Part shown: in pieces, positions 1-64,000 of the stretch | Numbering within the stretch: the stretch's first letter is position 1 | Layout: each line of letters begins with the position of its first letter | NCBI GenBank assembly: GCA_024743095.1 | Contig: JANSXF010000006.1 | Span: 1 to 64,000 of the forward strand | Length of the DNA: 64,000 nt | Source of the DNA: Flavobacteriaceae bacterium | GTDB taxonomy: Bacteria; Bacteroidota; Bacteroidia; Flavobacteriales; Flavobacteriaceae | Direction of reading: 5' to 3' | The notes under the pieces: generated by a model | What the model saw: the letters and a program-made list of their open reading frames with translations, nothing else | Told to the model about the DNA's origin: nothing | Databases searched by the model: none | Position numbers and translations under genes: made by a program

Positions 1-427
1 ATACGGGATTCTTTGGCTTTTTTTTGAAGAGGATGTCGAACACCGAGTGACAGGCCCCATAAATGGAACAGAAACAAGGTGTGAACCCTACTGAAAAAAA
101 TTGCCATATGTTTCCCATAACCTATAAAGGTTAGCGACACATCGAAAAAGAAATAAAAAATCAAACGCTAAGAAACAAGTTGGGCGTGAAACTCAACTTA
201 AAGTATAGGAGGTACTGGTATACCTGTACACAAATAAGTGAGCCCACGCCCGGGTCGTGAGCAAACTTACTAATCATCTTGTGTACTTAAAAAATTACCA
301 GTTTTCCTATACAAGATTCAAAGCAATTGCTTCTAATATTCTAAATTATGATTTATCGCATAATTAATTTAAGAGCTAAATATAAACAACTCTTTTTTAA
401 CGACAAAATTTCATTTGAATCTATTTT
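1..427. other. Non-coding left edge
   Basis: I find no credible gene in either strand. The last 130 bases are very AT-rich and probably hold the promoter of the regulator that follows. A GGTATACC palindrome lies at 217-224; I could not link it to any gene. Confidence 0.4.
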
Positions 428-919
428 ATGTCGTCTTGTCCATTAGTCAATTTGAACATGGCAAGATATAAGAACAGTAAAATATTAAAATTAATAGGGG
501 AAAGGATACACAACCACAGGGTCAAAAAAGAACTAGAGATTGAAGATATCGCGGAAATGACTGGATTCAGCTATAACACAATTTCAAATATTGAAAATGG
601 TTCCGAAACTTATTTATCCTATTTCATTGAAGTGTGTTTAGCCATTGGTATTCACCCTATGGAAATGATGGATTTAGATATCATAGTTAAGCCTAGGTAC
701 GAGCTATCGCCCAGTAGAAAAGAAAAGTCACGGCTTACTTCAAGAATTAGAATTCTCATAAAAACCGGTTATTTTAAAATACCTAGAAAAACTAGTGATG
801 TTGTTAATGAGCTTAATACGGAATATAACCTTAATGCAGCATCAAAAGACGTATCTACAATTCTTGGTCGGCTTTTAAAGTCATCAAAAAGAGGAAATCG
901 TAAGGTTTACTATGAGTAA
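428..919 (+). CDS. XRE-family helix-turn-helix regulator
   Basis: This is a 163-residue DNA-binding protein. Residues 20-75 form a classic lambda-repressor-type helix-turn-helix: an IGERIHNHR opening, then EDIAEMTGFS and NTISNIENG, where the second helix is the recognition helix. The C-terminal part (about 95-163) is lysine/arginine-rich and looks like a second small winged-helix-like unit; I do not recognise it as a named domain. An alternative start at 458 would remove ten residues before MARYKNS and still leave the HTH whole. The gene stands alone and is more AT-rich than the genes to its right, which fits an acquired regulator. The target is unknown. Confidence 0.75.
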   Translation: MSSCPLVNLNMARYKNSKILKLIGERIHNHRVKKELEIEDIAEMTGFSYNTISNIENGSETYLSYFIEVCLAIGIHPMEMMDLDIIVKPRYELSPSRKEKSRLTSRIRILIKTGYFKIPRKTSDVVNELNTEYNLNAASKDVSTILGRLLKSSKRGNRKVYYE

Positions 920-1079
920 TAGGTTTACTCATAGAAGTCTATCCAAAAGAGTTTTGCTTCTTAACCGTTAGATTTTGTACAAAACGTTCAATTCCATTCG
1001 TCTCCAATAGTTGTCTTGGATAGGACTCAAAGAGCTATTCTAGCTACTTTGTCTTTGACAGGGCTCGAACTTTTATAAA

Positions 1080-1835
1080 ATGAGGTTATTAAAATTTTTA
1101 TGTTTTGTCATTTTGATAGGTTGTGGCAAGGAAGATGAAGTGATTTGTTTGTCTTATACCCCAGAAATATCTGATCAATATATTTTTCCTATTAGGCCAG
1201 GTATGCAAGAATGGGAAAAGTTGACTAGTGGACAGCAAATGATTGAAGCCCTCCAAGTGCCTGATAACCTACTTAAGGACATGAGTTCTTTTGGGTTGGT
1301 AGAGACATGTCTTGACTATCCATTGTTGCCCGCAATGATCGCCTTTGATACAATCCAGTATGGTGTTGAAAGACAAATGGAAAATTTTAATGGATTTCAT
1401 GAACTTGTAACCAGAGAAGATGCTGGTAGTATTATGTTGGGGCGTTCAAAACAAATGAATCCACGATGCATTCCCCCAAGTAGTGAAATAATGGCGGGTG
1501 AATATACACTCACCTTCATTTATATAGGTATGGTTCAGTCCCAGTATGTCTTTATAGAACAGCTAAGTTCGATTGAACGGGGTGAACTCTTGAAAGAGGC
1601 TATGAAAAAATATAATCAGTTTGAAATAATTGGAGAACCTTATGGTATTTTAAATCAAAAAGTTGAAGCGCTACTTATGGCGAGAGTTATGGTGTCAGAA
1701 GGCTACAAACCCTTTTTGGAAGAAATTGCGAGGAATGATTCCATGGATATATTCATAAAATATGTTGAATTAGACAATAGAGAAGAAATTTTAAATAAAA
1801 TACTGGATTATGCGACCAAATATAAAACCCTTTGA
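1080..1835 (+). CDS. Putative lipoprotein of unknown function
   Basis: The 251-residue product starts with a short hydrophobic signal ending in a lipobox (LIGC, Cys15), so it should be lipid-anchored in the periplasm or outer membrane. I recognise no domain in the mature part. It is mixed alpha-type sequence with several Met-rich stretches and only a few Cys. It follows the XRE regulator by 160 bases on the same strand, and both are AT-rich, but there is no sign that they form one operon. The gene looks genuine because the frame is long, has a sensible signal peptide and is not overlapped by a better frame. Confidence 0.55.
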   Translation: MRLLKFLCFVILIGCGKEDEVICLSYTPEISDQYIFPIRPGMQEWEKLTSGQQMIEALQVPDNLLKDMSSFGLVETCLDYPLLPAMIAFDTIQYGVERQMENFNGFHELVTREDAGSIMLGRSKQMNPRCIPPSSEIMAGEYTLTFIYIGMVQSQYVFIEQLSSIERGELLKEAMKKYNQFEIIGEPYGILNQKVEALLMARVMVSEGYKPFLEEIARNDSMDIFIKYVELDNREEILNKILDYATKYKTL

Positions 1836-2170
1836 CCTGTGGCCGAACTTAATGAGACACACCTTGCTCAGGGCCTGGACGGCTTTTGCCTTAATTCGCT
1901 TCCCCTGTACTAATTAATATCCTGAGAAAGTCAATTACCTGTTGTTGATGTGTTGCGAACCTATACGTACATAAGGTAATGGCATTTCCTGATACTGCCC
2001 TGTACTATTTTTGAAGGCAAGCACTTACATGGTTAATGCGCCGCCATTATTGTTAATTGACAGTTAATCTTATTACATATTAGTTGATTATGTTATAACA
2101 AAGAGTTAACCCCTTCTTAAAGCCTTCCCTTGGTTCAATATCTAAATTGCATGATAAAACGGAACCTCAG
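1836..2170. other. Intergenic region before the phosphoesterase
   Basis: About 330 bases without a credible gene. The part after about 2040 is AT-rich and probably contains the promoter of the phosphoesterase-SusCD locus. I could not fix a -33/-7 pair. Confidence 0.35.
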
Positions 2171-4087
2171 ATGCACTCTTCATTCCTCCATTATTTTTCA
2201 GTGATTGTTTTATTGATGTTTTCTTTGGGGCTAAGCGCCCAAAATGAAGATGCTTTTTTTGAACACTCGGTCAATGAGGACAAAAAACCATGGACTGGAA
2301 AGCCCTTTTACAATAATCCCGATAATTTTCAATTTGCCATAGTCAGTGACAGGACGGGAGGCCATAGGGAAGGTGTTTTTGGTAAAGGATTGGAAAAAAT
2401 AAACCAGCTGTACCCTGAATTTGTAATGAGTGTAGGGGATTTGATAGAGGGGTACACCAAGGATACCACCTTGCTCAATGAGCAATGGGACGAGTTCCAT
2501 GGAATATTGGACTCACTCGATACCAGATTCTTTTATGTTGCTGGAAACCACGATTATTCCAACGCTACAATGGCTGATCAGTGGAAAGAACGCTATAGCC
2601 GGGATTATTATCATTTTATTTATAAGGATGTCCTTTTTTTGATTGCCAACAGCAATGATGGGGATGGTGTATTAATGGGAGACGGACAAATTGATTTTTT
2701 GAAAAGAACCATTGCTGAGCATACAGACGTAAGATGGACCATGATATTTATGCACCACCCTATGTGGAACTATGGTGATGTGAACGGCTTTAACGAGGTT
2801 GAGGAAGCCTTACGTGGTAGGGATTATACAATTTTTGCAGGCCATACCCATAGATACCTTTATGAGGTTAGAAATGATCAAAACCACTATGTGTTGGGTA
2901 CAACAGGAGGGGGGAGCAGGCTCCGTGGTCCCAAGTTTGGGGAGTTTGACCATGTATCCTGGGTAACGATGACCGATAAGGGGCCTAAATTGGTCAATCT
3001 TTCACTGTCAGGTATCCTCGGGCACGATGTGAGCAATAAAGAAACTGCTGCAGATGCATACGCCTTGGTCCAGTCTGCTGATTTTAAACCTTTGGTTCTT
3101 TCCAAGAACAAAGAAAGAAAGGTGTTGTTGTCCCTGAATAACCCCTCGGACAAGATGGTCCATTTCAAAGGGCAGATATATCACCACCACCAAGTTGAGC
3201 CGGATTCCACCAAGTTTCAGATAGAGCTCCAACCCAAAAGTTCCCGCTTGCTGACCATACGGACCAACCCGATCGGGGACTTTGCAGAAAAAAGCTGGGA
3301 TCCTTTGGAACTGGAATGGGAAATGGGGTATGACAACGGTTTTATGGAACCCGAATTCAGTCTTGGAGGCACCGAGGCAATAGAATTGAATACTTCTGGG
3401 GACACCCATATTTTACTTACGGAGCAGGACATCTTTTTTAAAGACCATAAAGTATATATAAATCACCCCTATGGTAATGAAAATATATCGGTCAAATATA
3501 CAGTGGATGGAACAGAACCCAATACCCAAAGCAATTCATTCCCGGAGTATGTTGGTCTGGGGAAGACCACTGAGTTGAAGGTCGCCCTTAGCGATAACAA
3601 TGGCTTTACGAGCCGTGTGCTGACCAAAAAATACAATAAGGTCGCTCCCCTTGGTACGGTAAAACTTAAAAATCCTAAAAAAGGCATTCAATACACCTAC
3701 TATGAGGGCAATTTTACCAAGGTTCCCGACTTTAGTGTCCTTACACCGGTTTCAACTGGAGTGGCAGAGCGACTTGTCCCGGATGAGATTGGGCAACGCT
3801 TGGATCACTATGCGATACAATACAAGGGATACATAAATATACCCGAGACGGGAATCTACACTTTTTACGTAAGATCGGACGATGGTAGTACGTTCTACGT
3901 GAATGATGAACTGGTTGTGGACAATGATGGCTCACATGATGCGAAGACCAAAAAGGGGTTCGTTGCGCTAAAGAAAGGATGGCACCCAGTCCGAATCGAT
4001 TATTTTGAAGATTTTCTGGGAGAACAATTGGAAGTGCAGTATTCGGTAGATGGATTGGAAAAGAGCACTGTGGAATTTTGGCACTGA
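2171..4087 (+). CDS. Secreted calcineurin-like metallophosphoesterase with PA14 domain
   Basis: This is a probable periplasmic or surface phosphodiesterase/phosphomonoesterase. I chose the second Met (2171) because it gives a clean signal peptide ending LGLSAQ; the Met at 2147 would put acidic residues in front of it. The dimetal phosphoesterase core follows: an SDRTGG motif where many relatives have SDxH, then GDL, GNHD, a distal HHP and GHTHR. After it come a beta region, a chitobiase/hexosaminidase C-terminal-like repeat containing TVDGTEPN, and a C-terminal PA14-like module with YIN, YTFYVRSDDGS and the typical tryptophan/histidine end. PA14 modules often bind glycans. It lies 216 bases before a SusC gene on the same strand, which suggests it releases a ligand for that transporter. 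Confidence is high for the family and low for the substrate. Confidence 0.85.
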   Translation: MHSSFLHYFSVIVLLMFSLGLSAQNEDAFFEHSVNEDKKPWTGKPFYNNPDNFQFAIVSDRTGGHREGVFGKGLEKINQLYPEFVMSVGDLIEGYTKDTTLLNEQWDEFHGILDSLDTRFFYVAGNHDYSNATMADQWKERYSRDYYHFIYKDVLFLIANSNDGDGVLMGDGQIDFLKRTIAEHTDVRWTMIFMHHPMWNYGDVNGFNEVEEALRGRDYTIFAGHTHRYLYEVRNDQNHYVLGTTGGGSRLRGPKFGEFDHVSWVTMTDKGPKLVNLSLSGILGHDVSNKETAADAYALVQSADFKPLVLSKNKERKVLLSLNNPSDKMVHFKGQIYHHHQVEPDSTKFQIELQPKSSRLLTIRTNPIGDFAEKSWDPLELEWEMGYDNGFMEPEFSLGGTEAIELNTSGDTHILLTEQDIFFKDHKVYINHPYGNENISVKYTVDGTEPNTQSNSFPEYVGLGKTTELKVALSDNNGFTSRVLTKKYNKVAPLGTVKLKNPKKGIQYTYYEGNFTKVPDFSVLTPVSTGVAERLVPDEIGQRLDHYAIQYKGYINIPETGIYTFYVRSDDGSTFYVNDELVVDNDGSHDAKTKKGFVALKKGWHPVRIDYFEDFLGEQLEVQYSVDGLEKSTVEFWH

Positions 4088-4303
4088 TTGGCTCCATAGC
4101 TCAATCATTGGGTATTTCTCAATTAAATAGGGCTATACGTTTCAATGAGTTGGCAGAGTAAAATGTGCGGTATAACTAAGTATCGACATAACGGCCATTT
4201 TAAGTCTTATGGGGCATGTTTGGCTTCCCTTTGCTCTGGTAAAATGAAACCCAAAAGATCGTTTTTAGCAAAACCTTGACAAATTAATAACCAAACCTTA
4301 AGT

Positions 4304-7300
4304 ATGATGAAATTTAAAATGAAAGACATTGGGCTTAAAATGGCCGTAATAATGTTGTTCTTCTTTATAGTGCCGTTTTCCAAAGGACATGCAGTAACCA
4401 TTTCCTTTGAAAACGTCCTGGAAATTCAAGATAGGATTATCACGGGTCAAGTAACTGACGAAAATGGTCAGCCCTTGCCAGGTGCCACAGTGCAAATAAA
4501 AGGAGGCAATACTGGGACCACTACCGATTTTGATGGCTATTACACCATTGAAGTTTCCAATGATGAAACTGTTTTGGTGTTTTCCTATATCGGCTATGAA
4601 ATGAAGGAGATGCCCATTGAAGGACAAGTCTCGATAAATGTACAATTGGAACCTAGTGCAACACAGTTGGAGGATGTAGTTGTGGTGGGCTATGGAACCC
4701 AAGAAAAGACCAAGGTCACCGGTTCTGTTGCCTCGGTCAGTGGAGAGTCACTACAAAACATACCGGTCCCTGGGGCTTCACAAGCATTGCAGGGCCGTGC
4801 ATCAGGTGTAAATGTGGTTCGCAACGGTGGTGCTCCGGGCCAAGAAGGCCAGATCAGGGTACGTGGAATGGGTACCGTGAACAATGCAAGCCCCCTTGTT
4901 GTCATAGATGGGGTTCCTGCAGGAAGTATCGACGATATCAATCCCAATGACATTGCATCCATTGAAGTATTGAAAGATGCTTCAACCTCGGCCATCTATG
5001 GACTTCGAGCTGCCAACGGAGTGGTTTTGGTGACCACCAAAAAAGGACGTAAAAATCAAAAATTGACCGTTTCCCTGAATGTGTATGCAGGTTTCTCCAG
5101 TGCCATAAAACTAGTGGATGTTCTTGAAGCACCAGATTTGGCAATGCTTAAAAATGAGCGCTACACCAATGATGGAATAGAAGGTAATGAAATATGGAAC
5201 AATCCCTACTATGCAGTGCAGCGGACCAACTGGCAAGATGAACTCTTGGGGTCAGGGTCCACCAATAATGTTGACTTTACGGTTACGGGAGGATCGGAAA
5301 AATCGGCTTATTCCATTTCGGGCGGATATTTCAACGAAGAGGGGATGATAAAAAACTCCTACTATAAAAGAATCAACTTTAGGATCAATTCCGACCACGA
5401 ACTTACCGATTGGCTCACCTTTGGGGAAAACATGCAGCTGACGCGGCAAAGTGGAAACTTCTTGAACACCAATTCAGCACAGACAGGTATTTTATGGAGC
5501 GCGATACGATTTAACCCAGCACTTCCGGTAAGAAATGAGGATGATTCCTATAGTTCCACACAGGTGAGCACCGAATTTGGGGATATCAACAACCCGATAT
5601 TTTCGGCTGAGACCGTCGATAACGAAGAAACCCGAAACCGTTTACTGGGCAATATCTATACCGAGTTCGATATTTTGAAGGGACTCCAGTTCAAGGCCAA
5701 CTTTGCGGTGGATGCCACCTTATACGATAGGGACAATTTTTCCATTCAGGTTACCGACCAAATTCGTCAGAATGACATCGCCGACCTTACTAGAGAGTAC
5801 CGGGAACAATATTCATTGCTCAGCGAATATTACGTTACTTACCAAACGAATTTGGCCGATGCGCACAATTTAAAATTTGTTGGAGGATACACCACCCAAG
5901 CTTTTGAAACAGATTGGTTTTCGGCGGACATTGATGGTTTTTCCAATGAGGATTCTTCACAAAGGGTACCGGATTCCGGCGAAATCTTGGACGATATCAG
6001 TGGGAACAAAGAAAAAATCAGGTTGGCTTCCTATTTTGCTAGGCTCAACTATGATTATAGGGGCAAATACCTGCTTTCAGCTGTATTCAGAAGGGATGGG
6101 ACTTCCCGTTTTGCAAAGGAAAACCGATGGGGCAACTTTCCGGCATTTTCAGCCGGATGGAGGGTTTCTGAGGAATCCTGGTTCAATAGTGGGGTTGTCG
6201 ACAATATGAAACTTACAGGAAGCTGGGGGCGTTTGGGCAACCAAAACGTAGATCCCTTTCAGTATTTGGCCCTTATCAATACAAGTAGGAGATATTCATT
6301 TGGGGGAGAACAGGTGACCGGCGCAAGCCTTTCCAGGATTCCCAATGTGAATATTGGATGGGAAACCGCTGAGATGACCGATATTGGATTGGAGTTGGAT
6401 ATGTTCGAGTATAAGCTTACCACCAAGTTGGGCTACTTTATCAAGGATACCAAAGATATGCTCTTGGCACCTGCTTCCTTGTACAGTTTGGGCTCTGCAA
6501 CGATTCCCGATCAAAATGTGGGCGCCGTCAGAAATAGTGGGTTTGAAGTGGAACTGGGATACAACGATACATTTGGGGACTTAAAATTGAATGTGTCCGC
6601 CAATGCTTCCTTTATTAAGAACGAAGTACTTGATTTGGGAGAGGCTGAATTTTTACAGAGTCAGTTCTACGGAAGGCCAAATCAGGAAATTACAAGGACT
6701 TTTGTTGGGGAACCCATAGGTACTTTTTATGGATGGCGCACCGATGGATTGTATCAGAATACGGCAGAGGTTGCCAATGATCCAAACATAACCAACGACC
6801 CGAGAAGGGAAGCCGGATCGATACAGCCAGGTGACGTTCGCTTTGTTGATGTGACGGGAGATGGGGTTATTGATGACAATGACAGGGTGGTTCTTGGAAA
6901 ACCTTTTCCTGATGTAAACTATGGCCTTAATGTAGGCATCGCCTATAAAGACTTCGACCTGAACGCTTTCTTTCTTGGAGAAGCGGGAGTGGATATTTTT
7001 AATGCCGACCGCATGCAGGGATTGGATCCTACCTATCCTTTCAACATGTATGCCGAAACCCTTGACCGTTGGAACGGGGAGGGTACAAGCAATAGCATTC
7101 CCCGTATGACCACAAATAGGGACAACCTGAACCATAGGACTTCCGACCTTTTTATGGAAAACGGGGGGTTCTTTAGGCTAAAAAACATTACACTGGGTTA
7201 CTCACTTCCTGACCAAGTGGTCAATGCTGTTGGGATTACCCAATGTAGGGTCTATATAACGGGGCAGAACGTTTTTACAATTACCGATTATTCCGGGATG

Positions 7301-7405
7301 GATCCTGAAATAGGGTACACGGATGGCAACCTGCAAAAAAACGTGGACTATGCAAGATACCCACAGGCTCGAACCTTCACTTTGGGGACCATTATCAAAT
7401 TTTAA
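4304..7405 (+). CDS. SusC/RagA-type TonB-linked outer membrane transporter
   Basis: A 1033-residue outer-membrane active transporter that works with the SusD partner immediately downstream. After a signal peptide there is a carboxypeptidase-regulatory-like domain (from about residue 45, ITGQVTDENGQPLPGA) and then the TonB box/plug with VVVGYGTQ, RVRGMGT, PLVVIDGVP and IEVLKDASTSAIYG, all SusC hallmarks. The rest is beta-barrel, ending in the aromatic-rich TLGTIIKF expected for outer-membrane insertion. Length is normal for the family. Two early Met residues (4304, 4307) and one at 4319 are possible starts. It is 17 bases from the SusD gene, so the two are cotranscribed. The imported substrate is unknown. 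The nearest enzyme is the phosphoesterase, not a glycoside hydrolase. Confidence 0.95.
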   Translation: MMKFKMKDIGLKMAVIMLFFFIVPFSKGHAVTISFENVLEIQDRIITGQVTDENGQPLPGATVQIKGGNTGTTTDFDGYYTIEVSNDETVLVFSYIGYEMKEMPIEGQVSINVQLEPSATQLEDVVVVGYGTQEKTKVTGSVASVSGESLQNIPVPGASQALQGRASGVNVVRNGGAPGQEGQIRVRGMGTVNNASPLVVIDGVPAGSIDDINPNDIASIEVLKDASTSAIYGLRAANGVVLVTTKKGRKNQKLTVSLNVYAGFSSAIKLVDVLEAPDLAMLKNERYTNDGIEGNEIWNNPYYAVQRTNWQDELLGSGSTNNVDFTVTGGSEKSAYSISGGYFNEEGMIKNSYYKRINFRINSDHELTDWLTFGENMQLTRQSGNFLNTNSAQTGILWSAIRFNPALPVRNEDDSYSSTQVSTEFGDINNPIFSAETVDNEETRNRLLGNIYTEFDILKGLQFKANFAVDATLYDRDNFSIQVTDQIRQNDIADLTREYREQYSLLSEYYVTYQTNLADAHNLKFVGGYTTQAFETDWFSADIDGFSNEDSSQRVPDSGEILDDISGNKEKIRLASYFARLNYDYRGKYLLSAVFRRDGTSRFAKENRWGNFPAFSAGWRVSEESWFNSGVVDNMKLTGSWGRLGNQNVDPFQYLALINTSRRYSFGGEQVTGASLSRIPNVNIGWETAEMTDIGLELDMFEYKLTTKLGYFIKDTKDMLLAPASLYSLGSATIPDQNVGAVRNSGFEVELGYNDTFGDLKLNVSANASFIKNEVLDLGEAEFLQSQFYGRPNQEITRTFVGEPIGTFYGWRTDGLYQNTAEVANDPNITNDPRREAGSIQPGDVRFVDVTGDGVIDDNDRVVLGKPFPDVNYGLNVGIAYKDFDLNAFFLGEAGVDIFNADRMQGLDPTYPFNMYAETLDRWNGEGTSNSIPRMTTNRDNLNHRTSDLFMENGGFFRLKNITLGYSLPDQVVNAVGITQCRVYITGQNVFTITDYSGMDPEIGYTDGNLQKNVDYARYPQARTFTLGTIIKF

Positions 7406-7422
7406 TCTGAAAAAATCCAACA

Positions 7423-8868
7423 ATGAAAAAGTCAATATATATAATATCAATGTTTTTCCTGGTCTTGGGAGCTTGTTCTGATGATTATTTGGATACAGAA
7501 CCTAATGGCCAGTCTACTTCCGATCAATTCTGGAGAAACGGGGATGATGCCGTTGCGGCCGCAAATGCGCTCTATGAGCCCATGATGAGTGAAGAATTTT
7601 ATGGACACAGTGAACAGACCTTTGAAATATGTTCGGATGATTTTTGGAGAGCAGGTGACCATGGGGAGGACCAGGCCATAGAGGACTTCACCTTTGATGC
7701 ATCCAATGCACAACTACGGCACAGCTATAGGTTTAAATATGAAATCGTTAACCGTGCCCACGCCATATTGATCAATGTTCCTGATATCGAAATGGACCAG
7801 GCACTAAAAGATCGTGTGTTGGGCGAAGCCTATTTTATGCGTGGTTTTGCCCGTTGGAGACAGCATGTAATTTATGGGGCGTTGCCCATTGTTAGCGAGG
7901 AAAATTATATCAATAACGAGTTCAATCAACCTAAGCCCACGGTGGCCGAATTTCAAGCAGCTATTGAAGCGGATTGGTTAATGGCAGCGGATTTACTGCC
8001 CGACAGTTATTCCGGAGCAGATCTTGGACGCCCCACTTCAGGAACGGCAAATGGTTTTTTGGCTAAGTTATATCTATACATGGACGACCTTGATCGGGCC
8101 ATTACAGCGGGCGAAAGTGTCATTAATGGACCCTATGGATTGGCCCCCGGTTTTGGGGACAGTTTTACCATTGCGACAGAGAACAACCCAGAAGTATTGT
8201 TTGCCGTTCAATCCTTGGACAATTGGACGACCCAGGATTATATGATCTATACCACGCCTAGGCCATGGGGTGGATGGGATTTCCATGAGCCCATCCAGGA
8301 TTTGGTGGATGAGTTTGAGGTCGGAGACCCCCGATTGGATGCTTCCATTTTCCAACCGGGTGATATCATCAATATAGGTGGAGATGAAGGTGATGTGGAA
8401 TATGCCGCCGATTTTTCCCAAACGGGCTATCATTTTAGAAAATTTGCCTCATGGCGAGAGACAGGAGGACTTAATGGAGATCAGAACATTCCCATTTTAC
8501 GCTCTGCCGATGTATATCTTCTGGTGGCCGAAGCCAAGATCAGAAGGGACGGACCAGGGGCAGGTGACGCTGAGTTGAATGCCGTTCGCACACGCTCCCT
8601 TGGAGATGGAGCTGCCATAACCGGTGCTGATATGACAGCCCTTATTCATGAAAGAAGGGTGGAGCTTGCCGGGGAGAACCAACGTTTTGCCGATCTTAAG
8701 AGATGGCATAGGGCCGGGATCATCGATTTGGTGGAACATTTTCAAATAGACCGTGGACAGTTCAAGCCATCACGGAACTTTGTGGTTCCCAGACATTATT
8801 ATTTTGCCATACCCCAACGGGAGATTGACTTGTCCAATGGGATATTGGAGCAGAATGAAGGGTACTAA
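7423..8868 (+). CDS. SusD/RagB-type surface lipoprotein
   Basis: The 481-residue product forms the extracellular lid that captures substrate over the SusC barrel. It begins with a lipoprotein signal and lipobox LGAC, followed by SDDYLDTEP, the usual opening of SusD proteins. The TPR-like N-terminal half contains LGEAYFMRGFARW, and the C-terminal RagB domain contains ERRVELAGENQRFADLKRW and ends with the IPQREIDLSNG type of sequence; all are family signatures. It directly follows its SusC partner and is closed by a hairpin terminator at about 8898-8932, so SusC-SusD form the end of this transcript. Confidence 0.95.
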   Translation: MKKSIYIISMFFLVLGACSDDYLDTEPNGQSTSDQFWRNGDDAVAAANALYEPMMSEEFYGHSEQTFEICSDDFWRAGDHGEDQAIEDFTFDASNAQLRHSYRFKYEIVNRAHAILINVPDIEMDQALKDRVLGEAYFMRGFARWRQHVIYGALPIVSEENYINNEFNQPKPTVAEFQAAIEADWLMAADLLPDSYSGADLGRPTSGTANGFLAKLYLYMDDLDRAITAGESVINGPYGLAPGFGDSFTIATENNPEVLFAVQSLDNWTTQDYMIYTTPRPWGGWDFHEPIQDLVDEFEVGDPRLDASIFQPGDIINIGGDEGDVEYAADFSQTGYHFRKFASWRETGGLNGDQNIPILRSADVYLLVAEAKIRRDGPGAGDAELNAVRTRSLGDGAAITGADMTALIHERRVELAGENQRFADLKRWHRAGIIDLVEHFQIDRGQFKPSRNFVVPRHYYFAIPQREIDLSNGILEQNEGY

Positions 8869-8897
8869 ACGTTTATGCCGATAACTTACAAAAAACC

Positions 8898-8932
8898 AGG
8901 GGCGACCATAAAAAGTTGCTCCTAGCTTTTTT
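8898..8932 (+). terminator. Rho-independent terminator after SusD
   Basis: A nine-base-pair stem (AGGGGCGAC with GTTGCTCCT, including G-T pairs) around an A-rich loop is followed by a T run at 8927-8932. It ends the SusC-SusD transcript and separates it from the small lipoprotein gene. Confidence 0.75.
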
Positions 8933-8986
8933 GTGAAGCATGTTTTTTTAGGGCAAAACATTGATAATCGGATTATTTTAGCTTAT

Positions 8987-9478
8987 ATGGGGTCTTTAAA
9001 TAAAATGATTGGTCCTATCCGGGCCATTGGATTGATGGTGCTGTGGTGGTCCATACAATCTTGTAGCCATGGGTCAAATCAAGAAGCAGATCTTTTGGGT
9101 GTTTGGAAAGTGGATTCCACTTTTACCTATTACAATGGTTTTTCCTATATGCAGCGGGATGAGGGGAGCGATTGGGCCATTTATGATTACAATTCCAATG
9201 GGGTTTTGAGGGAAATCAAGCATGGATCTTTTCTAAACTATCGTTACCACTTAGCGGAGAAAAGCGACACTTTGTTACTGGAATCCACTCAGGGAGGCCA
9301 AAACACCAAATTTGTGGTCCTGGAACTTACCAAGGATAGATTGGTCTTAAAGAAGGATAAGAACCCCATTTTTGAAGGAAAAGATCAACATCGTTATGAA
9401 ATTCGATATTTTTCACGCTCCAAAGATGTGCAAGATAGTCTCATACCTTTCCGTGACCCAAGAAAAATAGACCGATAA
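8987..9478 (+). CDS. Small lipocalin-like lipoprotein
   Basis: A predicted lipoprotein of about 163 residues with a hydrophobic signal ending in SIQSC. The mature part starts with DLLGVWKVDSTFTYY, which resembles the first strand of bacterial lipocalin-like domains. It continues as alternating beta strands with conserved-looking tryptophans. The frame is open further upstream to 8933, but that start would lie on the SusD terminator. Met at 8987 or 9005 gives a normal signal peptide. It has the same strand as the SusC/D pair but its own start region, and it ends only four bases from the convergent FG-GAP gene. The role is unknown; the lipocalin call is by pattern only. Confidence 0.6.
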   Translation: MGSLNKMIGPIRAIGLMVLWWSIQSCSHGSNQEADLLGVWKVDSTFTYYNGFSYMQRDEGSDWAIYDYNSNGVLREIKHGSFLNYRYHLAEKSDTLLLESTQGGQNTKFVVLELTKDRLVLKKDKNPIFEGKDQHRYEIRYFSRSKDVQDSLIPFRDPRKIDR

Positions 9479-9482
9479 TGAA

Positions 9483-12400
9483 TTATTGGTCCTTGTTGCT
9501 TTTCAATTGGAAAGAGAGTAAGGGGCCATCGTTCTGGGCAGCTAAAATTAGGGGATGGCCCGAGGCCGTTTCTATTAACCCCAAGGCCCTTCCCTCACCT
9601 CCCACGTAAAAACCTGAATCCTGAATGGATTGTGGCACAAAACCCTTGTTCTTGCCCAATAACAAGAGCCCTTTAAAGGCATCCAGATAGCCTACGAAAG
9701 GATGTTGGTCTTTGGAGTTGCCCGACAGTAGGATGTCCATATTGCCGTCAAGGTCAAAATCTGAAACTAAAATCCCGTTCACGGGGGCCAATTGGGCTTC
9801 GTTTGGTAATGGGTGTATCATGTAACTCCCGCCAACATTTTCTATCCATGAGGTTGCAAACGTATTAATAACGGTTTTTTGTGCCTTGGAGGTATTCGGT
9901 ACAACTTCTTCCCAATCGGAACCTGCATAACTTTTGTAGTCCTGGAACCTTTTCTTATAGGGCAGTAGCCGATCCAAAAGGTCATTCCTAAAGTGGAGAG
10001 GGACATGTTTGCCCTCTAGGTAATGTGAAATCAAACGGTCTTGGGTTCCGTTTTGATCAAAATCGTACTCATGTAACGTTAGAGGGTGTTCCACAGAGGA
10101 ACGATAAAGGGAATTGAGTCCTTGGTTACCCGCAACAAGGTCGAGGTCCCCATCACCATCCAGATCAGCAAATGCCATTTGGTTCCACCATCCAACCGTG
10201 TTGGCCAATCCTACATCTTGAGTGATATCATGCAATCGACCTGTATCGTTTTTAAAAAGTGTTATGGGAAGCCATTCCCCACATACCCACAGATCGGGAT
10301 ATCCATCACCATCCATATCTGCCCAATGGGCATCGGTAACAATCCCCAACTTTTTTAATTGTGGGGCCAATAGGTCTGTGGCATCCACGAAATTTCCCCC
10401 TTGGTTTTCCAATAAAAAGCTTTGTGAACCACCATACGAAGTACCTTCAACATGGGCACCCACAAAAAGATCCAGGTCACCATCTTGGTCAAAGTCAGCA
10501 GCAGTTACAGTTGATGTACTATAAGGCATTTTAGGTAATAGGTCGGTGCGGTCCGAAAAGAACCCATTTCCATCGTTCAAGTACAGCCTATCTTGATAAT
10601 TTATTGGTTTTATGGAATCTTCTGTGCTTCCACTTGTCACATACAAATCCAAATCCCCGTCCCCGTCAGCATCAAAAAAAGTGGCACCCAAATCTTCACT
10701 CGCAGCCCCGGTAGGCAGTGTTCTGCCATTTTCAAAGCCACCATCCCTTTTTTGAATGAATAGCATACCGGCTGTGTCTTTGGCTCCTCCTATAAAGAAG
10801 TCATCCAGACCATCGTTGTTGACATCCCCTACACAGATATCAGGCCCTTTACGGGAATAGCCATGTGGAAGTATGGATATTTGATCGAAATCACAAAAGT
10901 AGGTTTCCTTGTGCCTGTGGTCCACCAACTTGGTTGCCTCAAAGAGAGCTTTCTTTTTTTGGTGCGTTAGGTCCTTTGTACTTTCAACAATAGTATGTTC
11001 AATTTCCATAATCTGATTAGGTTCCACCTGATGTGCCCATTGCTGATTTCCATCTGGCCATTCCACCAAAAGGGAGTCCACTTTTTTTTCGGCAAGCCCG
11101 AAATGCAAAATGGGTTCTACCGAGGACTGGAAGCCACGTACGGGATACAGCTCTTGGTATTGTATTTGGCCTTGTTGATAGATGGTGACTTTACTTCCCA
11201 GGCCATTGGTATTCGGGGATTTTCCTTTTAGTTTGATTCTCAAAAATCCATTGCCCGATTCCTTTGGCAATGTATTTTCGTAGATAAAGGCCTCATCATA
11301 CGAATTGTTGACCACATAATCAAGGTCGCCATCATTGTCCAGATCGGCAACGGCGGCCCCATGCGAAAAACTGTTTTGAACAAAGCCCCAGGGAGTGGAA
11401 ACATCCTCAAAAGAGAGATCTCCTTTGTTTCTATAGGCAAAATTGGGCAGATATGCACCATCGATGTTCTCCAGTTCCTTAGCCAACTCCATTAACAGAC
11501 CATCGTTCAATGAAGATCCTTTGAGCACTTTGTTGGCCTTGAACGAGGTAAAATCCATGTTGGTAATGTCCCTAGGGTATCCATTGGTTATCAAAAGATC
11601 TTTCAATCCATCATTATCAATATCCACTAAAAGTGGGCTCCAACTCCAATCTGTACTTTCGATTCCGGCAAAATGCCCAATCTCACTAAAGGGCAACTGT
11701 TCTTGTTGAAATAAACCGCGATTGAGTTGCAATGAATTTCTCATGAACTGGGGGGAATACCCATAATCAAGTTCTGATTGAAACCTATTGTGGTTGATGG
11801 AACCGATCATCTGAGCACGTCTTTTTTGATCAGGCGGCAACATGTCCACGGCAACGATATCCAAATGTCCATCGTTGTTGTAATCGGCCACATCACATCC
11901 CATGGACGAGTAGCTGGTGTGTCCGAAGACATCCGATGCTATATCGGTAAAAGTACCATCGCCATTATTTTGGTACAAGAGGTCGTTGGAGAGGTAATCG
12001 TTGGATACATAAATATCGGGCCATCCATCTTGGTTGACATCACCAATGGATACTCCAAGGCCATAACCTTCCTTCAATATTCCGGCTTCTTCGGAAATAT
12101 GGGTAAAGTGCCCTTCATCATTTCGGTACAGCCTGTCCGTATTGAGCATTTGGCCCTGGTTGCGCTTGGGCCTGATAACATTTGGTCCCGTGCGATCGGT
12201 CATATTGTTCAATAAATAGACATCCAGATCACCATCACGATCAAAATCAAAAAAAGTAGCCTGTGTGGTATGTGCATCATCATCAAGTCCATAAGCTGCA
12301 GCTTCTTCCGTAAAGGAGTTATTTCTTTGATTGATATATAACATGTTCTTCCGCTGTTCCTGCCCATAAGGTCCTGAAAAGGAAAGATAGATATCCAACA

Positions 12401-12791
12401 GTCCATCGCCATTGATATCCACCATCGTGGCTCCTGCCCCCCATTTTCCCCTGGTGTCGATTCCTGAAACGGCCGTGATATCCTCAAACTTAAAATTGCC
12501 CTTGTTCAAATAGAGCTTGCCAGGAACCATGTTCCCCGAGAAATAAATATCCGGCAGTCCATCATTATTGATATCGCCAATGGCAACGCCGGCGCCGTTA
12601 TAAAAATATTCAAAGCTGATGACGTTCAATTTGGTGTTTGGGTACAGCGTATTGGAAAAATTGATCCCAGTTGACTCTGGTGGATGCAAAAGGAACTGGT
12701 ACTCGGTCTCAGCCTTCTTCTTGTTTTCTACGGAACAGCCCAATACAAACAACAAAAGGGAAGCGGTCCATAAAAAGCCGTATTTTTCCAT
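9483..12791 (-). CDS. FG-GAP/VCBS-repeat CRTAC1-type lipoprotein with ASPIC-UnbV domain
   Basis: A very large (1102-residue) surface or periplasmic protein. The signal ends in the lipobox LGCS. Many FG-GAP/VCBS calcium-binding blades follow, each with the DxDxDGxxD pattern (for example DINNDGLPDIYFSGN and DFDRDGDLDVYLLNN), enough for a seven-bladed beta-propeller in each half. Near residue 520-610 lies an ASPIC/UnbV module (LRIKLKGKSPNTNGLGSKV, then VRGFQSSVEPILHFGL and VEWPDGNQQ), between two propeller halves. Proteins of this kind are common next to SusC/D systems in Bacteroidota and are thought to bind glycans or other ligands. The gene is convergent with the small lipoprotein gene, so it may be controlled separately from the SusC/D operon. 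Confidence 0.9.
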   Translation of the reverse strand: MEKYGFLWTASLLLFVLGCSVENKKKAETEYQFLLHPPESTGINFSNTLYPNTKLNVISFEYFYNGAGVAIGDINNDGLPDIYFSGNMVPGKLYLNKGNFKFEDITAVSGIDTRGKWGAGATMVDINGDGLLDIYLSFSGPYGQEQRKNMLYINQRNNSFTEEAAAYGLDDDAHTTQATFFDFDRDGDLDVYLLNNMTDRTGPNVIRPKRNQGQMLNTDRLYRNDEGHFTHISEEAGILKEGYGLGVSIGDVNQDGWPDIYVSNDYLSNDLLYQNNGDGTFTDIASDVFGHTSYSSMGCDVADYNNDGHLDIVAVDMLPPDQKRRAQMIGSINHNRFQSELDYGYSPQFMRNSLQLNRGLFQQEQLPFSEIGHFAGIESTDWSWSPLLVDIDNDGLKDLLITNGYPRDITNMDFTSFKANKVLKGSSLNDGLLMELAKELENIDGAYLPNFAYRNKGDLSFEDVSTPWGFVQNSFSHGAAVADLDNDGDLDYVVNNSYDEAFIYENTLPKESGNGFLRIKLKGKSPNTNGLGSKVTIYQQGQIQYQELYPVRGFQSSVEPILHFGLAEKKVDSLLVEWPDGNQQWAHQVEPNQIMEIEHTIVESTKDLTHQKKKALFEATKLVDHRHKETYFCDFDQISILPHGYSRKGPDICVGDVNNDGLDDFFIGGAKDTAGMLFIQKRDGGFENGRTLPTGAASEDLGATFFDADGDGDLDLYVTSGSTEDSIKPINYQDRLYLNDGNGFFSDRTDLLPKMPYSTSTVTAADFDQDGDLDLFVGAHVEGTSYGGSQSFLLENQGGNFVDATDLLAPQLKKLGIVTDAHWADMDGDGYPDLWVCGEWLPITLFKNDTGRLHDITQDVGLANTVGWWNQMAFADLDGDGDLDLVAGNQGLNSLYRSSVEHPLTLHEYDFDQNGTQDRLISHYLEGKHVPLHFRNDLLDRLLPYKKRFQDYKSYAGSDWEEVVPNTSKAQKTVINTFATSWIENVGGSYMIHPLPNEAQLAPVNGILVSDFDLDGNMDILLSGNSKDQHPFVGYLDAFKGLLLLGKNKGFVPQSIQDSGFYVGGEGRALGLIETASGHPLILAAQNDGPLLSFQLKSNKDQ

Positions 12792-13058
12792 GCCATGAGT
12801 ACCAAAAGAAATTGATTGTAAATCTAGGAAACGTACAAAAGCTTTTATTTAGCTTAACGTTAAATCTCAGAACAAATTTAATTCCCTTGAATCCATACGG
12901 AAAACGTTTGATTAATACGATTTTTATATCACGGGAACGTTTTTAAAATGTTCTGGATTCTTTGGGGTCCGACCCAGTCCATCGTCCAGTTTTTCAAGGA
13001 AGTCACGGGATTGTTCCATCTAAAAGAAGGAAAGTTGGAACTGGCCGAAGAGAGGGTT

Positions 13059-13109
13059 CTACATCTCTGTGCCATAATCGACCTTTACAGCCGTTACGTG
13101 TTCGGCTTC
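13059..13109 (+). pseudogene. Inverted fragment of IS3 OrfB core
   Basis: On the plus strand, opposite to OrfA, the codons read LHLCAIIDLYSRYVFGF. This matches the strand after the first catalytic Asp in IS3 OrfB. The match stops at 13109, where the stub of the minus-strand OrfB begins. Confidence 0.6.
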
Positions 13110-13208
13110 GGCCCCGTGGTGGATATCCAACAGCTCGCACTGGCGCACCACGCTCAACCCGGACTTTTTGGACACCAGGTCCCTGCGTTCTTTTTTGGAC
13201 TTACTCAT
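13059..13208 (-). pseudogene. Truncated IS3 OrfB (transposase catalytic subunit), N-terminal stub
   Basis: OrfB begins at 13208 with MSKSKKERRDLVSKKSGLS and VVRQCELLDIH, the typical start of IS3 OrfB. After the residues LLDIH (near 13115) the sequence leaves the family, and a stop follows at codon 50. The DDE catalytic core is absent in this orientation. Confidence 0.75.
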
Positions 13209-13480
13209 GAGGAGGCCTTCTTTAAAAAATCGTTCTCGACCTTGAGCTGCCCTATCGTTTTCAACAGCCGCTCCTCCTTTTCCTCGGCCTCGGTCTTGGC
13301 GTCCTTCGCCTTCTTGGAGAAGACCTCCTCCCCATTCTTCAAAAACTGTGACTTCCAGTTGGTGATCTGTGTGGGGTGGATATCGTACTTCCTCCCCAGT
13401 TCCTGGATCGTGGAACGCTCCGAAAGGGCCTCCAGGACCACTTTGAACTTAAACTTCGATATGTGTTTTCTTCTGCTCAT
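13205..13480 (-). CDS. IS3-family transposase OrfA
   Basis: A 91-residue protein with the standard OrfA layout: a basic N-terminus, a helix-turn-helix (ERSTIQELGRKYDIHPTQI, then TNWKSQFL) that recognises the IS ends, and a C-terminal leucine-zipper-like coiled coil (EEKEERLLKTIGQLKVENDFLKK). Full length for the family. Its stop codon overlaps the OrfB start by the sequence ATGA, the normal IS3 arrangement. Because OrfB is destroyed, this copy cannot transpose by itself. Confidence 0.85.
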   Translation of the reverse strand: MSRRKHISKFKFKVVLEALSERSTIQELGRKYDIHPTQITNWKSQFLKNGEEVFSKKAKDAKTEAEEKEERLLKTIGQLKVENDFLKKASS

Positions 13481-13679
13481 CTGACAGTGAATTTAAGGTT
13501 AAAAATCTAACTTAACTCTCTGTTCTAATTTTGGGGGGAATTATAATAGAGGCCTATGCCCAATGTTATGGCAAAAAACGTAATTATGATAGCATAATCC
13601 AGCAGTTGTAATGTAATCATGATTATGGTATGGAAAGGTTGGAAAAAGGAAATAGTTATTTTCCGTATTGCAAAAGAAT

Positions 13680-13701
13680 GGGCAGGGATTGCTCCCTGCC
13701 C
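13680..13701 (-). terminator. Hairpin terminator of the catabolic operon
   Basis: A perfect nine-base-pair inverted repeat (GGGCAGGGA / TCCCTGCCC, four-base loop). In the minus direction it is followed by a moderately T-rich stretch. It lies about 100 bases past the last gene of the 13-gene operon. Confidence 0.65.
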
Positions 13702-13798
13702 GCCTTCATCAACTAACTCAACAACTAAAAACTAACTATTCAAAACTAGGGTCTGATGCCTCTCTATGTTATTGGCATCAAAACCAAGCAATCTGTTC

Positions 13799-14647
13799 TT
13801 ATGCGTTTTGGCAAATTTGTTTCTGTCTACCCAAATGTTCAACTTCAAGCTCGACAATATCATCCAACCTCAGGTATACCTGAGGCTTCTGGCCCATGCC
13901 AACACCTGGGGGAGTCCCTGTAAGAATCAGGTCGCCCTCTTCCAAGGTCATGAACTGGGACAGGTAATGAACAATGAAATGGACGGAAAAAACCATGTTG
14001 TCGGTATTGCCCGATTGCATAAGCTGGCCATTTACCCGAAGTTTCATATCCAGGTCTTGGGGATTTTCAATGTGGTCCGCATCCAACAAAAAGGGTCCTA
14101 TGGGCGTAAAATTGTCAGATGATTTGCCCTTTGTCCATTGGCCACCTCTTTCCAATTGGAAAGCCCTTTCAGAAACATCGTTGGCCAAACAATACCCTGC
14201 AATACACTCCTTGGATGCCTCTATCGAATCCAAATATCTGGCGTTTTTACCAATGACCACTCCCAGTTCCACCTCCCAGTCGGTCTTTTCACTTCCCCTG
14301 GGGATTAAAATGGGGTCGTAGGGCCCGACCACGGTATTGCTCCCCTTTTGAAAGATAATTGGCTCTGTAGGAATCGGCATCCCAGCCTCTTTGGCGTGGT
14401 CCGAGTAATTCAATCCTATGCACATCACCTTTCCCGGCCTTGCAATTGGGGCTCCCCATCGTTCTTCTTCCCCTACCAATGGTAAATCTTCTCCTCTGGA
14501 GATCAATTCCTTCACCTGGGTAGGGCCATCGGCCGCAAAAAAATCCCGATCAAAATCCTTAAAGTAAGCCGATAGGCTGTATCGTTTATCATTTATCAAA
14601 ACTCCTGGCTTCTCCATTCCCGTCTTCCCGTATCGTATCAATTTCAT
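13799..14647 (-). CDS. Fumarylacetoacetate hydrolase-family protein
   Basis: A 282-residue cytoplasmic enzyme of the FAH fold, which hydrolyses or hydrates diketo or 2-keto-3-deoxy acids in a Mg2+-dependent way. The start at 14647 (MKLIRYGKTG) is the family start; the frame is open further upstream but that part does not look coding. Motifs: KVMCIGLNYSDHAKEAG, the metal ligands of EVELGVVIG, ANDVSER, GPFLL and the C-terminal LTGTPPGVGMG. In non-phosphorylative L-fucose and L-rhamnose degradation, a protein of this type cleaves the 2,4-diketo-3-deoxy acid. That role fits the dehydratase and SDR in this operon but is an inference. It is the last gene of the operon, 78 bases after the Gfo/Idh gene and before a terminator. 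The coding sequence holds an 18-base perfect palindrome at 13868-13885. Confidence 0.88.
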   Translation of the reverse strand: MKLIRYGKTGMEKPGVLINDKRYSLSAYFKDFDRDFFAADGPTQVKELISRGEDLPLVGEEERWGAPIARPGKVMCIGLNYSDHAKEAGMPIPTEPIIFQKGSNTVVGPYDPILIPRGSEKTDWEVELGVVIGKNARYLDSIEASKECIAGYCLANDVSERAFQLERGGQWTKGKSSDNFTPIGPFLLDADHIENPQDLDMKLRVNGQLMQSGNTDNMVFSVHFIVHYLSQFMTLEEGDLILTGTPPGVGMGQKPQVYLRLDDIVELEVEHLGRQKQICQNA

Positions 14648-14725
14648 GTTGAATATATTTTGTTGTTTAAAAAATAATAGCGTTCCCGTCGCACGATCAT
14701 TGTCCGTGCCAATCAAAGGATTTCT

Positions 14726-16153
14726 TTAAAAATCCCGATAATCCCCTGACAAGTATTGGTTGGCCTTTTCTTCCTTGAACCGTGCTGCTTCCGCATCCCA
14801 ATGCAGGGTCTCACCAGGAAAACGGCCAGCAATGGTGCCCAGCAAAATGGTCTCGGTCAACCGTGCCCCATAATCGAAAGGTGCCGTAGTGGTGGCCTTG
14901 CCCAAGCAGGCATCCACAAACTGGTGGTAATGCTTTGGACCTTCGGTGTCGTAGTTCCGGATGGGCTCGCCCATATTGTTGACCGCCGATACCTTGGCAA
15001 TCTCCCTGGAGATGTCCACATACTTGCCCTTCACGATCTTTTTGGGCAACTGCATGAAGTGGGGAAGCAACAACCTGCCTTTTTCACCAACGAACATGGC
15101 ACCCTGCTCTGGCAGTTCGCCCTCTCCGGCCACCTTGGCATCGAGCGACATCTTATCGGCTACACTCTCCTCTTTTTTCGGTTTTGTGTCCACTGTATTT
15201 TTAGCTCCGGGCAAAACCAGATCTTCATGCATATCAGGAACACCGGGGCCATCATACCAAATCCACTTAAAGGATTTTGAGGTATAAGGAGTAGTTGGAA
15301 ATTCATAAGTAACCACATTGTTTTCCGGGTAGCTGAATCCGTTGGAGGGCCTACTTTGTGTGGTTATGGTGGTCGGCACGTCCAGTTGCAGGGCATTGTA
15401 GGGGGTGTCGAAGATATGGACCCCCATGTCGCCCAAGGTGCCGCAACCGCAGTCCATCAATTTTCTCCAATTGCCCGGATGGTACATGTCCTCTTTATAG
15501 GGTCTTTCCTTGGAAGTTCCCAGCCAAAGGTCCCAGTCCAATTGCGCAGGGACGGTGTCCTCCCCTTCAGGAAGTGGGCCATCATATCCCCAGTTCTTGG
15601 GCGACCAAGCATGCACGGTGTGCACCTTTCCGATGATTCCCGATTGGATCAGCAAGGTGGCCAGTTTGTAATCGTAAAAGGAGTGTACCTGGATGCCCAT
15701 CTGGGTGACCAGTCCCTTTTCGGCCGCCATCCTTTTCATTTCCCGTGACTCGGACACATAGTGGGTCAACGGTTTTTGGCAGTATACGGGCTTGTCCATC
15801 CCCATGGCCATCATCGAGGCCGGGGCATGGGTATGATCTGGTGTGGAGACCACCACGGCATCGATCTCGTCCTTCATTTCCTCCAACATGGGACGATAGT
15901 CGAAAAAGACCCGGGCTCCGGGGTGCATCTTGTGCGCCGCCGAAAGGTTCACGGCATCCACGTCGCACAGGGCCACTACATCCACCGCGGTATGCGATGA
16001 GATGGCCTTGAGGTCCTCCATGCCCATGTTGCCCACACCGATATGGGCCGTTCTCAGTCTTTCCTTTGGGAAACCTGCTTTTAAAATAGAAGGTGCCAAC
16101 ATGACCCCTAGGGCTCCCACACTGCTTTTTTTGATGAATTCTCTTTTGTCCAT
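14726..16153 (-). CDS. Gfo/Idh/MocA oxidoreductase, exported
   Basis: A 475-residue NAD(P)-type sugar oxidoreductase. The N-terminus (MDKREFIKKSSVGALGVMLA) resembles a Tat-type signal with KK in place of RR. Exported Gfo/Idh proteins of Bacteroidota often look like this, with the cofactor loaded before export. The Rossmann motif is HIGVGNMGMEDL and the substrate-side lysine is in CQKPLTHY, where many relatives have EKP. Length is that of the long, exported (GH109-like) branch. It sits 16 bases after the DUF1080 gene. Work on Bacteroides showed that such oxidoreductases make 3-keto-glycosides that DUF1080 proteins then split. A similar periplasmic oxidation-cleavage step is a reasonable inference here. 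Confidence 0.9.
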   Translation of the reverse strand: MDKREFIKKSSVGALGVMLAPSILKAGFPKERLRTAHIGVGNMGMEDLKAISSHTAVDVVALCDVDAVNLSAAHKMHPGARVFFDYRPMLEEMKDEIDAVVVSTPDHTHAPASMMAMGMDKPVYCQKPLTHYVSESREMKRMAAEKGLVTQMGIQVHSFYDYKLATLLIQSGIIGKVHTVHAWSPKNWGYDGPLPEGEDTVPAQLDWDLWLGTSKERPYKEDMYHPGNWRKLMDCGCGTLGDMGVHIFDTPYNALQLDVPTTITTQSRPSNGFSYPENNVVTYEFPTTPYTSKSFKWIWYDGPGVPDMHEDLVLPGAKNTVDTKPKKEESVADKMSLDAKVAGEGELPEQGAMFVGEKGRLLLPHFMQLPKKIVKGKYVDISREIAKVSAVNNMGEPIRNYDTEGPKHYHQFVDACLGKATTTAPFDYGARLTETILLGTIAGRFPGETLHWDAEAARFKEEKANQYLSGDYRDF

Positions 16154-16169
16154 GGTTAGGTATTGGAGG

Positions 16170-16979
16170 TTATAGTTTCTTGATCTTGATGTTGCGGAAC
16201 CAGATGGGACTAGAATGGTCCTGCAGGGCGATGTAGCCCGTTTTGAATTTTCCGTAATCCGGGGCGTTGTCCCATTTTCCTGAAGCCTTTTTGGTATTCC
16301 ATTCTTCGGACCAAGGCACGAACTCCAAGAGTTTCTTGCCGTTGAGCCAGTGCTCCACCTTTTCGGGGGTGAACACGATCTTGGATGAATTCCATTCCCC
16401 TACGGGATTCAACTGTTTCTGCGATTCGTCCGCCACGTGCATGGCATAGTCGGCACCGGTCCTCTGCCAGTCCTGAAGCAGTTCGGGGTGCTCGGCACCA
16501 AATTGCGAGTTGTATCCGGTAAGGTCGTGTATCCTGGCATAGTTCTCGTCGTCGATCAACTGGTATTCCGGGGCCACCACTGGTGGGCCTTCATAACCTT
16601 CTTTCACATGGTAGAAGATACCGCTGTTGGCCCCCTCGGGAATCTTCCACTCCAGATAGAGCTCGAAATTGTCGAACTCCTCGGCACCATATATGATGTC
16701 CTTTCCACCTTTATAATCCTGTTCCATGCCCAGTTCGGTATCAAAGGTCAAAATGCTGTCCTTGATGGTCCAACCGGGGGGCAGGGAATCCATGTTGTAC
16801 CCCCTCCAGCCCTCAAGGTTGCTGCCATCGAAGAGATAGGTCCATTCGGATTTCTTCCCTTCAGGTTGGGCGGTTGTTGTTTCTTCCGTTTGTTTCGATT
16901 GTTTCTTGCAAGCGATGAACAATGCCGTCCCTACTAAAAGTGTGAAGACACTCAGCAATTTTCTTTGATTGGTTCTCAT
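16170..16979 (-). CDS. DUF1080 (3-keto-disaccharide hydrolase-type) lipoprotein
   Basis: A 269-residue lipoprotein with signal and lipobox (ALFIACKK). The mature domain, from about residue 45, is a concanavalin-like beta-sandwich of the DUF1080/3-keto-disaccharide hydrolase family. Its typical elements are WTYLFDGSNLEGWRGYN, EFDNFELYLEWKIP, ANSGIFYHVKEG, the central PVVAPEYQLIDDEN and the end GYIALQDHSSPIWFRNIKIK. Members with known activity split 3-keto-glucosides. It lies between the exported Gfo/Idh gene and the PQQ dehydrogenase gene, so a periplasmic oxidise-then-cleave module is likely. Substrate unknown. Confidence 0.9.
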   Translation of the reverse strand: MRTNQRKLLSVFTLLVGTALFIACKKQSKQTEETTTAQPEGKKSEWTYLFDGSNLEGWRGYNMDSLPPGWTIKDSILTFDTELGMEQDYKGGKDIIYGAEEFDNFELYLEWKIPEGANSGIFYHVKEGYEGPPVVAPEYQLIDDENYARIHDLTGYNSQFGAEHPELLQDWQRTGADYAMHVADESQKQLNPVGEWNSSKIVFTPEKVEHWLNGKKLLEFVPWSEEWNTKKASGKWDNAPDYGKFKTGYIALQDHSSPIWFRNIKIKKL

Positions 16980-17036
16980 TTATGAATTTGAATTATGATT
17001 GTATAAAGTTTTAGATTTTATCGCGTCCCCTTTCTG

Positions 17037-18644
17037 TTATTTTTCAGCATACGCTGTCCTTGCCTTCAATACCTCGTCAGCAGTGATTTTTCCTTCTCCC
17101 TCAGTAAATTCACCTTTGATGAAAGTCAGGATGTCGGCAATATCCCCATCTGATAAAAAGGCAAATGATGGCATAGCTTCCCCGTATCCATCCGTAGCAC
17201 CTTTGGCCGACCTTGCGGCTCCTCCCAGCGTAAATCGGATCAATCCCTCATTCGTGCCATTCACAATGTCTGAGCCCATCAATGGTGGAAAGGAATTTTC
17301 GACCCCTTTTCCATCGGTTTTGTGACAAGCGGCACAATACATATTGTAGCTTTTTTTGCCTGCTGTATCGGCCATTTTCACTTCTTCCCCGCTTTCTTTT
17401 CCTTTGGAAACCTGTTTGAGCACTGCTGCATTAGCAGTATCCCCAACTCTGAAGATGCGTATGATCCTATCGTCCGTTTCTTTTGGAAAGCCCTCTTTAG
17501 GATTCCAATCCTGATTGCTCGTAGAGATGTAAACATCTCCCTTGGGGGAAACACAGAGGTCCCTGATCCTTCCCAATATAGTATCAAACAAGATGGTTTC
17601 AGATAGTATGGAGTCCCCTGTACCGTTCAGTTTCAACACCCGAAGATCACTCTCTTTCAAGGTAACGAGCAGCAATGCATTGTTCCATTCAGGAATGGAT
17701 CTTGAAGCGTAATAATCGATTCCTGCCGGGGCTATGGTCGGGGTCCAGGCCTTCATGGGTTCCACTACAGCGGAATCTTTGCAAAAGGATGGGTTTCCCG
17801 TGACATCATTGCAATATCCACTGACTGTCGGCCATCCATAATTACGTCCCTTTTGCATGAGGTTTACCTCGTCATCCGTGGCATCCCCATGTTCGGAGGT
17901 GTACAAGAGTCCATTGGCCCCGTAGGCCATTCCCTGTACATTGCGCTGTCCCCATGACCACACTGGACTGTTGGGAAAGGGATTGTCATCGGGAATGGAA
18001 CCATCCAAGTTGAAGCGCAATATCTTTCCGTTCAATGATTTCACATTCTGGGCATTGTCCACATCCGGTCCAATGTCACCCGTGGCCCACATCAGCTTTT
18101 TATCTGGGGAAATGGTCAACCGTGTGCCATTGTGTGCAGTATGTCCGGGAATCTCCAATATCGTTTCAGGATTGGTCAGTGTATCATTGGCATATTCATA
18201 TCGCATCAATCTTGAGGTGATTGTTTCTTCTTTTTGGGTGGTGTAGTTCAAAAAGACATAAGGTGATTCCTTAAAATCGGGATGAATCGCCAATCCCAAT
18301 AATCCTGTGGTCCGTTTCCTGAACACATCCTGTATTTCCAATAAAACATGGACTTGTCCTGTATTCGGATCCAAACGGCTTACACGTCCACCCTGTTCGG
18401 TGAACCAAATGTTATCATCGGGTCCCCATGTAATCTCCCAAGGCACATCCAGATTTTCAGCCACCGTACTTCTACCGATAATGGTCGAGTCGAGGGCAAT
18501 CCACTCTTCTATCAGGTTTCCCGAAGAATCGTGGAAAATGTCCGCCGTTTCACTCTTTTCTTTATCTGTTTTGCACCCCATAATGAGTAGACACCCTAGG
18601 AGATACAGCACATGTTTTTGATATCCTTTCTTCATTTCTTCCAA
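17037..18644 (-). CDS. PQQ-dependent sugar dehydrogenase fused to cytochrome c
   Basis: A 535-residue lipoprotein (lipobox LIMGC). Residues 50-400 form the soluble-glucose-dehydrogenase-type beta-propeller: DVPWEITWGPDDNIWFTE, the catalytic region HTAHNGTRL, WSWGQRNVQGMAY, and the PQQ/Ca2+ segment SEHGDATDDEVN. A C-terminal cytochrome c domain carries the haem site CAACH and a distal Met in GEAMPSF. The fusion lets electrons from aldose oxidation leave through its own haem to the respiratory chain. The product should be a lactone or sugar acid, which suits the lactonase and sugar-acid dehydratase encoded nearby. A second Met at 18635 is an equally good start. Confidence 0.9.
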   Translation of the reverse strand: MEEMKKGYQKHVLYLLGCLLIMGCKTDKEKSETADIFHDSSGNLIEEWIALDSTIIGRSTVAENLDVPWEITWGPDDNIWFTEQGGRVSRLDPNTGQVHVLLEIQDVFRKRTTGLLGLAIHPDFKESPYVFLNYTTQKEETITSRLMRYEYANDTLTNPETILEIPGHTAHNGTRLTISPDKKLMWATGDIGPDVDNAQNVKSLNGKILRFNLDGSIPDDNPFPNSPVWSWGQRNVQGMAYGANGLLYTSEHGDATDDEVNLMQKGRNYGWPTVSGYCNDVTGNPSFCKDSAVVEPMKAWTPTIAPAGIDYYASRSIPEWNNALLLVTLKESDLRVLKLNGTGDSILSETILFDTILGRIRDLCVSPKGDVYISTSNQDWNPKEGFPKETDDRIIRIFRVGDTANAAVLKQVSKGKESGEEVKMADTAGKKSYNMYCAACHKTDGKGVENSFPPLMGSDIVNGTNEGLIRFTLGGAARSAKGATDGYGEAMPSFAFLSDGDIADILTFIKGEFTEGEGKITADEVLKARTAYAEK

Positions 18645-18663
18645 TTGGTTTTCCTCATAATTT

Positions 18664-19668
18664 TCAATACATACTGTTCAACGGAATTTCTTCGCCCCCT
18701 TGTCTTTTACTATCATGGGCAGCCTGCATAAAGGCATATATTTCCATGGTTTCCCGTGGTGATACCGGTGCAATTCCTGTTTCAAAAAAATCGATGATCT
18801 TAACCAACAAGGGGCGGTACCCCTTGTACTCCCCCACCAGGGCATTTCCATTTTCGCCAAAGGCAATACCCCCAAAACCTATATCTCTTTGTCGCTCTCC
18901 CCGAAAGGTTCCCAATCTCCCATCTTTCCAAACTCCTGTTACCACTTCGGTAGCATCCGTAGAAATACAATTAACCGTTTCACATCCTGTTCCCATTAGG
19001 GTAAATAACAATTCTACTCCGTGTATCCCATACCAGAACAAGTCTGGATGCGAGGGTTCTATGTTCGCGGGTCCATAGGTATTTGCCCCCATCACCTTTC
19101 CCACCAATTCACCTCCTACTATTTCCGCAGCCTTGTCGGTATAGCGCAAGGATGACGCAGAAAAAATGGGTGTTCCATACTTTTCCGACAACTCCACGAT
19201 AGCTTTGATATCGGTCATGGAAGCAGCAAAAGGCGTATCCATAAACACCGGTTTTCCATACTTCAGAATCTTTTTAGCCTGTTTCAAGCGGAGGTTGCCA
19301 TCATGGGTCTCCAGAAGCACAACATCTACTTGATTCATAACTTCATCGATACTGCTGGTGATATGGACCCCCATTGCAGCAACTTCTTCCGTAAATTTTG
19401 GTATACGCTCACGACCGGATTCAATGTCTCTGCTTCCCCAAGGATAGGCAGCGACCACCCTGTAGCCCATCAAATCCAATCTGGGTTCATCCGCGTTGAG
19501 TATTTTGGTGAATGCTGGTGCATGGGAGGTATCCAAACCGATTATACCCACTCTTTTCCCCTTTTCCATCATGCTGAACAGGGGCGAACCAGCCACCTCT
19601 GCAAGACCAAGGCCCAGACCAGCCAATAATGTTGTTCCCACAAAATTTCTTCTCGTACCCATTTTCAA
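18664..19668 (-). CDS. Gfo/Idh/MocA-like protein with Tat signal and altered EKP motif
   Basis: A 334-residue member of the Gfo/Idh/MocA fold. A twin-arginine signal (TRRNFVG, then LLAGLGLGL) marks it for folded export. The nucleotide-binding loop reads GIIGLDTSHAPAF, not the usual GxGxxG. The EKP motif is replaced by FMDTPFAAS, so the lysine that normally contacts substrate and cofactor is missing. It may be a binding or accessory protein, or an enzyme with other chemistry. The second Met at 19662 is a possible start. It lies 16 bases after the DapA-like gene and 19 before the PQQ dehydrogenase gene. Confidence 0.8.
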   Translation of the reverse strand: MKMGTRRNFVGTTLLAGLGLGLAEVAGSPLFSMMEKGKRVGIIGLDTSHAPAFTKILNADEPRLDLMGYRVVAAYPWGSRDIESGRERIPKFTEEVAAMGVHITSSIDEVMNQVDVVLLETHDGNLRLKQAKKILKYGKPVFMDTPFAASMTDIKAIVELSEKYGTPIFSASSLRYTDKAAEIVGGELVGKVMGANTYGPANIEPSHPDLFWYGIHGVELLFTLMGTGCETVNCISTDATEVVTGVWKDGRLGTFRGERQRDIGFGGIAFGENGNALVGEYKGYRPLLVKIIDFFETGIAPVSPRETMEIYAFMQAAHDSKRQGGEEIPLNSMY

Positions 19669-19684
19669 TTAAAAGATGGTCGGT

Positions 19685-20752
19685 TTATGAAAGCCACCTA
19701 TCCAGGTTTTCTTTGACGAATGTATCGTCATTTAAATGTGGATAGGCCCCATAGACCCTATCAATTTCTTTCACCTGTCCTTCGGATAGGACTTCGTTTT
19801 CATTCAAGGTCCAAACACCCTCCAACAGTCCCTGTCGCCTAAGGACTTCATGGATTCCTGGAATGCATCCCTCAAAAGCATTGGCCGCGTCAAAAAAGGC
19901 GGCATTGCTATCTGTGATCTCAATGGCCTTGGTGAGCGTTCCTTGTGTATCATGTTCAAATTTTCCATTGTGTATCTGGTGGAGCAAATCCACTGCAGAT
20001 TTGGTCCAGACCGCCCAATGGCCCAGCAGACCTCCCACAATACGTTTTTTAATGGTTCCTCGTTCTGTTCTTATCTTGAACTCCGACAAAAGGTCTACTA
20101 GAATGTTATCATCATTTCCAGTATACAGTGCTATTTCATATGCTCTTCCCGACTCCACTACCCCCCGTACCACATCCAGTGTCTGATAACGGTTGAAGGG
20201 AGCCATTTTTATGGCGATGACATTTGGAATACTTGCAAAGCCCTTCCAAAACTCCACATCCAATTTTCTACCTCCCACGGCTGGCTGAAGGTAAAAGCCA
20301 ACCAATGGGATCACTTTGGCAACTGTTCGACAGTGTTCAAGGATTTCTTCGTTGGAAGCGCCCTTGAACGCTGCTACACTGATCAATGCTGCGTGATATC
20401 CCAACCCAACTGCGGTCTGGGCCTCGACAATGGCCTGTTCTGTTTTACCAATGATACCGGCTATCCTGATGATTGGCCTATCGTTTAGTTTGGAATATCG
20501 GTCAAATTCCTGCCTGGCGATATCCAGTACGGTACCGTAAAGGTTATGTTCCGGCAAACGGATTTCAAACTGGGTAGAGTGTACCCCAACGGCCACACCT
20601 CCGGCCCCGGCGTCCAAATAATATCGCATCAAGGCCCTTTGTCGGGTCTCATCCAGTTTTCGATCCTTTGTCAGGGCAAGGGGTAATGCAGGAATCACCA
20701 TGCCTTTTTGAAATTCACCCAGAATATTGTAGGGTATCTCGGTATAATCCAT
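19685..20752 (-). CDS. DapA/N-acetylneuraminate-lyase-superfamily aldolase-like enzyme
   Basis: A 355-residue TIM-barrel enzyme, longer than classical DapA (about 290). The Schiff-base lysine is present in VIAIKMAPF and the fold pattern is clear (GMVIPALPLALTKDRKLD at the start, GAGGVAVGVHSTQFE after the second strand). The canonical GTTGE loop is replaced by VGVHSTQFE, and the tyrosine loop reads VGFYLQPAVGG. It is therefore not dihydrodipicolinate synthase but a sugar-acid or keto-acid aldolase/dehydratase of unknown specificity. Cytoplasmic. It is placed between the epimerase and Gfo/Idh genes. A 2-keto-3-deoxy acid is the best guess for its substrate. Confidence 0.8.
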   Translation of the reverse strand: MDYTEIPYNILGEFQKGMVIPALPLALTKDRKLDETRQRALMRYYLDAGAGGVAVGVHSTQFEIRLPEHNLYGTVLDIARQEFDRYSKLNDRPIIRIAGIIGKTEQAIVEAQTAVGLGYHAALISVAAFKGASNEEILEHCRTVAKVIPLVGFYLQPAVGGRKLDVEFWKGFASIPNVIAIKMAPFNRYQTLDVVRGVVESGRAYEIALYTGNDDNILVDLLSEFKIRTERGTIKKRIVGGLLGHWAVWTKSAVDLLHQIHNGKFEHDTQGTLTKAIEITDSNAAFFDAANAFEGCIPGIHEVLRRQGLLEGVWTLNENEVLSEGQVKEIDRVYGAYPHLNDDTFVKENLDRWLS

Positions 20753-20815
20753 CTCAGTCAGTTAAAATTGATCTATCTATTTTCCACCAGCATCTTATCC
20801 AGCGCTGGTATTATT

Positions 20816-21856
20816 TTAATACTTTCCGTCCCTTACCTCAAAATGGGTGGGCTTATCCAAGGTCTTTTTCTCCATCTTCATCCAATTGGCTGTCCAGTCG
20901 ATAACCTTTTCTATGGCTTTCTTAGGTTCACCAAAGAGTTCGAACGACTTAGTAGCGTTGTTCAAAAGAGCGGTTTCCGATTCCACCCCCGTAAACCGGG
21001 GGCTAATCCCAAAATGTTTTCCAAACTCCTCCGCCACAGCACGCACGGACAAGGTTTCTTCTCCGGTTACATTGATGATGTTGGCAGGAACCGAGGTCTG
21101 TTCTAGGGAACGCAGCACCATTGTATTGGCATCTCCCTGCCATATGGCATTGAAATAGCCCATTTCCAAGTCCACTGGCTCGTTGTTTTTCACCTTGGTG
21201 GCCACATCCACCAATACTCCGTAACGGGGTTCCACTGCATAATTCAATCGAATCAATGCGGTTGGTGTATTGTTCTTGCTGCTGCCGTATTCGAACATCC
21301 GCTCGCGCCCAAGGCATGACTGTGCATATTCCCCCACGGCAATGGGCCTGTCCGTTTCTTTGGAACCCCCGGATGTAATGGGGACCATAGGATACACACA
21401 ACCTGTGGAATAGGCCACTATCTTGGAATTTCGGAACCGCTTGGCAACCATTCCGGGCAAAAGGGCGTTCATGGCCCATGTCATGGACAAATTCGTCTCG
21501 GACCCAAACTTCATCCCTGCCAAAAAGAATACATTCTTGGCTTCGGGCAGGCTGTTGAGAAAATCCTCATCGAGCAGGTCACCCTTTATGGTCTCTATTC
21601 CCAAGGATTCAATATAATTCTGTTCATTGGGATTACTAAAACGGGATACCCCGATAATCCTCTTTGTTACACCGGCCATCTCACAGGCCCGTTTGGCCAT
21701 GTGCGCCAACGAGGGACCTATTTTGCCGCCAATGCCCAAGAAAATGATATCCCCTTCCAATTGCTTGAACATTTCCACAGTGGGGACATCTGGTTGTGAC
21801 AGGAGTATTTCCAAGGTTGATTCGTCCAACATGCTATCTTTTTCCATCTTCATCAT
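20816..21856 (-). CDS. NAD-dependent epimerase/dehydratase-like protein lacking the catalytic Lys
   Basis: An extended SDR-type protein of about 346 residues. Start chosen at or near 21856 (further Met codons at 21853, 21847 and 21832), because translation upstream would lie inside the M20 gene. The Rossmann loop is FLGIGGKIGPSL and the fold runs through FFLAGMKFG and STGCVYP. The catalytic YxxxK reads EYAQSCLGRERM, with Cys in place of Lys, so normal SDR acid-base chemistry is doubtful. It is translationally coupled to the M20 deacylase gene, which ends at 21858. Role in the pathway unknown; sugar or sugar-acid modification is likely. Confidence 0.75.
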   Translation of the reverse strand: MMKMEKDSMLDESTLEILLSQPDVPTVEMFKQLEGDIIFLGIGGKIGPSLAHMAKRACEMAGVTKRIIGVSRFSNPNEQNYIESLGIETIKGDLLDEDFLNSLPEAKNVFFLAGMKFGSETNLSMTWAMNALLPGMVAKRFRNSKIVAYSTGCVYPMVPITSGGSKETDRPIAVGEYAQSCLGRERMFEYGSSKNNTPTALIRLNYAVEPRYGVLVDVATKVKNNEPVDLEMGYFNAIWQGDANTMVLRSLEQTSVPANIINVTGEETLSVRAVAEEFGKHFGISPRFTGVESETALLNNATKSFELFGEPKKAIEKVIDWTANWMKMEKKTLDKPTHFEVRDGKY

Positions 21857-21857
21857 T

Positions 21858-22973
21858 TCAGGTATTAGATATGATTTTTTTATAAATGTCCACTGCCTGT
21901 TCCAGTTTTGAAACATAACAGAATTCATCAATTTTATGTGCCATTTCTGGTTCTCCGGGACCAATAATCACGGTAGGTATACCTCCGTATGCCTTTTGCA
22001 GAACAGAGCCATCGGTGAGATAGGGCATTGTTTTTGGCGGGTTTCTTTCATCATCTGAGGTCCCGCAAGCATCATAAACCCTATGTATAAATGCGGCATC
22101 GGGATCATTCGCAACTGCCTGAAGATTGACCAGCACCTCCACATCGATTTCATTACCCAATTCCTTCTTGATCTGCTCAAGAACATCACTATTACGCAAG
22201 TTCGAAGTGATTCTGGCATCAATGGTGAACCCGGCACGATCGGGCACGGAGTTGATGTTCAATCCGCCCGAGACCTTGCCCACATTGATAGTGGAATATC
22301 CCAGTAGCGGGTCTTCCTGCTGTTCGAAATCAAACTTCTCCATTCTTACAATGGCCCTGGCTACTTTGTAAATGGCATTGTCACCCAATTCGGGCATGGA
22401 GGAATGCGCGGTTATCCCAGAGGCTTCCAAGTTCAGGTAAAGCGCTCCTTTATGACCTATGGCCGGTAGATTTCCCGTGGGTTCCCCAACAATGATCCCC
22501 CTTGCCTGTCCCAGTCCCATATAGGTCTTTACCAGGTCCATGGCACCTTGGCAACCTAACTCTTCTCCCGCGGTGAGCACCAAACGTATGCCACCGGACG
22601 GAGCTCCTTCTTCAAAGGCTTCAATGGCCGCAATGGTCATCGCCGCAACCGCTCCTTTCATATCGGTAGTGCCACGCCCATAGATCTTGCCATCCTTAAT
22701 CTGCCCTCCAAACGGATTCATGTCCCACTCTTTGTTGCCCAAAGGCACTGTATCAAAATGTCCCGTAAATACTATGGGCAGGTGATTTTCATTAAGTCCT
22801 CGTTCAGCTATTACATGGAGCCGATCGCGACCAAAGGGAACATACTCGACCTTGAAACCATTATCGGCCAATAACTTCCCGACCAGCATGGCCAAGGAGG
22901 CTTCGTTCCCGGGCGGGTTAATCGTGTTCTGGGCCACCAATGCCCTTGTCAATCCAATAACTTCGTTCTTCAT
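21858..22973 (-). CDS. M20-family deacylase (ArgE/DapE type)
   Basis: A 371-residue zinc amidohydrolase, cytoplasmic, with no signal peptide. Metal and catalytic motifs are all present: GHFDTVPLG, GRGTTDMKG, AGEELGCQGA, IVGEPTG and the C-terminal EMAHKIDEF His. It should remove an N-acyl group (acetyl or succinyl type) from an amino compound or split a small amide. In this operon an aminotransferase and a ceramidase-like hydrolase are also encoded, so a nitrogen-bearing sugar or amino-acid conjugate is a plausible substrate. It is not a standard arginine or lysine gene here, as no such pathway genes are near. Confidence 0.88.
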   Translation of the reverse strand: MKNEVIGLTRALVAQNTINPPGNEASLAMLVGKLLADNGFKVEYVPFGRDRLHVIAERGLNENHLPIVFTGHFDTVPLGNKEWDMNPFGGQIKDGKIYGRGTTDMKGAVAAMTIAAIEAFEEGAPSGGIRLVLTAGEELGCQGAMDLVKTYMGLGQARGIIVGEPTGNLPAIGHKGALYLNLEASGITAHSSMPELGDNAIYKVARAIVRMEKFDFEQQEDPLLGYSTINVGKVSGGLNINSVPDRAGFTIDARITSNLRNSDVLEQIKKELGNEIDVEVLVNLQAVANDPDAAFIHRVYDACGTSDDERNPPKTMPYLTDGSVLQKAYGGIPTVIIGPGEPEMAHKIDEFCYVSKLEQAVDIYKKIISNT

Positions 22974-22977
22974 ACCA

Positions 22978-24543
22978 TTAAAAATATCTTACATAGAAAT
23001 ACAGGACTATGAGGGTGATAAGCAACCACCAATAAAAAGGATTTCTAATTCCTTTATAGAGCGATCTTTCCTTTTGAGGCAACTTTAAACTTTCCTTGTT
23101 CCATATCAATCCTTTCAGCTCTACATCGGTTTTTGGTTTTGTAATCAAACTCACGACAAAACAGGCCAGCATACAGGTCCAAAAGACGATACCGGTCCGG
23201 TTAAAAAAGGGCATTTCAGGGAGAAGGTATTCAATCAACAGAGACAGGGGTATGGTGATGATCCCAGCCGCCAAGGCACCCGAAGCAGTTGTCCTTTTCC
23301 AAAAAACACCCATCAAGAACATCGTTGCAATACCCGGAGTGAACAGTCCGTAGAGGTTCATCAAATACAAGAACACTGGTTTGTCCGAATAACTGATCAA
23401 TAGAATGGAACTGACTATTCCCAACATAATAATCACAATCCCAGACTTTTTACCAAAACGGATGGCCTGGGAGTCAGATGCGTTTTTATTGAAATATTCC
23501 ATGTATATATCCACCGTAAGAATCGTGGTGCATGAATTAATGGCTCCAGAAATGTGGGACATGATTGCGGATATGAGACCGGCCATGACCAATCCGACCA
23601 AGCCTGTAGGGAGCAGTTTTTCGACCAATGTGGCAAATAAAAGATCTGGTTTGTCCAAATCTGGAAGGAACAACGGTGCGACCAAGGCTGGCACCGTTAT
23701 AATCAAAGGAACCAAAAATTTAAGGTAATTCCCAAAAATGACTCCCATTCTGCCATGCCACTCATTTTTAGCTGCCAAAATACGCTGCACAATAAATTGA
23801 TTGGTGGCGCAATAGAAAACACTGATGCACAACAGCCCTCCTAGATACATGGTCCATGGAAAATCAGGATCATCTGCCGGATAGATCATCTTCCAGTTCT
23901 GAGCAGAATCGATGACCGTTTGAATACCTCCGGCTTCCTTTACCGTTGCAAACGTAAGGATAATCCCGCCCGTAACCAGAACGACCAATTGGACCATCTC
24001 CGTCCACACCACTGCCCGCAGACCACCGACAATGGTATAAATTCCAGTCAAAACTGCCAATGAAAGAATGCTGTATAATATGGGAATATCAAACAAGGCA
24101 TACAACGAAAGTGCACCTAGAAAGAGAACTGCGCCAATCTCCACAAAAATGTAGGTAAATAGAATAAGTATAGCATAGACCGCCCTGGTCAGGTTTCCAT
24201 AACGGACCTGTAAATATTCAGGGATGGTATAGAACCCATTGCGGAGGTAATAGGGCAAGAAGACCCATAAAAGGGCATTGAAACCCAAAAGAATAGCTGC
24301 CCATTCCAAGGTTATTGCTACAAAGCCCCTGCTGTAGGCCACACCCATTGCCCCAACTAAATGATGGCTACTAATGTTGGCAGCAATGATGCTGCCGCCG
24401 ATCATCCACCAAGGTAATTTGTCCCCAGCCAGAAAATAGCCCTTTTTTGTCTTGCTATTAAAGCGGGAAGCATATAGCCCCAAGACCAATATGGCCAATA
24501 TATAAATTGCAAATATGGTGATGTCTATGGTTCCCAGCTTCAT
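22978..24543 (-). CDS. SSS-family Na+/solute symporter
   Basis: A 521-residue inner-membrane protein with about 14 membrane segments of the sodium:solute symporter family. The signature regions are GAMGVAYSRGF, the LWVFLPYYLRNGFYTIPEYLQ loop, and the broken helix near SAIMSHISGAINSCTTI. It should carry the degradation product across the inner membrane with Na+. Its start codon overlaps the stop of the ceramidase-like gene (ATGA), and the M20 gene follows after four bases, so all three are made together. Substrate unknown; sugar acids, sialic acid and proline are known for the family. Confidence 0.93.
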   Translation of the reverse strand: MKLGTIDITIFAIYILAILVLGLYASRFNSKTKKGYFLAGDKLPWWMIGGSIIAANISSHHLVGAMGVAYSRGFVAITLEWAAILLGFNALLWVFLPYYLRNGFYTIPEYLQVRYGNLTRAVYAILILFTYIFVEIGAVLFLGALSLYALFDIPILYSILSLAVLTGIYTIVGGLRAVVWTEMVQLVVLVTGGIILTFATVKEAGGIQTVIDSAQNWKMIYPADDPDFPWTMYLGGLLCISVFYCATNQFIVQRILAAKNEWHGRMGVIFGNYLKFLVPLIITVPALVAPLFLPDLDKPDLLFATLVEKLLPTGLVGLVMAGLISAIMSHISGAINSCTTILTVDIYMEYFNKNASDSQAIRFGKKSGIVIIMLGIVSSILLISYSDKPVFLYLMNLYGLFTPGIATMFLMGVFWKRTTASGALAAGIITIPLSLLIEYLLPEMPFFNRTGIVFWTCMLACFVVSLITKPKTDVELKGLIWNKESLKLPQKERSLYKGIRNPFYWWLLITLIVLYFYVRYF

Positions 24544-25934
24544 AAGTTCAGTGTTTGGATGGCTTCAGTTATTTGGTCGATCATTTTTTCAAGACTACCT
24601 TTGGCATAGGGAGTCTGCCAAACGGCATACATATCTTTGTCATAGAAATCGGATGGTGGGAGGTAGCCGACATAGCCATTGGCTATATTTACAAATACAA
24701 TCTTGTTGTTCGGAAAGGCAGAACGTAATCGTTCCTGGATTACGGAATAGGTTTCATTCGCCTGCGCAATCACTACAGCGTTGCCTAGTTGCCATATCCA
24801 AACAGGAACTTTTTCCGTCTTTTTCTCACCAATGGCCCTCCGTGTATTAACTTTTCGCCAAAGTCTATCTTTGAGCGCCCGATCTTCACATTTTTCATAT
24901 TCCTCCAGTAGTTCATCCACAGAAGGTAGTTTTTTGTAGTCCATCTCAACATGGACGATTTGCGATTCCATTAGATGGTTCGGAACTTTTGCCACTGGTT
25001 TCCATAGCGCAAGAGGAGCCCCTGAAATCAAGGCCCCTTTAAATTCCAAACCCATATTGTTTCGCGGAATGGACTCCAAAGTAGCTATAGTTGCATACCC
25101 TAAACGACGTCCATGATTGTCAGCAATGGCTGGATCTGCCACATATTGTTCCTTTGGAGCCAAATCCCCGGATGCACCTTGAAAAAACAAACAGGGGCAT
25201 CCCGAATAGGTTTCTACTACCTCTCGAAGGGAACCAATGTAATCTGGGGACAGCATTTTATTTTCATGGGCTAAGGTGGTCGGGTGGCAAGCATAGTTTA
25301 CCAAAGTCACGAATTGTTTCCCCTGTTCATCCCTTACGGCACCCACGAGCAAAGTGTCATCTGCCCTTTGGGTAGGGTCAAAGCCTATGAGGTAGGTGCC
25401 GTCCACATAAAAATCCCTCTTGGAGGCCAAATCGCAGCTACCATATCCCCAAGTAAGCGTTCCCTTTTGCATTTTGCGCCTTCCCTCATCATACAAGCTG
25501 ACTGCGGTCTCGGCCAAAAACTTAAGGTAGGGCGTTATCTGATCTCCTCCCGGTTTGTCCTTATCCGCAGAACAAATACTGGGCCCCGCATGTGTATGTG
25601 ATAGACAGAAAAGCACCTGCTCTTCCTTTAGTTTAGTTTTTGTAAGAATGTAATTTCTTAGGGTCAGTTCGTCAGAGTTGTTCTTCCACCACCCAAGATC
25701 GGCTGTAAACCACACCAAGATGTCATCGCTGACAGACTGCATCAAAAAACATTGCATCAACAAAGGCCTATGTACAGCTTCTGCCCTATCATGTGCCGAA
25801 GCACCCCAATTGCGGGCATATATGGACAACGGTGGTGTGATATCGGCTGTAACTACTGAAAAACTACCAGAGAACGTACTATTGGGGGTTATTTCGATTT
25901 TGTTGGAGGTCATTACTGCGGTTTGATTCGTCAT
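24540..25934 (-). CDS. Neutral-ceramidase-like zinc hydrolase without signal peptide
   Basis: A 464-residue protein like the N-terminal catalytic domain of neutral/alkaline ceramidase. Zinc motifs are visible: LFCLSHTHAGP, NYACHPTTL and the SGDLAP region after GASG. True ceramidases are secreted and longer. This one starts with MTNQTAVMTSNK and has no signal, so it acts in the cytoplasm on an imported amide. It overlaps its neighbours on both sides by four bases (ATGA), the tightest coupling in the operon (SDR, this gene, symporter). Many catabolic clusters contain such proteins, but their substrates are poorly known. Confidence 0.82.
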   Translation of the reverse strand: MTNQTAVMTSNKIEITPNSTFSGSFSVVTADITPPLSIYARNWGASAHDRAEAVHRPLLMQCFLMQSVSDDILVWFTADLGWWKNNSDELTLRNYILTKTKLKEEQVLFCLSHTHAGPSICSADKDKPGGDQITPYLKFLAETAVSLYDEGRRKMQKGTLTWGYGSCDLASKRDFYVDGTYLIGFDPTQRADDTLLVGAVRDEQGKQFVTLVNYACHPTTLAHENKMLSPDYIGSLREVVETYSGCPCLFFQGASGDLAPKEQYVADPAIADNHGRRLGYATIATLESIPRNNMGLEFKGALISGAPLALWKPVAKVPNHLMESQIVHVEMDYKKLPSVDELLEEYEKCEDRALKDRLWRKVNTRRAIGEKKTEKVPVWIWQLGNAVVIAQANETYSVIQERLRSAFPNNKIVFVNIANGYVGYLPPSDFYDKDMYAVWQTPYAKGSLEKMIDQITEAIQTLNL

Positions 25935-26707
25935 TTAGCCCTTAGAAGTGAGAGACCACCATCCATGAGCAAGGTGCTCCCGGTCGTATGCCGGTTCGAT
26001 GGATCGCACAGCCATAAAGCCTGTTTGGCCACTTCATCCGCTTCAATCAGCTTGCCCACAGGGACCCGATTCCTTGCTTCGGAGCCGGAGGCCGGGTCTT
26101 TCTCCCACACCTCCTTACTCAGTCCGGAATTAACATATCCCGGGGCAATTTCATTCACCCGAATCCCTTTTTCGGCATAACTCAAGGCCATGGTCTTGCA
26201 CAACATCCTCAAGGCTGCTTTGGACACGGAATAGGCAGGAATATTGATATGGGCCGCATGGGCCGCCCAACTTCCCAAAAACACAATATTGCCGGTCACT
26301 GCTTTCTTTACAAAAGATCTACAAGCCGCATTTGCCATAAAAAAAGACCCGTTAAGATTTACCTGAATCTCGCGTTCCCATTCTTTGGCCGTAATCTCAT
26401 GTAGACTTTTCAATGTAACGGTTGCGGCATTCACAATAGCAATATCCACATGGCCCCAATGGTCTTCAACATTCTGGATCCATCTTTCGACTGCACTACC
26501 ATCCGAAACATCCACCTGATCGTAACGATAGGTCACTCCCAGATTGTCCATAGGAGATAGTTTTACCACCGCAGTTGTTGTATCAACGATGTCCGATATT
26601 CCGATTTTCGCCCCCATCTTACCAAATTCCAATGCCATTGCTTGACCAATGTCTCCCATTCCACCGGATATCAACACGACCTTATCTTTAAAACTATTGC
26701 TCACCAT
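25931..26707 (-). CDS. SDR-family oxidoreductase
   Basis: A 258-residue classical short-chain dehydrogenase. The cofactor loop reads ISGGMGDIGQAMAL, then NAAT, and the active site PAYSVSKAALRML has the full YxxxK. The C-terminal GSTLLMDGG is typical. It should oxidise a hydroxyl of a sugar or sugar acid with NAD(P). In non-phosphorylative sugar pathways such enzymes make either the lactone or the diketo acid that an FAH-type enzyme cleaves. It lies 15 bases after the dehydratase gene and overlaps the ceramidase-like gene. Confidence 0.92.
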   Translation of the reverse strand: MVSNSFKDKVVLISGGMGDIGQAMALEFGKMGAKIGISDIVDTTTAVVKLSPMDNLGVTYRYDQVDVSDGSAVERWIQNVEDHWGHVDIAIVNAATVTLKSLHEITAKEWEREIQVNLNGSFFMANAACRSFVKKAVTGNIVFLGSWAAHAAHINIPAYSVSKAALRMLCKTMALSYAEKGIRVNEIAPGYVNSGLSKEVWEKDPASGSEARNRVPVGKLIEADEVAKQALWLCDPSNRHTTGSTLLMDGGLSLLRAK

Positions 26708-26722
26708 ATCTTTATCTTATTG

Positions 26723-27907
26723 CTACCAATCCCCTACGCTACCATCTTTATAGAAGGTCCGTTGTAGTACTTCCTGTTGAAATGGATGCCTCTTTATTTC
26801 TTCTTCATTGATCTCAATTCCCAGTCCAGGACGTTGGTTCGGAAGCACTTTTCTTCCCTCCTTCTTCACTTCAAAGCCTTCTGAAACCACATCTTGCCTC
26901 CACTCCACATCATTATGTACACTTTCACAAATGATATAGGACGGTGTGGCAAATCCCAACTCTAATGATGCCGCAGTACTGACTGGCCCTTGAGGGTTAT
27001 GTGGCGCCATGGATACTTTATAGGCCTCTGCCAATGCTCCGATCCGGCGTGCCTCCGAAAGACCACCACAGTGTGTGATATCGGGTTGAAGCACGCTCAC
27101 GGCCCTTTTTTCCAACATTTCCCTGAATGCGTGTACTCCCACCAAGCGTTCTCCCGAAGCAATGGGAGTTGTAACTGAACGCTGAATCAATGCAATATCA
27201 TCCATGGTTTCCGGCCAACATGGTTCTTCAAAAAAGTACAGCCCGTAAGGCTCTAGTGCCTTGGCGAACATAAGGCCCATACGCGGGGTTGGCCTTGCAT
27301 GGCAATCCACCATGATATCAATGTCGTCGCCCACTGCTTCGCGCATGGCGCGCACACAGGACTCTGCGGATTTTATCGGTTTTAGCCCTTCCAAGGACAT
27401 TGTCTCGGGAACAGCCATGGACTTGAAAGCCGTAAAGCCTTCTTCCACGGCCTGCTGGGCCAGTTCGGCAAAGCGTTTTGCATTTCCAGGGGCGGTCTCA
27501 TAAAAGTCCTCCATTTTCCCACCTCCAAGATGGCAGTACAGACGGACATAATCCCGTACACGGCCTCCCCATAGTTCATGACAAGGTACATTATGGATCT
27601 TGCCCAAGATATCCCATAGTGCAATATCTATTCCACTAATGGCCGTCCCCCTTACTATACCGTTACCATGCCAAAAATGCTGTCGGTACATCATCTGCCA
27701 AAGGTGCTCTATTCGCCTGGGATCCTCACCCACCAAAAGTTGGGAGATATCGTCAATGGCACCCACCACTCCTTTGGTGTGCCACTCCAAGGTGGCCTCG
27801 CCCCAACCCCAAAGTCCGGGTTGATCGGTAATCACTTTCACAAAAATCCAATTCCGCATCCGTGCATTGCACACATGGGCTTCTATCGCTGTAATTTTCA
27901 TCTTCAC
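26723..27907 (-). CDS. Enolase-superfamily sugar-acid dehydratase (galactonate-dehydratase-like)
   Basis: A 394-residue Mg2+ enzyme of the mandelate racemase/DgoD branch. The metal ligands are seen in [16 protein letters not shown] and GERLVG. The general acid/base pair is His of DCH and His of [14 protein letters not shown]; the segment [13 protein letters not shown] matches DgoD closely. It should remove water from a C6 sugar acid to give a 2-keto-3-deoxy acid, which the DapA-like or FAH-like enzyme can then split. D-galactonate is the best-known substrate of this branch, but the sequence does not prove it here. It is three bases from the aminotransferase gene. Confidence 0.9.
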
Positions 27908-27910
27908 ATA

Positions 27911-29266
27911 TTATAGTTGACCGACCACCTTTTTCACATTGTCCAAGGTCACTTCAATGTCCTCTTCCGAATGCGCAAAAGATATGCTGTTCTGTTTGAT
28001 TGCGACTGGGAAATTAAATATACCGTTTTCAATCAATTTTTTGCGGTATTCGGTGTCATATTGAAAATCATGGTTGTTCAAAATATCGTGAAAATCAACC
28101 GGGGCATGATCCATGAAGTATGTACAAAAAGCGGAACCTTGTCTTGCAATATGATGGGTGATTCCCTTAGCCGTGAAAATATCCTTCAATCCATCTTCCA
28201 TCAATTTCCCCAATCTATCCACATGTCCGTACACGTCCGCTTTAGGGTCTGCAAGTTTTTTTAAGGTTGCGATTGCCGCTGCCGTAGTCAATGGAAAGGC
28301 ATTAAAGGTACCTGCAATCAAGACCCTTTTGCTCTTATCTGGATGGATAAAATAATCCATAAATTCCTTTTTCCCTGCAATCACACCAAAGGGATAACCG
28401 TTGGCAACGGCTTTTCCAAAAGTGGAAAGATCGGGCTGGACGCCACAAATGGACTGATAACCGCCCAAGGCATGCCTGAAACCTGTCTTCACCTCGTCAA
28501 AAACAAGCAAAAATCCGTGTTCGTCGGCAAGTTTGCGCAGACCTTCCAAATATCCGGGTTCTGGTTTTACAATACCTATATTTTGTAGAACAGGCTCCAA
28601 CAACACGCAGGCAACTTCGTAACGTTTAAGGACATAGGCTATAGATTCCAAGTCATTGTAGTTGACCACATGCACCAAAGACTTGTGCAAATCTGGAACA
28701 CCCGCAGACAAGGAATCAAAGGGATACTCTCCCGGCGAGACACGATCACCAATATCCGCCTTTGCACTTATAACATTGCAGGCCACATCGTTATGCCATC
28801 CATTGTACCCCCCCTGCATCACTATGACATGGTCACGACCTGTCACCGCCCTTGCAATTCGTATAGCATGAAAAGTCGCTTCTGAACCCGTATTGGTAAT
28901 CTGTACTTTATCAGCAAAAGGAACACTTTTACAAAATAGTTCGGCAAACTCACCTTCCAGGGTAGTTGGCCCGGCTCCCATCAAAATGGAACTCCCGCCC
29001 AACGCCTCTGCCACAGCCTGGTTGATATCCGGGTCGTTATGGCCCAAAAATGAGGCTGCAAAGCCAGCCTGATAATCAATGTATTCTTTTCCGTCCACAT
29101 CCAACACCTTACTACCTCTACCGCTCCTAAAACAAATATTGGGATCTGCTTTTCTGTTCAAGGACACCACGCCACCGGGTATCCATTTCTCATTTTCTAA
29201 TAAAATGTCATTAGATTTTGATCTGATCATATTCTTTATATTATTATTTTCTAATGTTTTCTGCAT
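27911..29266 (-). CDS. Class III aminotransferase (glutamate-1-semialdehyde-aminomutase-like)
   Basis: A 451-residue PLP enzyme. The PLP lysine lies in STFGKAVANGYPFG, the phosphate-binding region is TNTGSEATFHAIRIAR, and DEVKTGFR gives the conserved Asp. Many family members catalyse aminomutase or transaminase steps with keto sugars or keto acids; the true hemL is expected elsewhere. It is the first gene of the 13-gene operon, directly behind the operator region. Start could be 29266 or 29230 (Met13). Its place next to the dehydratase suggests it moves an amino group on a pathway intermediate. Confidence 0.88.
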   Translation of the reverse strand: MQKTLENNNIKNMIRSKSNDILLENEKWIPGGVVSLNRKADPNICFRSGRGSKVLDVDGKEYIDYQAGFAASFLGHNDPDINQAVAEALGGSSILMGAGPTTLEGEFAELFCKSVPFADKVQITNTGSEATFHAIRIARAVTGRDHVIVMQGGYNGWHNDVACNVISAKADIGDRVSPGEYPFDSLSAGVPDLHKSLVHVVNYNDLESIAYVLKRYEVACVLLEPVLQNIGIVKPEPGYLEGLRKLADEHGFLLVFDEVKTGFRHALGGYQSICGVQPDLSTFGKAVANGYPFGVIAGKKEFMDYFIHPDKSKRVLIAGTFNAFPLTTAAAIATLKKLADPKADVYGHVDRLGKLMEDGLKDIFTAKGITHHIARQGSAFCTYFMDHAPVDFHDILNNHDFQYDTEYRKKLIENGIFNFPVAIKQNSISFAHSEEDIEVTLDNVKKVVGQL

Positions 29267-29370
29267 GGATGTGACTCGTAAAGGATGTAAATGTCAGGTG
29301 AACTTAATTGAACATCAAAATACAATGACTACCATTGAATGCATTTAATGAATACTAAATTATGTATTTT

Positions 29371-29380
29371 TTGTATACAA
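29371..29380. promoter_or_regulatory. Candidate GntR operator between the operon and the lactonase gene
   Basis: A perfect palindrome TTGTATACAA, inside a shared 12-mer beginning TTTTG, in the 139-base divergent gap between the aminotransferase and SMP-30 genes. It has the TNGTATACNA pattern of UxuR/ExuR-type GntR regulators. The same decamer recurs at 38771. Confidence 0.55.
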
Positions 29381-29405
29381 TTATAACTTATTTTAATTTA
29401 TTTTT

Positions 29406-30221
29406 ATGAATAAACTATCAGATATGTCCGTTTTACTCAAAAATCTCCAGTTTCCTGAGGGGCCAGCGTTCGATTCCAAGGGCACATTATGGTTTGTTGA
29501 ACAGCAAAATGGTTGTTTGAGCGAGTACTCCACAGGTATGCTGAGACGCCATAAGGTAGGTGGGCGCCCTAACGGCATTGCTTTTGATAGAGAAGGATTG
29601 CTATGGTTCTGTGACTCCCTTCGCAATGAAATCAGGACCTATGACCCTGTTTCCGAAACCACACAAACAGTCATTTCACATCTGGAAAATGAAACCCTTA
29701 ACCTTCCAAATGATTTGACCTTTGATGCACAGGGGAATCTTTTATTTACATGTTCCGGAGAAGAACTCCATAAGGGAGATGGATATATTTGTGCTTGGAG
29801 CCCTACAAAGGGATTGGTAAAAATAGGCAGTAACCTATTTTACCCGAACGGTCTTGCCTTTAATCAGGACAAAACCGTGCTATACATTGCAGAGACCGGG
29901 ACAAAACATATCTGGAAAGGCCGATGGAACGGCAATACCTTCACTTGGAAAAAACCTAAAATATTCACTAATACCGGTGGCCCCATTGGACCTGATGGAA
30001 TTGCATTTGATGAGGAGGGTTTTCTCTACATAGCCGTGTTTGGTTCCTCCAAGGTCCATGTATATCGAAATGATGGGGAACTGCACAAGAAAATTGACCT
30101 TACTGGATCCAATCCAACCAACTGCGCATTTGATCCATTTGGAATATTAGGACTCGTCATTACTGAAGCAGAAAAGGGGCAATTGCTCAGCTATAAAACA
30201 GATTCAAAGGGAATCATCTAA
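29406..30221 (+). CDS. SMP-30/gluconolactonase-type lactonase
   Basis: A 271-residue six-bladed beta-propeller hydrolase without signal peptide. Family motifs: EGPAFDSKGTLWFVEQ with the first metal Glu, GRPNGIAFDREG, LNLPNDLTFDAQGNL with the ligand Asn and Asp, and GPDGIAFDEEGFLYIA. It should open a sugar lactone to the free acid, between a sugar dehydrogenase and the enolase-type dehydratase. It is divergent from the operon and shares its operator region. Confidence 0.9.
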   Translation: MNKLSDMSVLLKNLQFPEGPAFDSKGTLWFVEQQNGCLSEYSTGMLRRHKVGGRPNGIAFDREGLLWFCDSLRNEIRTYDPVSETTQTVISHLENETLNLPNDLTFDAQGNLLFTCSGEELHKGDGYICAWSPTKGLVKIGSNLFYPNGLAFNQDKTVLYIAETGTKHIWKGRWNGNTFTWKKPKIFTNTGGPIGPDGIAFDEEGFLYIAVFGSSKVHVYRNDGELHKKIDLTGSNPTNCAFDPFGILGLVITEAEKGQLLSYKTDSKGII

Positions 30222-30256
30222 ATTCAAAGATCAAACAATCCATCTCTGATTCATTA

Positions 30257-30892
30257 TCAAAACTCAATAGCCTCTCTTTCTCCCCGGTCCAAATGCCCTA
30301 TGAGCGTATCGACTGATTGTCCAAAATCACCCTTTTTTAGTGCCTCGACAATCTTACGATGCTCCATATCGGTTTGCTTATAATCATCCATATGACTCAA
30401 CGCATTACCTAATTTAAGATGAAACAACGGGATATTGCTGTTGTTGTAGAATTGAATCAAGCGTTCATTTCCTGTTGATTCAATGATTTTTTCATGAAAC
30501 CGGACATCTGCCTCACAAGCACCGCCAAAGTATCCTTTTTCCACCATGGATGTGAAATCATCACATATCAATTCAAGCTCTTTAATGACTTCCTTGTCCC
30601 TTTTATTGAACAATATTTTCAAAGCGCCGACCTCGATCAACTCACGTAATTCTCGTATTTCCTTTATGTCGTCCGGAGTAATTTTTTTTACAAAGCATCC
30701 ACCCCTTTCCCCGAATTCGACCAAATGCTCCCCAGCCAATCGCATAAATGCCTCACGGATGGCGACCCGGCTTACATCAAGTTTTTTTGCCCATGCACTT
30801 TCAACCAACCTCACACCCCCTACGAGTTGATTGGACAATATTTTCTTCCGTATTTCCAAATACGTTTTATATGACAACGAATCTTCCTTCAT
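30257..30892 (-). CDS. GntR-family regulator with FCD ligand domain
   Basis: A 211-residue transcription regulator. The winged helix at the N-terminus (LVESAWAKKLDVSRVAIREA, then FMRLAGEHLV) binds DNA; the rest is an FCD alpha-helical ligand domain (REL, then RFHEKIIESTGNERLI, a metal/organic-acid site in relatives). UxuR, ExuR and other regulators of sugar-acid use belong here. It lies between the lactonase and the lyase genes. A half-site pattern typical of the family stands 41 bases before its start, suggesting autoregulation. Confidence 0.92.
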   Translation of the reverse strand: MKEDSLSYKTYLEIRKKILSNQLVGGVRLVESAWAKKLDVSRVAIREAFMRLAGEHLVEFGERGGCFVKKITPDDIKEIRELRELIEVGALKILFNKRDKEVIKELELICDDFTSMVEKGYFGGACEADVRFHEKIIESTGNERLIQFYNNSNIPLFHLKLGNALSHMDDYKQTDMEHRKIVEALKKGDFGQSVDTLIGHLDRGEREAIEF

Positions 30893-30932
30893 TTTGTATT
30901 CGTTTTAACCCAAAAATAGGTAAATGAACTTG

Positions 30933-30943
30933 TTGTTATACTA
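30933..30943. promoter_or_regulatory. Candidate operator before the GntR gene
   Basis: The 11-mer TTGTTATACTA fits the FadR-type consensus TNGTNNNACNA and lies between the start of the regulator and the end of the lyase gene. It differs in spacing from the TTGTATACAA sites, so it may be weaker. Confidence 0.35.
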
Positions 30944-30997
30944 TTTTATCATTAATTCCAGGCAACCTCCTGGTCTCACCTATACCACCTATATAAT

Positions 30998-33748
30998 CTA
31001 ATTTGCATCCGGCAGGATGGATTCCGAGGGAATATAGGATCGTCCGGGTCCAACAAAATATTCTCCTCCGTTGCTCCTGAAACTTACTACATTTTTCCCA
31101 AAACCAACTAGAATATTGGCATTCAATTTGCTTTTTTTATCGTATACGTTCCAATATCCTTCTTTGATTCCCGCAAAAATTACTTCTACTTCCTTTCCTT
31201 CATCAGGAATGGTCACCTTGATGGACTCATCCAGTAATTCCTTTCCTTTTGAAATGTAAACCATTTTATCCGCCAAGCGGACAAGATAATAGGTGTCAAA
31301 CTCTTTGAAATCAACCCTGAGTGCTGTGGCTTCTCCATCCACCATCTGAAAGACTGTCAGGAATTTATCATTTTTACGTTCCTTTTTAGGGGAGTACATG
31401 ATTCGATAGCCGTTGGCTTCAGGCCAATTGGAATTGACTTCATATTTGGTTCCGAAAACATGGGTCGATTCTTTCCCGCCCAATATCTGCAGCATACGAT
31501 CTTCAGGCTTGGGAACCAACATATCCACATAAGTTTTCCCCACTTTTCCATCCAGCTCACTGCTCAATATTAACCTATTTTCAAGTGTTGCCGGAGCATT
31601 CAGGGTGTTAATCTGCCAGTATTTCTGAAACGTAGCGTCCTGGACTTGCATGTCGTCCGTCAAGATTATGGCCGCAGGCACATCTTGTCGCTCTAGGTTC
31701 AAGAACAGGAAACCCCTGGAATAAGACTCCATTTTTGAGGTATATGCAGCCGTTAAATCCATATTATAATAGCTAAAGGATGGGACATCCGTATCCTTAC
31801 CCGTTGCCGAAGATCGTACAAAACCAACATTGAACCACGGATCTGTTTTTGTCTCTTCGGGGGTTTTGGGAAACCTTTGGCTAAATCGCGTTCCGCCATC
31901 GTTGGTCTTTGTCCGAAACAATAGTTTTTCATCAGGATCAACAGCAAGCATTAAACTGTGCGAAATAGATCGTTTATTAAAGTTGAAATCATACGGAGAA
32001 CCGTAGGACAAATAAAGCCCGAGATCACCCACTTGTATTCCCCGGAAATAGATCTGCAAAGCTCCTGCATCAGCATGCTGGTGGTTACCAAAATGGTATC
32101 CCCCTCCTTTGATTTCCGCCACCACATTGTCGCTGTCCTTGTTTTGGTCCCATCCGGTCCGGGCGACCATGGACCCCAACACAGGTCCAAAATCCTTGGT
32201 CAAGGGAAGCTGGCCTAAATCAAAATCTGCCTTTAGTTGGGGGTCGTTGAGCAATAGGAACAGGACCGGATTGTTCGACAGTGCCCCTTGTTTATAGAAC
32301 TCCCCCTTGATCAATGGGTTCCCGGAAAATGCATAGCACAAAAGCATGGTCTGCGGATTGCTCCAGTAAAAGTCATCACTACTGGAGTATTTGACACTGA
32401 ACATATCGCCATCCCTCAACATTTTACCATCGGGTGTGCGCATGTACAGCCAATAATCGGTCATGTTCTTGATGTTGTCATCAAAGACGGAGTATCCCAA
32501 CATTCTATAGTACAGCCATACCGCATGCATTTCCCAACCAAAGCGATATCCGCCATAATCTATTCCTTGGTTATGCCTTGGGGATTGGTACTCAAACTTG
32601 CGCATGGGCACCAATTGTTCCAAAATGGTATACGAAACATACTTATAGGGTTCGGGGTCCTCATCATATACGGCCAAACTCCAGGCCAACATATCCCTAC
32701 AGATCTGGGCCTCGTTTCCGTGTCCGTTTATGATGCTCTCCAGCCCGTAGAACGGGGGCCAACCAATTTCCATGTCACGCACCAGGCGCTTAAAGTCCTT
32801 TTGTAAGGTGGATTTGGTTTCTTCATCCATCAACGGATAGCACCAATCATAGACCAATGCCCCTGTATAGAGTGCCCTGCCCACTTCGCGTGTAATGTCG
32901 CCATAGGTAACATTACCAAATTCAAGGACCGAGAGGTAGTCCACGAGCAACTGCACAGCTTCCTTGCCGACCGTGGCATCTTGGGTCATCAGGAAATAAA
33001 ATGCCTTTTGCTCTATGGCCTTCTCCAATTTTTCATTGTGGAATATTTCCTTATCCAAATCAAAATCGAACGAATAGGGACTCAACGCCGCATTCTTCAC
33101 CTTATCCCAAGCCTCTTTGTTTTCCGAGGAAGTCAAACGGCTTTTTACAATGGGCAGGCTCTCCTTGTTCACCCACAGTCTTGGCCGATCCGTGATTGGC
33201 TTTATTTTTGGCACATAGACCTCTGCTTCTGGAGGTGCGGTGGGGGCCACATAGGGTTTTATGGTAATGGTGGAAAGGGCCAAGTTGTTTGGCAGCCAAA
33301 TTTTCAGCTTTTGCTGCTTTCCAGAAATCTCAAATTTTCCCAATTCCTGATGACCTCCTTTGTAGCGATCGAACACGATACGTTTGGTTCTTCTTGAATC
33401 ACCCAACTGAAAAAAGGCATTCACCGTCAAGAGACCTGTTGTATCCTTCTTTTTCAAGGATTTCATATCGATTGGATATGCCTCTGATTCCAAAACATAT
33501 ATACCTTCTTGATGCACTTTCAATTCTACCTCGACATCGGGCCGAACCCTTTGATGGGGATTGGTAAGATGCTTTTTTAGGGCAACACCATAGGTTTCCT
33601 CTTCCGCTACTTTTACCTTTCTTGTTTTAGTGGTTTTTTCGTTGATATCCCCTTTATGCAATGGAAGGACAGAAGAAATGTTCTCCTGTCCTACAGCTTG
33701 CAATGTCCACAATATAAAGGCTACTATTAAAATATACTTATTGAACAT
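30998..33748 (-). CDS. Heparinase II/III-family polysaccharide lyase
   Basis: A 916-residue secreted protein (signal ending AVGQ). It has an N-terminal beta region, a helical toroid at about 190-490 with the INGHGNEAQICRDMLAWSL and PRHNQGIDYGGYR segments, and a heparinase II/III beta-sandwich from about 540, with GYHFGNHQHADAGALQIYF holding the metal and catalytic histidines. Such lyases cut uronate-containing polymers (alginate, heparinoids, others) by beta-elimination. No sulfatase, kinase or KduI-type gene is near, so the usual 4-deoxy-uronate pathway is not visible. It is 65 bases after the SusD gene, cotranscribed. Confidence 0.88.
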   Translation of the reverse strand: MFNKYILIVAFILWTLQAVGQENISSVLPLHKGDINEKTTKTRKVKVAEEETYGVALKKHLTNPHQRVRPDVEVELKVHQEGIYVLESEAYPIDMKSLKKKDTTGLLTVNAFFQLGDSRRTKRIVFDRYKGGHQELGKFEISGKQQKLKIWLPNNLALSTITIKPYVAPTAPPEAEVYVPKIKPITDRPRLWVNKESLPIVKSRLTSSENKEAWDKVKNAALSPYSFDFDLDKEIFHNEKLEKAIEQKAFYFLMTQDATVGKEAVQLLVDYLSVLEFGNVTYGDITREVGRALYTGALVYDWCYPLMDEETKSTLQKDFKRLVRDMEIGWPPFYGLESIINGHGNEAQICRDMLAWSLAVYDEDPEPYKYVSYTILEQLVPMRKFEYQSPRHNQGIDYGGYRFGWEMHAVWLYYRMLGYSVFDDNIKNMTDYWLYMRTPDGKMLRDGDMFSVKYSSSDDFYWSNPQTMLLCYAFSGNPLIKGEFYKQGALSNNPVLFLLLNDPQLKADFDLGQLPLTKDFGPVLGSMVARTGWDQNKDSDNVVAEIKGGGYHFGNHQHADAGALQIYFRGIQVGDLGLYLSYGSPYDFNFNKRSISHSLMLAVDPDEKLLFRTKTNDGGTRFSQRFPKTPEETKTDPWFNVGFVRSSATGKDTDVPSFSYYNMDLTAAYTSKMESYSRGFLFLNLERQDVPAAIILTDDMQVQDATFQKYWQINTLNAPATLENRLILSSELDGKVGKTYVDMLVPKPEDRMLQILGGKESTHVFGTKYEVNSNWPEANGYRIMYSPKKERKNDKFLTVFQMVDGEATALRVDFKEFDTYYLVRLADKMVYISKGKELLDESIKVTIPDEGKEVEVIFAGIKEGYWNVYDKKSKLNANILVGFGKNVVSFRSNGGEYFVGPGRSYIPSESILPDAN

Positions 33749-33813
33749 TTTCTACTTCAAATTAAAAAGGCCAAGGCCATAGGCAGCTGTCCAAAAATGG
33801 ACAGCCAAAATAC

Positions 33814-35430
33814 CTACCAACCTGGGTTCTGCGTCAAGGCCGGGTTCACATCAATTTCTGTTTGTGGAATTGGCCATAGATAGTAATGGTCGGGGAAGCC
33901 CCTCTGTCTTATATTCACTCCGGTAAACTCGGTCATCCATACCCCATCGACAACGTCTTTGGCGATGCCCCATCTGCGGATATCGGAGTAGCGCTGTCCT
34001 TCACCGCAAAGTTCCACCATACGCTCATGTCTGATCCTCTCCCGCATCACATCTTGACTCAAGCCAGAAGGCAGATCGGGCAAACCGGCCCTTTCGCGAA
34101 CAGCATTGACTGCATCATAAATGCTCTGGTCGCCAGGACTTGCCTCGTTCTTTGCTTCGGCATACATCAAAATAACATCGGCCAACCTGATGAGGGGGAA
34201 ATTTTGGGGCATATTGTTCTGCAAGGTATAGACGGAGCCTGTTTCCACAAATTTCCTCCATGCATAGCTTCCAGCCGTCCAAATTGGAACATAGGCCAAT
34301 GGATCCGATGTATCCACGGGAAACTTATAAAGATACTCCATATCGTTTCTGCCCACAAATGTAGACCACGGAACCACAATAGACTGCTGCATACGGGGGT
34401 CCCTATTTTCAAAAAGCTCTCTTACCGATTCTTCATCTTGCCAATCTTCAGGGTCGTTCGGGTCAAAAGTATCCCCTCCGGCGTCGGTAAAGTTTGCAAA
34501 ATCGAACGGTGTCCCATCGATCATTTCATAGGCATTGACCAATTTAGGGGTAGGCCTGGTCCGCTGCGAACCAGAAGTCGCCCCCATGGCATTACCATAG
34601 TTTCGGTCCGTGGCAATTCCATACCCTTGTTCAGCAATATACTGCACATCAAAAATGACCTCATCGTTATTGTTCCCTGCTACTTGAAACAAGCTATGGA
34701 AATCGTCTATCAAAGACCTGTCGCTGTTTTCCATTAGGTATTTGAAATCATCCGCGGCCTCTTCATACTGTTCGGCCCAAAGATGTGCCTTACCTCGCAT
34801 CGCCAATGCCGCCCACTTTGTAGCACGGCCTTTGTTGGACTGGTCATAGTTTTCGGAAAGTAAATCAAAAGCATCGGTCATATCGTTCACGATAAAATTG
34901 TATACCTCTTCCTCTGTGTTCCTTGGCTTATAGGTCTCGTCCACGTTCATTGCGGTTTCATATAGAGGCACACCTCCAAAGAAATCCCATAACTTGAAGT
35001 AAAAATAGCCCCTGAAGAACTTGGCCTCGCCCAAAATGCGATTCTTTGTGGCCTGGTTCATTTCAATATCGGGCACATTTTCCAAAACGGTATTTGCCCG
35101 GTAGATGCCTTTGTAGAATATCCCCCAAGAATTGGAGTAAAACGAGGCATTGGAAGGAAATGCCCCCGTTGTGAGACCAGTTGCCCAAGACTGATAGGAG
35201 ATATCGGTAAAGTCATCCATCATACCATAGATCACTATGCTGTTGGTGAATTCACGGTTGGCATCATAAAGGGCATTCACACCCATGATGGCATCTTGCT
35301 CTGATTGCCAGAATCCTCCTTCTGATAGGCCCACCAACGAATCCCTGTCAAGGAAATCATCGCTACATGAGCCCAAGGTAAAAATGGAAAGCAATGCCAG
35401 TAGTATTTTATTTATCTTATTAATCATCAC
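33814..35430 (-). CDS. SusD/RagB-type surface lipoprotein of the lyase locus
   Basis: A 538-residue lipoprotein with lipobox TLGSC, followed by SDDFLDRD. The helical TPR-like half contains ILGEAKFFRGYFYFKLWDFFGG and the C-terminal domain has RHERMVELCGEGQRYSDIRRW and the IPQTEIDVNPALTQNPGW ending: full-length and typical. It is seven bases from its SusC partner and captures the polymer at the cell surface. Confidence 0.95.
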   Translation of the reverse strand: MMINKINKILLALLSIFTLGSCSDDFLDRDSLVGLSEGGFWQSEQDAIMGVNALYDANREFTNSIVIYGMMDDFTDISYQSWATGLTTGAFPSNASFYSNSWGIFYKGIYRANTVLENVPDIEMNQATKNRILGEAKFFRGYFYFKLWDFFGGVPLYETAMNVDETYKPRNTEEEVYNFIVNDMTDAFDLLSENYDQSNKGRATKWAALAMRGKAHLWAEQYEEAADDFKYLMENSDRSLIDDFHSLFQVAGNNNDEVIFDVQYIAEQGYGIATDRNYGNAMGATSGSQRTRPTPKLVNAYEMIDGTPFDFANFTDAGGDTFDPNDPEDWQDEESVRELFENRDPRMQQSIVVPWSTFVGRNDMEYLYKFPVDTSDPLAYVPIWTAGSYAWRKFVETGSVYTLQNNMPQNFPLIRLADVILMYAEAKNEASPGDQSIYDAVNAVRERAGLPDLPSGLSQDVMRERIRHERMVELCGEGQRYSDIRRWGIAKDVVDGVWMTEFTGVNIRQRGFPDHYYLWPIPQTEIDVNPALTQNPGW

Positions 35431-35437
35431 TTTTCTT

Positions 35438-38400
35438 TTAAAATGTTAAATTCAGTCCAACTACCCATTGCTTCATCAAAGGATATGAAATACCCGCATT
35501 TTCAGGATTGTACCCATCAAATTTCGTGAACGTAAAGTAGTTCTCAAGGTTAGTATATATCCTTAGTCTGTCCACTTTAAATTTAGAAGTCACTTCCTCG
35601 GGCAAAACGTACCCCAACTGCAACGATTTGATTCGGAAGTACGATGTATCATACAACCAGTAATCACTATAAGCCGTATTCAATGCTGATCCCGATGTAT
35701 GTAGCCTAGGATATACCGTGGAAGGGTTTTCTGGTGTCCAACGGTTCAGAATCTCTTTGCGCTGCAAAAAGCCCTCGTTTATATTGAAGGTATTGAAGCC
35801 GTCATTTCCCCAATATTGCTTTACGCCTTCCGCTCCTTGAGCCACTACATTCAAGTCAAAACCTTTGTAGCCAACATTGAAATTGAAGCCATAGGTTATT
35901 TTAGGCAGGGCCGAATAGTCCTTGACCACTCTATCTTGGTCATCGAAGACCATGTCCCCATTAGTATCCTTATACAACATGTCCCCAGGTCCAGGCGTAC
36001 CTCCAACATAGGAACCAAAGGTATAACCATTTGCCAATAACGCGTCAACCTCGGACTGATCTTGGATAATCCTGTCAAATTCCAAAAGATAAAAACTGTT
36101 GAACGCACTGCCTTCTTCCGTAATGGTCGCAGCATTTATGGATTGGTCACCGTTAAACTTGGTCACATTGTTCTTCACGGTGGATAGATTGCCCGCTATA
36201 TTATAGGTAAAATCCTGGCCAATATTTCCTTGATATCCCAATTGGAACTCAAAGCCGGAATTGTCCATTTCCGCTATATTTTGCCATGGAGGTGAAAAAT
36301 TGCCCAATACCAAGGGAATTGGAATCTTGGTCAAAATATCGCTGGTTGTTTTATTGTAATATTCCATGGACAAGTTCAGTCTTCTGGACAACAATGATAA
36401 GTCCAAACCAACGTTTGTGATGGTCGTGGTCTCCCATTTCAACCTACTGTTTGCCAATTCAATCGGTGCAACCCCCTGCTGTAGTGAACCACCAAAAGGG
36501 TAGAGGTAAGACCCATACACTTCTTGGTATGAATAATCACCAATCCTATTGTTACCAAGTTTTCCCCAAGAGCCCCTTATTTTAATCTCGTCAAAGATAT
36601 TTTTCAACCCACTGACAAAAGATTCTTCCAAAATTCTCCATCCTGCTGAAAATGATGGGAAGAACCCCCATCGGTTCTCCTCAGCAAAACGGGAAGAACC
36701 ATCGTAACGAGCATTGGCCTCGAACAAATACTTTCCTTTGTAGTTATAGTTCAGCCTCCCGAAATAGGACCTCAGGGCATCATCTGTCCCCGACCCATTG
36801 GCCGATTCCAGATTGGTTCCGGCATCCAAGATATAGATGGCATCGTCCCCCAAAATATCGTTCTTCTTCGCATTGAATCTATCCAAACGGTTGTATTGCT
36901 GATCAAAGCCCACCAAAGCGGAAAGACTGTGGGTCCCATTGAAGGTTTCGTTGAAGCGCAAAAGTGAGGTCACCACAGTGGTGTAACTTCTAGTGCTCTG
37001 ATTAAAGAGACTATTGATACTAGGCCTTTTTTGGTATTCAAAATCAGTCTGGAGATTCCAAAGGGAGAATGGCCTAACGTAGATCCAATCCCTATTGTTG
37101 GCATAGTTCAATCCAAAGCTGTTTTCCCATTCCAGGTTCTTGAAGATATCAATGATACCATAGAACTTCAGGCCCAACTGCAATTTTTCGTAATTCCCTC
37201 TGGCATTGTCCACCAAGGCTCTAGGGTTTGACCCTTCGGGAAGACCTTGGAACATTTCCCCTCCATATCTTCCATCCTCATAAACTGGGATGACGCCTGG
37301 TGTTGTGTTTCGTATACTTGAGAAAAAGCTCCCTACATCAATAGGTCCTCTATCCGACCATGAACCAAAAACATTTCCGCCTAAGGTAAAGAAGTCCTTT
37401 ACTTTTGCATCCGCATTTATACGGAAGTTATATCTGGTATAGTCAGACCTGTCCAAGATTCCTTCGTTTTTCAAATAACCTAATGAAATGGCGAAGTTGC
37501 CTTTTTCACCTCCTCCACGAACGGACAGATTGTGCTCTGTGAGTATGGAGTTTTTCAGCATTTCATCATACCAATCCGTATTGGGATACAGTGGATTGCC
37601 ATTTGCGGATTCCCTTCTCCATTGATCGATAAGGGGAATGGGGTATTTTTCCATTCCTTCAGATTCGTTGACCAACTCCATATGGGTGGCCATATCCGAA
37701 ATAAAGTCTATCCTTTTGGCGGCGGATACCTGCCCCGTATATCCACTATAGGTGACCTTGAATTCTTCTCCTTTACCTCTTTTAGTTGTGACAAGGATTA
37801 CACCATTCGCCGCCCGGGACCCGTATATGGCCGATGACGATGCGTCTTTAAGCACAGATATGCTTTCCACATCATTGGGGTTCACATCATTTAGATTTCC
37901 AGGAATACCATCGATGACCACCAAAGGCGAGGCATCGTTCATGGTTCCCCTACCCCTTACCAATATATTGAAACCTTCTGCACCTGGAGCGGCCGAGGTT
38001 TGCGAAACATTCAAGCCTGAACTTAAACCTACCAAGGCAGATGAAAGGTTCATATTGGGGCGACTGCTAGTGGATTCGTTGAACACCACTGAATTGACAG
38101 CACCGGTAAGGTTCTCTTTCTTTTGGGTGCCATACCCCACCACAATAACCTCATCCAATTCTTTTGGTGCGGGTGCCAACACCACCAAGGCAGAATTCTC
38201 GGCCTGAAGCATTTGGTCCATAAAGCCTACCAGACTAAATTGTAGGACATCGCTTTCCTCCCCTGCTATGGAGTAGACCCCATCCGCATTGGAAAGCACT
38301 GACTGGCCTGTGGTCAAATTAAATATTTCTACATCTGGAAGCGGATTGCCGCTGGTGTCCGTAATCCGTCCGTTTATGGTATTCTGTTCATTAAAAGGCA

Positions 38401-38536
38401 ATGCCCCTTTTTCGCTTTCCATGGCCTGCAACTTCAATGGGGCCATTACATTGAAGTGAAACGCAAGAACAACAAGAAGGACTACCTTTGTTTTGCTCCA
38501 CATCTTGTTTTCTCTACCTTTAAAGTCTGTTTTCAT
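35438..38536 (-). CDS. SusC/RagA-type TonB-linked transporter of the lyase locus
   Basis: A 1032-residue outer-membrane transporter. It has a carboxypeptidase-regulatory-like domain at about 50-120 (NGRITDTSGNPLPDVE), then the TonB box and plug with VVGYGTQKKEN, VRGRGTMNDASPLVVIDGIP and SVLKDASSSAIYGSRAANG, and a barrel ending in WVVGLNLTF. The signal peptide fits better from Met12 (start 38503). It is the first gene of a SusC-SusD-lyase transcript, with a palindrome-rich promoter region upstream. Confidence 0.95.
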   Translation of the reverse strand: MKTDFKGRENKMWSKTKVVLLVVLAFHFNVMAPLKLQAMESEKGALPFNEQNTINGRITDTSGNPLPDVEIFNLTTGQSVLSNADGVYSIAGEESDVLQFSLVGFMDQMLQAENSALVVLAPAPKELDEVIVVGYGTQKKENLTGAVNSVVFNESTSSRPNMNLSSALVGLSSGLNVSQTSAAPGAEGFNILVRGRGTMNDASPLVVIDGIPGNLNDVNPNDVESISVLKDASSSAIYGSRAANGVILVTTKRGKGEEFKVTYSGYTGQVSAAKRIDFISDMATHMELVNESEGMEKYPIPLIDQWRRESANGNPLYPNTDWYDEMLKNSILTEHNLSVRGGGEKGNFAISLGYLKNEGILDRSDYTRYNFRINADAKVKDFFTLGGNVFGSWSDRGPIDVGSFFSSIRNTTPGVIPVYEDGRYGGEMFQGLPEGSNPRALVDNARGNYEKLQLGLKFYGIIDIFKNLEWENSFGLNYANNRDWIYVRPFSLWNLQTDFEYQKRPSINSLFNQSTRSYTTVVTSLLRFNETFNGTHSLSALVGFDQQYNRLDRFNAKKNDILGDDAIYILDAGTNLESANGSGTDDALRSYFGRLNYNYKGKYLFEANARYDGSSRFAEENRWGFFPSFSAGWRILEESFVSGLKNIFDEIKIRGSWGKLGNNRIGDYSYQEVYGSYLYPFGGSLQQGVAPIELANSRLKWETTTITNVGLDLSLLSRRLNLSMEYYNKTTSDILTKIPIPLVLGNFSPPWQNIAEMDNSGFEFQLGYQGNIGQDFTYNIAGNLSTVKNNVTKFNGDQSINAATITEEGSAFNSFYLLEFDRIIQDQSEVDALLANGYTFGSYVGGTPGPGDMLYKDTNGDMVFDDQDRVVKDYSALPKITYGFNFNVGYKGFDLNVVAQGAEGVKQYWGNDGFNTFNINEGFLQRKEILNRWTPENPSTVYPRLHTSGSALNTAYSDYWLYDTSYFRIKSLQLGYVLPEEVTSKFKVDRLRIYTNLENYFTFTKFDGYNPENAGISYPLMKQWVVGLNLTF

Positions 38537-38747
38537 TAGTTATCATGGTTATAGTTATTTGTTAAACTGAAATTCTCATCCAAGTTGATTACGTTTTTTC
38601 TTCATAGTTCGGAGTAGTTGTTTCATGATCACCCTTGTTTTTCATAAATACTGCCTCGTTTTCAAGTATTTGCCAAGTCGCAGCAATTTCAACCAGAATC
38701 CTAAAATGTAGAATTCTTCACATGAATCTGAGTTGTTTTTCATAATT

Positions 38748-38780
38748 ATGTATACTAACATATAAATATTTTGTATACAA
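38748..38780. promoter_or_regulatory. Candidate GntR operator cluster upstream of SusC
   Basis: Two palindromes lie in one turn-spaced cluster: ATGTATACTA at 38748-38757 and the perfect TTGTATACAA at 38771-38780. The second is the same 12-base word (from TTTTG) as at 29369-29380. The gap divides the SusC gene from the NRAMP-like gene. Confidence 0.55.
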
Positions 38781-38896
38781 AAAAAATAATTGTTTGAATT
38801 TAACAAAAAAACGTCCTTAAGGAGGGTTAAAATAAGGTTTTATACATATAAGGAGTATTAGGTAGCCCTTCATCTGAAATTCATATTGACAACATA

Positions 38897-38906
38897 ATGT
38901 ATACAT
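38897..38906. promoter_or_regulatory. Further GTATAC palindrome upstream of the NRAMP-like gene
   Basis: ATGTATACAT, a variant of the operator, stands 146 bases before the NRAMP-like start. TGTATACATAATTTG follows, which resembles a -7 element (TAnnTTTG) with one base missing, so promoter and operator may overlap. Confidence 0.4.
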
Positions 38907-39051
38907 AATTTGTATTATTCTGTATGTTTTTTCTACATTTGAAAACAACAACACTCCTCAATTCCATATAAATAAGTGGAGTGGCCGAATATTCAAATCA
39001 AGGCCTTCATAACCAATCCAAAACACAAAAAACCTATCTAATTCACATATC

Positions 39052-40275
39052 ATGTCAACACAGAGAAAATCCCCCAACAGAAATTGGCTACTCATTTTGG
39101 GCCCTGGCATCATTACAGCTGCCCTGGTATTTGGTCCAAGCAAGATGACCATAACATCAAAAATGGGCGCAGATTACAATAATGATTTATTGTGGGTGAT
39201 TGCCGTGGCCATATTCTTTATGATGGTCTTCACCACAATGGGTGCGAGAATAGGTGCCCAGAACAAGGAAACACTGTTGACGTTGATCAAGAAAAAATTT
39301 GGGAAACCCGTTTCCATTTTAATTGGTCTAGGGATATTCCTGGTGACCATTTCCTTTCAGGCCGGCAACTCGACCGGTGTGGCCATTTCCATAGCAGAGG
39401 CCTCTGGCACCGATCCGAAGATATGGGTCGTGGTCTTTAACATTGTTGGAATATTGCTCCTGTTCTTCAAATCCTTTTATAGGGTGTTGGAAAAAATAAT
39501 GATCTCTTTGGTGATATTGATGCTCTTGTCCTTCTTATCCACCGCAATTATGGTAAAGCCCAACCTATTCGAGGTACTAAAGGGACTTGTGCCGAGCGTT
39601 CCCAAAGGTTCAATTGGCCTGATCGTAGCTTTCATCGCTTCTTGTTTTTCGCTCGTTGGCGCTTTTTACCAGTCCTATCTCGTACAGGAAAGAAAAAAAT
39701 TATCCAAAACGAATGATTCAGATGGAACGGAAAGACTGAGCAGTCGTGTCGGCATCATTATTTTAGGAGTAATGAGCGCCGCTGTCATGATCTGTGCGGC
39801 AAACGTCCTTCATCCCCAGGGCATAAAGGTGACCTCTGCCAGCGATATGGGGAAAGCACTTGAACCGCTCTTTGGCGACCACTCCTCGTTCCTGTTTTTG
39901 ATTGGCCTCTTTGGGGGGTCGTTTTCATCACTGATAGGCAATGCCGTACTGGGAGGGTCCCTTCTTGGGGACACGCTCGGGTACAATAGCGACCTAAACC
40001 ACAAAATGGTAAAAGTGTTCATCTCCATTGTCATGATTGCGGGGTCCGCCATTGCTTTGGTTTTTGGAAGCCTGCCCTTGGAGCTCATCGTGTTCGCCCA
40101 GAGCATCACGATATTCTTGGTCCCATTTATTGGTATCACCATGTATTTGATCGGAAACGATAAGGCCATTATGGGGAAGAATGTCAATTCGCCAATCACC
40201 AAGATTTGGGGAGCATTAGGACTGCTCCTAATCATTGGGCTTGCCATAAGTAATTTTATCAATTTGGTAAACTGA
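39052..40275 (+). CDS. NRAMP-fold transporter lacking the metal-binding motifs
   Basis: A 407-residue inner-membrane protein with about 11 helices. The overall pattern is NRAMP (GPGIITAALV in helix 1, then the MGADYNNDLLWV turn). The DPGN metal motif of helix 1 reads GPSK, and the MPH motif expected in helix 6 is VGA in SLVGAFYQSYLV. These are the residues that hold Mn2+/Fe2+ in NRAMP proteins, so it is unlikely to be a standard manganese or iron carrier. Lying in a sugar-acid locus, it might carry an organic acid, perhaps with a cation (inference). It is transcribed divergently from the SusC operon. Confidence 0.82.
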   Translation: MSTQRKSPNRNWLLILGPGIITAALVFGPSKMTITSKMGADYNNDLLWVIAVAIFFMMVFTTMGARIGAQNKETLLTLIKKKFGKPVSILIGLGIFLVTISFQAGNSTGVAISIAEASGTDPKIWVVVFNIVGILLLFFKSFYRVLEKIMISLVILMLLSFLSTAIMVKPNLFEVLKGLVPSVPKGSIGLIVAFIASCFSLVGAFYQSYLVQERKKLSKTNDSDGTERLSSRVGIIILGVMSAAVMICAANVLHPQGIKVTSASDMGKALEPLFGDHSSFLFLIGLFGGSFSSLIGNAVLGGSLLGDTLGYNSDLNHKMVKVFISIVMIAGSAIALVFGSLPLELIVFAQSITIFLVPFIGITMYLIGNDKAIMGKNVNSPITKIWGALGLLLIIGLAISNFINLVN

Positions 40276-40314
40276 GCAATATCTCGAATCAAGGATTGCT
40301 CGATACAGAGGAAA

Positions 40315-41139
40315 TTAATGCCTTTTTTGGAACTTCTCGTAGATGAAGTCCATCTCAAGCCCAATGGAATATGCCCAAAAATCCCATGTATGCCCACCTG
40401 GGGCCGAAACATAGGTATGGGGCACTTTCTTTTCCAGTAATTCTTGGTGCAGGTCATTGTTCACCCCAAAGAAAAAATCCTCCGAGCCACATGTAATGAT
40501 AATTTCCAAAGAATCCAAATTATGGGATTTGACCAATTCAACCACACTATGCGATTTCCACCTATCCGGAAAATCCTCAAGAGGTCCCAATACATGTGAA
40601 ATCTCCCAATTATCAGGAAAAGGTCTAATATCAACACCACCACTCATACTACCTACAACGCTATATGTATCCTGATACTTTATGGCGAGTGACAGGGCCC
40701 CATGCCCTCCCATGCTAAGGCCGGTTATGGCCCGGCCGAATCTATTGGCAAACGTACTATAATTTTCATCCACCCAAGAAACAAGTTCCTTGGCAATATA
40801 TGTTTCGTACTTGCTTTCGGGCTTGACGGGGCTGTCCAGGTACCAACTGGAGTAATTGCCGTCAGGACAGACAATGATCATATCGTATTGATCAGCATAC
40901 TCTTTTATTGATGGAGATCGCTTTATCCAATCGGCATAGTTTCCCGAGTACCCATGTAATAAGTAAACCACAGGATACTTTTTACCCGTCGCATAGGAAT
41001 CAGGCGTTATGACCACCGCCTTTATGGATTTATCCATCGACGGGCTATAGGTTCTTACGGTATCAACCTTGGAGCTGTATGCGTTCAGGCTGCTAAGAGC
41101 CAATAAAACTTGAAAAATGTGCTTGATAGCTTTTCTCAT
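40315..41139 (-). CDS. Secreted alpha/beta-hydrolase esterase
   Basis: A 274-residue esterase of the FrmB/feruloyl-esterase-like (esterase D) type with a signal peptide ending near NAYSS. The nucleophile elbow is GLSMGGHGA, the acid is probably in CGSEDFFF, and the catalytic His in GGHTWDFW. It should remove acyl groups (acetyl or feruloyl) from a polysaccharide in the periplasm or outside. It is convergent with the NRAMP-like gene (39 bases apart) and so has its own promoter on the right, where the intergenic region holds no clear site. Confidence 0.88.
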   Translation of the reverse strand: MRKAIKHIFQVLLALSSLNAYSSKVDTVRTYSPSMDKSIKAVVITPDSYATGKKYPVVYLLHGYSGNYADWIKRSPSIKEYADQYDMIIVCPDGNYSSWYLDSPVKPESKYETYIAKELVSWVDENYSTFANRFGRAITGLSMGGHGALSLAIKYQDTYSVVGSMSGGVDIRPFPDNWEISHVLGPLEDFPDRWKSHSVVELVKSHNLDSLEIIITCGSEDFFFGVNNDLHQELLEKKVPHTYVSAPGGHTWDFWAYSIGLEMDFIYEKFQKRH

Positions 41140-41694
41140 AATGAATAAGAATGGTAGGAAATAATTACGAAAGAAACTGTTATCGGCATATACAGTTTTA
41201 CTTTAAAGCAATCCAATATATACCAAAAAAATAAAATTCTTGGTCTTTTCATTTTCCAAATAAATATCTAATGAATGGTTATTCCAAAATATCTATTATT
41301 TGTGATTTTATTGCATAGGTTGAACTGGAAACGCCGGACATAGCATACCACCTTCGCCGGGCCAAAGTGAGCATAGCTGGCAGGTGAAAGTGAGCCGCTT
41401 TTGGACTTGATCTTTCTGTAATGTGCCAAAGGTCTTTTTTGTGAAAAAGGACCATGGTAAATAAACAGATAATGGATATAGTTATTTCGACAACAAAAAG
41501 TTTTGGTTTATAAATAAAAGGCAATTCGCTCCTCTGACAAAACCTGACTCTTTTCAACAGAAATCAATTCAAATATTATCGAGACCTTTTAAAACTTGTT
41601 AAACTTTCAAAAGTTAGGGTAAGGCCAAAAAGAGAAGTAAAAAATAAAGCCCCCGAATCTCTCGGAGGCCCTGTGTCATTAATGTGGTCCCTAT
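41140..41694. other. Intergenic region left of the restriction island
   Basis: No gene I can support. A minus-strand 92-codon frame at 41279-41557 has no recognisable product and looks like scar sequence. Near 41650 is a terminator-like hairpin for the minus strand with no gene feeding it. Confidence 0.4.
41650..41670 (-). terminator. Orphan hairpin terminator
   Basis: A stem of seven pairs and one mismatch (GCCCCCGA / TCGGAGGC). In the minus direction it is followed by a T-rich run (TTTATTTTTT). No minus-strand gene lies just upstream now, so it may be left over from a gene lost when the island came in. Confidence 0.45.
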
Positions 41695-41967
41695 GTGACC
41701 AAATATGTGACAAAGAATAAGGGAAAGTTCAAATTTCAACCTTGGAACTGTTCCAAAAGGGTTTCACAGCTGTACACGGACTTTTATACCACTCCGGACT
41801 ATTTAAGGAATTTTAAAAAGCTTAATGCAGTAAGGGGAGAGTTCACTGTAAAGGATACAATGGATAGAACCTTTTTGAGGGTCAAGAGCATTGATTTGAA
41901 TAGGCGTACTTTGCCTTTGTATAAAAGATTGGATGATAAAAATATGCAGTTGAAAAATAATGTATAG
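41695..41967 (+). CDS. Hypothetical small protein at the island border
   Basis: A 90-residue, lysine-rich basic frame starting MTKYVTKNKGKFKF. I do not recognise it. It lies just before the methyltransferase gene in AT-rich sequence and may be a small controller or a truncated gene. Confidence 0.3.
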   Translation: MTKYVTKNKGKFKFQPWNCSKRVSQLYTDFYTTPDYLRNFKKLNAVRGEFTVKDTMDRTFLRVKSIDLNRRTLPLYKRLDDKNMQLKNNV

Positions 41968-42040
41968 ATAGTTATATTTAATAGCGCATTCTAATGACAC
42001 ATCCATTATTTTAGTCGTCGTTCAAACTATTATTCCCAAT

Positions 42041-43312
42041 ATGGCCAACAATAAATTAAGAGTAGCTGAATTATTCGCAGGGGTTGGAGGTTTCCGCCTT
42101 GGTCTTGAAAAAAGCAATTTCAAAGTTGTATGGAGCAACCAATGGGAGCCATCTACAAAGACACAGCATGCTTCAATGGTTTATGAAGCAAGGTTTGGAA
42201 AAAAGAACCATTCTAATGAAGATATTTCTCAGGTGCCTACCTCAGAAATCCCAGATCACGACTTACTTTGTGGAGGTTTCCCTTGCCAGGATTATTCTGT
42301 AGCTACCACCCTTCATAATTCAAAAGGATTAAAAGGTAAAAAAGGCGTCCTTTGGTGGTCAATCCACAGAATTTTGGAAGAAAAGAAAAATAAGCCTAAG
42401 TACTTGTTTTTAGAAAACGTAGACAGACTACTAAAATCTCCTGCAAAACAAAGAGGAAGAGACTTTGCTGTTATGCTACAAAGTTTAAACCAACTAGGCT
42501 ATGCGGTTGAATGGAGGGTAATAAATGCAGCTGAATATGGAATGCCGCAAAGAAGGAGAAGGGTGTTTTTCATTGGATACCATAAATCCACAAAACTTTA
42601 CTCACAATTAAAAAATTCAAAAAAGAAAGATTGGGTTTTCAAGCATGGTACCATTGTTAGTGCTTTTCCAATCAAAGAAATTAGTTCTACCTCAATAAAT
42701 GAATTTAACTTAGAAGGAAATTTGGTTGAAATTACGAATAGTTTCAACAAGAACGCTAAAACAACTCTTTTTGAAAATACTGGAATTATGATTGAAGGCA
42801 AAGTCTCCACTGTTAAGACTGAACCTTCCTATAATGGGCCTTTTAAGGTATTGGGTGACGTTTTACAAAATGGAGAGGTCACACCGGAATACTTTTTAAG
42901 TGAATCAGATAAACCAAAATGGGAGTATTTAAAAGGTTCAAAAAAAGAAAAGAGAACAACCAAAGAAGGCTTCTCTTATAACTATAGTGAGGGTAGTATG
43001 ATTTACCCAGATGCTATTGATAATGCCTCGAGAACAATCATCACAGGAGAGGGAGGAAAGTCTCCATCTAGATTTAAACATGTTGTTGAATCAAAAAGAG
43101 GTTTAAGAAGATTAACCCCTATAGAGCTAGAAAGATTAAATATGTTTCCAGACGACCACACTAAATTGGAGGGCATTTCTGATACAAAGCGGGCCTTTTT
43201 TATGGGCAATGCTTTAGTTGTTGGTATAATTGAGAAAATTGGGGAGGCATTGAGCAATCAAATCGAAAATGTGCAAATCCCTGAGCAAATTCTGGAAAAC
43301 TCTTATGAATAA
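42041..43312 (+). CDS. DNA cytosine-5 methyltransferase of a Sau3AI-type R-M system
   Basis: A 423-residue m5C methyltransferase. Motif I is ELFAGVGGFRLGLE (AdoMet), motif IV GGFPCQDYSV with the catalytic Cys82, motif VI LENVDRL with Glu125, motif VIII QRRRRVFF at 170. A target-recognition region lies at about 200-310, and motifs IX/X (RRLTPIELERLNMFP, FFMGNALVVGII) close the fold. The next gene is a Sau3AI/MutH-type endonuclease, whose known systems cut GATC and are protected by a C5 methyltransferase, so GATC specificity is likely but unproven. The base composition is much more AT-rich than the flanks, a sign of recent transfer. The last bases overlap the endonuclease start by eight (ATGAATAA). 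Confidence 0.95.
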   Translation: MANNKLRVAELFAGVGGFRLGLEKSNFKVVWSNQWEPSTKTQHASMVYEARFGKKNHSNEDISQVPTSEIPDHDLLCGGFPCQDYSVATTLHNSKGLKGKKGVLWWSIHRILEEKKNKPKYLFLENVDRLLKSPAKQRGRDFAVMLQSLNQLGYAVEWRVINAAEYGMPQRRRRVFFIGYHKSTKLYSQLKNSKKKDWVFKHGTIVSAFPIKEISSTSINEFNLEGNLVEITNSFNKNAKTTLFENTGIMIEGKVSTVKTEPSYNGPFKVLGDVLQNGEVTPEYFLSESDKPKWEYLKGSKKEKRTTKEGFSYNYSEGSMIYPDAIDNASRTIITGEGGKSPSRFKHVVESKRGLRRLTPIELERLNMFPDDHTKLEGISDTKRAFFMGNALVVGIIEKIGEALSNQIENVQIPEQILENSYE

Positions 43313-44702
43313 GGGTTATAATATTTATTCTTCATCCTCAATTAAAAAATTTGCCAAGAAACTAAAAGGGCAAACTTTAAGAGAAATATGTGGGGAAGAT
43401 ATTGAAAACCATAAGATTAAGGGAAAAGGGGGATACGGTAATCTGCTTGAAAAATATTATTTCGGATATGAGCCAAATTCAATAGCAGAACCTGATTTTA
43501 AGGAAGCAAGACTTGAATTAAAATCAAGCCCTTTAAAGCTTTTAAAAAACGGGGAATATAGATCAAAAGAAAGATTGGTTTTAAACATAATTAACTATCT
43601 AGAAGTTCATAAAGAGAGCTTTAAAAAAAGTTCTTTTTGGAAGAAAAATTCCCACCTTCTTTTGGTTTTTTATCTCCATGAGTCCTTAATTGAACAACTA
43701 GATTATAAAATTCTATTAGTTGATGATTGGAAGTATCCTAAAGAGGATTTAGAGATTATAAAACATGATTGGGAGACTATTAATAATAAAATCATTCAAG
43801 GCAAGGCCCATGAACTATCTGAGGGTGATACATTCTATTTGGGTGCTTGTACCAAAGGTGCAACAGCAGCTTCTTCTCTTAGAGACCAACCCTTCAGCAA
43901 ATTAAAAGCGAAACAGAGAGCATACTCTTTAAAGCAAGGTTATGTAAACCATATTATTGCCAATATTGCAAATGAGGAGCAAGGTGTTTATGGTAAAATT
44001 GTCAAGTCTCCTAAAATATTTAAAAAATCAAATTCATTAGAAGAGTATGTTGTATCTCTGTTTGAGCCTCATTATGGAAAGTCCTCCGCTCAAATAGATG
44101 CTGAATTGGGTGGTAAATTAAACTTATCTGCAAAGAGCTATTTTGCAAACTTGACCAATCTTATTTTAGGGGTTGAACTAGGTAAGAAAATTGAAGAATT
44201 TGAAAAAGCGGACATTACAGTTAAAACCGTTCGCTTACAAGCAAACAATTTACCTAAGGAAAATATTTCGTTTCCAACATTTGAGTATACAGAGCTTGCA
44301 ACAATGGATTGGGAAGATTCTGCATTTAAAAATATACTTGAGAGCAAATTTTTCTTTGTTTTCTATCAATATGAAGAAGATGATTTGATTCTGAAAAAAG
44401 TAAAGTTTTGGAATATGTCACAATCCGACATACTTGAAGCTAAGATAGTCTGGGATTGCATGAAGGAAACAGTTTTAAAAGGGGAGATTGTTAAAGCTGT
44501 TTCCACAAAAGGAATTAGAAAAACTTATTTTCCGAAAAAAACGGAGAATAGAATAAGCCATGTCCGACCTCATGCTAAAAATGCTTTGGATTCTTATCCT
44601 TTGCCAGTAAGGGATAAATTAACTGGTTTAACTCATTATACTAAACATTGCTTTTGGTTAAACGCAAGCTATATAAGGGATGTGATTTATTTGAGTAACT
44701 AA
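43305..44702 (+). CDS. Sau3AI/MutH-family type II restriction endonuclease
   Basis: A 465-residue nuclease starting at the Met at 43305, so that it overlaps the methyltransferase stop. The N-terminal MutH-type catalytic site is clear: the KGGYGNLLEKYYFG block with Glu49, Asp64 in AEPDF and Glu71-x-Lys73 in LELKSS. The second half has the C-terminal Sau3AI-like region (YGKSSAQIDAELG, KSYFANLTNLILG), a degenerate MutH repeat that binds a second site in Sau3AI. Length is close to Sau3AI (about 490). The gene is very AT-rich like its partner. Confidence 0.93.
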   Translation: MNKGYNIYSSSSIKKFAKKLKGQTLREICGEDIENHKIKGKGGYGNLLEKYYFGYEPNSIAEPDFKEARLELKSSPLKLLKNGEYRSKERLVLNIINYLEVHKESFKKSSFWKKNSHLLLVFYLHESLIEQLDYKILLVDDWKYPKEDLEIIKHDWETINNKIIQGKAHELSEGDTFYLGACTKGATAASSLRDQPFSKLKAKQRAYSLKQGYVNHIIANIANEEQGVYGKIVKSPKIFKKSNSLEEYVVSLFEPHYGKSSAQIDAELGGKLNLSAKSYFANLTNLILGVELGKKIEEFEKADITVKTVRLQANNLPKENISFPTFEYTELATMDWEDSAFKNILESKFFFVFYQYEEDDLILKKVKFWNMSQSDILEAKIVWDCMKETVLKGEIVKAVSTKGIRKTYFPKKTENRISHVRPHAKNALDSYPLPVRDKLTGLTHYTKHCFWLNASYIRDVIYLSN

Positions 44703-44742
44703 ACCAAACCTAAATGAGTTGTTTTGGGTCTCCTCTCAATAA

Positions 44743-45001
44743 TTAAGAAATTCCAAGTGCTTTGGCTATTGCTTTTCGTGTATCGTCATAGTCCCCTTCT
44801 TTAGTCTTCTGTGACCATTTGGAGTAACTGGATGCAAATGTGTTCTCGTTGATTTCGGAACCATCGAAGGAAAATCTTATTTTAACCAATCTGGAAAGTG
44901 AGTCTCTCGATTCCTTTCCCAGTCCTTGAATGCCATCTTCAAAAATGTGGTCCAAAAAGGAAAAAAGAAATCTAAGATTCCCAGATTGCTTGTTCTTTGG
45001 C
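44743..45001 (-). pseudogene. C-terminal fragment of an unknown gene
   Basis: About 85 residues of plausible coding sequence (from KNKQSGNLRFLF to RKAIAKALGIS, then stop) run leftward from an IS3 fragment at about 45001. Beyond that point the frame reads antisense IS sequence, so the 5' part of the gene was lost. No family recognised. It is convergent with the endonuclease gene. Confidence 0.5.
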
Positions 45002-45002
45002 A

Positions 45003-45143
45003 CTTTACAGCCGCTACGTGGTCGGCTGGTCGCTCTCGAACACGATGACCTCCGAGTGGTGCAGGAAAACCTTGGACGCGGCCATCGAGGAGCATGGCGC
45101 ACCGGAGATCCTGAACACCGACCAGGGAAGCCAGTTCACGGAT
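45003..45143 (+). mobile_element. IS3-family OrfB fragment
   Basis: Plus-strand codons give LYSRYVVGWSLSNTMTS, then EWCRKTLDAAIEEHG and PEILNTDQGSQFTD. This is the middle of the IS3 DDE transposase, with the second catalytic Asp in NTDQGSQF. Both ends of the gene are missing. It starts at the same LYSRY residues at which the fragment at 13.1 kb stops. Confidence 0.8.
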
Positions 45144-45233
45144 CTAAAGGAAAAAAGAACGGTTTTAGAAATGTTGTACCCGTATAAAAAAGAAAAACCT
45201 CCCAATTGCTTGAAAGGCTTATCTTTGTTGAGG

Positions 45234-45307
45234 TGGTCCCACCTGGGCTCGAACCAGGGACCACCTGATTATGAGTCAGGTGCTCTAACCAACTGAGCTA
45301 TAGGACC
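45234..45307 (-). tRNA. tRNA with anticodon CAT (Ile2 or elongator Met)
   Basis: A 74-base cloverleaf. The acceptor stem is GGTCCTA / TGGGACC with discriminator A. The D-arm is GCTCAGTTGGTTAGAGC, the anticodon loop CTCATAA in a CCTGA/TCAGG stem, and the T-arm has GGTTCGAGC. CCA is not encoded. The CAT anticodon fits elongator tRNA-Met or the lysidine-modified tRNA-Ile2. The pairs C4-G69 and C5-G68, TilS determinants in E. coli, are present, which favours Ile2. The tRNA has its own promoter at 45323-45353. Confidence 0.92.
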
Positions 45308-45322
45308 CGCATTTTGCGGATG

Positions 45323-45353
45323 CAATATTAGTGTTTATTTTTCATCATCGCAA
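45323..45353 (-). promoter_or_regulatory. Promoter of the tRNA gene
   Basis: On the minus strand TTG is followed after exactly 20 bases by TAATATTG, one base from the Bacteroidota -7 consensus TAnnTTTG. It lies 16-46 bases upstream of the tRNA. Confidence 0.65.
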
Positions 45354-45366
45354 GGTTTTAACGCCC

Positions 45367-45774
45367 CTAGCTTTCTTTTATTTCCTGACAGAGCTCCACC
45401 AGAACGCCGTTTGTGCCCTTGGGATGTAAAAATGCAACCAGTTTATTGTCCGCCCCCTTTTTGGGTATTTCGTTCAAAACCACAAAGCCCTCTCCCTTCA
45501 ACCGATCTATTTCCGATACAATATCCTCTACGGAAAAAGCAACATGATGGATGCCCTCTCCCTTTTTTTCCAAATACTTGGCAATGGGGCTATCTGGGTT
45601 CGTGGCTTCCAACAATTCAATCTTATTGGGGCCCGATCTAAAGAAGGAGGTCCTTACCCCTTCGGAGACCACTTCCTCCGTTTTATAGTGGGGCACGCCC
45701 AAAAGCTTTTCAAACAATGTATTGGATGCTTTCAAGTCTTTTACCGCAATCCCGATGTGTTCAATTTTATCCAT
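45367..45774 (-). CDS. mce: Methylmalonyl-CoA epimerase
   Basis: A 135-residue VOC-fold metalloenzyme that inverts (R)- and (S)-methylmalonyl-CoA in propionate/succinyl-CoA exchange. The two beta-alpha-beta halves carry the metal ligands: HIGIAVKDL at the N-terminus, NKIELLEATNPDSP, EGIHHVAFSVED, and the final LVELCQE Glu. Length matches the family. It is a single gene, 59 bases past the tRNA on the same strand and divergent from rbfA. Confidence 0.93.
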   Translation of the reverse strand: MDKIEHIGIAVKDLKASNTLFEKLLGVPHYKTEEVVSEGVRTSFFRSGPNKIELLEATNPDSPIAKYLEKKGEGIHHVAFSVEDIVSEIDRLKGEGFVVLNEIPKKGADNKLVAFLHPKGTNGVLVELCQEIKES

Positions 45775-45864
45775 AAGAGATGATATGAGCGTTAAAATCT
45801 TCGTCTTTTTCCAAAATTACGGAGTGTAAACGGTTAATAGCGTGAGGATAGTCATTTATTCGCT

Positions 45865-45872
45865 TATTTTTG
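45865..45872 (+). promoter_or_regulatory. -7 element just before rbfA
   Basis: TATTTTTG, a perfect TAnnTTTG, ends four bases before the rbfA start codon. GTG replaces TTG at the expected upstream spacing of 20. Transcription would begin at or next to the ATG, so the message is probably leaderless or nearly so. Confidence 0.5.
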
Positions 45873-45876
45873 CAGT

Positions 45877-46272
45877 ATGGAAGAAACACAAAGACAGAAA
45901 AAGATAGCTGGAATCATTCAGCAGGACCTGGCCGATATTTTACAACGGGCCGCTACCGATGGTGGCCTCAAGGGAACCTTGATCTCCGTATCCAAAGTAT
46001 CCGTGACCGTAGATTTATCCTTGGCCAAGGTGTATGTGAGTATTTTTCCGAACAAGGGCGCCAAAGAACTGTTGGCGGGCATCAAAGAGAACCAAGTGGC
46101 CATACGCTACGAGCTGGCCCAACGGACCAAGCACCAGTTAAGGCGCGTGCCTGAGCTCAATTTTTACCTGGACGACTCCTTGGAATACATCGAAGGGATT
46201 GAAAAATCCCTGAAAAGAGAAGAAAACCCCATCGAGAACAGGGACTTGCTCGACAAACGTAAGAAATCCTAG
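45877..46272 (+). CDS. rbfA: Ribosome-binding factor A
   Basis: A 131-residue KH-like protein that helps mature the 16S rRNA 5' end on the 30S subunit, mainly in the cold. It has the family opening (METQRQKKIAGIIQQDLADI-like, then VSVTVDLSLAKVYVSIFP), the central RYELAQRTKHQLRRVPELNFYLDDSLEY and the normal length. The stop is followed two bases later by the permease gene, so the two form an operon. Confidence 0.95.
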   Translation: MEETQRQKKIAGIIQQDLADILQRAATDGGLKGTLISVSKVSVTVDLSLAKVYVSIFPNKGAKELLAGIKENQVAIRYELAQRTKHQLRRVPELNFYLDDSLEYIEGIEKSLKREENPIENRDLLDKRKKS

Positions 46273-46274
46273 TT

Positions 46275-47483
46275 TTGAACTTTCCACTCTATATCGCAAA
46301 ACGTTACTTACGGTCCAAAAGCAGCCAAAATGCGGTAAATATCATCAATTTCATTACTTTTTTGGTGATCGTGATAGGTTCCGCGGCCCTTTTTATCGTG
46401 CTTTCAGCATTTGCAGGCCTAAAAACCTTCAGCCTTTCCTTTTCCAACACTTTTGATCCCGATTTAAAAGCTTCGCCGACCATTGGCAAGCATTTTACCA
46501 TTTCAGCGGATCAAGAGGCCCAACTAGGTCAAATCAAAGGTCTGGCCAACTTTTCCAAGGAACTGGAGGAACGCGCCTACCTTACCTATAAAGAAAAAAG
46601 TACCATTGCCTACATAAAAGGTGTGGACCAAAATTACAGGGCAGTAACTGGAGTGGACAGCACCCTTATTTTCGGGAACTGGGGTTCTGATGTATACAAT
46701 GGTGTGATCGGTATCGGGATCTACAACTTATTGGGCGTGCCCATCAACAATAGGACCACCATGGAAGTTTTGGTCCCAAAACCCGGTGAGGGTTCCTTTT
46801 CCCAACAAGGCTTTAATAATCCTAAGCCTTATGACGACCTTTCCTTGGTGGTGAGCGGGGTTTATGCGGTGGAGGAATCTTTGGACAAAAAATATGTGTT
46901 CGCGCGGCTTCCCTTGGTGCAAGAGCTATTGCAAAAAGATAGCACCCAGGTCTCGGGCATCAATTTTAAATTGATGGAAAATACATCTGCAGAAGATGTT
47001 CGAGGTTCCATTAATGCCGTTTTGGGCGATAACGTCTCCGTTTTGACCCGTCGGCAGCAGAACACCTCCCTTTACCGTATGCTGAACACCGAAAACTTGG
47101 CTACCTATTTGATCTTCACCTTGGTCCTGATCATTGCCCTTTTTAATGTGGTCGGGGCGATCATCATGATGATTCTGGACAAGCAACAGAACTCCAAAAC
47201 GTTGTTCAGTCTAGGTACCACGATCAAGGAACTGCGCCGCATCTATTTTATACAAGGGTTATTGGTCACCTCTTTTGGCGGCTTGATGGGCGTTGCCCTG
47301 GGAATCTTGTTGATCGGTTCCCAACTGGCCTTCGGTTGGTTGAAGATCACTCCGTCCCTGGCCTATCCCGTGGAGTTCAATGCCATTAACATGGTCATCG
47401 TCATCGGAACAATCGTGGTCCTGGGGGTTATCTCCTCAAAAATTGCGAGCAGCCGGATCAACGAAAAGCTGGTTTCCGCTTAA
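46275..47483 (+). CDS. FtsX-like ABC permease (LolC/LolE type)
   Basis: A 402-residue inner-membrane permease with one N-terminal and three C-terminal helices around a large periplasmic domain, the LolC/E layout. The N-terminus NFPLYIAKRYLRSKSSQNAVN is family-typical and includes the first membrane segment. The start codon is TTG at 46275, two bases after rbfA; no ATG fits. It probably extracts lipoproteins for sorting to the outer membrane, with an ATPase encoded elsewhere. It ends four bases inside dusB, convergently. Confidence 0.85.
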   Translation: MNFPLYIAKRYLRSKSSQNAVNIINFITFLVIVIGSAALFIVLSAFAGLKTFSLSFSNTFDPDLKASPTIGKHFTISADQEAQLGQIKGLANFSKELEERAYLTYKEKSTIAYIKGVDQNYRAVTGVDSTLIFGNWGSDVYNGVIGIGIYNLLGVPINNRTTMEVLVPKPGEGSFSQQGFNNPKPYDDLSLVVSGVYAVEESLDKKYVFARLPLVQELLQKDSTQVSGINFKLMENTSAEDVRGSINAVLGDNVSVLTRRQQNTSLYRMLNTENLATYLIFTLVLIIALFNVVGAIIMMILDKQQNSKTLFSLGTTIKELRRIYFIQGLLVTSFGGLMGVALGILLIGSQLAFGWLKITPSLAYPVEFNAINMVIVIGTIVVLGVISSKIASSRINEKLVSA

Positions 47484-48472
47484 GCGAACTGAAAGTCACC
47501 GAACTTTTCCTCGACCTCATCAAATGCGGCAAAAACATCTGCGGCATCATCGCTGGTCACCATTTTCATCCGGTATTCCTTAAAGTGGGGAATGCCCTTA
47601 AAGTAGTTGGTATAATGTCTTCTGGTCTCAAAGACGCCCAGTTTTTCCCCTTTCCAGTCGATGGCCATCTGCAAATGTCTCCGGGCGGCCTCCACGCGTT
47701 CCATCATGGTAGGGGGCGCTAAATGTTCGCCGGTTTTAAAGTAGTGTTTTACCTCATTGAAAAACCATGGGTAGCCTATACTTGCCCTACCGATCATGGC
47801 ACCGTCCAATCCATATTCGTCGCGCATTTTTACCGCGGCTTCGGGCGTATCCACATCGCCGTTCCCAAAAACGGGAATATGCATGCGCTGGTTGTTCTTG
47901 ACCTCGGCAATGGGCTTCCAATCGGCCTCTCCCTTGTACATCTGCACTCGGGTACGACCATGGATGGAGATGGCCTCAATGCCGACATCCTGCAAGCGTT
48001 CGGCCACCTCGACAATCTTGATGGAATTGTTGTCCCATCCCAAACGGGTCTTCACGGTCACCGGCAATTTGGTGCGCTTTACGATCTCTTCGGTCAACTT
48101 GACCATCAAGGGAATATCCCGTAAAATACCGGCACCTGCATTTTTGCAGACCACTTTTTTTACGGGGCAGCCAAAATTGATGTCGACGATATCGGGATTG
48201 GATGCTTCCACAATATCCACAGCCTGAAGCATGGAATCCAGTTCGGCCCCGAATATTTGGATGCCCACGGGACGCTCCTTTTCGTAAATGTCCAGTTTGA
48301 TGACACTTTTGGCCGCATCTCGAATCAATCCCTCGGAAGAAATAAACTCGGTATAGACCACATCGGCGCCCTGCTCCTTGCACAGTTTACGGAACGGAGG
48401 GTCGCTCACATCTTCCATGGGGGCTAGAAGAAGCGGAAAATCAGGGAGTTCTATGTTTCCAATTTTTGGCAA
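47480..48472 (-). CDS. dusB: tRNA-dihydrouridine synthase B
   Basis: A 330-residue FMN enzyme that reduces uridines in the tRNA D-loop. Motifs: LLAPMEDVSDPPFRKLC, the FGCPVKKVVCKNAGAG active-site loop with the catalytic Cys, VKTRLGWD, ISIHGRTRVQMYKG and GNGDVDTPE. The FMN-binding and helical domains are complete. The gene is convergent with the permease gene, sharing four bases. Confidence 0.93.
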   Translation of the reverse strand: MPKIGNIELPDFPLLLAPMEDVSDPPFRKLCKEQGADVVYTEFISSEGLIRDAAKSVIKLDIYEKERPVGIQIFGAELDSMLQAVDIVEASNPDIVDINFGCPVKKVVCKNAGAGILRDIPLMVKLTEEIVKRTKLPVTVKTRLGWDNNSIKIVEVAERLQDVGIEAISIHGRTRVQMYKGEADWKPIAEVKNNQRMHIPVFGNGDVDTPEAAVKMRDEYGLDGAMIGRASIGYPWFFNEVKHYFKTGEHLAPPTMMERVEAARRHLQMAIDWKGEKLGVFETRRHYTNYFKGIPHFKEYRMKMVTSDDAADVFAAFDEVEEKFGDFQFA

Positions 48473-48524
48473 ATCCTACGGTTTTTTGGACTGCAAAAGT
48501 ACAAAATAGCTTTAAACCAAAAAG

Positions 48525-50945
48525 CTAGTGCTGCGATTGAAGCCGGTCGCGCTCATTTTTATCGATCCCGCGCTGGTTGTCCTCCAATCGGAAATTGCCG
48601 AAATTATAGGTGAACCCAAAGCGGATAAACTGTGTTTCGGGCCGTCTGCGGTAAAAATTGTCCTGATTGAGATACTGCGAACGGTAAGTCGGCACATATT
48701 GTTCCAAAATATCCTCGGCCGCAAGCGATAGGGTAATCTTATTATCGAACAAGGTCTTGCGCAGCCCAATGGTCAAATTCAACTGCTTGTCCGATACATA
48801 CGAGCCATATAGGAATTGTGAAATATAGGTCGCGGCCACTTCCCCGGTAAAGGTCCCGTCCTTGGAGAGCGTCAAATAGTTGCCCAAATAGGCATATACC
48901 CCATTTACTTCGTTCGTGAAAGGTACATTTCCACTCTCCTCGGCCAAAAAGGTTTCCTCCTCATGGAACAGGGATGTGTAGGCATACAAAGACCAAGGGG
49001 GCAAAATGGATTTGCTCACGGTAAAATCCAATCCATAGGACTTACTTTCCAATACGTTCTGCTTAAGCTCCACCAATGTTTGATTGTCGTTGTCCTGAAA
49101 TACGAGATAGGCAATGTTGCTTCCATTATCCCTATAGTAGACATCAAAGAAGTATTCGCTGTTGAGCGAATAGTTAATATTGAAATTGTTGCTGAAACTT
49201 GGTCTTAGTCCGGGATTTCCCTCCTCAAAATCGTTCTCGTTGTAGAAAAACCGGAAAGGATTCAAATCGTTGTACTTGGGCCTATTGATGTTTCTTCCAT
49301 AATCAAAAGAAAAGCTATGCTTGTCCGATGGCGAGTAGAGCACGTATAGGGAAGGAAACGGCTCAAAAAAGTCCTGGGTGTTGGTCTCTCCCAAGGTAAT
49401 GGAATTGCCTTCGGCCTTGGTGAGCTCTCCGCGAAGACCCAGCTTTATGGACCACTTTTCCCAGTTTTTCATAAAGCTCATATACGCGGCGTATACGTCT
49501 TCATCATAGGTGTACCTGTCGGATTGGGAAGCGTCGACGGTGCTGCTGGATCCATTGAAGTTGAAAAAGTCCATCCTATTCTCGGAAGTGATCGATGATA
49601 TTTTGGCCCCGGATTCAATGGAAGCGTTTCCAATGGGCGTCGAATAATCCACTTGTCCGGTGAAAATTTTGATTTCCTGGTCCGAATCGGTATCAAACCC
49701 AAAATCCCGCAAAAAAGTGCCGCCTGCATCAAAATAGCTGGAGGACAGCCTCTGGAACATTTCCCCATTAAAATAGGTATAGTGGCCATTGGCCCTGATC
49801 TGGGCACCCTCTTTCTTGAGCTTGTGCACATAGGTCAAATCGAATGCCATATTGGTGTTGTCCATCTTCGCATTGTTCCGGGTGGTAAAGGTCGAGTCCA
49901 GCTGCGCCTGTGCGTTGCGCATTTCGGTGCCAAGCAAGGTTTCTTGTTCTTGGTCCAAATTCAGCAGCAGGTTGGAAGTTAGATTCAGGCTGTTCCGCTC
50001 GTCAAGATCATAATCCAGGATAAAACTCACGTTTTGCGATTCCGACCTATCCGTTTGATCGTAATCGGTGTCCCATATGGAGAACAGGTTGTTGGCACCG
50101 TCCATAAAGTTGATGCCCTTTTTGGTCTTGTTGATCTCCTTTTTGGGATTGATGGTATAGTTGGCAAACAGGTTGAGCTTGTCGGTTTTATAGTAGTGAC
50201 TGGTTCCGATACTGTATTTTGGAAAAACGGCCTGGGTGATGGTTCCGTTGACGCTCCCCTTGTAACCTGGTATAACGTTCTTGCTTGTGACAATGTTCAA
50301 AATAGGGCCACCTTCGGCATCATAGCGTGCAGGAGGGTTGGCTATCACCTCCACTGATTTTATGTTGGCGCCCGAAAGTCCTTGCAAGAGATCCTGGACC
50401 TCTTGCCCCGAGAGCTGTACCTTTCTATCGTTGAGATAGACCGTGGCGTTTTGGCCACGGATCAAAAGGTCGTTTTGATTGACAATGACCCCCGGGGTAC
50501 TTTTGAGTATATCCCACGATGTTCCTTGTGAAACCACGGTGTTTTCAACCGTAAAGACCAGTCTGTCCGGTAACCTTTGGAGCTTGGGGCGCTGCGCGGT
50601 GACCACGACCTCATCCAACGCATTGCTTTCCATGGGTATGATCAAGGCCCCTAACGAGACGTCTTTTTTAATGTCCAGCGCTCTCGCTTCGGAGCCCCTG
50701 CCCACATAGCTCGCTTGCAATAAGTAAAGACCGGGCGCTACTTTTAAAAGCTCAAAAAAGCCATTTTCATCGGCAGAACTTCCCTGTACAAAAGTAGAAT
50801 CGGTGGCCTCCAGCAATAAAATATTCGCGTAGGGAACAACTTGGTTCTGTTCATCCACAACCTTCCCCGTTATCTTGAAGGCCTGGCCATGGGAGCCAGA
50901 AATTCCAGTAAACACCAATAAAACGATACAGGTGAGGTTCTTCAT
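48525..50945 (-). CDS. TonB-dependent-receptor-like outer membrane protein
   Basis: An 806-residue outer-membrane protein with a signal peptide ending GSHGQ. It has a carboxypeptidase-regulatory-like domain (residues 25-105, ITGKVVDEQNQVVPYANI), a plug (VVVTAQRPKLQ, NDLLIRGQNATVYLND) and a barrel of the OMP_b-brl_3 type ending in IRFGFTYNFGNF, followed by a short tail. No SusD partner is near, so a ligand other than large glycans is likely (siderophore or peptide). Confidence 0.88.
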   Translation of the reverse strand: MKNLTCIVLLVFTGISGSHGQAFKITGKVVDEQNQVVPYANILLLEATDSTFVQGSSADENGFFELLKVAPGLYLLQASYVGRGSEARALDIKKDVSLGALIIPMESNALDEVVVTAQRPKLQRLPDRLVFTVENTVVSQGTSWDILKSTPGVIVNQNDLLIRGQNATVYLNDRKVQLSGQEVQDLLQGLSGANIKSVEVIANPPARYDAEGGPILNIVTSKNVIPGYKGSVNGTITQAVFPKYSIGTSHYYKTDKLNLFANYTINPKKEINKTKKGINFMDGANNLFSIWDTDYDQTDRSESQNVSFILDYDLDERNSLNLTSNLLLNLDQEQETLLGTEMRNAQAQLDSTFTTRNNAKMDNTNMAFDLTYVHKLKKEGAQIRANGHYTYFNGEMFQRLSSSYFDAGGTFLRDFGFDTDSDQEIKIFTGQVDYSTPIGNASIESGAKISSITSENRMDFFNFNGSSSTVDASQSDRYTYDEDVYAAYMSFMKNWEKWSIKLGLRGELTKAEGNSITLGETNTQDFFEPFPSLYVLYSPSDKHSFSFDYGRNINRPKYNDLNPFRFFYNENDFEEGNPGLRPSFSNNFNINYSLNSEYFFDVYYRDNGSNIAYLVFQDNDNQTLVELKQNVLESKSYGLDFTVSKSILPPWSLYAYTSLFHEEETFLAEESGNVPFTNEVNGVYAYLGNYLTLSKDGTFTGEVAATYISQFLYGSYVSDKQLNLTIGLRKTLFDNKITLSLAAEDILEQYVPTYRSQYLNQDNFYRRRPETQFIRFGFTYNFGNFRLEDNQRGIDKNERDRLQSQH

Positions 50946-51047
50946 TAGAGGTTTGGGTTGAAGCTCAAATCTAAGAAATTATTTTTGAGCGTGATAGGGT
51001 GGAATTTTCTTAATTGGAAAAAACCATTTACAGGTATTTAAAACAAT

Positions 51048-51055
51048 TATATTTG
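51048..51055 (+). promoter_or_regulatory. -7 element of the lepA promoter
   Basis: TATATTTG fits TAnnTTTG exactly and stands 41 bases before the lepA ATG. I did not find a well-spaced TTG. Confidence 0.5.
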
Positions 51056-51096
51056 CAGTTGATTATATCCCTTTTTTAGGGTATGTTATTGTTGAT

Positions 51097-52893
51097 ATGG
51101 AGAAGATCAGGAATTTTTGCATCATTGCGCACATAGACCATGGTAAAAGTACCTTGGCAGACCGTTTGTTGGATTTTACCGGTTCGGTGACCGAACGCGA
51201 AAAACAGGACCAGTTGTTGGACAATATGGACTTGGAACGTGAAAGGGGCATTACCATCAAGAGCCACGCCATACAAATGGACTATCTCCACAACGGGGAA
51301 AAATATGTGCTCAACTTGATCGATACTCCCGGACACGTGGACTTCTCCTATGAGGTTTCCCGCTCCATCGCGGCCTGTGAGGGCGCTCTTTTAGTCGTTG
51401 ATGCGGCACAAAGTATCCAGGCCCAGACCATATCCAACCTCTATTTGGCATTGGAAAATGATCTGGAGATCATTCCCGTGCTCAACAAAGTCGACCTTCC
51501 AAGTGCCAACCCGGAGGAGGTGACCGATGACATCGTCGACCTATTGGGCTGCAAGGCGGAAGAGGTGATTCCGGCCAGTGCCAAGACCGGAATTGGAATC
51601 GAAGAGATTTTGACCGCGATCATCGATAGGATACCCGCTCCAAAAGGGAATCGCGACGAACCCTTGCAGGCCCTTGTTTTTGACTCTGTCTACAACCCGT
51701 TTAGGGGGGTAGAGACCTATTTTAGGGTGGTCAACGGTGAGATCACCAAAGGCCAAAAAATAAAATTCGTAGCCACTGGGAGGTCGTATGAGGCCGATGA
51801 AATCGGAACCTTGAAACTGACACAACACCCCAAACAGAAGATATCGACCGGGGATGTGGGGTATTTGATCACCGGTATCAAAGACGCCCGTGAGGTAAAA
51901 GTGGGCGATACGATCACCGATTCGGCCAACCCCACGAAAAACCCCATCGGTGGTTTTGAGGATGTGAAACCTATGGTTTTCGCTGGGATCTACCCTGTGG
52001 ATACCGAAGATTTTGAAGATCTGCGCTCTTCCATGGAAAAACTCCAGCTAAACGATGCCTCCCTTGTGTTCACGCCTGAAAGCAGTGCGGCACTGGGCTT
52101 TGGTTTCCGCTGCGGGTTCTTGGGCATGCTGCACATGGAGATCATCCAAGAGCGTTTGGAACGCGAGTTCGATATGACCGTGATCACCACGGTCCCCAAC
52201 GTGAGCTACCACGCCTATACCACAAAGGACAAGGAAACGGCCGTTATCGTAAACAACCCCTCCGACCTTCCCGACCCATCGACCGTGGACCGTGTTGAGG
52301 AGCCTTATATCAAGGCGACCATTATCACCAAGTCGGATTTTGTTGGGAATGTCATGTCCCTATGTATAGAGAAGCGGGGTCAGATCGTCAACCAGACCTA
52401 TTTGACCACGGAAAGGGTAGAGCTTATTTTCGACATGCCCCTGGCCGAGATCGTTTTCGATTTTTATGATCGATTAAAAACCGTTTCAAAAGGCTATGCT
52501 TCCTTTGATTATTCGCCCATCGGCATGCGGGTATCCAAACTTGTTAGGGTGGATATCCTTTTGAACGCCCAGCCCGTGGATGCTCTATCCGCCCTGGTTC
52601 ATTTTGACAATGCGCACACCATCGGCAAAAAGATGTGCGAGAAATTAAAGGAGCTCATCCCAAGACAACAGTTCGATATTCCGATCCAAGCCGCTATCGG
52701 GTCCAAGATCATTTCCAGGGAAACCATCAAAGCGCTGCGAAAAGATGTTACCGCCAAATGTTACGGTGGTGATATTTCCCGGAAGCGCAAATTATTGGAG
52801 AAACAGAAAAAAGGGAAAAAGCGTATGCGCCAAGTGGGCAATGTGGAAATACCACAGCAGGCCTTTATGGCCGTTCTAAAGCTGAACGATTAA
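51097..52893 (+). CDS. lepA: Elongation factor 4 (back-translocating GTPase)
   Basis: A 598-residue GTPase that acts on stalled or mis-translocated ribosomes. G1 is [10 protein letters not shown]2/switch ERERGITI, G3 [12 protein letters not shown]4 NKVDLPS. The LepA-specific C-terminal domain contains [20 protein letters not shown] and the end [17 protein letters not shown], then [10 protein letters not shown]. Full length. It is a single gene convergent with a transporter gene four bases later. Confidence 0.98.
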
Positions 52894-52897
52894 ACAT

Positions 52898-54676
52898 TTA
52901 GCTTCCCGGATTAAAAGGAAAAAAGTACGGTATCACAAAAGTGGCCGCAATCCAGATAATGATATTGAGCGGGGTCCCGACCTTTAAAAAATCATTGAAT
53001 TTGTAGTTTCCCGGTGCATATACCATCGTGTTGGTGGGGTAGCTTACCGGGGTCATAAAGGTCAAGGAACAGGCAAACATGACCGCCACCAAGAACGGTC
53101 TTTCGCTGATCCCCATGGCAGATGCCAGACTGATGACTATCGGTGTCATCAAAGCGGCCGTGGCCTTGCTTGAAAGTACGTTGGTACTCAAAAAGGTAAC
53201 CAGGTACAAAATGCTCAGGGTCACTTGGGCATGATAGTTTCCCAGGGTCTGCTCTATAAATTGGGCTATTTTTTCGGCCCCACCGGTCTTTTCCAGGGCC
53301 GTTCCCATGGAAAGCACCCCTGCCATCATAAAAATGACCTTCCATTCCACCGCCTGGTATGCCTCTTTCGGCTTTAAGGTGGATGTGGCCACCAACAACA
53401 GGGCTCCGACCATACTGCTTATCAAAATAGAGGTTAGGTTGAGCGAGGCCGCAAGGACCACCCCTACCGCAATTACAATGGCCGGGACGGCCTTTTTATA
53501 ATTTACCTTGGCATGCCTGTATTCGGAAAGGGCCACCACCAGGCCCTGCCCGACCAGAGTATCCACATCGGCCTCGGTGCCCAAAATCAGTAGCATATCG
53601 CCCTCCATCAGCTTTATATCGGCCAATTTTTCATACAAGATCTCCCCCCGTTGCCGTATGGCCAGGACAGAACCATTGTACTGTCTCCTAAAATTAAGTG
53701 AGCGAAGGGAACCTTCGGTAAGCCTGGAGCCAAAGGGAACGATGACCTCATAGATATTTTTCTCCAGTGCCGATTCATCAAACTTTTTGTCACCGGTCAC
53801 CCTATAGCCTTTTAAGTCCCTGATAGCGTTAAGTGTCCTTGGCGGAACAAGGACCTTCATTACGTCCCCTTCCAAAATAAATGTTTCCGGGCCAATGCTC
53901 TTCTTGTTGAACCTATCCCTGGAAATGCCCAAGATCTGCACATTATGGTCATTGACCAATTTGGACATGTGCAAGGGCCTGTTACTATCCGGGCAATCCT
54001 TTTCCACCAACAGCTCGGTAATATACTTTTGCGCATCCCTGGTAAGCACGTTCTGCTCCTTTTTTTGCTTTGGTAGGAGAAGGGGGGCCACAAAAAATAT
54101 GTAGGCAAACCCAATGGTGGCCAAACAAAGCGCGGCCAAGCTGAATTCGAACATCCCAAAGCCCTCCAGCCCGTATTCTTGGGCATAGCTGCTCACCAAT
54201 ATGTTGGTGGAGGTACCTATCAAGGTGCAGGTGCCTCCAAAAAGTGCCGAAAAGGATATGGGGATCAACAACATGCCCGGGGCTATCTTGGTTTCCCTGC
54301 ACACGGTCAAGGCAATGGGCAAAAGCAGGGCCACTACGGCAGAATCGTTCACAAATGCGGAAAACATGCCCGCTATAAGACAAAAGGTGATCAGGGCAAT
54401 ACTGTAATGTATTTTTGCCAGTTTAATGATCCGGTCACTAAGGCCCCCCAAGATACCGGAATTAAACACCCCGGCACTCACCACGAACATACACCCCAAG
54501 GTTATGGTGGCCGGATGGTTGAAGCCCGAAAAACCCTCTTTTGGGCTAAGAACGCCCGCCACTATGAACAGGGCCATAATGATGATCGAAGTGGTATCTA
54601 TGGAAAAATAGTCTTTTATGAACAGGACGATCCCTATACAGATGATCACAATGGTAATAATCAAATCGCTGCCCAT
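52898..54676 (-). CDS. SLC13/DASS-type anion transporter with TrkA-C domains
   Basis: A 592-residue inner-membrane protein. About 11-12 membrane helices carry the repeats of the divalent anion:Na+ symporter family, including FVNDSAVVALLLPIA and SFSALFGGTCTLIGTSTNIL with the SNT-type Na+ site. Between them sit cytoplasmic RCK_C (TrkA-C) domains (residues about 210-380, with VPFGSRLTEGSLRSLNFR). In such proteins sulfate, phosphate or dicarboxylates are carried. Specificity cannot be read here. Confidence 0.88.
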   Translation of the reverse strand: MGSDLIITIVIICIGIVLFIKDYFSIDTTSIIIMALFIVAGVLSPKEGFSGFNHPATITLGCMFVVSAGVFNSGILGGLSDRIIKLAKIHYSIALITFCLIAGMFSAFVNDSAVVALLLPIALTVCRETKIAPGMLLIPISFSALFGGTCTLIGTSTNILVSSYAQEYGLEGFGMFEFSLAALCLATIGFAYIFFVAPLLLPKQKKEQNVLTRDAQKYITELLVEKDCPDSNRPLHMSKLVNDHNVQILGISRDRFNKKSIGPETFILEGDVMKVLVPPRTLNAIRDLKGYRVTGDKKFDESALEKNIYEVIVPFGSRLTEGSLRSLNFRRQYNGSVLAIRQRGEILYEKLADIKLMEGDMLLILGTEADVDTLVGQGLVVALSEYRHAKVNYKKAVPAIVIAVGVVLAASLNLTSILISSMVGALLLVATSTLKPKEAYQAVEWKVIFMMAGVLSMGTALEKTGGAEKIAQFIEQTLGNYHAQVTLSILYLVTFLSTNVLSSKATAALMTPIVISLASAMGISERPFLVAVMFACSLTFMTPVSYPTNTMVYAPGNYKFNDFLKVGTPLNIIIWIAATFVIPYFFPFNPGS

Positions 54677-54796
54677 ATTGCCCCTAATTTAGAGTTGTAC
54701 GCTTTGTTGGGACACACCTTATCCCCTTATTCCGTGATTGGTTACCTAAACAGAACAATCTTCAAATCATTTTCAGTTCTTGTTCAACAAACTATC

Positions 54797-56650
54797 CTAC
54801 TCTTTCCCGGCAGATTTCCCTTCTTTTGCCCCTTCGAACTCCTTGCCCAAATAAACCAGTTTATAGCCCTCCCCCTTGGGGGTAAAGTCCTTGCTATTGG
54901 CAGGAATTATCTCAATACTGCCATCTGGGGATTTGGTGAACAATGGAACAATGTCCCTCTCTTCAAAGGTAATATCGATCAGGTTGTCGTAGTGTTCCTT
55001 GTCCTCCAGGTCTATTTCGTGTATGGTGGGGTGCTTGCGGACCGTGTCCATCAACTGGATAAAGTCATCGGTGTGCGAAAAAAGCCCTTCCTTTGGATTG
55101 TTGTCGGGGTCGTTGACCTCTTCGGTGTTCACCAGTCTAAATGCCCCGTTCTCGCCAAACTGTCTTTGAAACTTGTCGATCGCAAATTTGTTGATGTCGG
55201 AGTTGCCGGTCAAGGCCATTAGATACCCCATGTCGTTGAGTTCAATGTTATCGGTAAGGGTGTCGGAGAAAATATTGGCCGATATGGCCTCAAGGCCCAA
55301 CTTTTTGGCTTTATCCACATTGTTTTGGTTGTTGTCTATCAAAACTACGTGCCTATTGTTCTTTCTAAGATAGTTCCCTATGAGCCTGGAAAGCTTGGAT
55401 GCCCCAATGATCAATATTCCCTCGGACTTCTTTAAGAACACACCGACAAGTTTTGCAAAAAAACGGGCCGTGGTCGCATTCAACAGTACCGTTCCCAGTA
55501 CGATCATAAACACCAAGGGGGTGATGTATTCCGCACCGGGTTCGCCGCGCAACATCAGCTTGGATCCAAAAAGTGACGCAATCCCCGCCGCAACAATACC
55601 GCGCGGGCCCACCCATCCTATAAAAAGCTTTTCGTTGAATTTTAAGTTAGATCCCTGGGCGCTGAGAAAAACCCCAATGGGCCTGATGATAAATACAATT
55701 ACCGCAAAAAGCGCCACGGTGTTCCAATTGTAAATAAGCTCCAAGTCGCTGATATTGATGTTGGCCGCCAATAGGATGAAAAGAATGGAGATCAACAGCA
55801 CGCTCAACGATTCCTTGAAATAGAGCAGTTCCTTGAGGTTCGGCAAATTCATATTGCCCATGACCATGCCCATGACCACTACGGCCAACAGTCCGGATTC
55901 GTGCGCAAACAGGTCCGACTCCACATAGACAAGGAGCACGGTGGAGAGCGAGACCACATTGAGCAGATAGTGCGGGATAAAATTCCTTTTGATCGCAAAG
56001 GCCAGTGCATGTGCAAAGGTGAAGCCAAAGGTAGTTCCGAAGAGGATGATCTTACCGAACTCGATAAGTGCGGTCTGGGTAAAGGCCTGCCCCTCGCCAA
56101 CACTAATGAACTCGAATACCAAAACCGCGACCAGTGCCCCGATGGGATCAATTAGAATACCTTCCCATTTGAGGACCGCCGAAACATCTTTTTTTAACGG
56201 AATGTTCCTCAGGATGGGCGTGATCACGGTAGGTCCCGTTACAATGATCAAACCCGAGAACAGAAAGGAAATCTGCCAGGAAAGCCCAAAAATATAATGT
56301 GCAGCGACCCCGGCACCAAAAAAGGTGACAATGGTTCCAATGGTGATCAACTTGGTGATTACCGGTCCCACATTGGATATCTCTGCCCTTTTTAGGGTCA
56401 ATCCCCCTTCAAAAAGAATGACACTTATGGCCAAGGACACAAAATAGTACAGGCCCTCCCCCGGGAAAAGCCCTTTTTCCCCGTTCCAGATAGGTTCTAT
56501 AAGTTTAGATCCATCTTCGGTGTATAAGGTGGCTATGGGGCCCACCAGCAATCCTATCAAGATCAAAGGTAAAATTGCAGGGAGTTTGAACCGCCAAGCG
56601 ACCCATTGTGCAATAATGCCAAGAATTATGATTCCAGCAAGTTCGAGCAT
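54797..56650 (-). CDS. Monovalent cation:proton antiporter with TrkA-N domain
   Basis: A 617-residue inner-membrane protein. Residues 1-390 form the CPA-type exchanger with about 12 helices (WEGILIDPIGALVAVLVFEF carries the Asp of the ion site; GWVGPRGIVAAGIASLFG is a second signature). A cytoplasmic TrkA-N/RCK domain with the NAD-binding pattern GASKLSRLIGNYL and VLIDNNQNN follows. It should exchange K+ or Na+ for H+ under nucleotide control. It is 120 bases after the next gene on the same strand and may be a single transcript with its own promoter. Confidence 0.88.
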   Translation of the reverse strand: MLELAGIIILGIIAQWVAWRFKLPAILPLILIGLLVGPIATLYTEDGSKLIEPIWNGEKGLFPGEGLYYFVSLAISVILFEGGLTLKRAEISNVGPVITKLITIGTIVTFFGAGVAAHYIFGLSWQISFLFSGLIIVTGPTVITPILRNIPLKKDVSAVLKWEGILIDPIGALVAVLVFEFISVGEGQAFTQTALIEFGKIILFGTTFGFTFAHALAFAIKRNFIPHYLLNVVSLSTVLLVYVESDLFAHESGLLAVVVMGMVMGNMNLPNLKELLYFKESLSVLLISILFILLAANINISDLELIYNWNTVALFAVIVFIIRPIGVFLSAQGSNLKFNEKLFIGWVGPRGIVAAGIASLFGSKLMLRGEPGAEYITPLVFMIVLGTVLLNATTARFFAKLVGVFLKKSEGILIIGASKLSRLIGNYLRKNNRHVVLIDNNQNNVDKAKKLGLEAISANIFSDTLTDNIELNDMGYLMALTGNSDINKFAIDKFQRQFGENGAFRLVNTEEVNDPDNNPKEGLFSHTDDFIQLMDTVRKHPTIHEIDLEDKEHYDNLIDITFEERDIVPLFTKSPDGSIEIIPANSKDFTPKGEGYKLVYLGKEFEGAKEGKSAGKE

Positions 56651-56859
56651 CGTCTAAGTTTTGTGGAAATTTACTGTTTTTCTTTTAGATAATCGTTCTT
56701 CGATGTATCGGCCAAGGGATAGAAAAGCGCATATTTGCCCGAACATTGGCGGATTTTACCAAACTCATCCCCTTTTTGTTAAAATACGGCCAATATATCC
56801 TTATTTTTTCGCCTTTTAGGGAGTGCTTTTCTTATTTTGCAGCCCATTTTACTTTCGGA

Positions 56860-57723
56860 ATGACAATTTATCCCATAGAGACAGGTAATTTTAAGTTGGA
56901 TGGCGGGGCCATGTTCGGTGTGGTTCCCAAATCCATTTGGAACAGGACCAACCCTGCGGATGCCAACAATATGATCGACCTTGCCGCCCGATGCCTTTTG
57001 ATAGAAGATGGGGACAGGCTTATTTTGATAGATAATGGGCTTGGCAACAAACAATCCGAAAAATTCTTTGGTTATTATTATCTCTGGGGCGAGCACTCCT
57101 TGGAGAGGTCGCTAAAAAATGCCGGCTTCCATCGGGATGATGTGACCGACGTCTTTTTGACCCATTTACATTTTGACCACTGTGGTGGCAGTATCCAATG
57201 GAACAAGGACAGGACCGGATATGAGCCCGCCTTTAAAAATGCCAGGTTCTGGACCAACCAAGCACATTGGGAATGGGCGACCCGACCCAATGCACGGGAA
57301 AAGGCCTCGTTTTTAACGGAAAACCTTTTGCCCATGCAAGAAAGCGGTCAGTTGCATTTTGTGGAGAGAAAAGAATCTTCCTTTTTGGAAAGTTCCGAGC
57401 TCGGGTTCGGCATCCATTTCATGGACGGCCATACCGACAAGCAAATGCTCCCACATTTACATTATAAGGGCAAAACCTTGGTTTTTGTGGCCGACCTCAT
57501 TCCAACGGTAGGCCATATCCCCCTACCCTATGTTATGGGATACGACACCCGGCCCTTGTTGACCTTAAAAGAAAAAGACTCTTTTTTAAAGAACGCTGCA
57601 GAAAACGATTGGCTGCTCCTCTTCGAACACGATGCACATAATGAGATCTGCTCCCTGAAGCGGACCGAAAAAGGGGCCCGTTTGAACCAACTGTTTTCTT
57701 ACGACGAACTATTTAAATTATAA
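56860..57723 (+). CDS. Metallo-beta-lactamase-fold hydrolase
   Basis: A 287-residue MBL-fold enzyme. I chose Met at 56860 (MTIYPIETGNFKLDGGAMFG), the family start; the upstream open frame is not coding-like. The metal motif is LTHLHFDHCGG, followed by a His in MDGHTDKQ, VVADLIPT-type Asp and the final EHD. It belongs to the quorum-quenching-like/Zn-hydrolase branch with unknown substrate. It is 34 bases before the subtilase gene. Confidence 0.88.
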   Translation: MTIYPIETGNFKLDGGAMFGVVPKSIWNRTNPADANNMIDLAARCLLIEDGDRLILIDNGLGNKQSEKFFGYYYLWGEHSLERSLKNAGFHRDDVTDVFLTHLHFDHCGGSIQWNKDRTGYEPAFKNARFWTNQAHWEWATRPNAREKASFLTENLLPMQESGQLHFVERKESSFLESSELGFGIHFMDGHTDKQMLPHLHYKGKTLVFVADLIPTVGHIPLPYVMGYDTRPLLTLKEKDSFLKNAAENDWLLLFEHDAHNEICSLKRTEKGARLNQLFSYDELFKL

Positions 57724-57756
57724 TAAAACAACTTCACACTTTTACAAGCACAGTCT

Positions 57757-59406
57757 ATGAATCGCACCTATAGCAAACTATCATTCCTATCTCTGACCGC
57801 CTCGCTATTTTTAATGGGATGTGGATCTACCGCATTGGTTTCGACCCCTGTTGAGAACATTGATTCCGTACCCTTAAAAGTTGCCGAACTTACCGAAACG
57901 GAGAAGAAAAACTGGGGACATTTGGACCTGATCAAGGATACCATTCCTGGAATGAGCGTGGAGAAGGCCTACGATGAGATCATCAAGAACAGAAAAGGAA
58001 AAACCGTTGTCGTGGCCGTTTTGGATTCGGGCATGGACCTGGAGCACGAAGATCTAAAGGGCGTGCTTTGGACCAACCCCGGTGAAATACCCAACAATGG
58101 CAAGGACGATGATGGCAATGGTTATGTGGACGACATCCATGGTTATAACTTTTTGGGCAAATCCTACAACGAACAATTGGAATATGTCCGAATGCTCCGT
58201 TTAAGCATCGGGGATGCATCAGAGAGGGCGGAAGCAAGGCTTTTGCTCGACAAGGAATACCCAGAGGCCGTTGGGAACAAACAGCAGTACGAACAAATAT
58301 TCCAAGTGGTCAAAGGTGCCGATGAGCTTGTTAAAAGCGAACTGGGCAAAGAGACCTATACCAAAAAGGATCTGCTTTCCATTGAGCCAAAAACGGCACA
58401 ACTCGAGCAAAGCGTTGCCGTATTGAGCCAAATGTTCACCTATGGCGACAGTATTCCAAAGGTATTGGAGGAGCTTGGGGAGGGCATCACTTATTTTACC
58501 GACCAAGCAAATTACAACCTCAACAAAGACTTTAACGGCAGGGAGCCCGTGGGCGACGACCCATATGATATCGACGATGTCCCGTACGGGAACGGAAACC
58601 CAAAGAACATGGTGGACACCGAGAGCCATGGTACCCACGTTGCCGGGATCATTGCGGCCCAGAGAAATAACGGGATCGGCATCAACGGAGTGGCCAAAAA
58701 CGTTGAGATTATGAGCATTAGGGCCGTTCCCAACGGAGATGAGTATGATAAGGACATCGCCCTGGGCATCCGCTATGCAGTGGACAATGGAGCCTCCATA
58801 ATCAACTGTAGCTTTGGAAAGTCCTTTTCGCCGAAAGCCGAGTGGGTGTACGATGCCATAAAGTATGCCGCCTCCAAGGATGTATTGATCGTGCATGCCG
58901 CAGGAAATGATGGTGAGGACCTGGAGGTTCCCGAAAACAGAAACTATCCCAACGACGATATGGACAGCCAAAGCGAGTTTGTGGACAACCTCATTACCGT
59001 CGGGGCACTCTCCAGTGGTTACGGCTCCAAGATGGTGGCTTCTTTTTCCAACTACGGAAAACAGCGTGTGGATGTGTTCGCACCCGGTGATGCCATATAT
59101 TCCACCATGCCCAATGGCCAATACGAATTCCAGGGCGGGACATCCATGGCGGCACCGGCAGTTGCGGGAGTGGCCGCTTTGGTCCGGTCTTACTATCCGG
59201 AGCTTTCCGCGTCCCAGGTAAAGAACATCATCATGCAGTCCGGGCTTAGGACCAAGACCTCGGTTATCGTTGCCGGGGATCAGACCAAAGCGACCACATT
59301 CGACAAAATTTCCAAGTCCGGCAAGATGGTCAATGCCTATAATGCCTTAATTTTAGCGGACAACATCTCGAACGGTAAAATAACCCTAGAAAGCAATTCA
59401 AAATAA
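57757..59406 (+). CDS. S8-family subtilisin-like peptidase lipoprotein
   Basis: A 549-residue lipoprotein (lipobox LMGC) with the subtilase triad: Asp in VLDSGMDLEHEDL, His in ESHGTHVAGI, Ser in GGTSMAAPAVAGV. Roughly 190 residues lie between Asp and His, much more than usual, with an acidic, probably Ca2+-binding or substrate-shaping insert. It acts in the periplasm or at the surface. It is three bases from the M1 peptidase gene, so peptide breakdown is a joint task. Confidence 0.92.
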   Translation: MNRTYSKLSFLSLTASLFLMGCGSTALVSTPVENIDSVPLKVAELTETEKKNWGHLDLIKDTIPGMSVEKAYDEIIKNRKGKTVVVAVLDSGMDLEHEDLKGVLWTNPGEIPNNGKDDDGNGYVDDIHGYNFLGKSYNEQLEYVRMLRLSIGDASERAEARLLLDKEYPEAVGNKQQYEQIFQVVKGADELVKSELGKETYTKKDLLSIEPKTAQLEQSVAVLSQMFTYGDSIPKVLEELGEGITYFTDQANYNLNKDFNGREPVGDDPYDIDDVPYGNGNPKNMVDTESHGTHVAGIIAAQRNNGIGINGVAKNVEIMSIRAVPNGDEYDKDIALGIRYAVDNGASIINCSFGKSFSPKAEWVYDAIKYAASKDVLIVHAAGNDGEDLEVPENRNYPNDDMDSQSEFVDNLITVGALSSGYGSKMVASFSNYGKQRVDVFAPGDAIYSTMPNGQYEFQGGTSMAAPAVAGVAALVRSYYPELSASQVKNIIMQSGLRTKTSVIVAGDQTKATTFDKISKSGKMVNAYNALILADNISNGKITLESNSK

Positions 59407-59409
59407 TAT

Positions 59410-61260
59410 ATGAAGCATTTACGATCCCTTTTTTTCTCGGCCTTTTTTGGAGCTGCCCTTTTTTTAAGTGCGCAATCAAGTGACTGGCAACAGCACGTGG
59501 ACTATGCCATGGATGTACAAATGGATGTAAAGACCTATCAGTACACCGGCACCCAAAAATTGGTCTATACCAACAATTCCCCTGATCAACTCAGTCGTGT
59601 TTTTTACCATTTATACTACAACGCCTTTCAGCCCGGTAGTGAAATGGACATCAGGCTACAGCACATCAAAGACCCCGATAAAAGGATGATGGTCGACGGA
59701 AAAAGCAGGATCGCATCCCTTTCGGAAAGTGAAATCGGGTACCTCCACGCTGAATCGCTTACCCAGGACGGACAAGCTGTTTCCTTTACAGAGGAAGGGA
59801 CCATTCTTGTGGTCGATCTGGCCGAACCTATTCCTTCCGGAGGAAAGACCACTTTGGAAATGACCTTCAAGGGGCAGGTCCCCCTTCAAATTAGACGCTC
59901 TGGAAGAAACAGTAGCGAGGGCGTTGCGCTTTCCATGAGCCAGTGGTATCCCAAACTATCGGAATATGATTTTGAAGGTTGGCACCCCAACCCATATATC
60001 GCACGGGAATTCCATGGCGTTTGGGGCGATTTTGATGTAAAGATCACATTGGACAGGGATTATACCGTTGGAGGTTCTGGATATCTTCAAAATCCGGACG
60101 AAATAGGTCATGGATATCAAACACCGGGAACCAAAGTAAAGACCAAGGGCAAAACCCTGACTTGGCACTTTAAAGCGCCCAAGGTACACGATTTTATGTG
60201 GGCGGCAGATCCAGAGTACATCCATGATGTCCTTCAGATGGAAGATGGCCCGACCTTGCATTTCCTTTATAAGGACAACCCGGAATTTAATGAAAATTGG
60301 AAAAACCTACAGCCCAAAACGGCGGAAGCGATGAAATTCTTCAGCAACAATGTTGGAAAATATCCTTATGAACAATACTCCGTGGTGCAGGGGGGCGATG
60401 GCGGAATGGAATATGCCATGAGCACCCTGATCACCGGAGAACGTGAATTTGGGAGCTTGGTCGGGGTCATGGTGCACGAAATGGCCCACTCCTGGTTCCA
60501 GCACGTGCTTGCGACCAACGAATCGGAACACGAGTGGATGGACGAGGGCTTTACCTCCTTTATCAGCAGCTTGTGCATGAACCAGATCATGGAACAGGAC
60601 AAACAAAACCCTTTTGAGGGGTCGTACCGAGGATACTATGCACTTGTAAACTCAGGCCTTGAAATGCCCCAGTCCACCCATGCGGACAGATATACGACGA
60701 ATTTTGCCTATGGGGTCTCGGCCTATAGCAAAGGATCTATTTTCCTCTCCCAATTAGGATACATTATAGGACAGGACAAACTAATGGAGACCATTCAAAC
60801 CTATTTTGAGGACTTCAAGTTCAAGCACCCCGTGCCGAACGACATCAAAAGAACGGCAGAAAAGGTATCCGGGATGGAACTCAACTGGTATTTAACGGAC
60901 TGGACGCAGACCACCAATACCATCGATTACGGTATCAAAAGTGTCGATGCCGATGGCCAAAACACCAAGGTTACCCTGGAGCGCATAGGGGAAATGCCCA
61001 TGCCCTTGGATATCCTGGTCGTTGGCAAGGACGGGACACAAAAAACATATTATGTGCCATTGCGCATGATGTACGGCGAAAAAGAAAATCCCTATCCAAA
61101 CCTGGACCGTACCGTTTTGGAGGACTGGCCATGGGCCTACCCAACCTACGAACTCACCTTGGACATGCCCTTGGAAAACGTACAGGCCATTATGATCGAC
61201 CCGTCCCAATTGATGGCCGATGTGGATGGTGGGAACAACGTCTACCAAGCAGAGGAGTAA
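59410..61260 (+). CDS. M1-family metallopeptidase
   Basis: A 616-residue secreted zinc aminopeptidase-like enzyme (signal ending FLSAQ). The zinc site is VHEMAHSWFQH with the third ligand Glu in EWMDEGFTSF; the beta-rich N-terminal domain and the VQGGDGGMEYAMS exopeptidase region are in place. Together with the upstream subtilase it should trim peptides. A terminator follows at 61284. Confidence 0.92.
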   Translation: MKHLRSLFFSAFFGAALFLSAQSSDWQQHVDYAMDVQMDVKTYQYTGTQKLVYTNNSPDQLSRVFYHLYYNAFQPGSEMDIRLQHIKDPDKRMMVDGKSRIASLSESEIGYLHAESLTQDGQAVSFTEEGTILVVDLAEPIPSGGKTTLEMTFKGQVPLQIRRSGRNSSEGVALSMSQWYPKLSEYDFEGWHPNPYIAREFHGVWGDFDVKITLDRDYTVGGSGYLQNPDEIGHGYQTPGTKVKTKGKTLTWHFKAPKVHDFMWAADPEYIHDVLQMEDGPTLHFLYKDNPEFNENWKNLQPKTAEAMKFFSNNVGKYPYEQYSVVQGGDGGMEYAMSTLITGEREFGSLVGVMVHEMAHSWFQHVLATNESEHEWMDEGFTSFISSLCMNQIMEQDKQNPFEGSYRGYYALVNSGLEMPQSTHADRYTTNFAYGVSAYSKGSIFLSQLGYIIGQDKLMETIQTYFEDFKFKHPVPNDIKRTAEKVSGMELNWYLTDWTQTTNTIDYGIKSVDADGQNTKVTLERIGEMPMPLDILVVGKDGTQKTYYVPLRMMYGEKENPYPNLDRTVLEDWPWAYPTYELTLDMPLENVQAIMIDPSQLMADVDGGNNVYQAEE

Positions 61261-61283
61261 ACCCTATTTTTATACAGAACAGC

Positions 61284-61312
61284 AAGGGCGGCCGTTTGTG
61301 CCGTCCTTTTTT
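61284..61312 (+). terminator. Rho-independent terminator after the M1 peptidase
   Basis: Stem GGGCGGC / GCCGTCC (one G-T pair) with a seven-base loop, and AA before the stem pairing with the start of the following T run. It separates the peptidase operon from rnpA. Confidence 0.75.
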
Positions 61313-61365
61313 ATTTATTCTCGGATTTATTTAAGTAATTTACCCCTTCCAAGGAACGGCCCTCC

Positions 61366-61821
61366 ATGATGTCAGAAGAAAATACCGGTTCAAAAAAAAC
61401 AGGAACACCCCCAGGTCCCCCACAAGGGGACGCCCCAGATCATTGCTTTCCCAAAAAAGAGAAGCTGACCAATAAAAAATTGTTCGAGGCGCTTTTTACA
61501 GAGGGCCGGTCCCTTCATGAATTTCCCGTTAAGCTCATCTACCTGCCTACAGATTTTAAGGATGGCGCCAGGGTAAAGGTTGCAGTGGTGGCCCCAAAAA
61601 GAAGATTTAAGACGGCGGTGGCCCGTAACGGCATCAAACGATTAATGAGAGAGGCCTACCGGCTCAACAAGCCCCTTATTTTTAACAACATTGAGGGGAA
61701 TTTTGCGTTCATATTTTTATACCTTGGCAAGAAGGCTCCACGTTTTGATCAAGTGGAAATGGCCATCAAAAAGCTGTTGCATGCCTTTGTAAATAAAGAA
61801 TCCCATGAAAAGATTGATTAG
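61366..61821 (+). CDS. rnpA: Ribonuclease P protein component
   Basis: A 151-residue basic protein that helps the RNase P RNA to process tRNA 5' ends. The core starts near residue 28 (FPKKEKLTNKKLFEALFTEG) and holds the signature region APKRRFKTAVARNGIKRLMR. In most family members this reads RNRIKR or RNKxKR; here a Gly stands in the middle (RNGIKR). The first 27 residues are an unusual Pro/Gly-rich extension. Two Met codons (61366, 61369) are possible starts. It overlaps the next gene by 17 bases. Confidence 0.92.
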   Translation: MMSEENTGSKKTGTPPGPPQGDAPDHCFPKKEKLTNKKLFEALFTEGRSLHEFPVKLIYLPTDFKDGARVKVAVVAPKRRFKTAVARNGIKRLMREAYRLNKPLIFNNIEGNFAFIFLYLGKKAPRFDQVEMAIKKLLHAFVNKESHEKID

Positions 61822-63430
61822 AAAGCAGGTCCTTATCCCCGTTTTGGCGGTCGTGGTCCTGGTCGGGGCCAGCAGTTTTAAAAGCGACTTTTTTGAAATT
61901 GCCAAACAGATAGAAATCTTTACCACCCTCTTCAAGGAGCTCAACATGAACTATGTGGACCAGACCAATCCCGCCGAATTGATGGATTCGGCCATAAAGA
62001 ACATGTTGGAGGAGCTGGATCCCTATACCCAGTTTTTGAACGAGCAGGATGTGGAATCCTTCAAGATCAACAACGCAGGGGAATATTCCGGTATCGGGGC
62101 CCTTGTCCGTTCCTATGAGAACAAACTGGTGGTGGTGGAGCCGTATCAAGGATATGCCGCCGACAAAGCCGGATTAAAGGCCGGTGATCAGATCATTAAA
62201 ATCGGGGAGACCTTGGTGGCCGATTTTGACGATAACGCCGCAGAGCTGCTCAAAGGGGCCAACAACTCCACTGTTTCGGTCACTTTTTTGCGACAGGGAG
62301 AAACCAGAACAACCACGATCACCAGAGGTGGTGTAGAGGTGGACGCCGTTCCCTTTTATGATATGATCGATCATAAGACCGGATATATTGTTCTCTCCCG
62401 TTTTAACCAAAAAGCATCCAAACAGACACAATCCGCTTTGCAGGACCTCAAGGGCCGTGGGGCGGAAAGGTTGATTCTTGACCTTAGGGGAAATCCGGGC
62501 GGGCTGTTGTCCGAGGCCATCAATGTGACCAATCTGTTCGTTCCAAAAGGCGAACTTATCGTTACCACCAAATCCAAGGTCAAAAAATTCAATCAGGAAT
62601 ATAGGACCAAAAACAGGCCCGAGGATCAAGAGATCCCTTTGGTGGTGCTGGTCAATGGAAAAAGCGCATCGGCCAGCGAGATTGTTTCCGGAGGGCTTCA
62701 AGATTTGGACCGGGCCGTAATTATCGGGGCGCGGAGTTTTGGGAAGGGTCTGGTTCAACGGCCGCTCAAATTGACCTATGGCACGCAGTTAAAGGTAACC
62801 ATCTCCAGATATTACACGCCCTCGGGCAGATGTATCCAATCCTTGGATTATTGGAACCGGGACGAAGAGGGAAATGCGGTCAGAAACACTAATTTTAACG
62901 AGTTTACCACCAAAAACGGAAGAAAGGTCTGGGACGGGGGAGGCGTAATGCCCGATATCACCATCGAGTCCTTAAAAACAAACTCCTTGATCGATGCCCT
63001 GGAAGAGGGCAACATAGTTTTTGATTTTGCCACACAATATTTCTACGACCACAATTTTGACTCCCTCGACAACTTTAGCTTTTCAAGCTCGGATTATAGC
63101 GCTTTCAAGGCCTATGCCGCAGAACAAAACTTCTCTTACCAAACAAAGACCGAAAAAGTCTTGGAGGAAACCATCAACGGGGACGATACCTTGTTGGGCT
63201 CAGAGGTCCAGGAAAAGTACAAGGACCTTCTCCTTGCGGTAAACAGGGGCAAAATTAATGCCCTGGATACCTATAAGGATGAGATCCAGAAGAATTTGGA
63301 GGACGAGATCATTACCAGATACTTTTATAGGGAAGGTCTTTACAGGTATTATCTCAAAAATGATGATGCCATTCTCACGGCAAAGGAACTATTGGCCGAC
63401 AACACCAAATATTCCAATATTTTAAAGTAA
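61805..63430 (+). CDS. S41-family C-terminal processing peptidase
   Basis: A 541-residue periplasmic protease (N-terminal membrane anchor VLIPVLAVVVLVGASSF). A PDZ domain lies at about 90-170 (SGIGALVRSYENKLVVVEP) and the Ser/Lys catalytic dyad is in NGKSASASEIVSGGLQD and GARSFGKGLVQ. The C-terminal extension of about 150 residues is typical of the Bacteroidota branch. It probably trims periplasmic proteins. It overlaps rnpA and is likely cotranslated. Confidence 0.93.
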   Translation: MKRLIRKQVLIPVLAVVVLVGASSFKSDFFEIAKQIEIFTTLFKELNMNYVDQTNPAELMDSAIKNMLEELDPYTQFLNEQDVESFKINNAGEYSGIGALVRSYENKLVVVEPYQGYAADKAGLKAGDQIIKIGETLVADFDDNAAELLKGANNSTVSVTFLRQGETRTTTITRGGVEVDAVPFYDMIDHKTGYIVLSRFNQKASKQTQSALQDLKGRGAERLILDLRGNPGGLLSEAINVTNLFVPKGELIVTTKSKVKKFNQEYRTKNRPEDQEIPLVVLVNGKSASASEIVSGGLQDLDRAVIIGARSFGKGLVQRPLKLTYGTQLKVTISRYYTPSGRCIQSLDYWNRDEEGNAVRNTNFNEFTTKNGRKVWDGGGVMPDITIESLKTNSLIDALEEGNIVFDFATQYFYDHNFDSLDNFSFSSSDYSAFKAYAAEQNFSYQTKTEKVLEETINGDDTLLGSEVQEKYKDLLLAVNRGKINALDTYKDEIQKNLEDEIITRYFYREGLYRYYLKNDDAILTAKELLADNTKYSNILK

Positions 63431-63804
63431 TACGTCCCTTTTGACCAATACATCTTGATCAAGGACAACATATCGTTCCCAAAAAGAACGCCTTTGCCCC
63501 CGGATCACCGGTGAAGACAACTCTTGCCTGCTTTTTTTTGTTATTGGGTTCCATGGGGGCACAGATCAAAATACTGATGATCATTGTCGCTTTCAATACT
63601 GGGGGCCGCTTTTAAAAATCATAAATAGCCATTCCTCCCTTTAGATAGATCTATCCCTTGACAGATGGCTCTCCAGGGCCTATTCCCCACTTGGCAATAC
63701 CTGTTTTCGTCAACCTTTTGTTTCCCTTCGGGGACCAGGGCCCATCTTCACAAATTTGTATGGCGATACATTGAAAAAAAAAGGAATTAATTCTATTTTT
63801 GGGC
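63431..63804. other. Intergenic region before the second methyltransferase
   Basis: About 370 bases without a gene I can support. A 73-codon minus-strand frame at 63651-63872 runs antisense into the methyltransferase and is not convincing. Confidence 0.4.
63771..63801 (+). promoter_or_regulatory. Promoter of the second methyltransferase
   Basis: TTG, exactly 20 bases, then TATTTTTG: a full match to the Bacteroidota -33/-7 consensus. The ATG follows three bases later, so the transcript should be leaderless or nearly so. Confidence 0.65.
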
Positions 63805-64000
63805 ATGCAACAACTTAAGGTCTGTGAACTTTTTGCGGGTGTTGGCGGCTTTCGCCTGGGATTGGAAAACACAAAGCACTACAAGGTGGTGTGGAGCAAC
63901 CAGTGGGAGCCCTCCACAAAAAGGCAGCATGCCTCTTGGGTATATGAGGCACGTTTTGGTGCGAAAAACCATTCCAACAACAACATTGAGACCGTAAAGA
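63805..64000 (+). CDS. DNA cytosine-5 methyltransferase, cut by the window edge
   Basis: The first 65 codons are present. They include motif I (CELFAGVGGFRLGLENT) and the following VVWSNQWEPSTKRQHAS, then VYEARFGAKNHSN. Most residues in this part are the same as in the island methyltransferase at 42.0 kb, but the codons are less AT-rich, more like the surrounding chromosome. The catalytic PCQ motif and target domain lie beyond the edge. Whether an endonuclease follows cannot be seen. Confidence 0.9.
   Translation, partial: MQQLKVCELFAGVGGFRLGLENTKHYKVVWSNQWEPSTKRQHASWVYEARFGAKNHSNNNIETVK

Follow-up and report, generated by a model that had tools for sequence, protein, structure and literature searches.

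Gene layout of the locus

The window, the whole stretch of 64,000 nucleotides that was analysed, contains 13 minus-strand genes at 13799-29266 that lie downstream of a SusC-SusD-heparinase II-like lyase-GntR series, with a lactonase gene in divergent orientation. The first-pass annotation had described these as an operon of 13 overlapping or closely spaced genes completed by a lactonase, a GntR regulator, a lyase and a SusC/D pair; all of the reading frames were recovered in place and orientation, and Pfam and NCBIfam scans bear out the family names. With the reading frame starts as listed, neighbouring genes within the operon overlap by up to 4 bp or lie up to 63 bp apart. The widest gap lies between the DapA and epimerase genes and places the epimerase start at 21853 rather than 21964, as this is where the 345-aa homologues begin; the gap at the FAH gene would be about 78 bp if FAH begins at Met24 of its reading frame. 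Gene order is kept in the loci L025, L026 and L027 as far as each contig extends, with 78-98% protein identity. The FAH gene falls past the contig ends in all three loci; a 96% identical FAH homologue is found on a different contig of genome G043 and the best homologue in genome G051 reaches 49%.

The proposed polymer uptake unit and a shared 33-bp element

The SusC/RagA outer-membrane transporter (35438..38536, minus strand; TIGR04056, 866 bits) and the SusD-like lipoprotein (33814..35430, minus strand; PF07980 and PF14322) are followed by a heparinase II-like (PL21-like) lyase with a signal peptide-like N-terminus (30998..33748, minus strand; PDB 2fuq, 4e-95). The lyase resembles the heparin/heparan sulfate lyase HepB (PL21, 2fuq) over its full length, and H343, E346, Y398, R402, H556, H558 and H597 align with identical residues of 2fuq. 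The His/Glu, Tyr/Arg, His-x-His and distal His residues of 2fuq are presumably its catalytic and metal residues, in which case active site and metal site are both conserved. The window lyase scores 408.9 bits against the NCBIfam HepB model, below the cut-off of 600. No sulfatase is among the Pfam matches in the window proteins scanned, and GH88 matches in the genome stay under the cut-off. Two relatives that carry the locus have strong GH88 genes elsewhere, and a route that does without GH88 is therefore not the rule. The unit also includes a GntR/FCD regulator (30257..30892, minus strand; PF07729 and PF00392). Next to it, in divergent orientation, is the gene of the SMP-30/gluconolactonase-like protein (SGL; 29406..30221, plus strand; PF08450, 126.6 bits).

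A pattern scan locates a 33-bp bipartite element, TTGTATACAA-N13-type spacer-TTAGTATTCAT, between the operon and the lactonase gene (29348..29380, minus strand) and again upstream of susC (38748..38780, minus strand), and the window holds exactly these two copies. Both promoters of G051 and G043 carry the element with a spacing identical to that of the window and L025 has it at the operon, the pattern having been derived from the very copies later matched and scanned in the window and the compared loci. The window has two exact copies of TTGTATACAA, one in each of the two intergenic regions, against 0.07 expected under a first-order model; with one mismatch the 10-mer shows a weak excess (5 against 2.34 expected, with 7 of 100 shuffles reaching as many). 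Genome-wide the core TNGTATACNA is not enriched (61 places against 65 for the control), and in two genomes of other families that carry part of the operon it is absent from the stretches examined (G130) or present at two places, neither of them at the shared genes (G258). Because the element occupies the same two places in the window and in two relatives, the uptake genes and the operon appear to form one regulon, which agrees with their earlier treatment as one locus. The element is a candidate operator to which GntR may bind.

The exported-looking dehydrogenase group

Four genes at the distal part of the operon encode proteins with putative roles outside the cytoplasm. The first Gfo/Idh protein (14726..16153, minus strand) carries an RR motif by eye and is a relative of the glycoside 3-dehydrogenase family BT_2158_fam (NF058561, 292 bits, under the cut-off of 750) that has Lys127 of the xKP motif. 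It is adjoined by a DUF1080 or 3-keto-disaccharide hydrolase (3keto-disac_hyd) protein (16170..16979, minus strand; PF06439, 168.2 bits against a cut-off of 26.8) whose N-terminus is lipoprotein-like by eye. A beta-propeller of the GSDH family (soluble glucose/sorbosone dehydrogenase type) with a C-terminal cytochrome c follows (17037..18644, minus strand; PF07995, 262 bits, and PF00034), then a second exported-looking Gfo/Idh protein (18664..19668, minus strand; PF01408) in which the catalytic-type lysine is replaced, DTP standing in place of DKP. The presence of a DUF1080 protein beside Gfo/Idh dehydrogenases is reminiscent of 3-ketoglycoside hydrolysis by BT2157 (PMC9007349). The window differs from this BT2157-2159 type of pathway in having a GSDH-cytochrome c partner and in a Gfo/Idh protein that falls far short of the BT_2158_fam cut-off.

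Module A and the predicted sugar-acid enzymes

Module A comprises five genes. The class III (GSA-type) PLP enzyme (27911..29266, minus strand; PF00202, Aminotran_3) has Lys285, and its best NCBIfam models are GSA aminomutases, all of which score below their cut-offs (hemL TIGR00713, 322.5 bits against 527.3). The adjacent enolase-superfamily acid-sugar dehydratase of the galactonate dehydratase type (26723..27907, minus strand; MR_MLE) passes the NCBIfam model PRK14017 with 329.6 bits against 311 and contains D201, H203, E227, E253, D276 and H303, which we take to be the metal and acid-base residues. The SDR dehydrogenase (25931..26707, minus strand; PF13561) contains Tyr159/Lys163 and reaches no equivalog in the NCBIfam scan.

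The fourth protein is a hydrolase of the neutral ceramidase fold (24540..25934, minus strand), recognised by profile comparison with 2zws. It scores 23.1 bits with PF04734 (Ceramidase_alk), under the cut-off of 32.1, and a three-sequence profile matches the neutral ceramidases 2zws at 7.1e-12 and 4wgk at 6.5e-7; H113, H115, H217 and E394 are invariant in the three sequences. The homology with 2zws covers the N-terminal catalytic domain including the HTHxGP motif, whereas the window protein is shorter (464 aa), has no evident signal peptide, stays under the Pfam cut-off and is encoded among sugar-acid genes. The module is completed by a sodium:solute symporter (SSS; 22978..24543, minus strand; SSF and TIGR00813, 289 bits, over the cut-off of 184).

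At the far end of the operon lies an FAH-superfamily hydrolase with a probable start at Met24 (13799..14716, minus strand; PF01557, FAA_hydrolase), predicted to act on acylpyruvates (2,4-diketo-3-deoxy acids). Its closest solved relative is PDB 8gsr, L-2,4-diketo-3-deoxyrhamnonate hydrolase (3.9e-79), it scores 337.3 bits with NF053535 (DhyDRhmHlse), under the cut-off of 500, and it has His107/Glu110 of the HxxE motif, the His/Glu pair named for the FAH-superfamily hydrolase of Route III (PMC6336799). Dehydratase, SDR and an HxxE-containing FAH hydrolase thus stand in one operon, the SDR being a candidate for the 4-dehydrogenase step. At the level of families this resembles the acid-sugar dehydratase, SDR dehydrogenase and FAH hydrolase set of the Route III diketo-hydrolase pathways by which L-rhamnose, L-fucose and pentoses are degraded (PMC6336799), to which the window adds amide and amine enzymes, the DapA pair and the lyase with SusC/D, and from which it departs in a hydrolase below the NCBIfam cut-off. 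The earlier idea of a non-phosphorylative sugar-acid gene set beside amide and amine enzymes is therefore sustained by the galactonate-dehydratase-like enolase, the SDR and the FAH hydrolase with its diketo-deoxyrhamnonate hydrolase relative. Two genes of the KDPG-aldolase type are present in the genome as well, and a phosphorylative end is therefore possible.

Module B

Module B is composed of an M20 deacylase, an epimerase-like protein and a DapA-like protein. The M20 deacylase of the ArgE/DapE family (21858..22973, minus strand; TIGR01910, 232 bits, over the cut-off of 217.6) contains H72, D104, E137, E138, E164 and H346, by our assumption the metal and catalytic residues. The extended-SDR epimerase-like protein (20816..21853, minus strand; Epimerase, 23 bits, barely above the cut-off) lacks the lysine of YxxxK. 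The DapA-superfamily protein (19685..20752, minus strand; DHDPS, 35 bits) is divergent, scoring 19.7 bits with TIGR00674 against a cut-off of 206, and retains the DapA fold with the Schiff-base Lys182 and Tyr154. Module B is found in four further loci of the genus Allomuricauda/Flagellimonas. Among the best 80 of the 585 confirmed DapA relatives, the set used for all DapA neighbourhood counts, an epimerase gene stands beside DapA in 73 loci from many phyla and the second Gfo/Idh gene accompanies DapA in 15. The epimerase-DapA pair is widespread, occurring in Bacteroidota, Paenibacillus, Planctomycetota and on Streptomyces plasmids.

Modules A and B together and apart

G130 and G258 carry the genes of module A in an unchanged order, with identities of 69-73% for the PLP enzyme (GSAT), 81-82% for the dehydratase (MLE), 48-50% for the SDR, 44-46% for the ceramidase-fold hydrolase and 69-70% for the symporter. 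The search covered genome samples within Bacteroidota that were draws from larger groups, partly overlapping and with few candidates scored per genome: the ceramidase-fold gene was found in 3 of 296 phylum genomes, GSAT in 3 of 395 phylum genomes and the MLE dehydratase in 3 of 395 class genomes, the same three genomes each time. Among the loci and genomes compared, A and B occur together in four Allomuricauda/Flagellimonas genomes only. FAH is unlinked to module A in both G130 and G258; the best FAH relative in G130 contains two stops as read, and the other has 36% identity. G130 shows module A twice, at both ends of one contig and with the same identities, which is read as an assembly overlap.

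The operon is a composite of two older gene blocks, and the claim that all 13 genes serve one pathway is not supported in that form, since each module occurs without the other. It is possible, if doubtful, that several unlinked pathways share a promoter and deal with different monomers of one polymer, A with a sugar acid, B with an amino sugar acid or an N-acyl amino acid resembling serine, and the exported group with a neutral glycoside. This would suit the finding of A without B in G130 and G258 (at E<=1e-20 no DapA relative was detected in G130) and of B without A in 77 of the 80 loci (best 80 of 585). In the same best 80 of 585, the neighbours of epimerase-DapA include an SDH_alpha-like cluster in 11 cases and an SDH_beta-like one in 9, these names resting on scans of single representatives or on sequence reading, and M20-type amidohydrolases follow in 8. 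The epimerase-DapA pair adjoins L-serine ammonia-lyase genes in several Paenibacillus of this set, and the one SDH pair scanned scores above the L-serine ammonia-lyase cut-offs of NCBIfam (323.7 against 243.2 and 233.9 against 161.2). In G043 a second M20-epimerase-DapA locus is accompanied by SIS (AgaS-like), PfkB and class II aldolase genes, a setting that would fit a galactosamine-type route. Against separate pathways stands the tight packing of the operon, which has no internal break in four genomes.

A proposed route for a nitrogen-carrying sugar acid

The operon probably degrades a nitrogen-carrying sugar acid. Our preferred reading, put forward tentatively, is that the locus is one regulon that joins an uptake unit (SusC, SusD, lyase and GntR) to a composite catabolic operon of the Route III type for an amino or N-acyl sugar acid. 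Going by known PL21 lyases and polysaccharide utilisation loci, the lyase would cut an acidic uronate-containing polymer and SusC/D would bring the pieces in. The Gfo/Idh-DUF1080-GSDH/cytochrome c group may oxidise and open the remaining glycoside in the periplasm, the lactonase could yield the free acid, and the sodium symporter would take up a sugar acid with an amino or N-acyl group. Once this is in the cytoplasm, acyl groups might be taken off by the ceramidase-fold and M20 hydrolases and the nitrogen by the class III PLP enzyme; the galactonate-dehydratase-like enzyme would form a 2-keto-3-deoxy acid, oxidation by the SDR would turn this into a 2,4-diketo acid, and cleavage by the FAH hydrolase would give pyruvate and a hydroxy acid. 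The substrate, the order of steps and the site and chemistry of nitrogen removal are deduced from gene content. The widespread epimerase-DapA pair would act as a helper module of its own, in a cleavage that runs in parallel or comes later.

A more speculative proposal, to be held with caution, makes module A a new, mobile catabolic pathway. Its ceramidase-fold amidase and GSA-type PLP enzyme would remove nitrogen from an aldonate bearing an amino or amide group, either ahead of the enolase-type dehydratase or behind it, and here the pathway would be coupled to a PL21-like lyase that opens a uronate polymer containing nitrogen. Module B would be a widespread two-enzyme system of a DapA-fold Schiff-base enzyme and an SDR without the catalytic lysine. 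It is unlikely that the locus encodes an ordinary non-phosphorylative uronate or aldonate pathway with the amide and amine enzymes as side activities or outside the main flux: dehydratase, SDR, FAH, lactonase and symporter would be enough for Route III (PMC6336799), but in other families it is precisely the PLP enzyme and the ceramidase-fold gene that stay with the dehydratase. That the class III enzyme is an ammonia-lyase acting on a vicinal amino alcohol rather than an aminotransferase is likewise improbable, for although lyase activity exists among class III members and in KSB1 (L037) a GSA-like protein encoded next to epimerase-DapA also scores with (R)-1-hydroxy-2-aminoethylphosphonate ammonia-lyase (127 bits, under the cut-off of 525), that model is not among the top 25 listed for the window enzyme, whose best models are aminomutase/transaminase.

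The preferred reading of a regulon for an amino or N-acyl sugar acid can be compared with the ong pathway for oxidised GlcNAc (GlcNAc1A) of Pseudoalteromonas prydzensis (PMC9537276, PMC12017989). Both have TonB-dependent uptake and an SSS symporter, and the window would share direct N-deacylation and PLP-dependent nitrogen removal without prior phosphorylation, leading to a 2-keto-3-deoxy acid. Unlike the ong system, the 13 operon proteins scanned include no OngB-type D-aminoacylase, OngC-type D-amino-acid deaminase, RidA or KdgK; in their place the window has a GSA-type enzyme together with hydrolases of the M20 and ceramidase-fold types. It also has a lyase where the ong system has LPMO/hexosaminidase, and in addition the dehydratase, SDR and FAH. 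As the first-pass annotation had supposed, literature searches turned up no paper with the full gene set, nor any that assigns it to a known substrate. If correct, the proposal would describe a marine route for respiring a nitrogen-bearing acidic polysaccharide without sugar phosphorylation and a function for ceramidase-fold proteins other than ceramidases, and would make the epimerase-DapA pair of many phyla a tractable target with strong gene-context clues. An independent parallel in favour of the preferred reading comes from Mesorhizobium, where the neighbours of a 50% identical aminotransferase are a sugar-acid-type dehydratase of the IlvD/Edd kind, an SDR, a pair of amidohydrolases and an ABC transporter for sugars.

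Conservation and regulation of the locus

The catabolic locus is genuine, conserved in the genus and composite, with a function that is predicted from sequence. The operon of 13 genes described by the first-pass annotation is borne out in gene count, strand and tight packing. The same strand carries, ahead of the operon, the genes for SusC, SusD, a heparinase II-like lyase (30998..33748) and a GntR/FCD regulator (30257..30892), and an SMP-30-like lactonase gene is divergent from the operon. The sample of relatives holds 59 genomes assigned to the same genus as the window. Among the best 80 of 585 loci, the top matches to the DapA-like protein (19685..20752) in named genomes, at 91-92%, come from Allomuricauda taeanensis (L025), Flagellimonas hadalis (L026, the same record as G051:C45) and F. 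amoyensis (L027, the same record as G043:C18).

A 33-bp element, TTGTATACAA followed by a 12-13 bp AT-rich spacer and TTAGTATWCAT, has two sites in the window, one between the operon and the lactonase gene and the other ahead of susC. G051 and G043 carry it at both corresponding positions, and L025 has the operon copy on a contig that ends short of susC. All 11 matches in 158 records (2.18 Mb, partly overlapping) fall at these two positions. Counter-evidence is that genome-wide the element core shows no excess (61 places versus 65 for the control), that a looser 10-mer test in the window is weak, and that neither G258 nor G130, discussed below, has the element at its copy of the first module. 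The element argues, with moderate force, that uptake genes and operon are one regulon in this genus, and the GntR protein would bind it.

Two modules with separate distributions

The first module comprises a class III PLP enzyme (GSAT), an enolase-type dehydratase, an SDR, a ceramidase-fold hydrolase and an SSS symporter, and recurs in identical order in G130 and G258, genomes from other families of the class. The window's own genome and these two are the only ones with the ceramidase-fold protein (3/296 sampled), the dehydratase (3/395) or GSAT (3/395 at E<=1e-130, and the same three at E<=1e-90). The module is rare and patchy, since only the window's own genome among 397 of the family has the ceramidase-fold protein. 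G258 has genes for SusC/D ahead of the module, together with a partial relative of the GntR regulator at 56%, so the uptake/regulator association recurs there. A Mesorhizobium plasmid encodes a 50%-identical aminotransferase adjoining an IlvD/Edd dehydratase, an SDR and a sugar ABC transporter.

The second module consists of an M20 deacylase, an epimerase-like protein (20816..21853) and the divergent DapA-like protein. At E<=1e-20, a search of 99 related genomes found DapA relatives in 7, a count that includes the genome of the window, and the three-gene order stands without the first module in G058, G032, G014 and a second locus of G043. Neighbourhoods were counted in the best 80 of 585 confirmed DapA-relative loci, from many phyla. 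An epimerase-family gene accompanies the divergent DapA in 73 of these 80; M20 is present in 13 of the 80 and the second Gfo/Idh (18664-19668 in the window) in 15. Genes of the first module are present in three of the 80, all of this genus.

In Paenibacillus and a few others the pair is followed by serine-dehydratase-subunit-like genes (alpha-like cluster in 11/80, beta-like in 9/80), and the one alpha/beta pair scanned, at L058, exceeds the L-serine ammonia-lyase cut-offs. Plasmid copies in Alphaproteobacteria, Streptomyces, Rhodococcus, Mesobacillus and Aquisphaera are accompanied by GNAT, Gfo/Idh or transporters, and L037 has a class III enzyme nearby. Because partners of nitrogen chemistry recur (M20, serine ammonia-lyase, GNAT and the class III enzyme of L037), an amino or N-acyl substrate is suggested for this module. 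The second locus of G043 (L019, 13581-19885) also encodes PfkB, a class II aldolase and a SIS/AgaS-family isomerase that scores below its cut-off, a set suggestive of a galactosamine-type partner route. Literature searches found no function assigned to the epimerase-DapA pair.

Lyase relatives accompany the pair in 2 of the best 80 of 585 loci: a 42%-identical one 3.7 kb away in Victivallis and a weaker one in Paenibacillus albidus (31% over 279 aa). Nramp genes occur in 13 of the 80 (e.g. L028-L036, L064, L069), in 12 within the same-strand run of M20, epimerase and DapA; this neighbour does not readily fit a sugar or amide pathway. An Nramp-family transporter gene is also present at 39052-40275 in the window.

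Catalytic residues and predicted chemistry

The dehydratase, SDR, FAH hydrolase, class III enzyme, M20 and lyase all retain their expected catalytic residues; the last aligns with heparinase II over 687 residues with a conserved active site. In the second Gfo/Idh the DKP lysine is kept in 13 of 17 aligned rows and is Thr in the other four, the window, L025, L026 and L027, which are all of the Allomuricauda/Flagellimonas copies. The YxxxK lysine is absent from all 73 aligned epimerase-like rows (Cys 53, Thr 9, Ala 7, Val 3, Ser 1).

A sugar acid with amide chemistry is the best reading so far, although the single pathway originally proposed is unsupported, the two modules occurring apart. By family, the dehydratase, SDR and FAH hydrolase of the operon correspond to the enzyme set of Route III (PMC6336799). 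In the GlcNAc1A route the sugar acid is imported via an SSS transporter and directly deacylated and deaminated by a D-aminoacylase and a D-amino-acid deaminase (PMC9537276, PMC12017989), neither of which was found here. By analogy with PMC9007349, DUF1080 and Gfo/Idh in the operon point to 3-ketoglycoside cleavage.

Elsewhere in the window, a further SusC/D pair lies behind a metallophosphatase with a PA14 domain (2147-8868), and a 1102-aa FG-GAP/ASPIC-UnbV protein is encoded on the opposite strand (9483-12791). At 42041-44702 a C5 cytosine DNA methylase is followed by a MutH-domain protein in overlapping ORFs, which looks like a restriction-modification pair.
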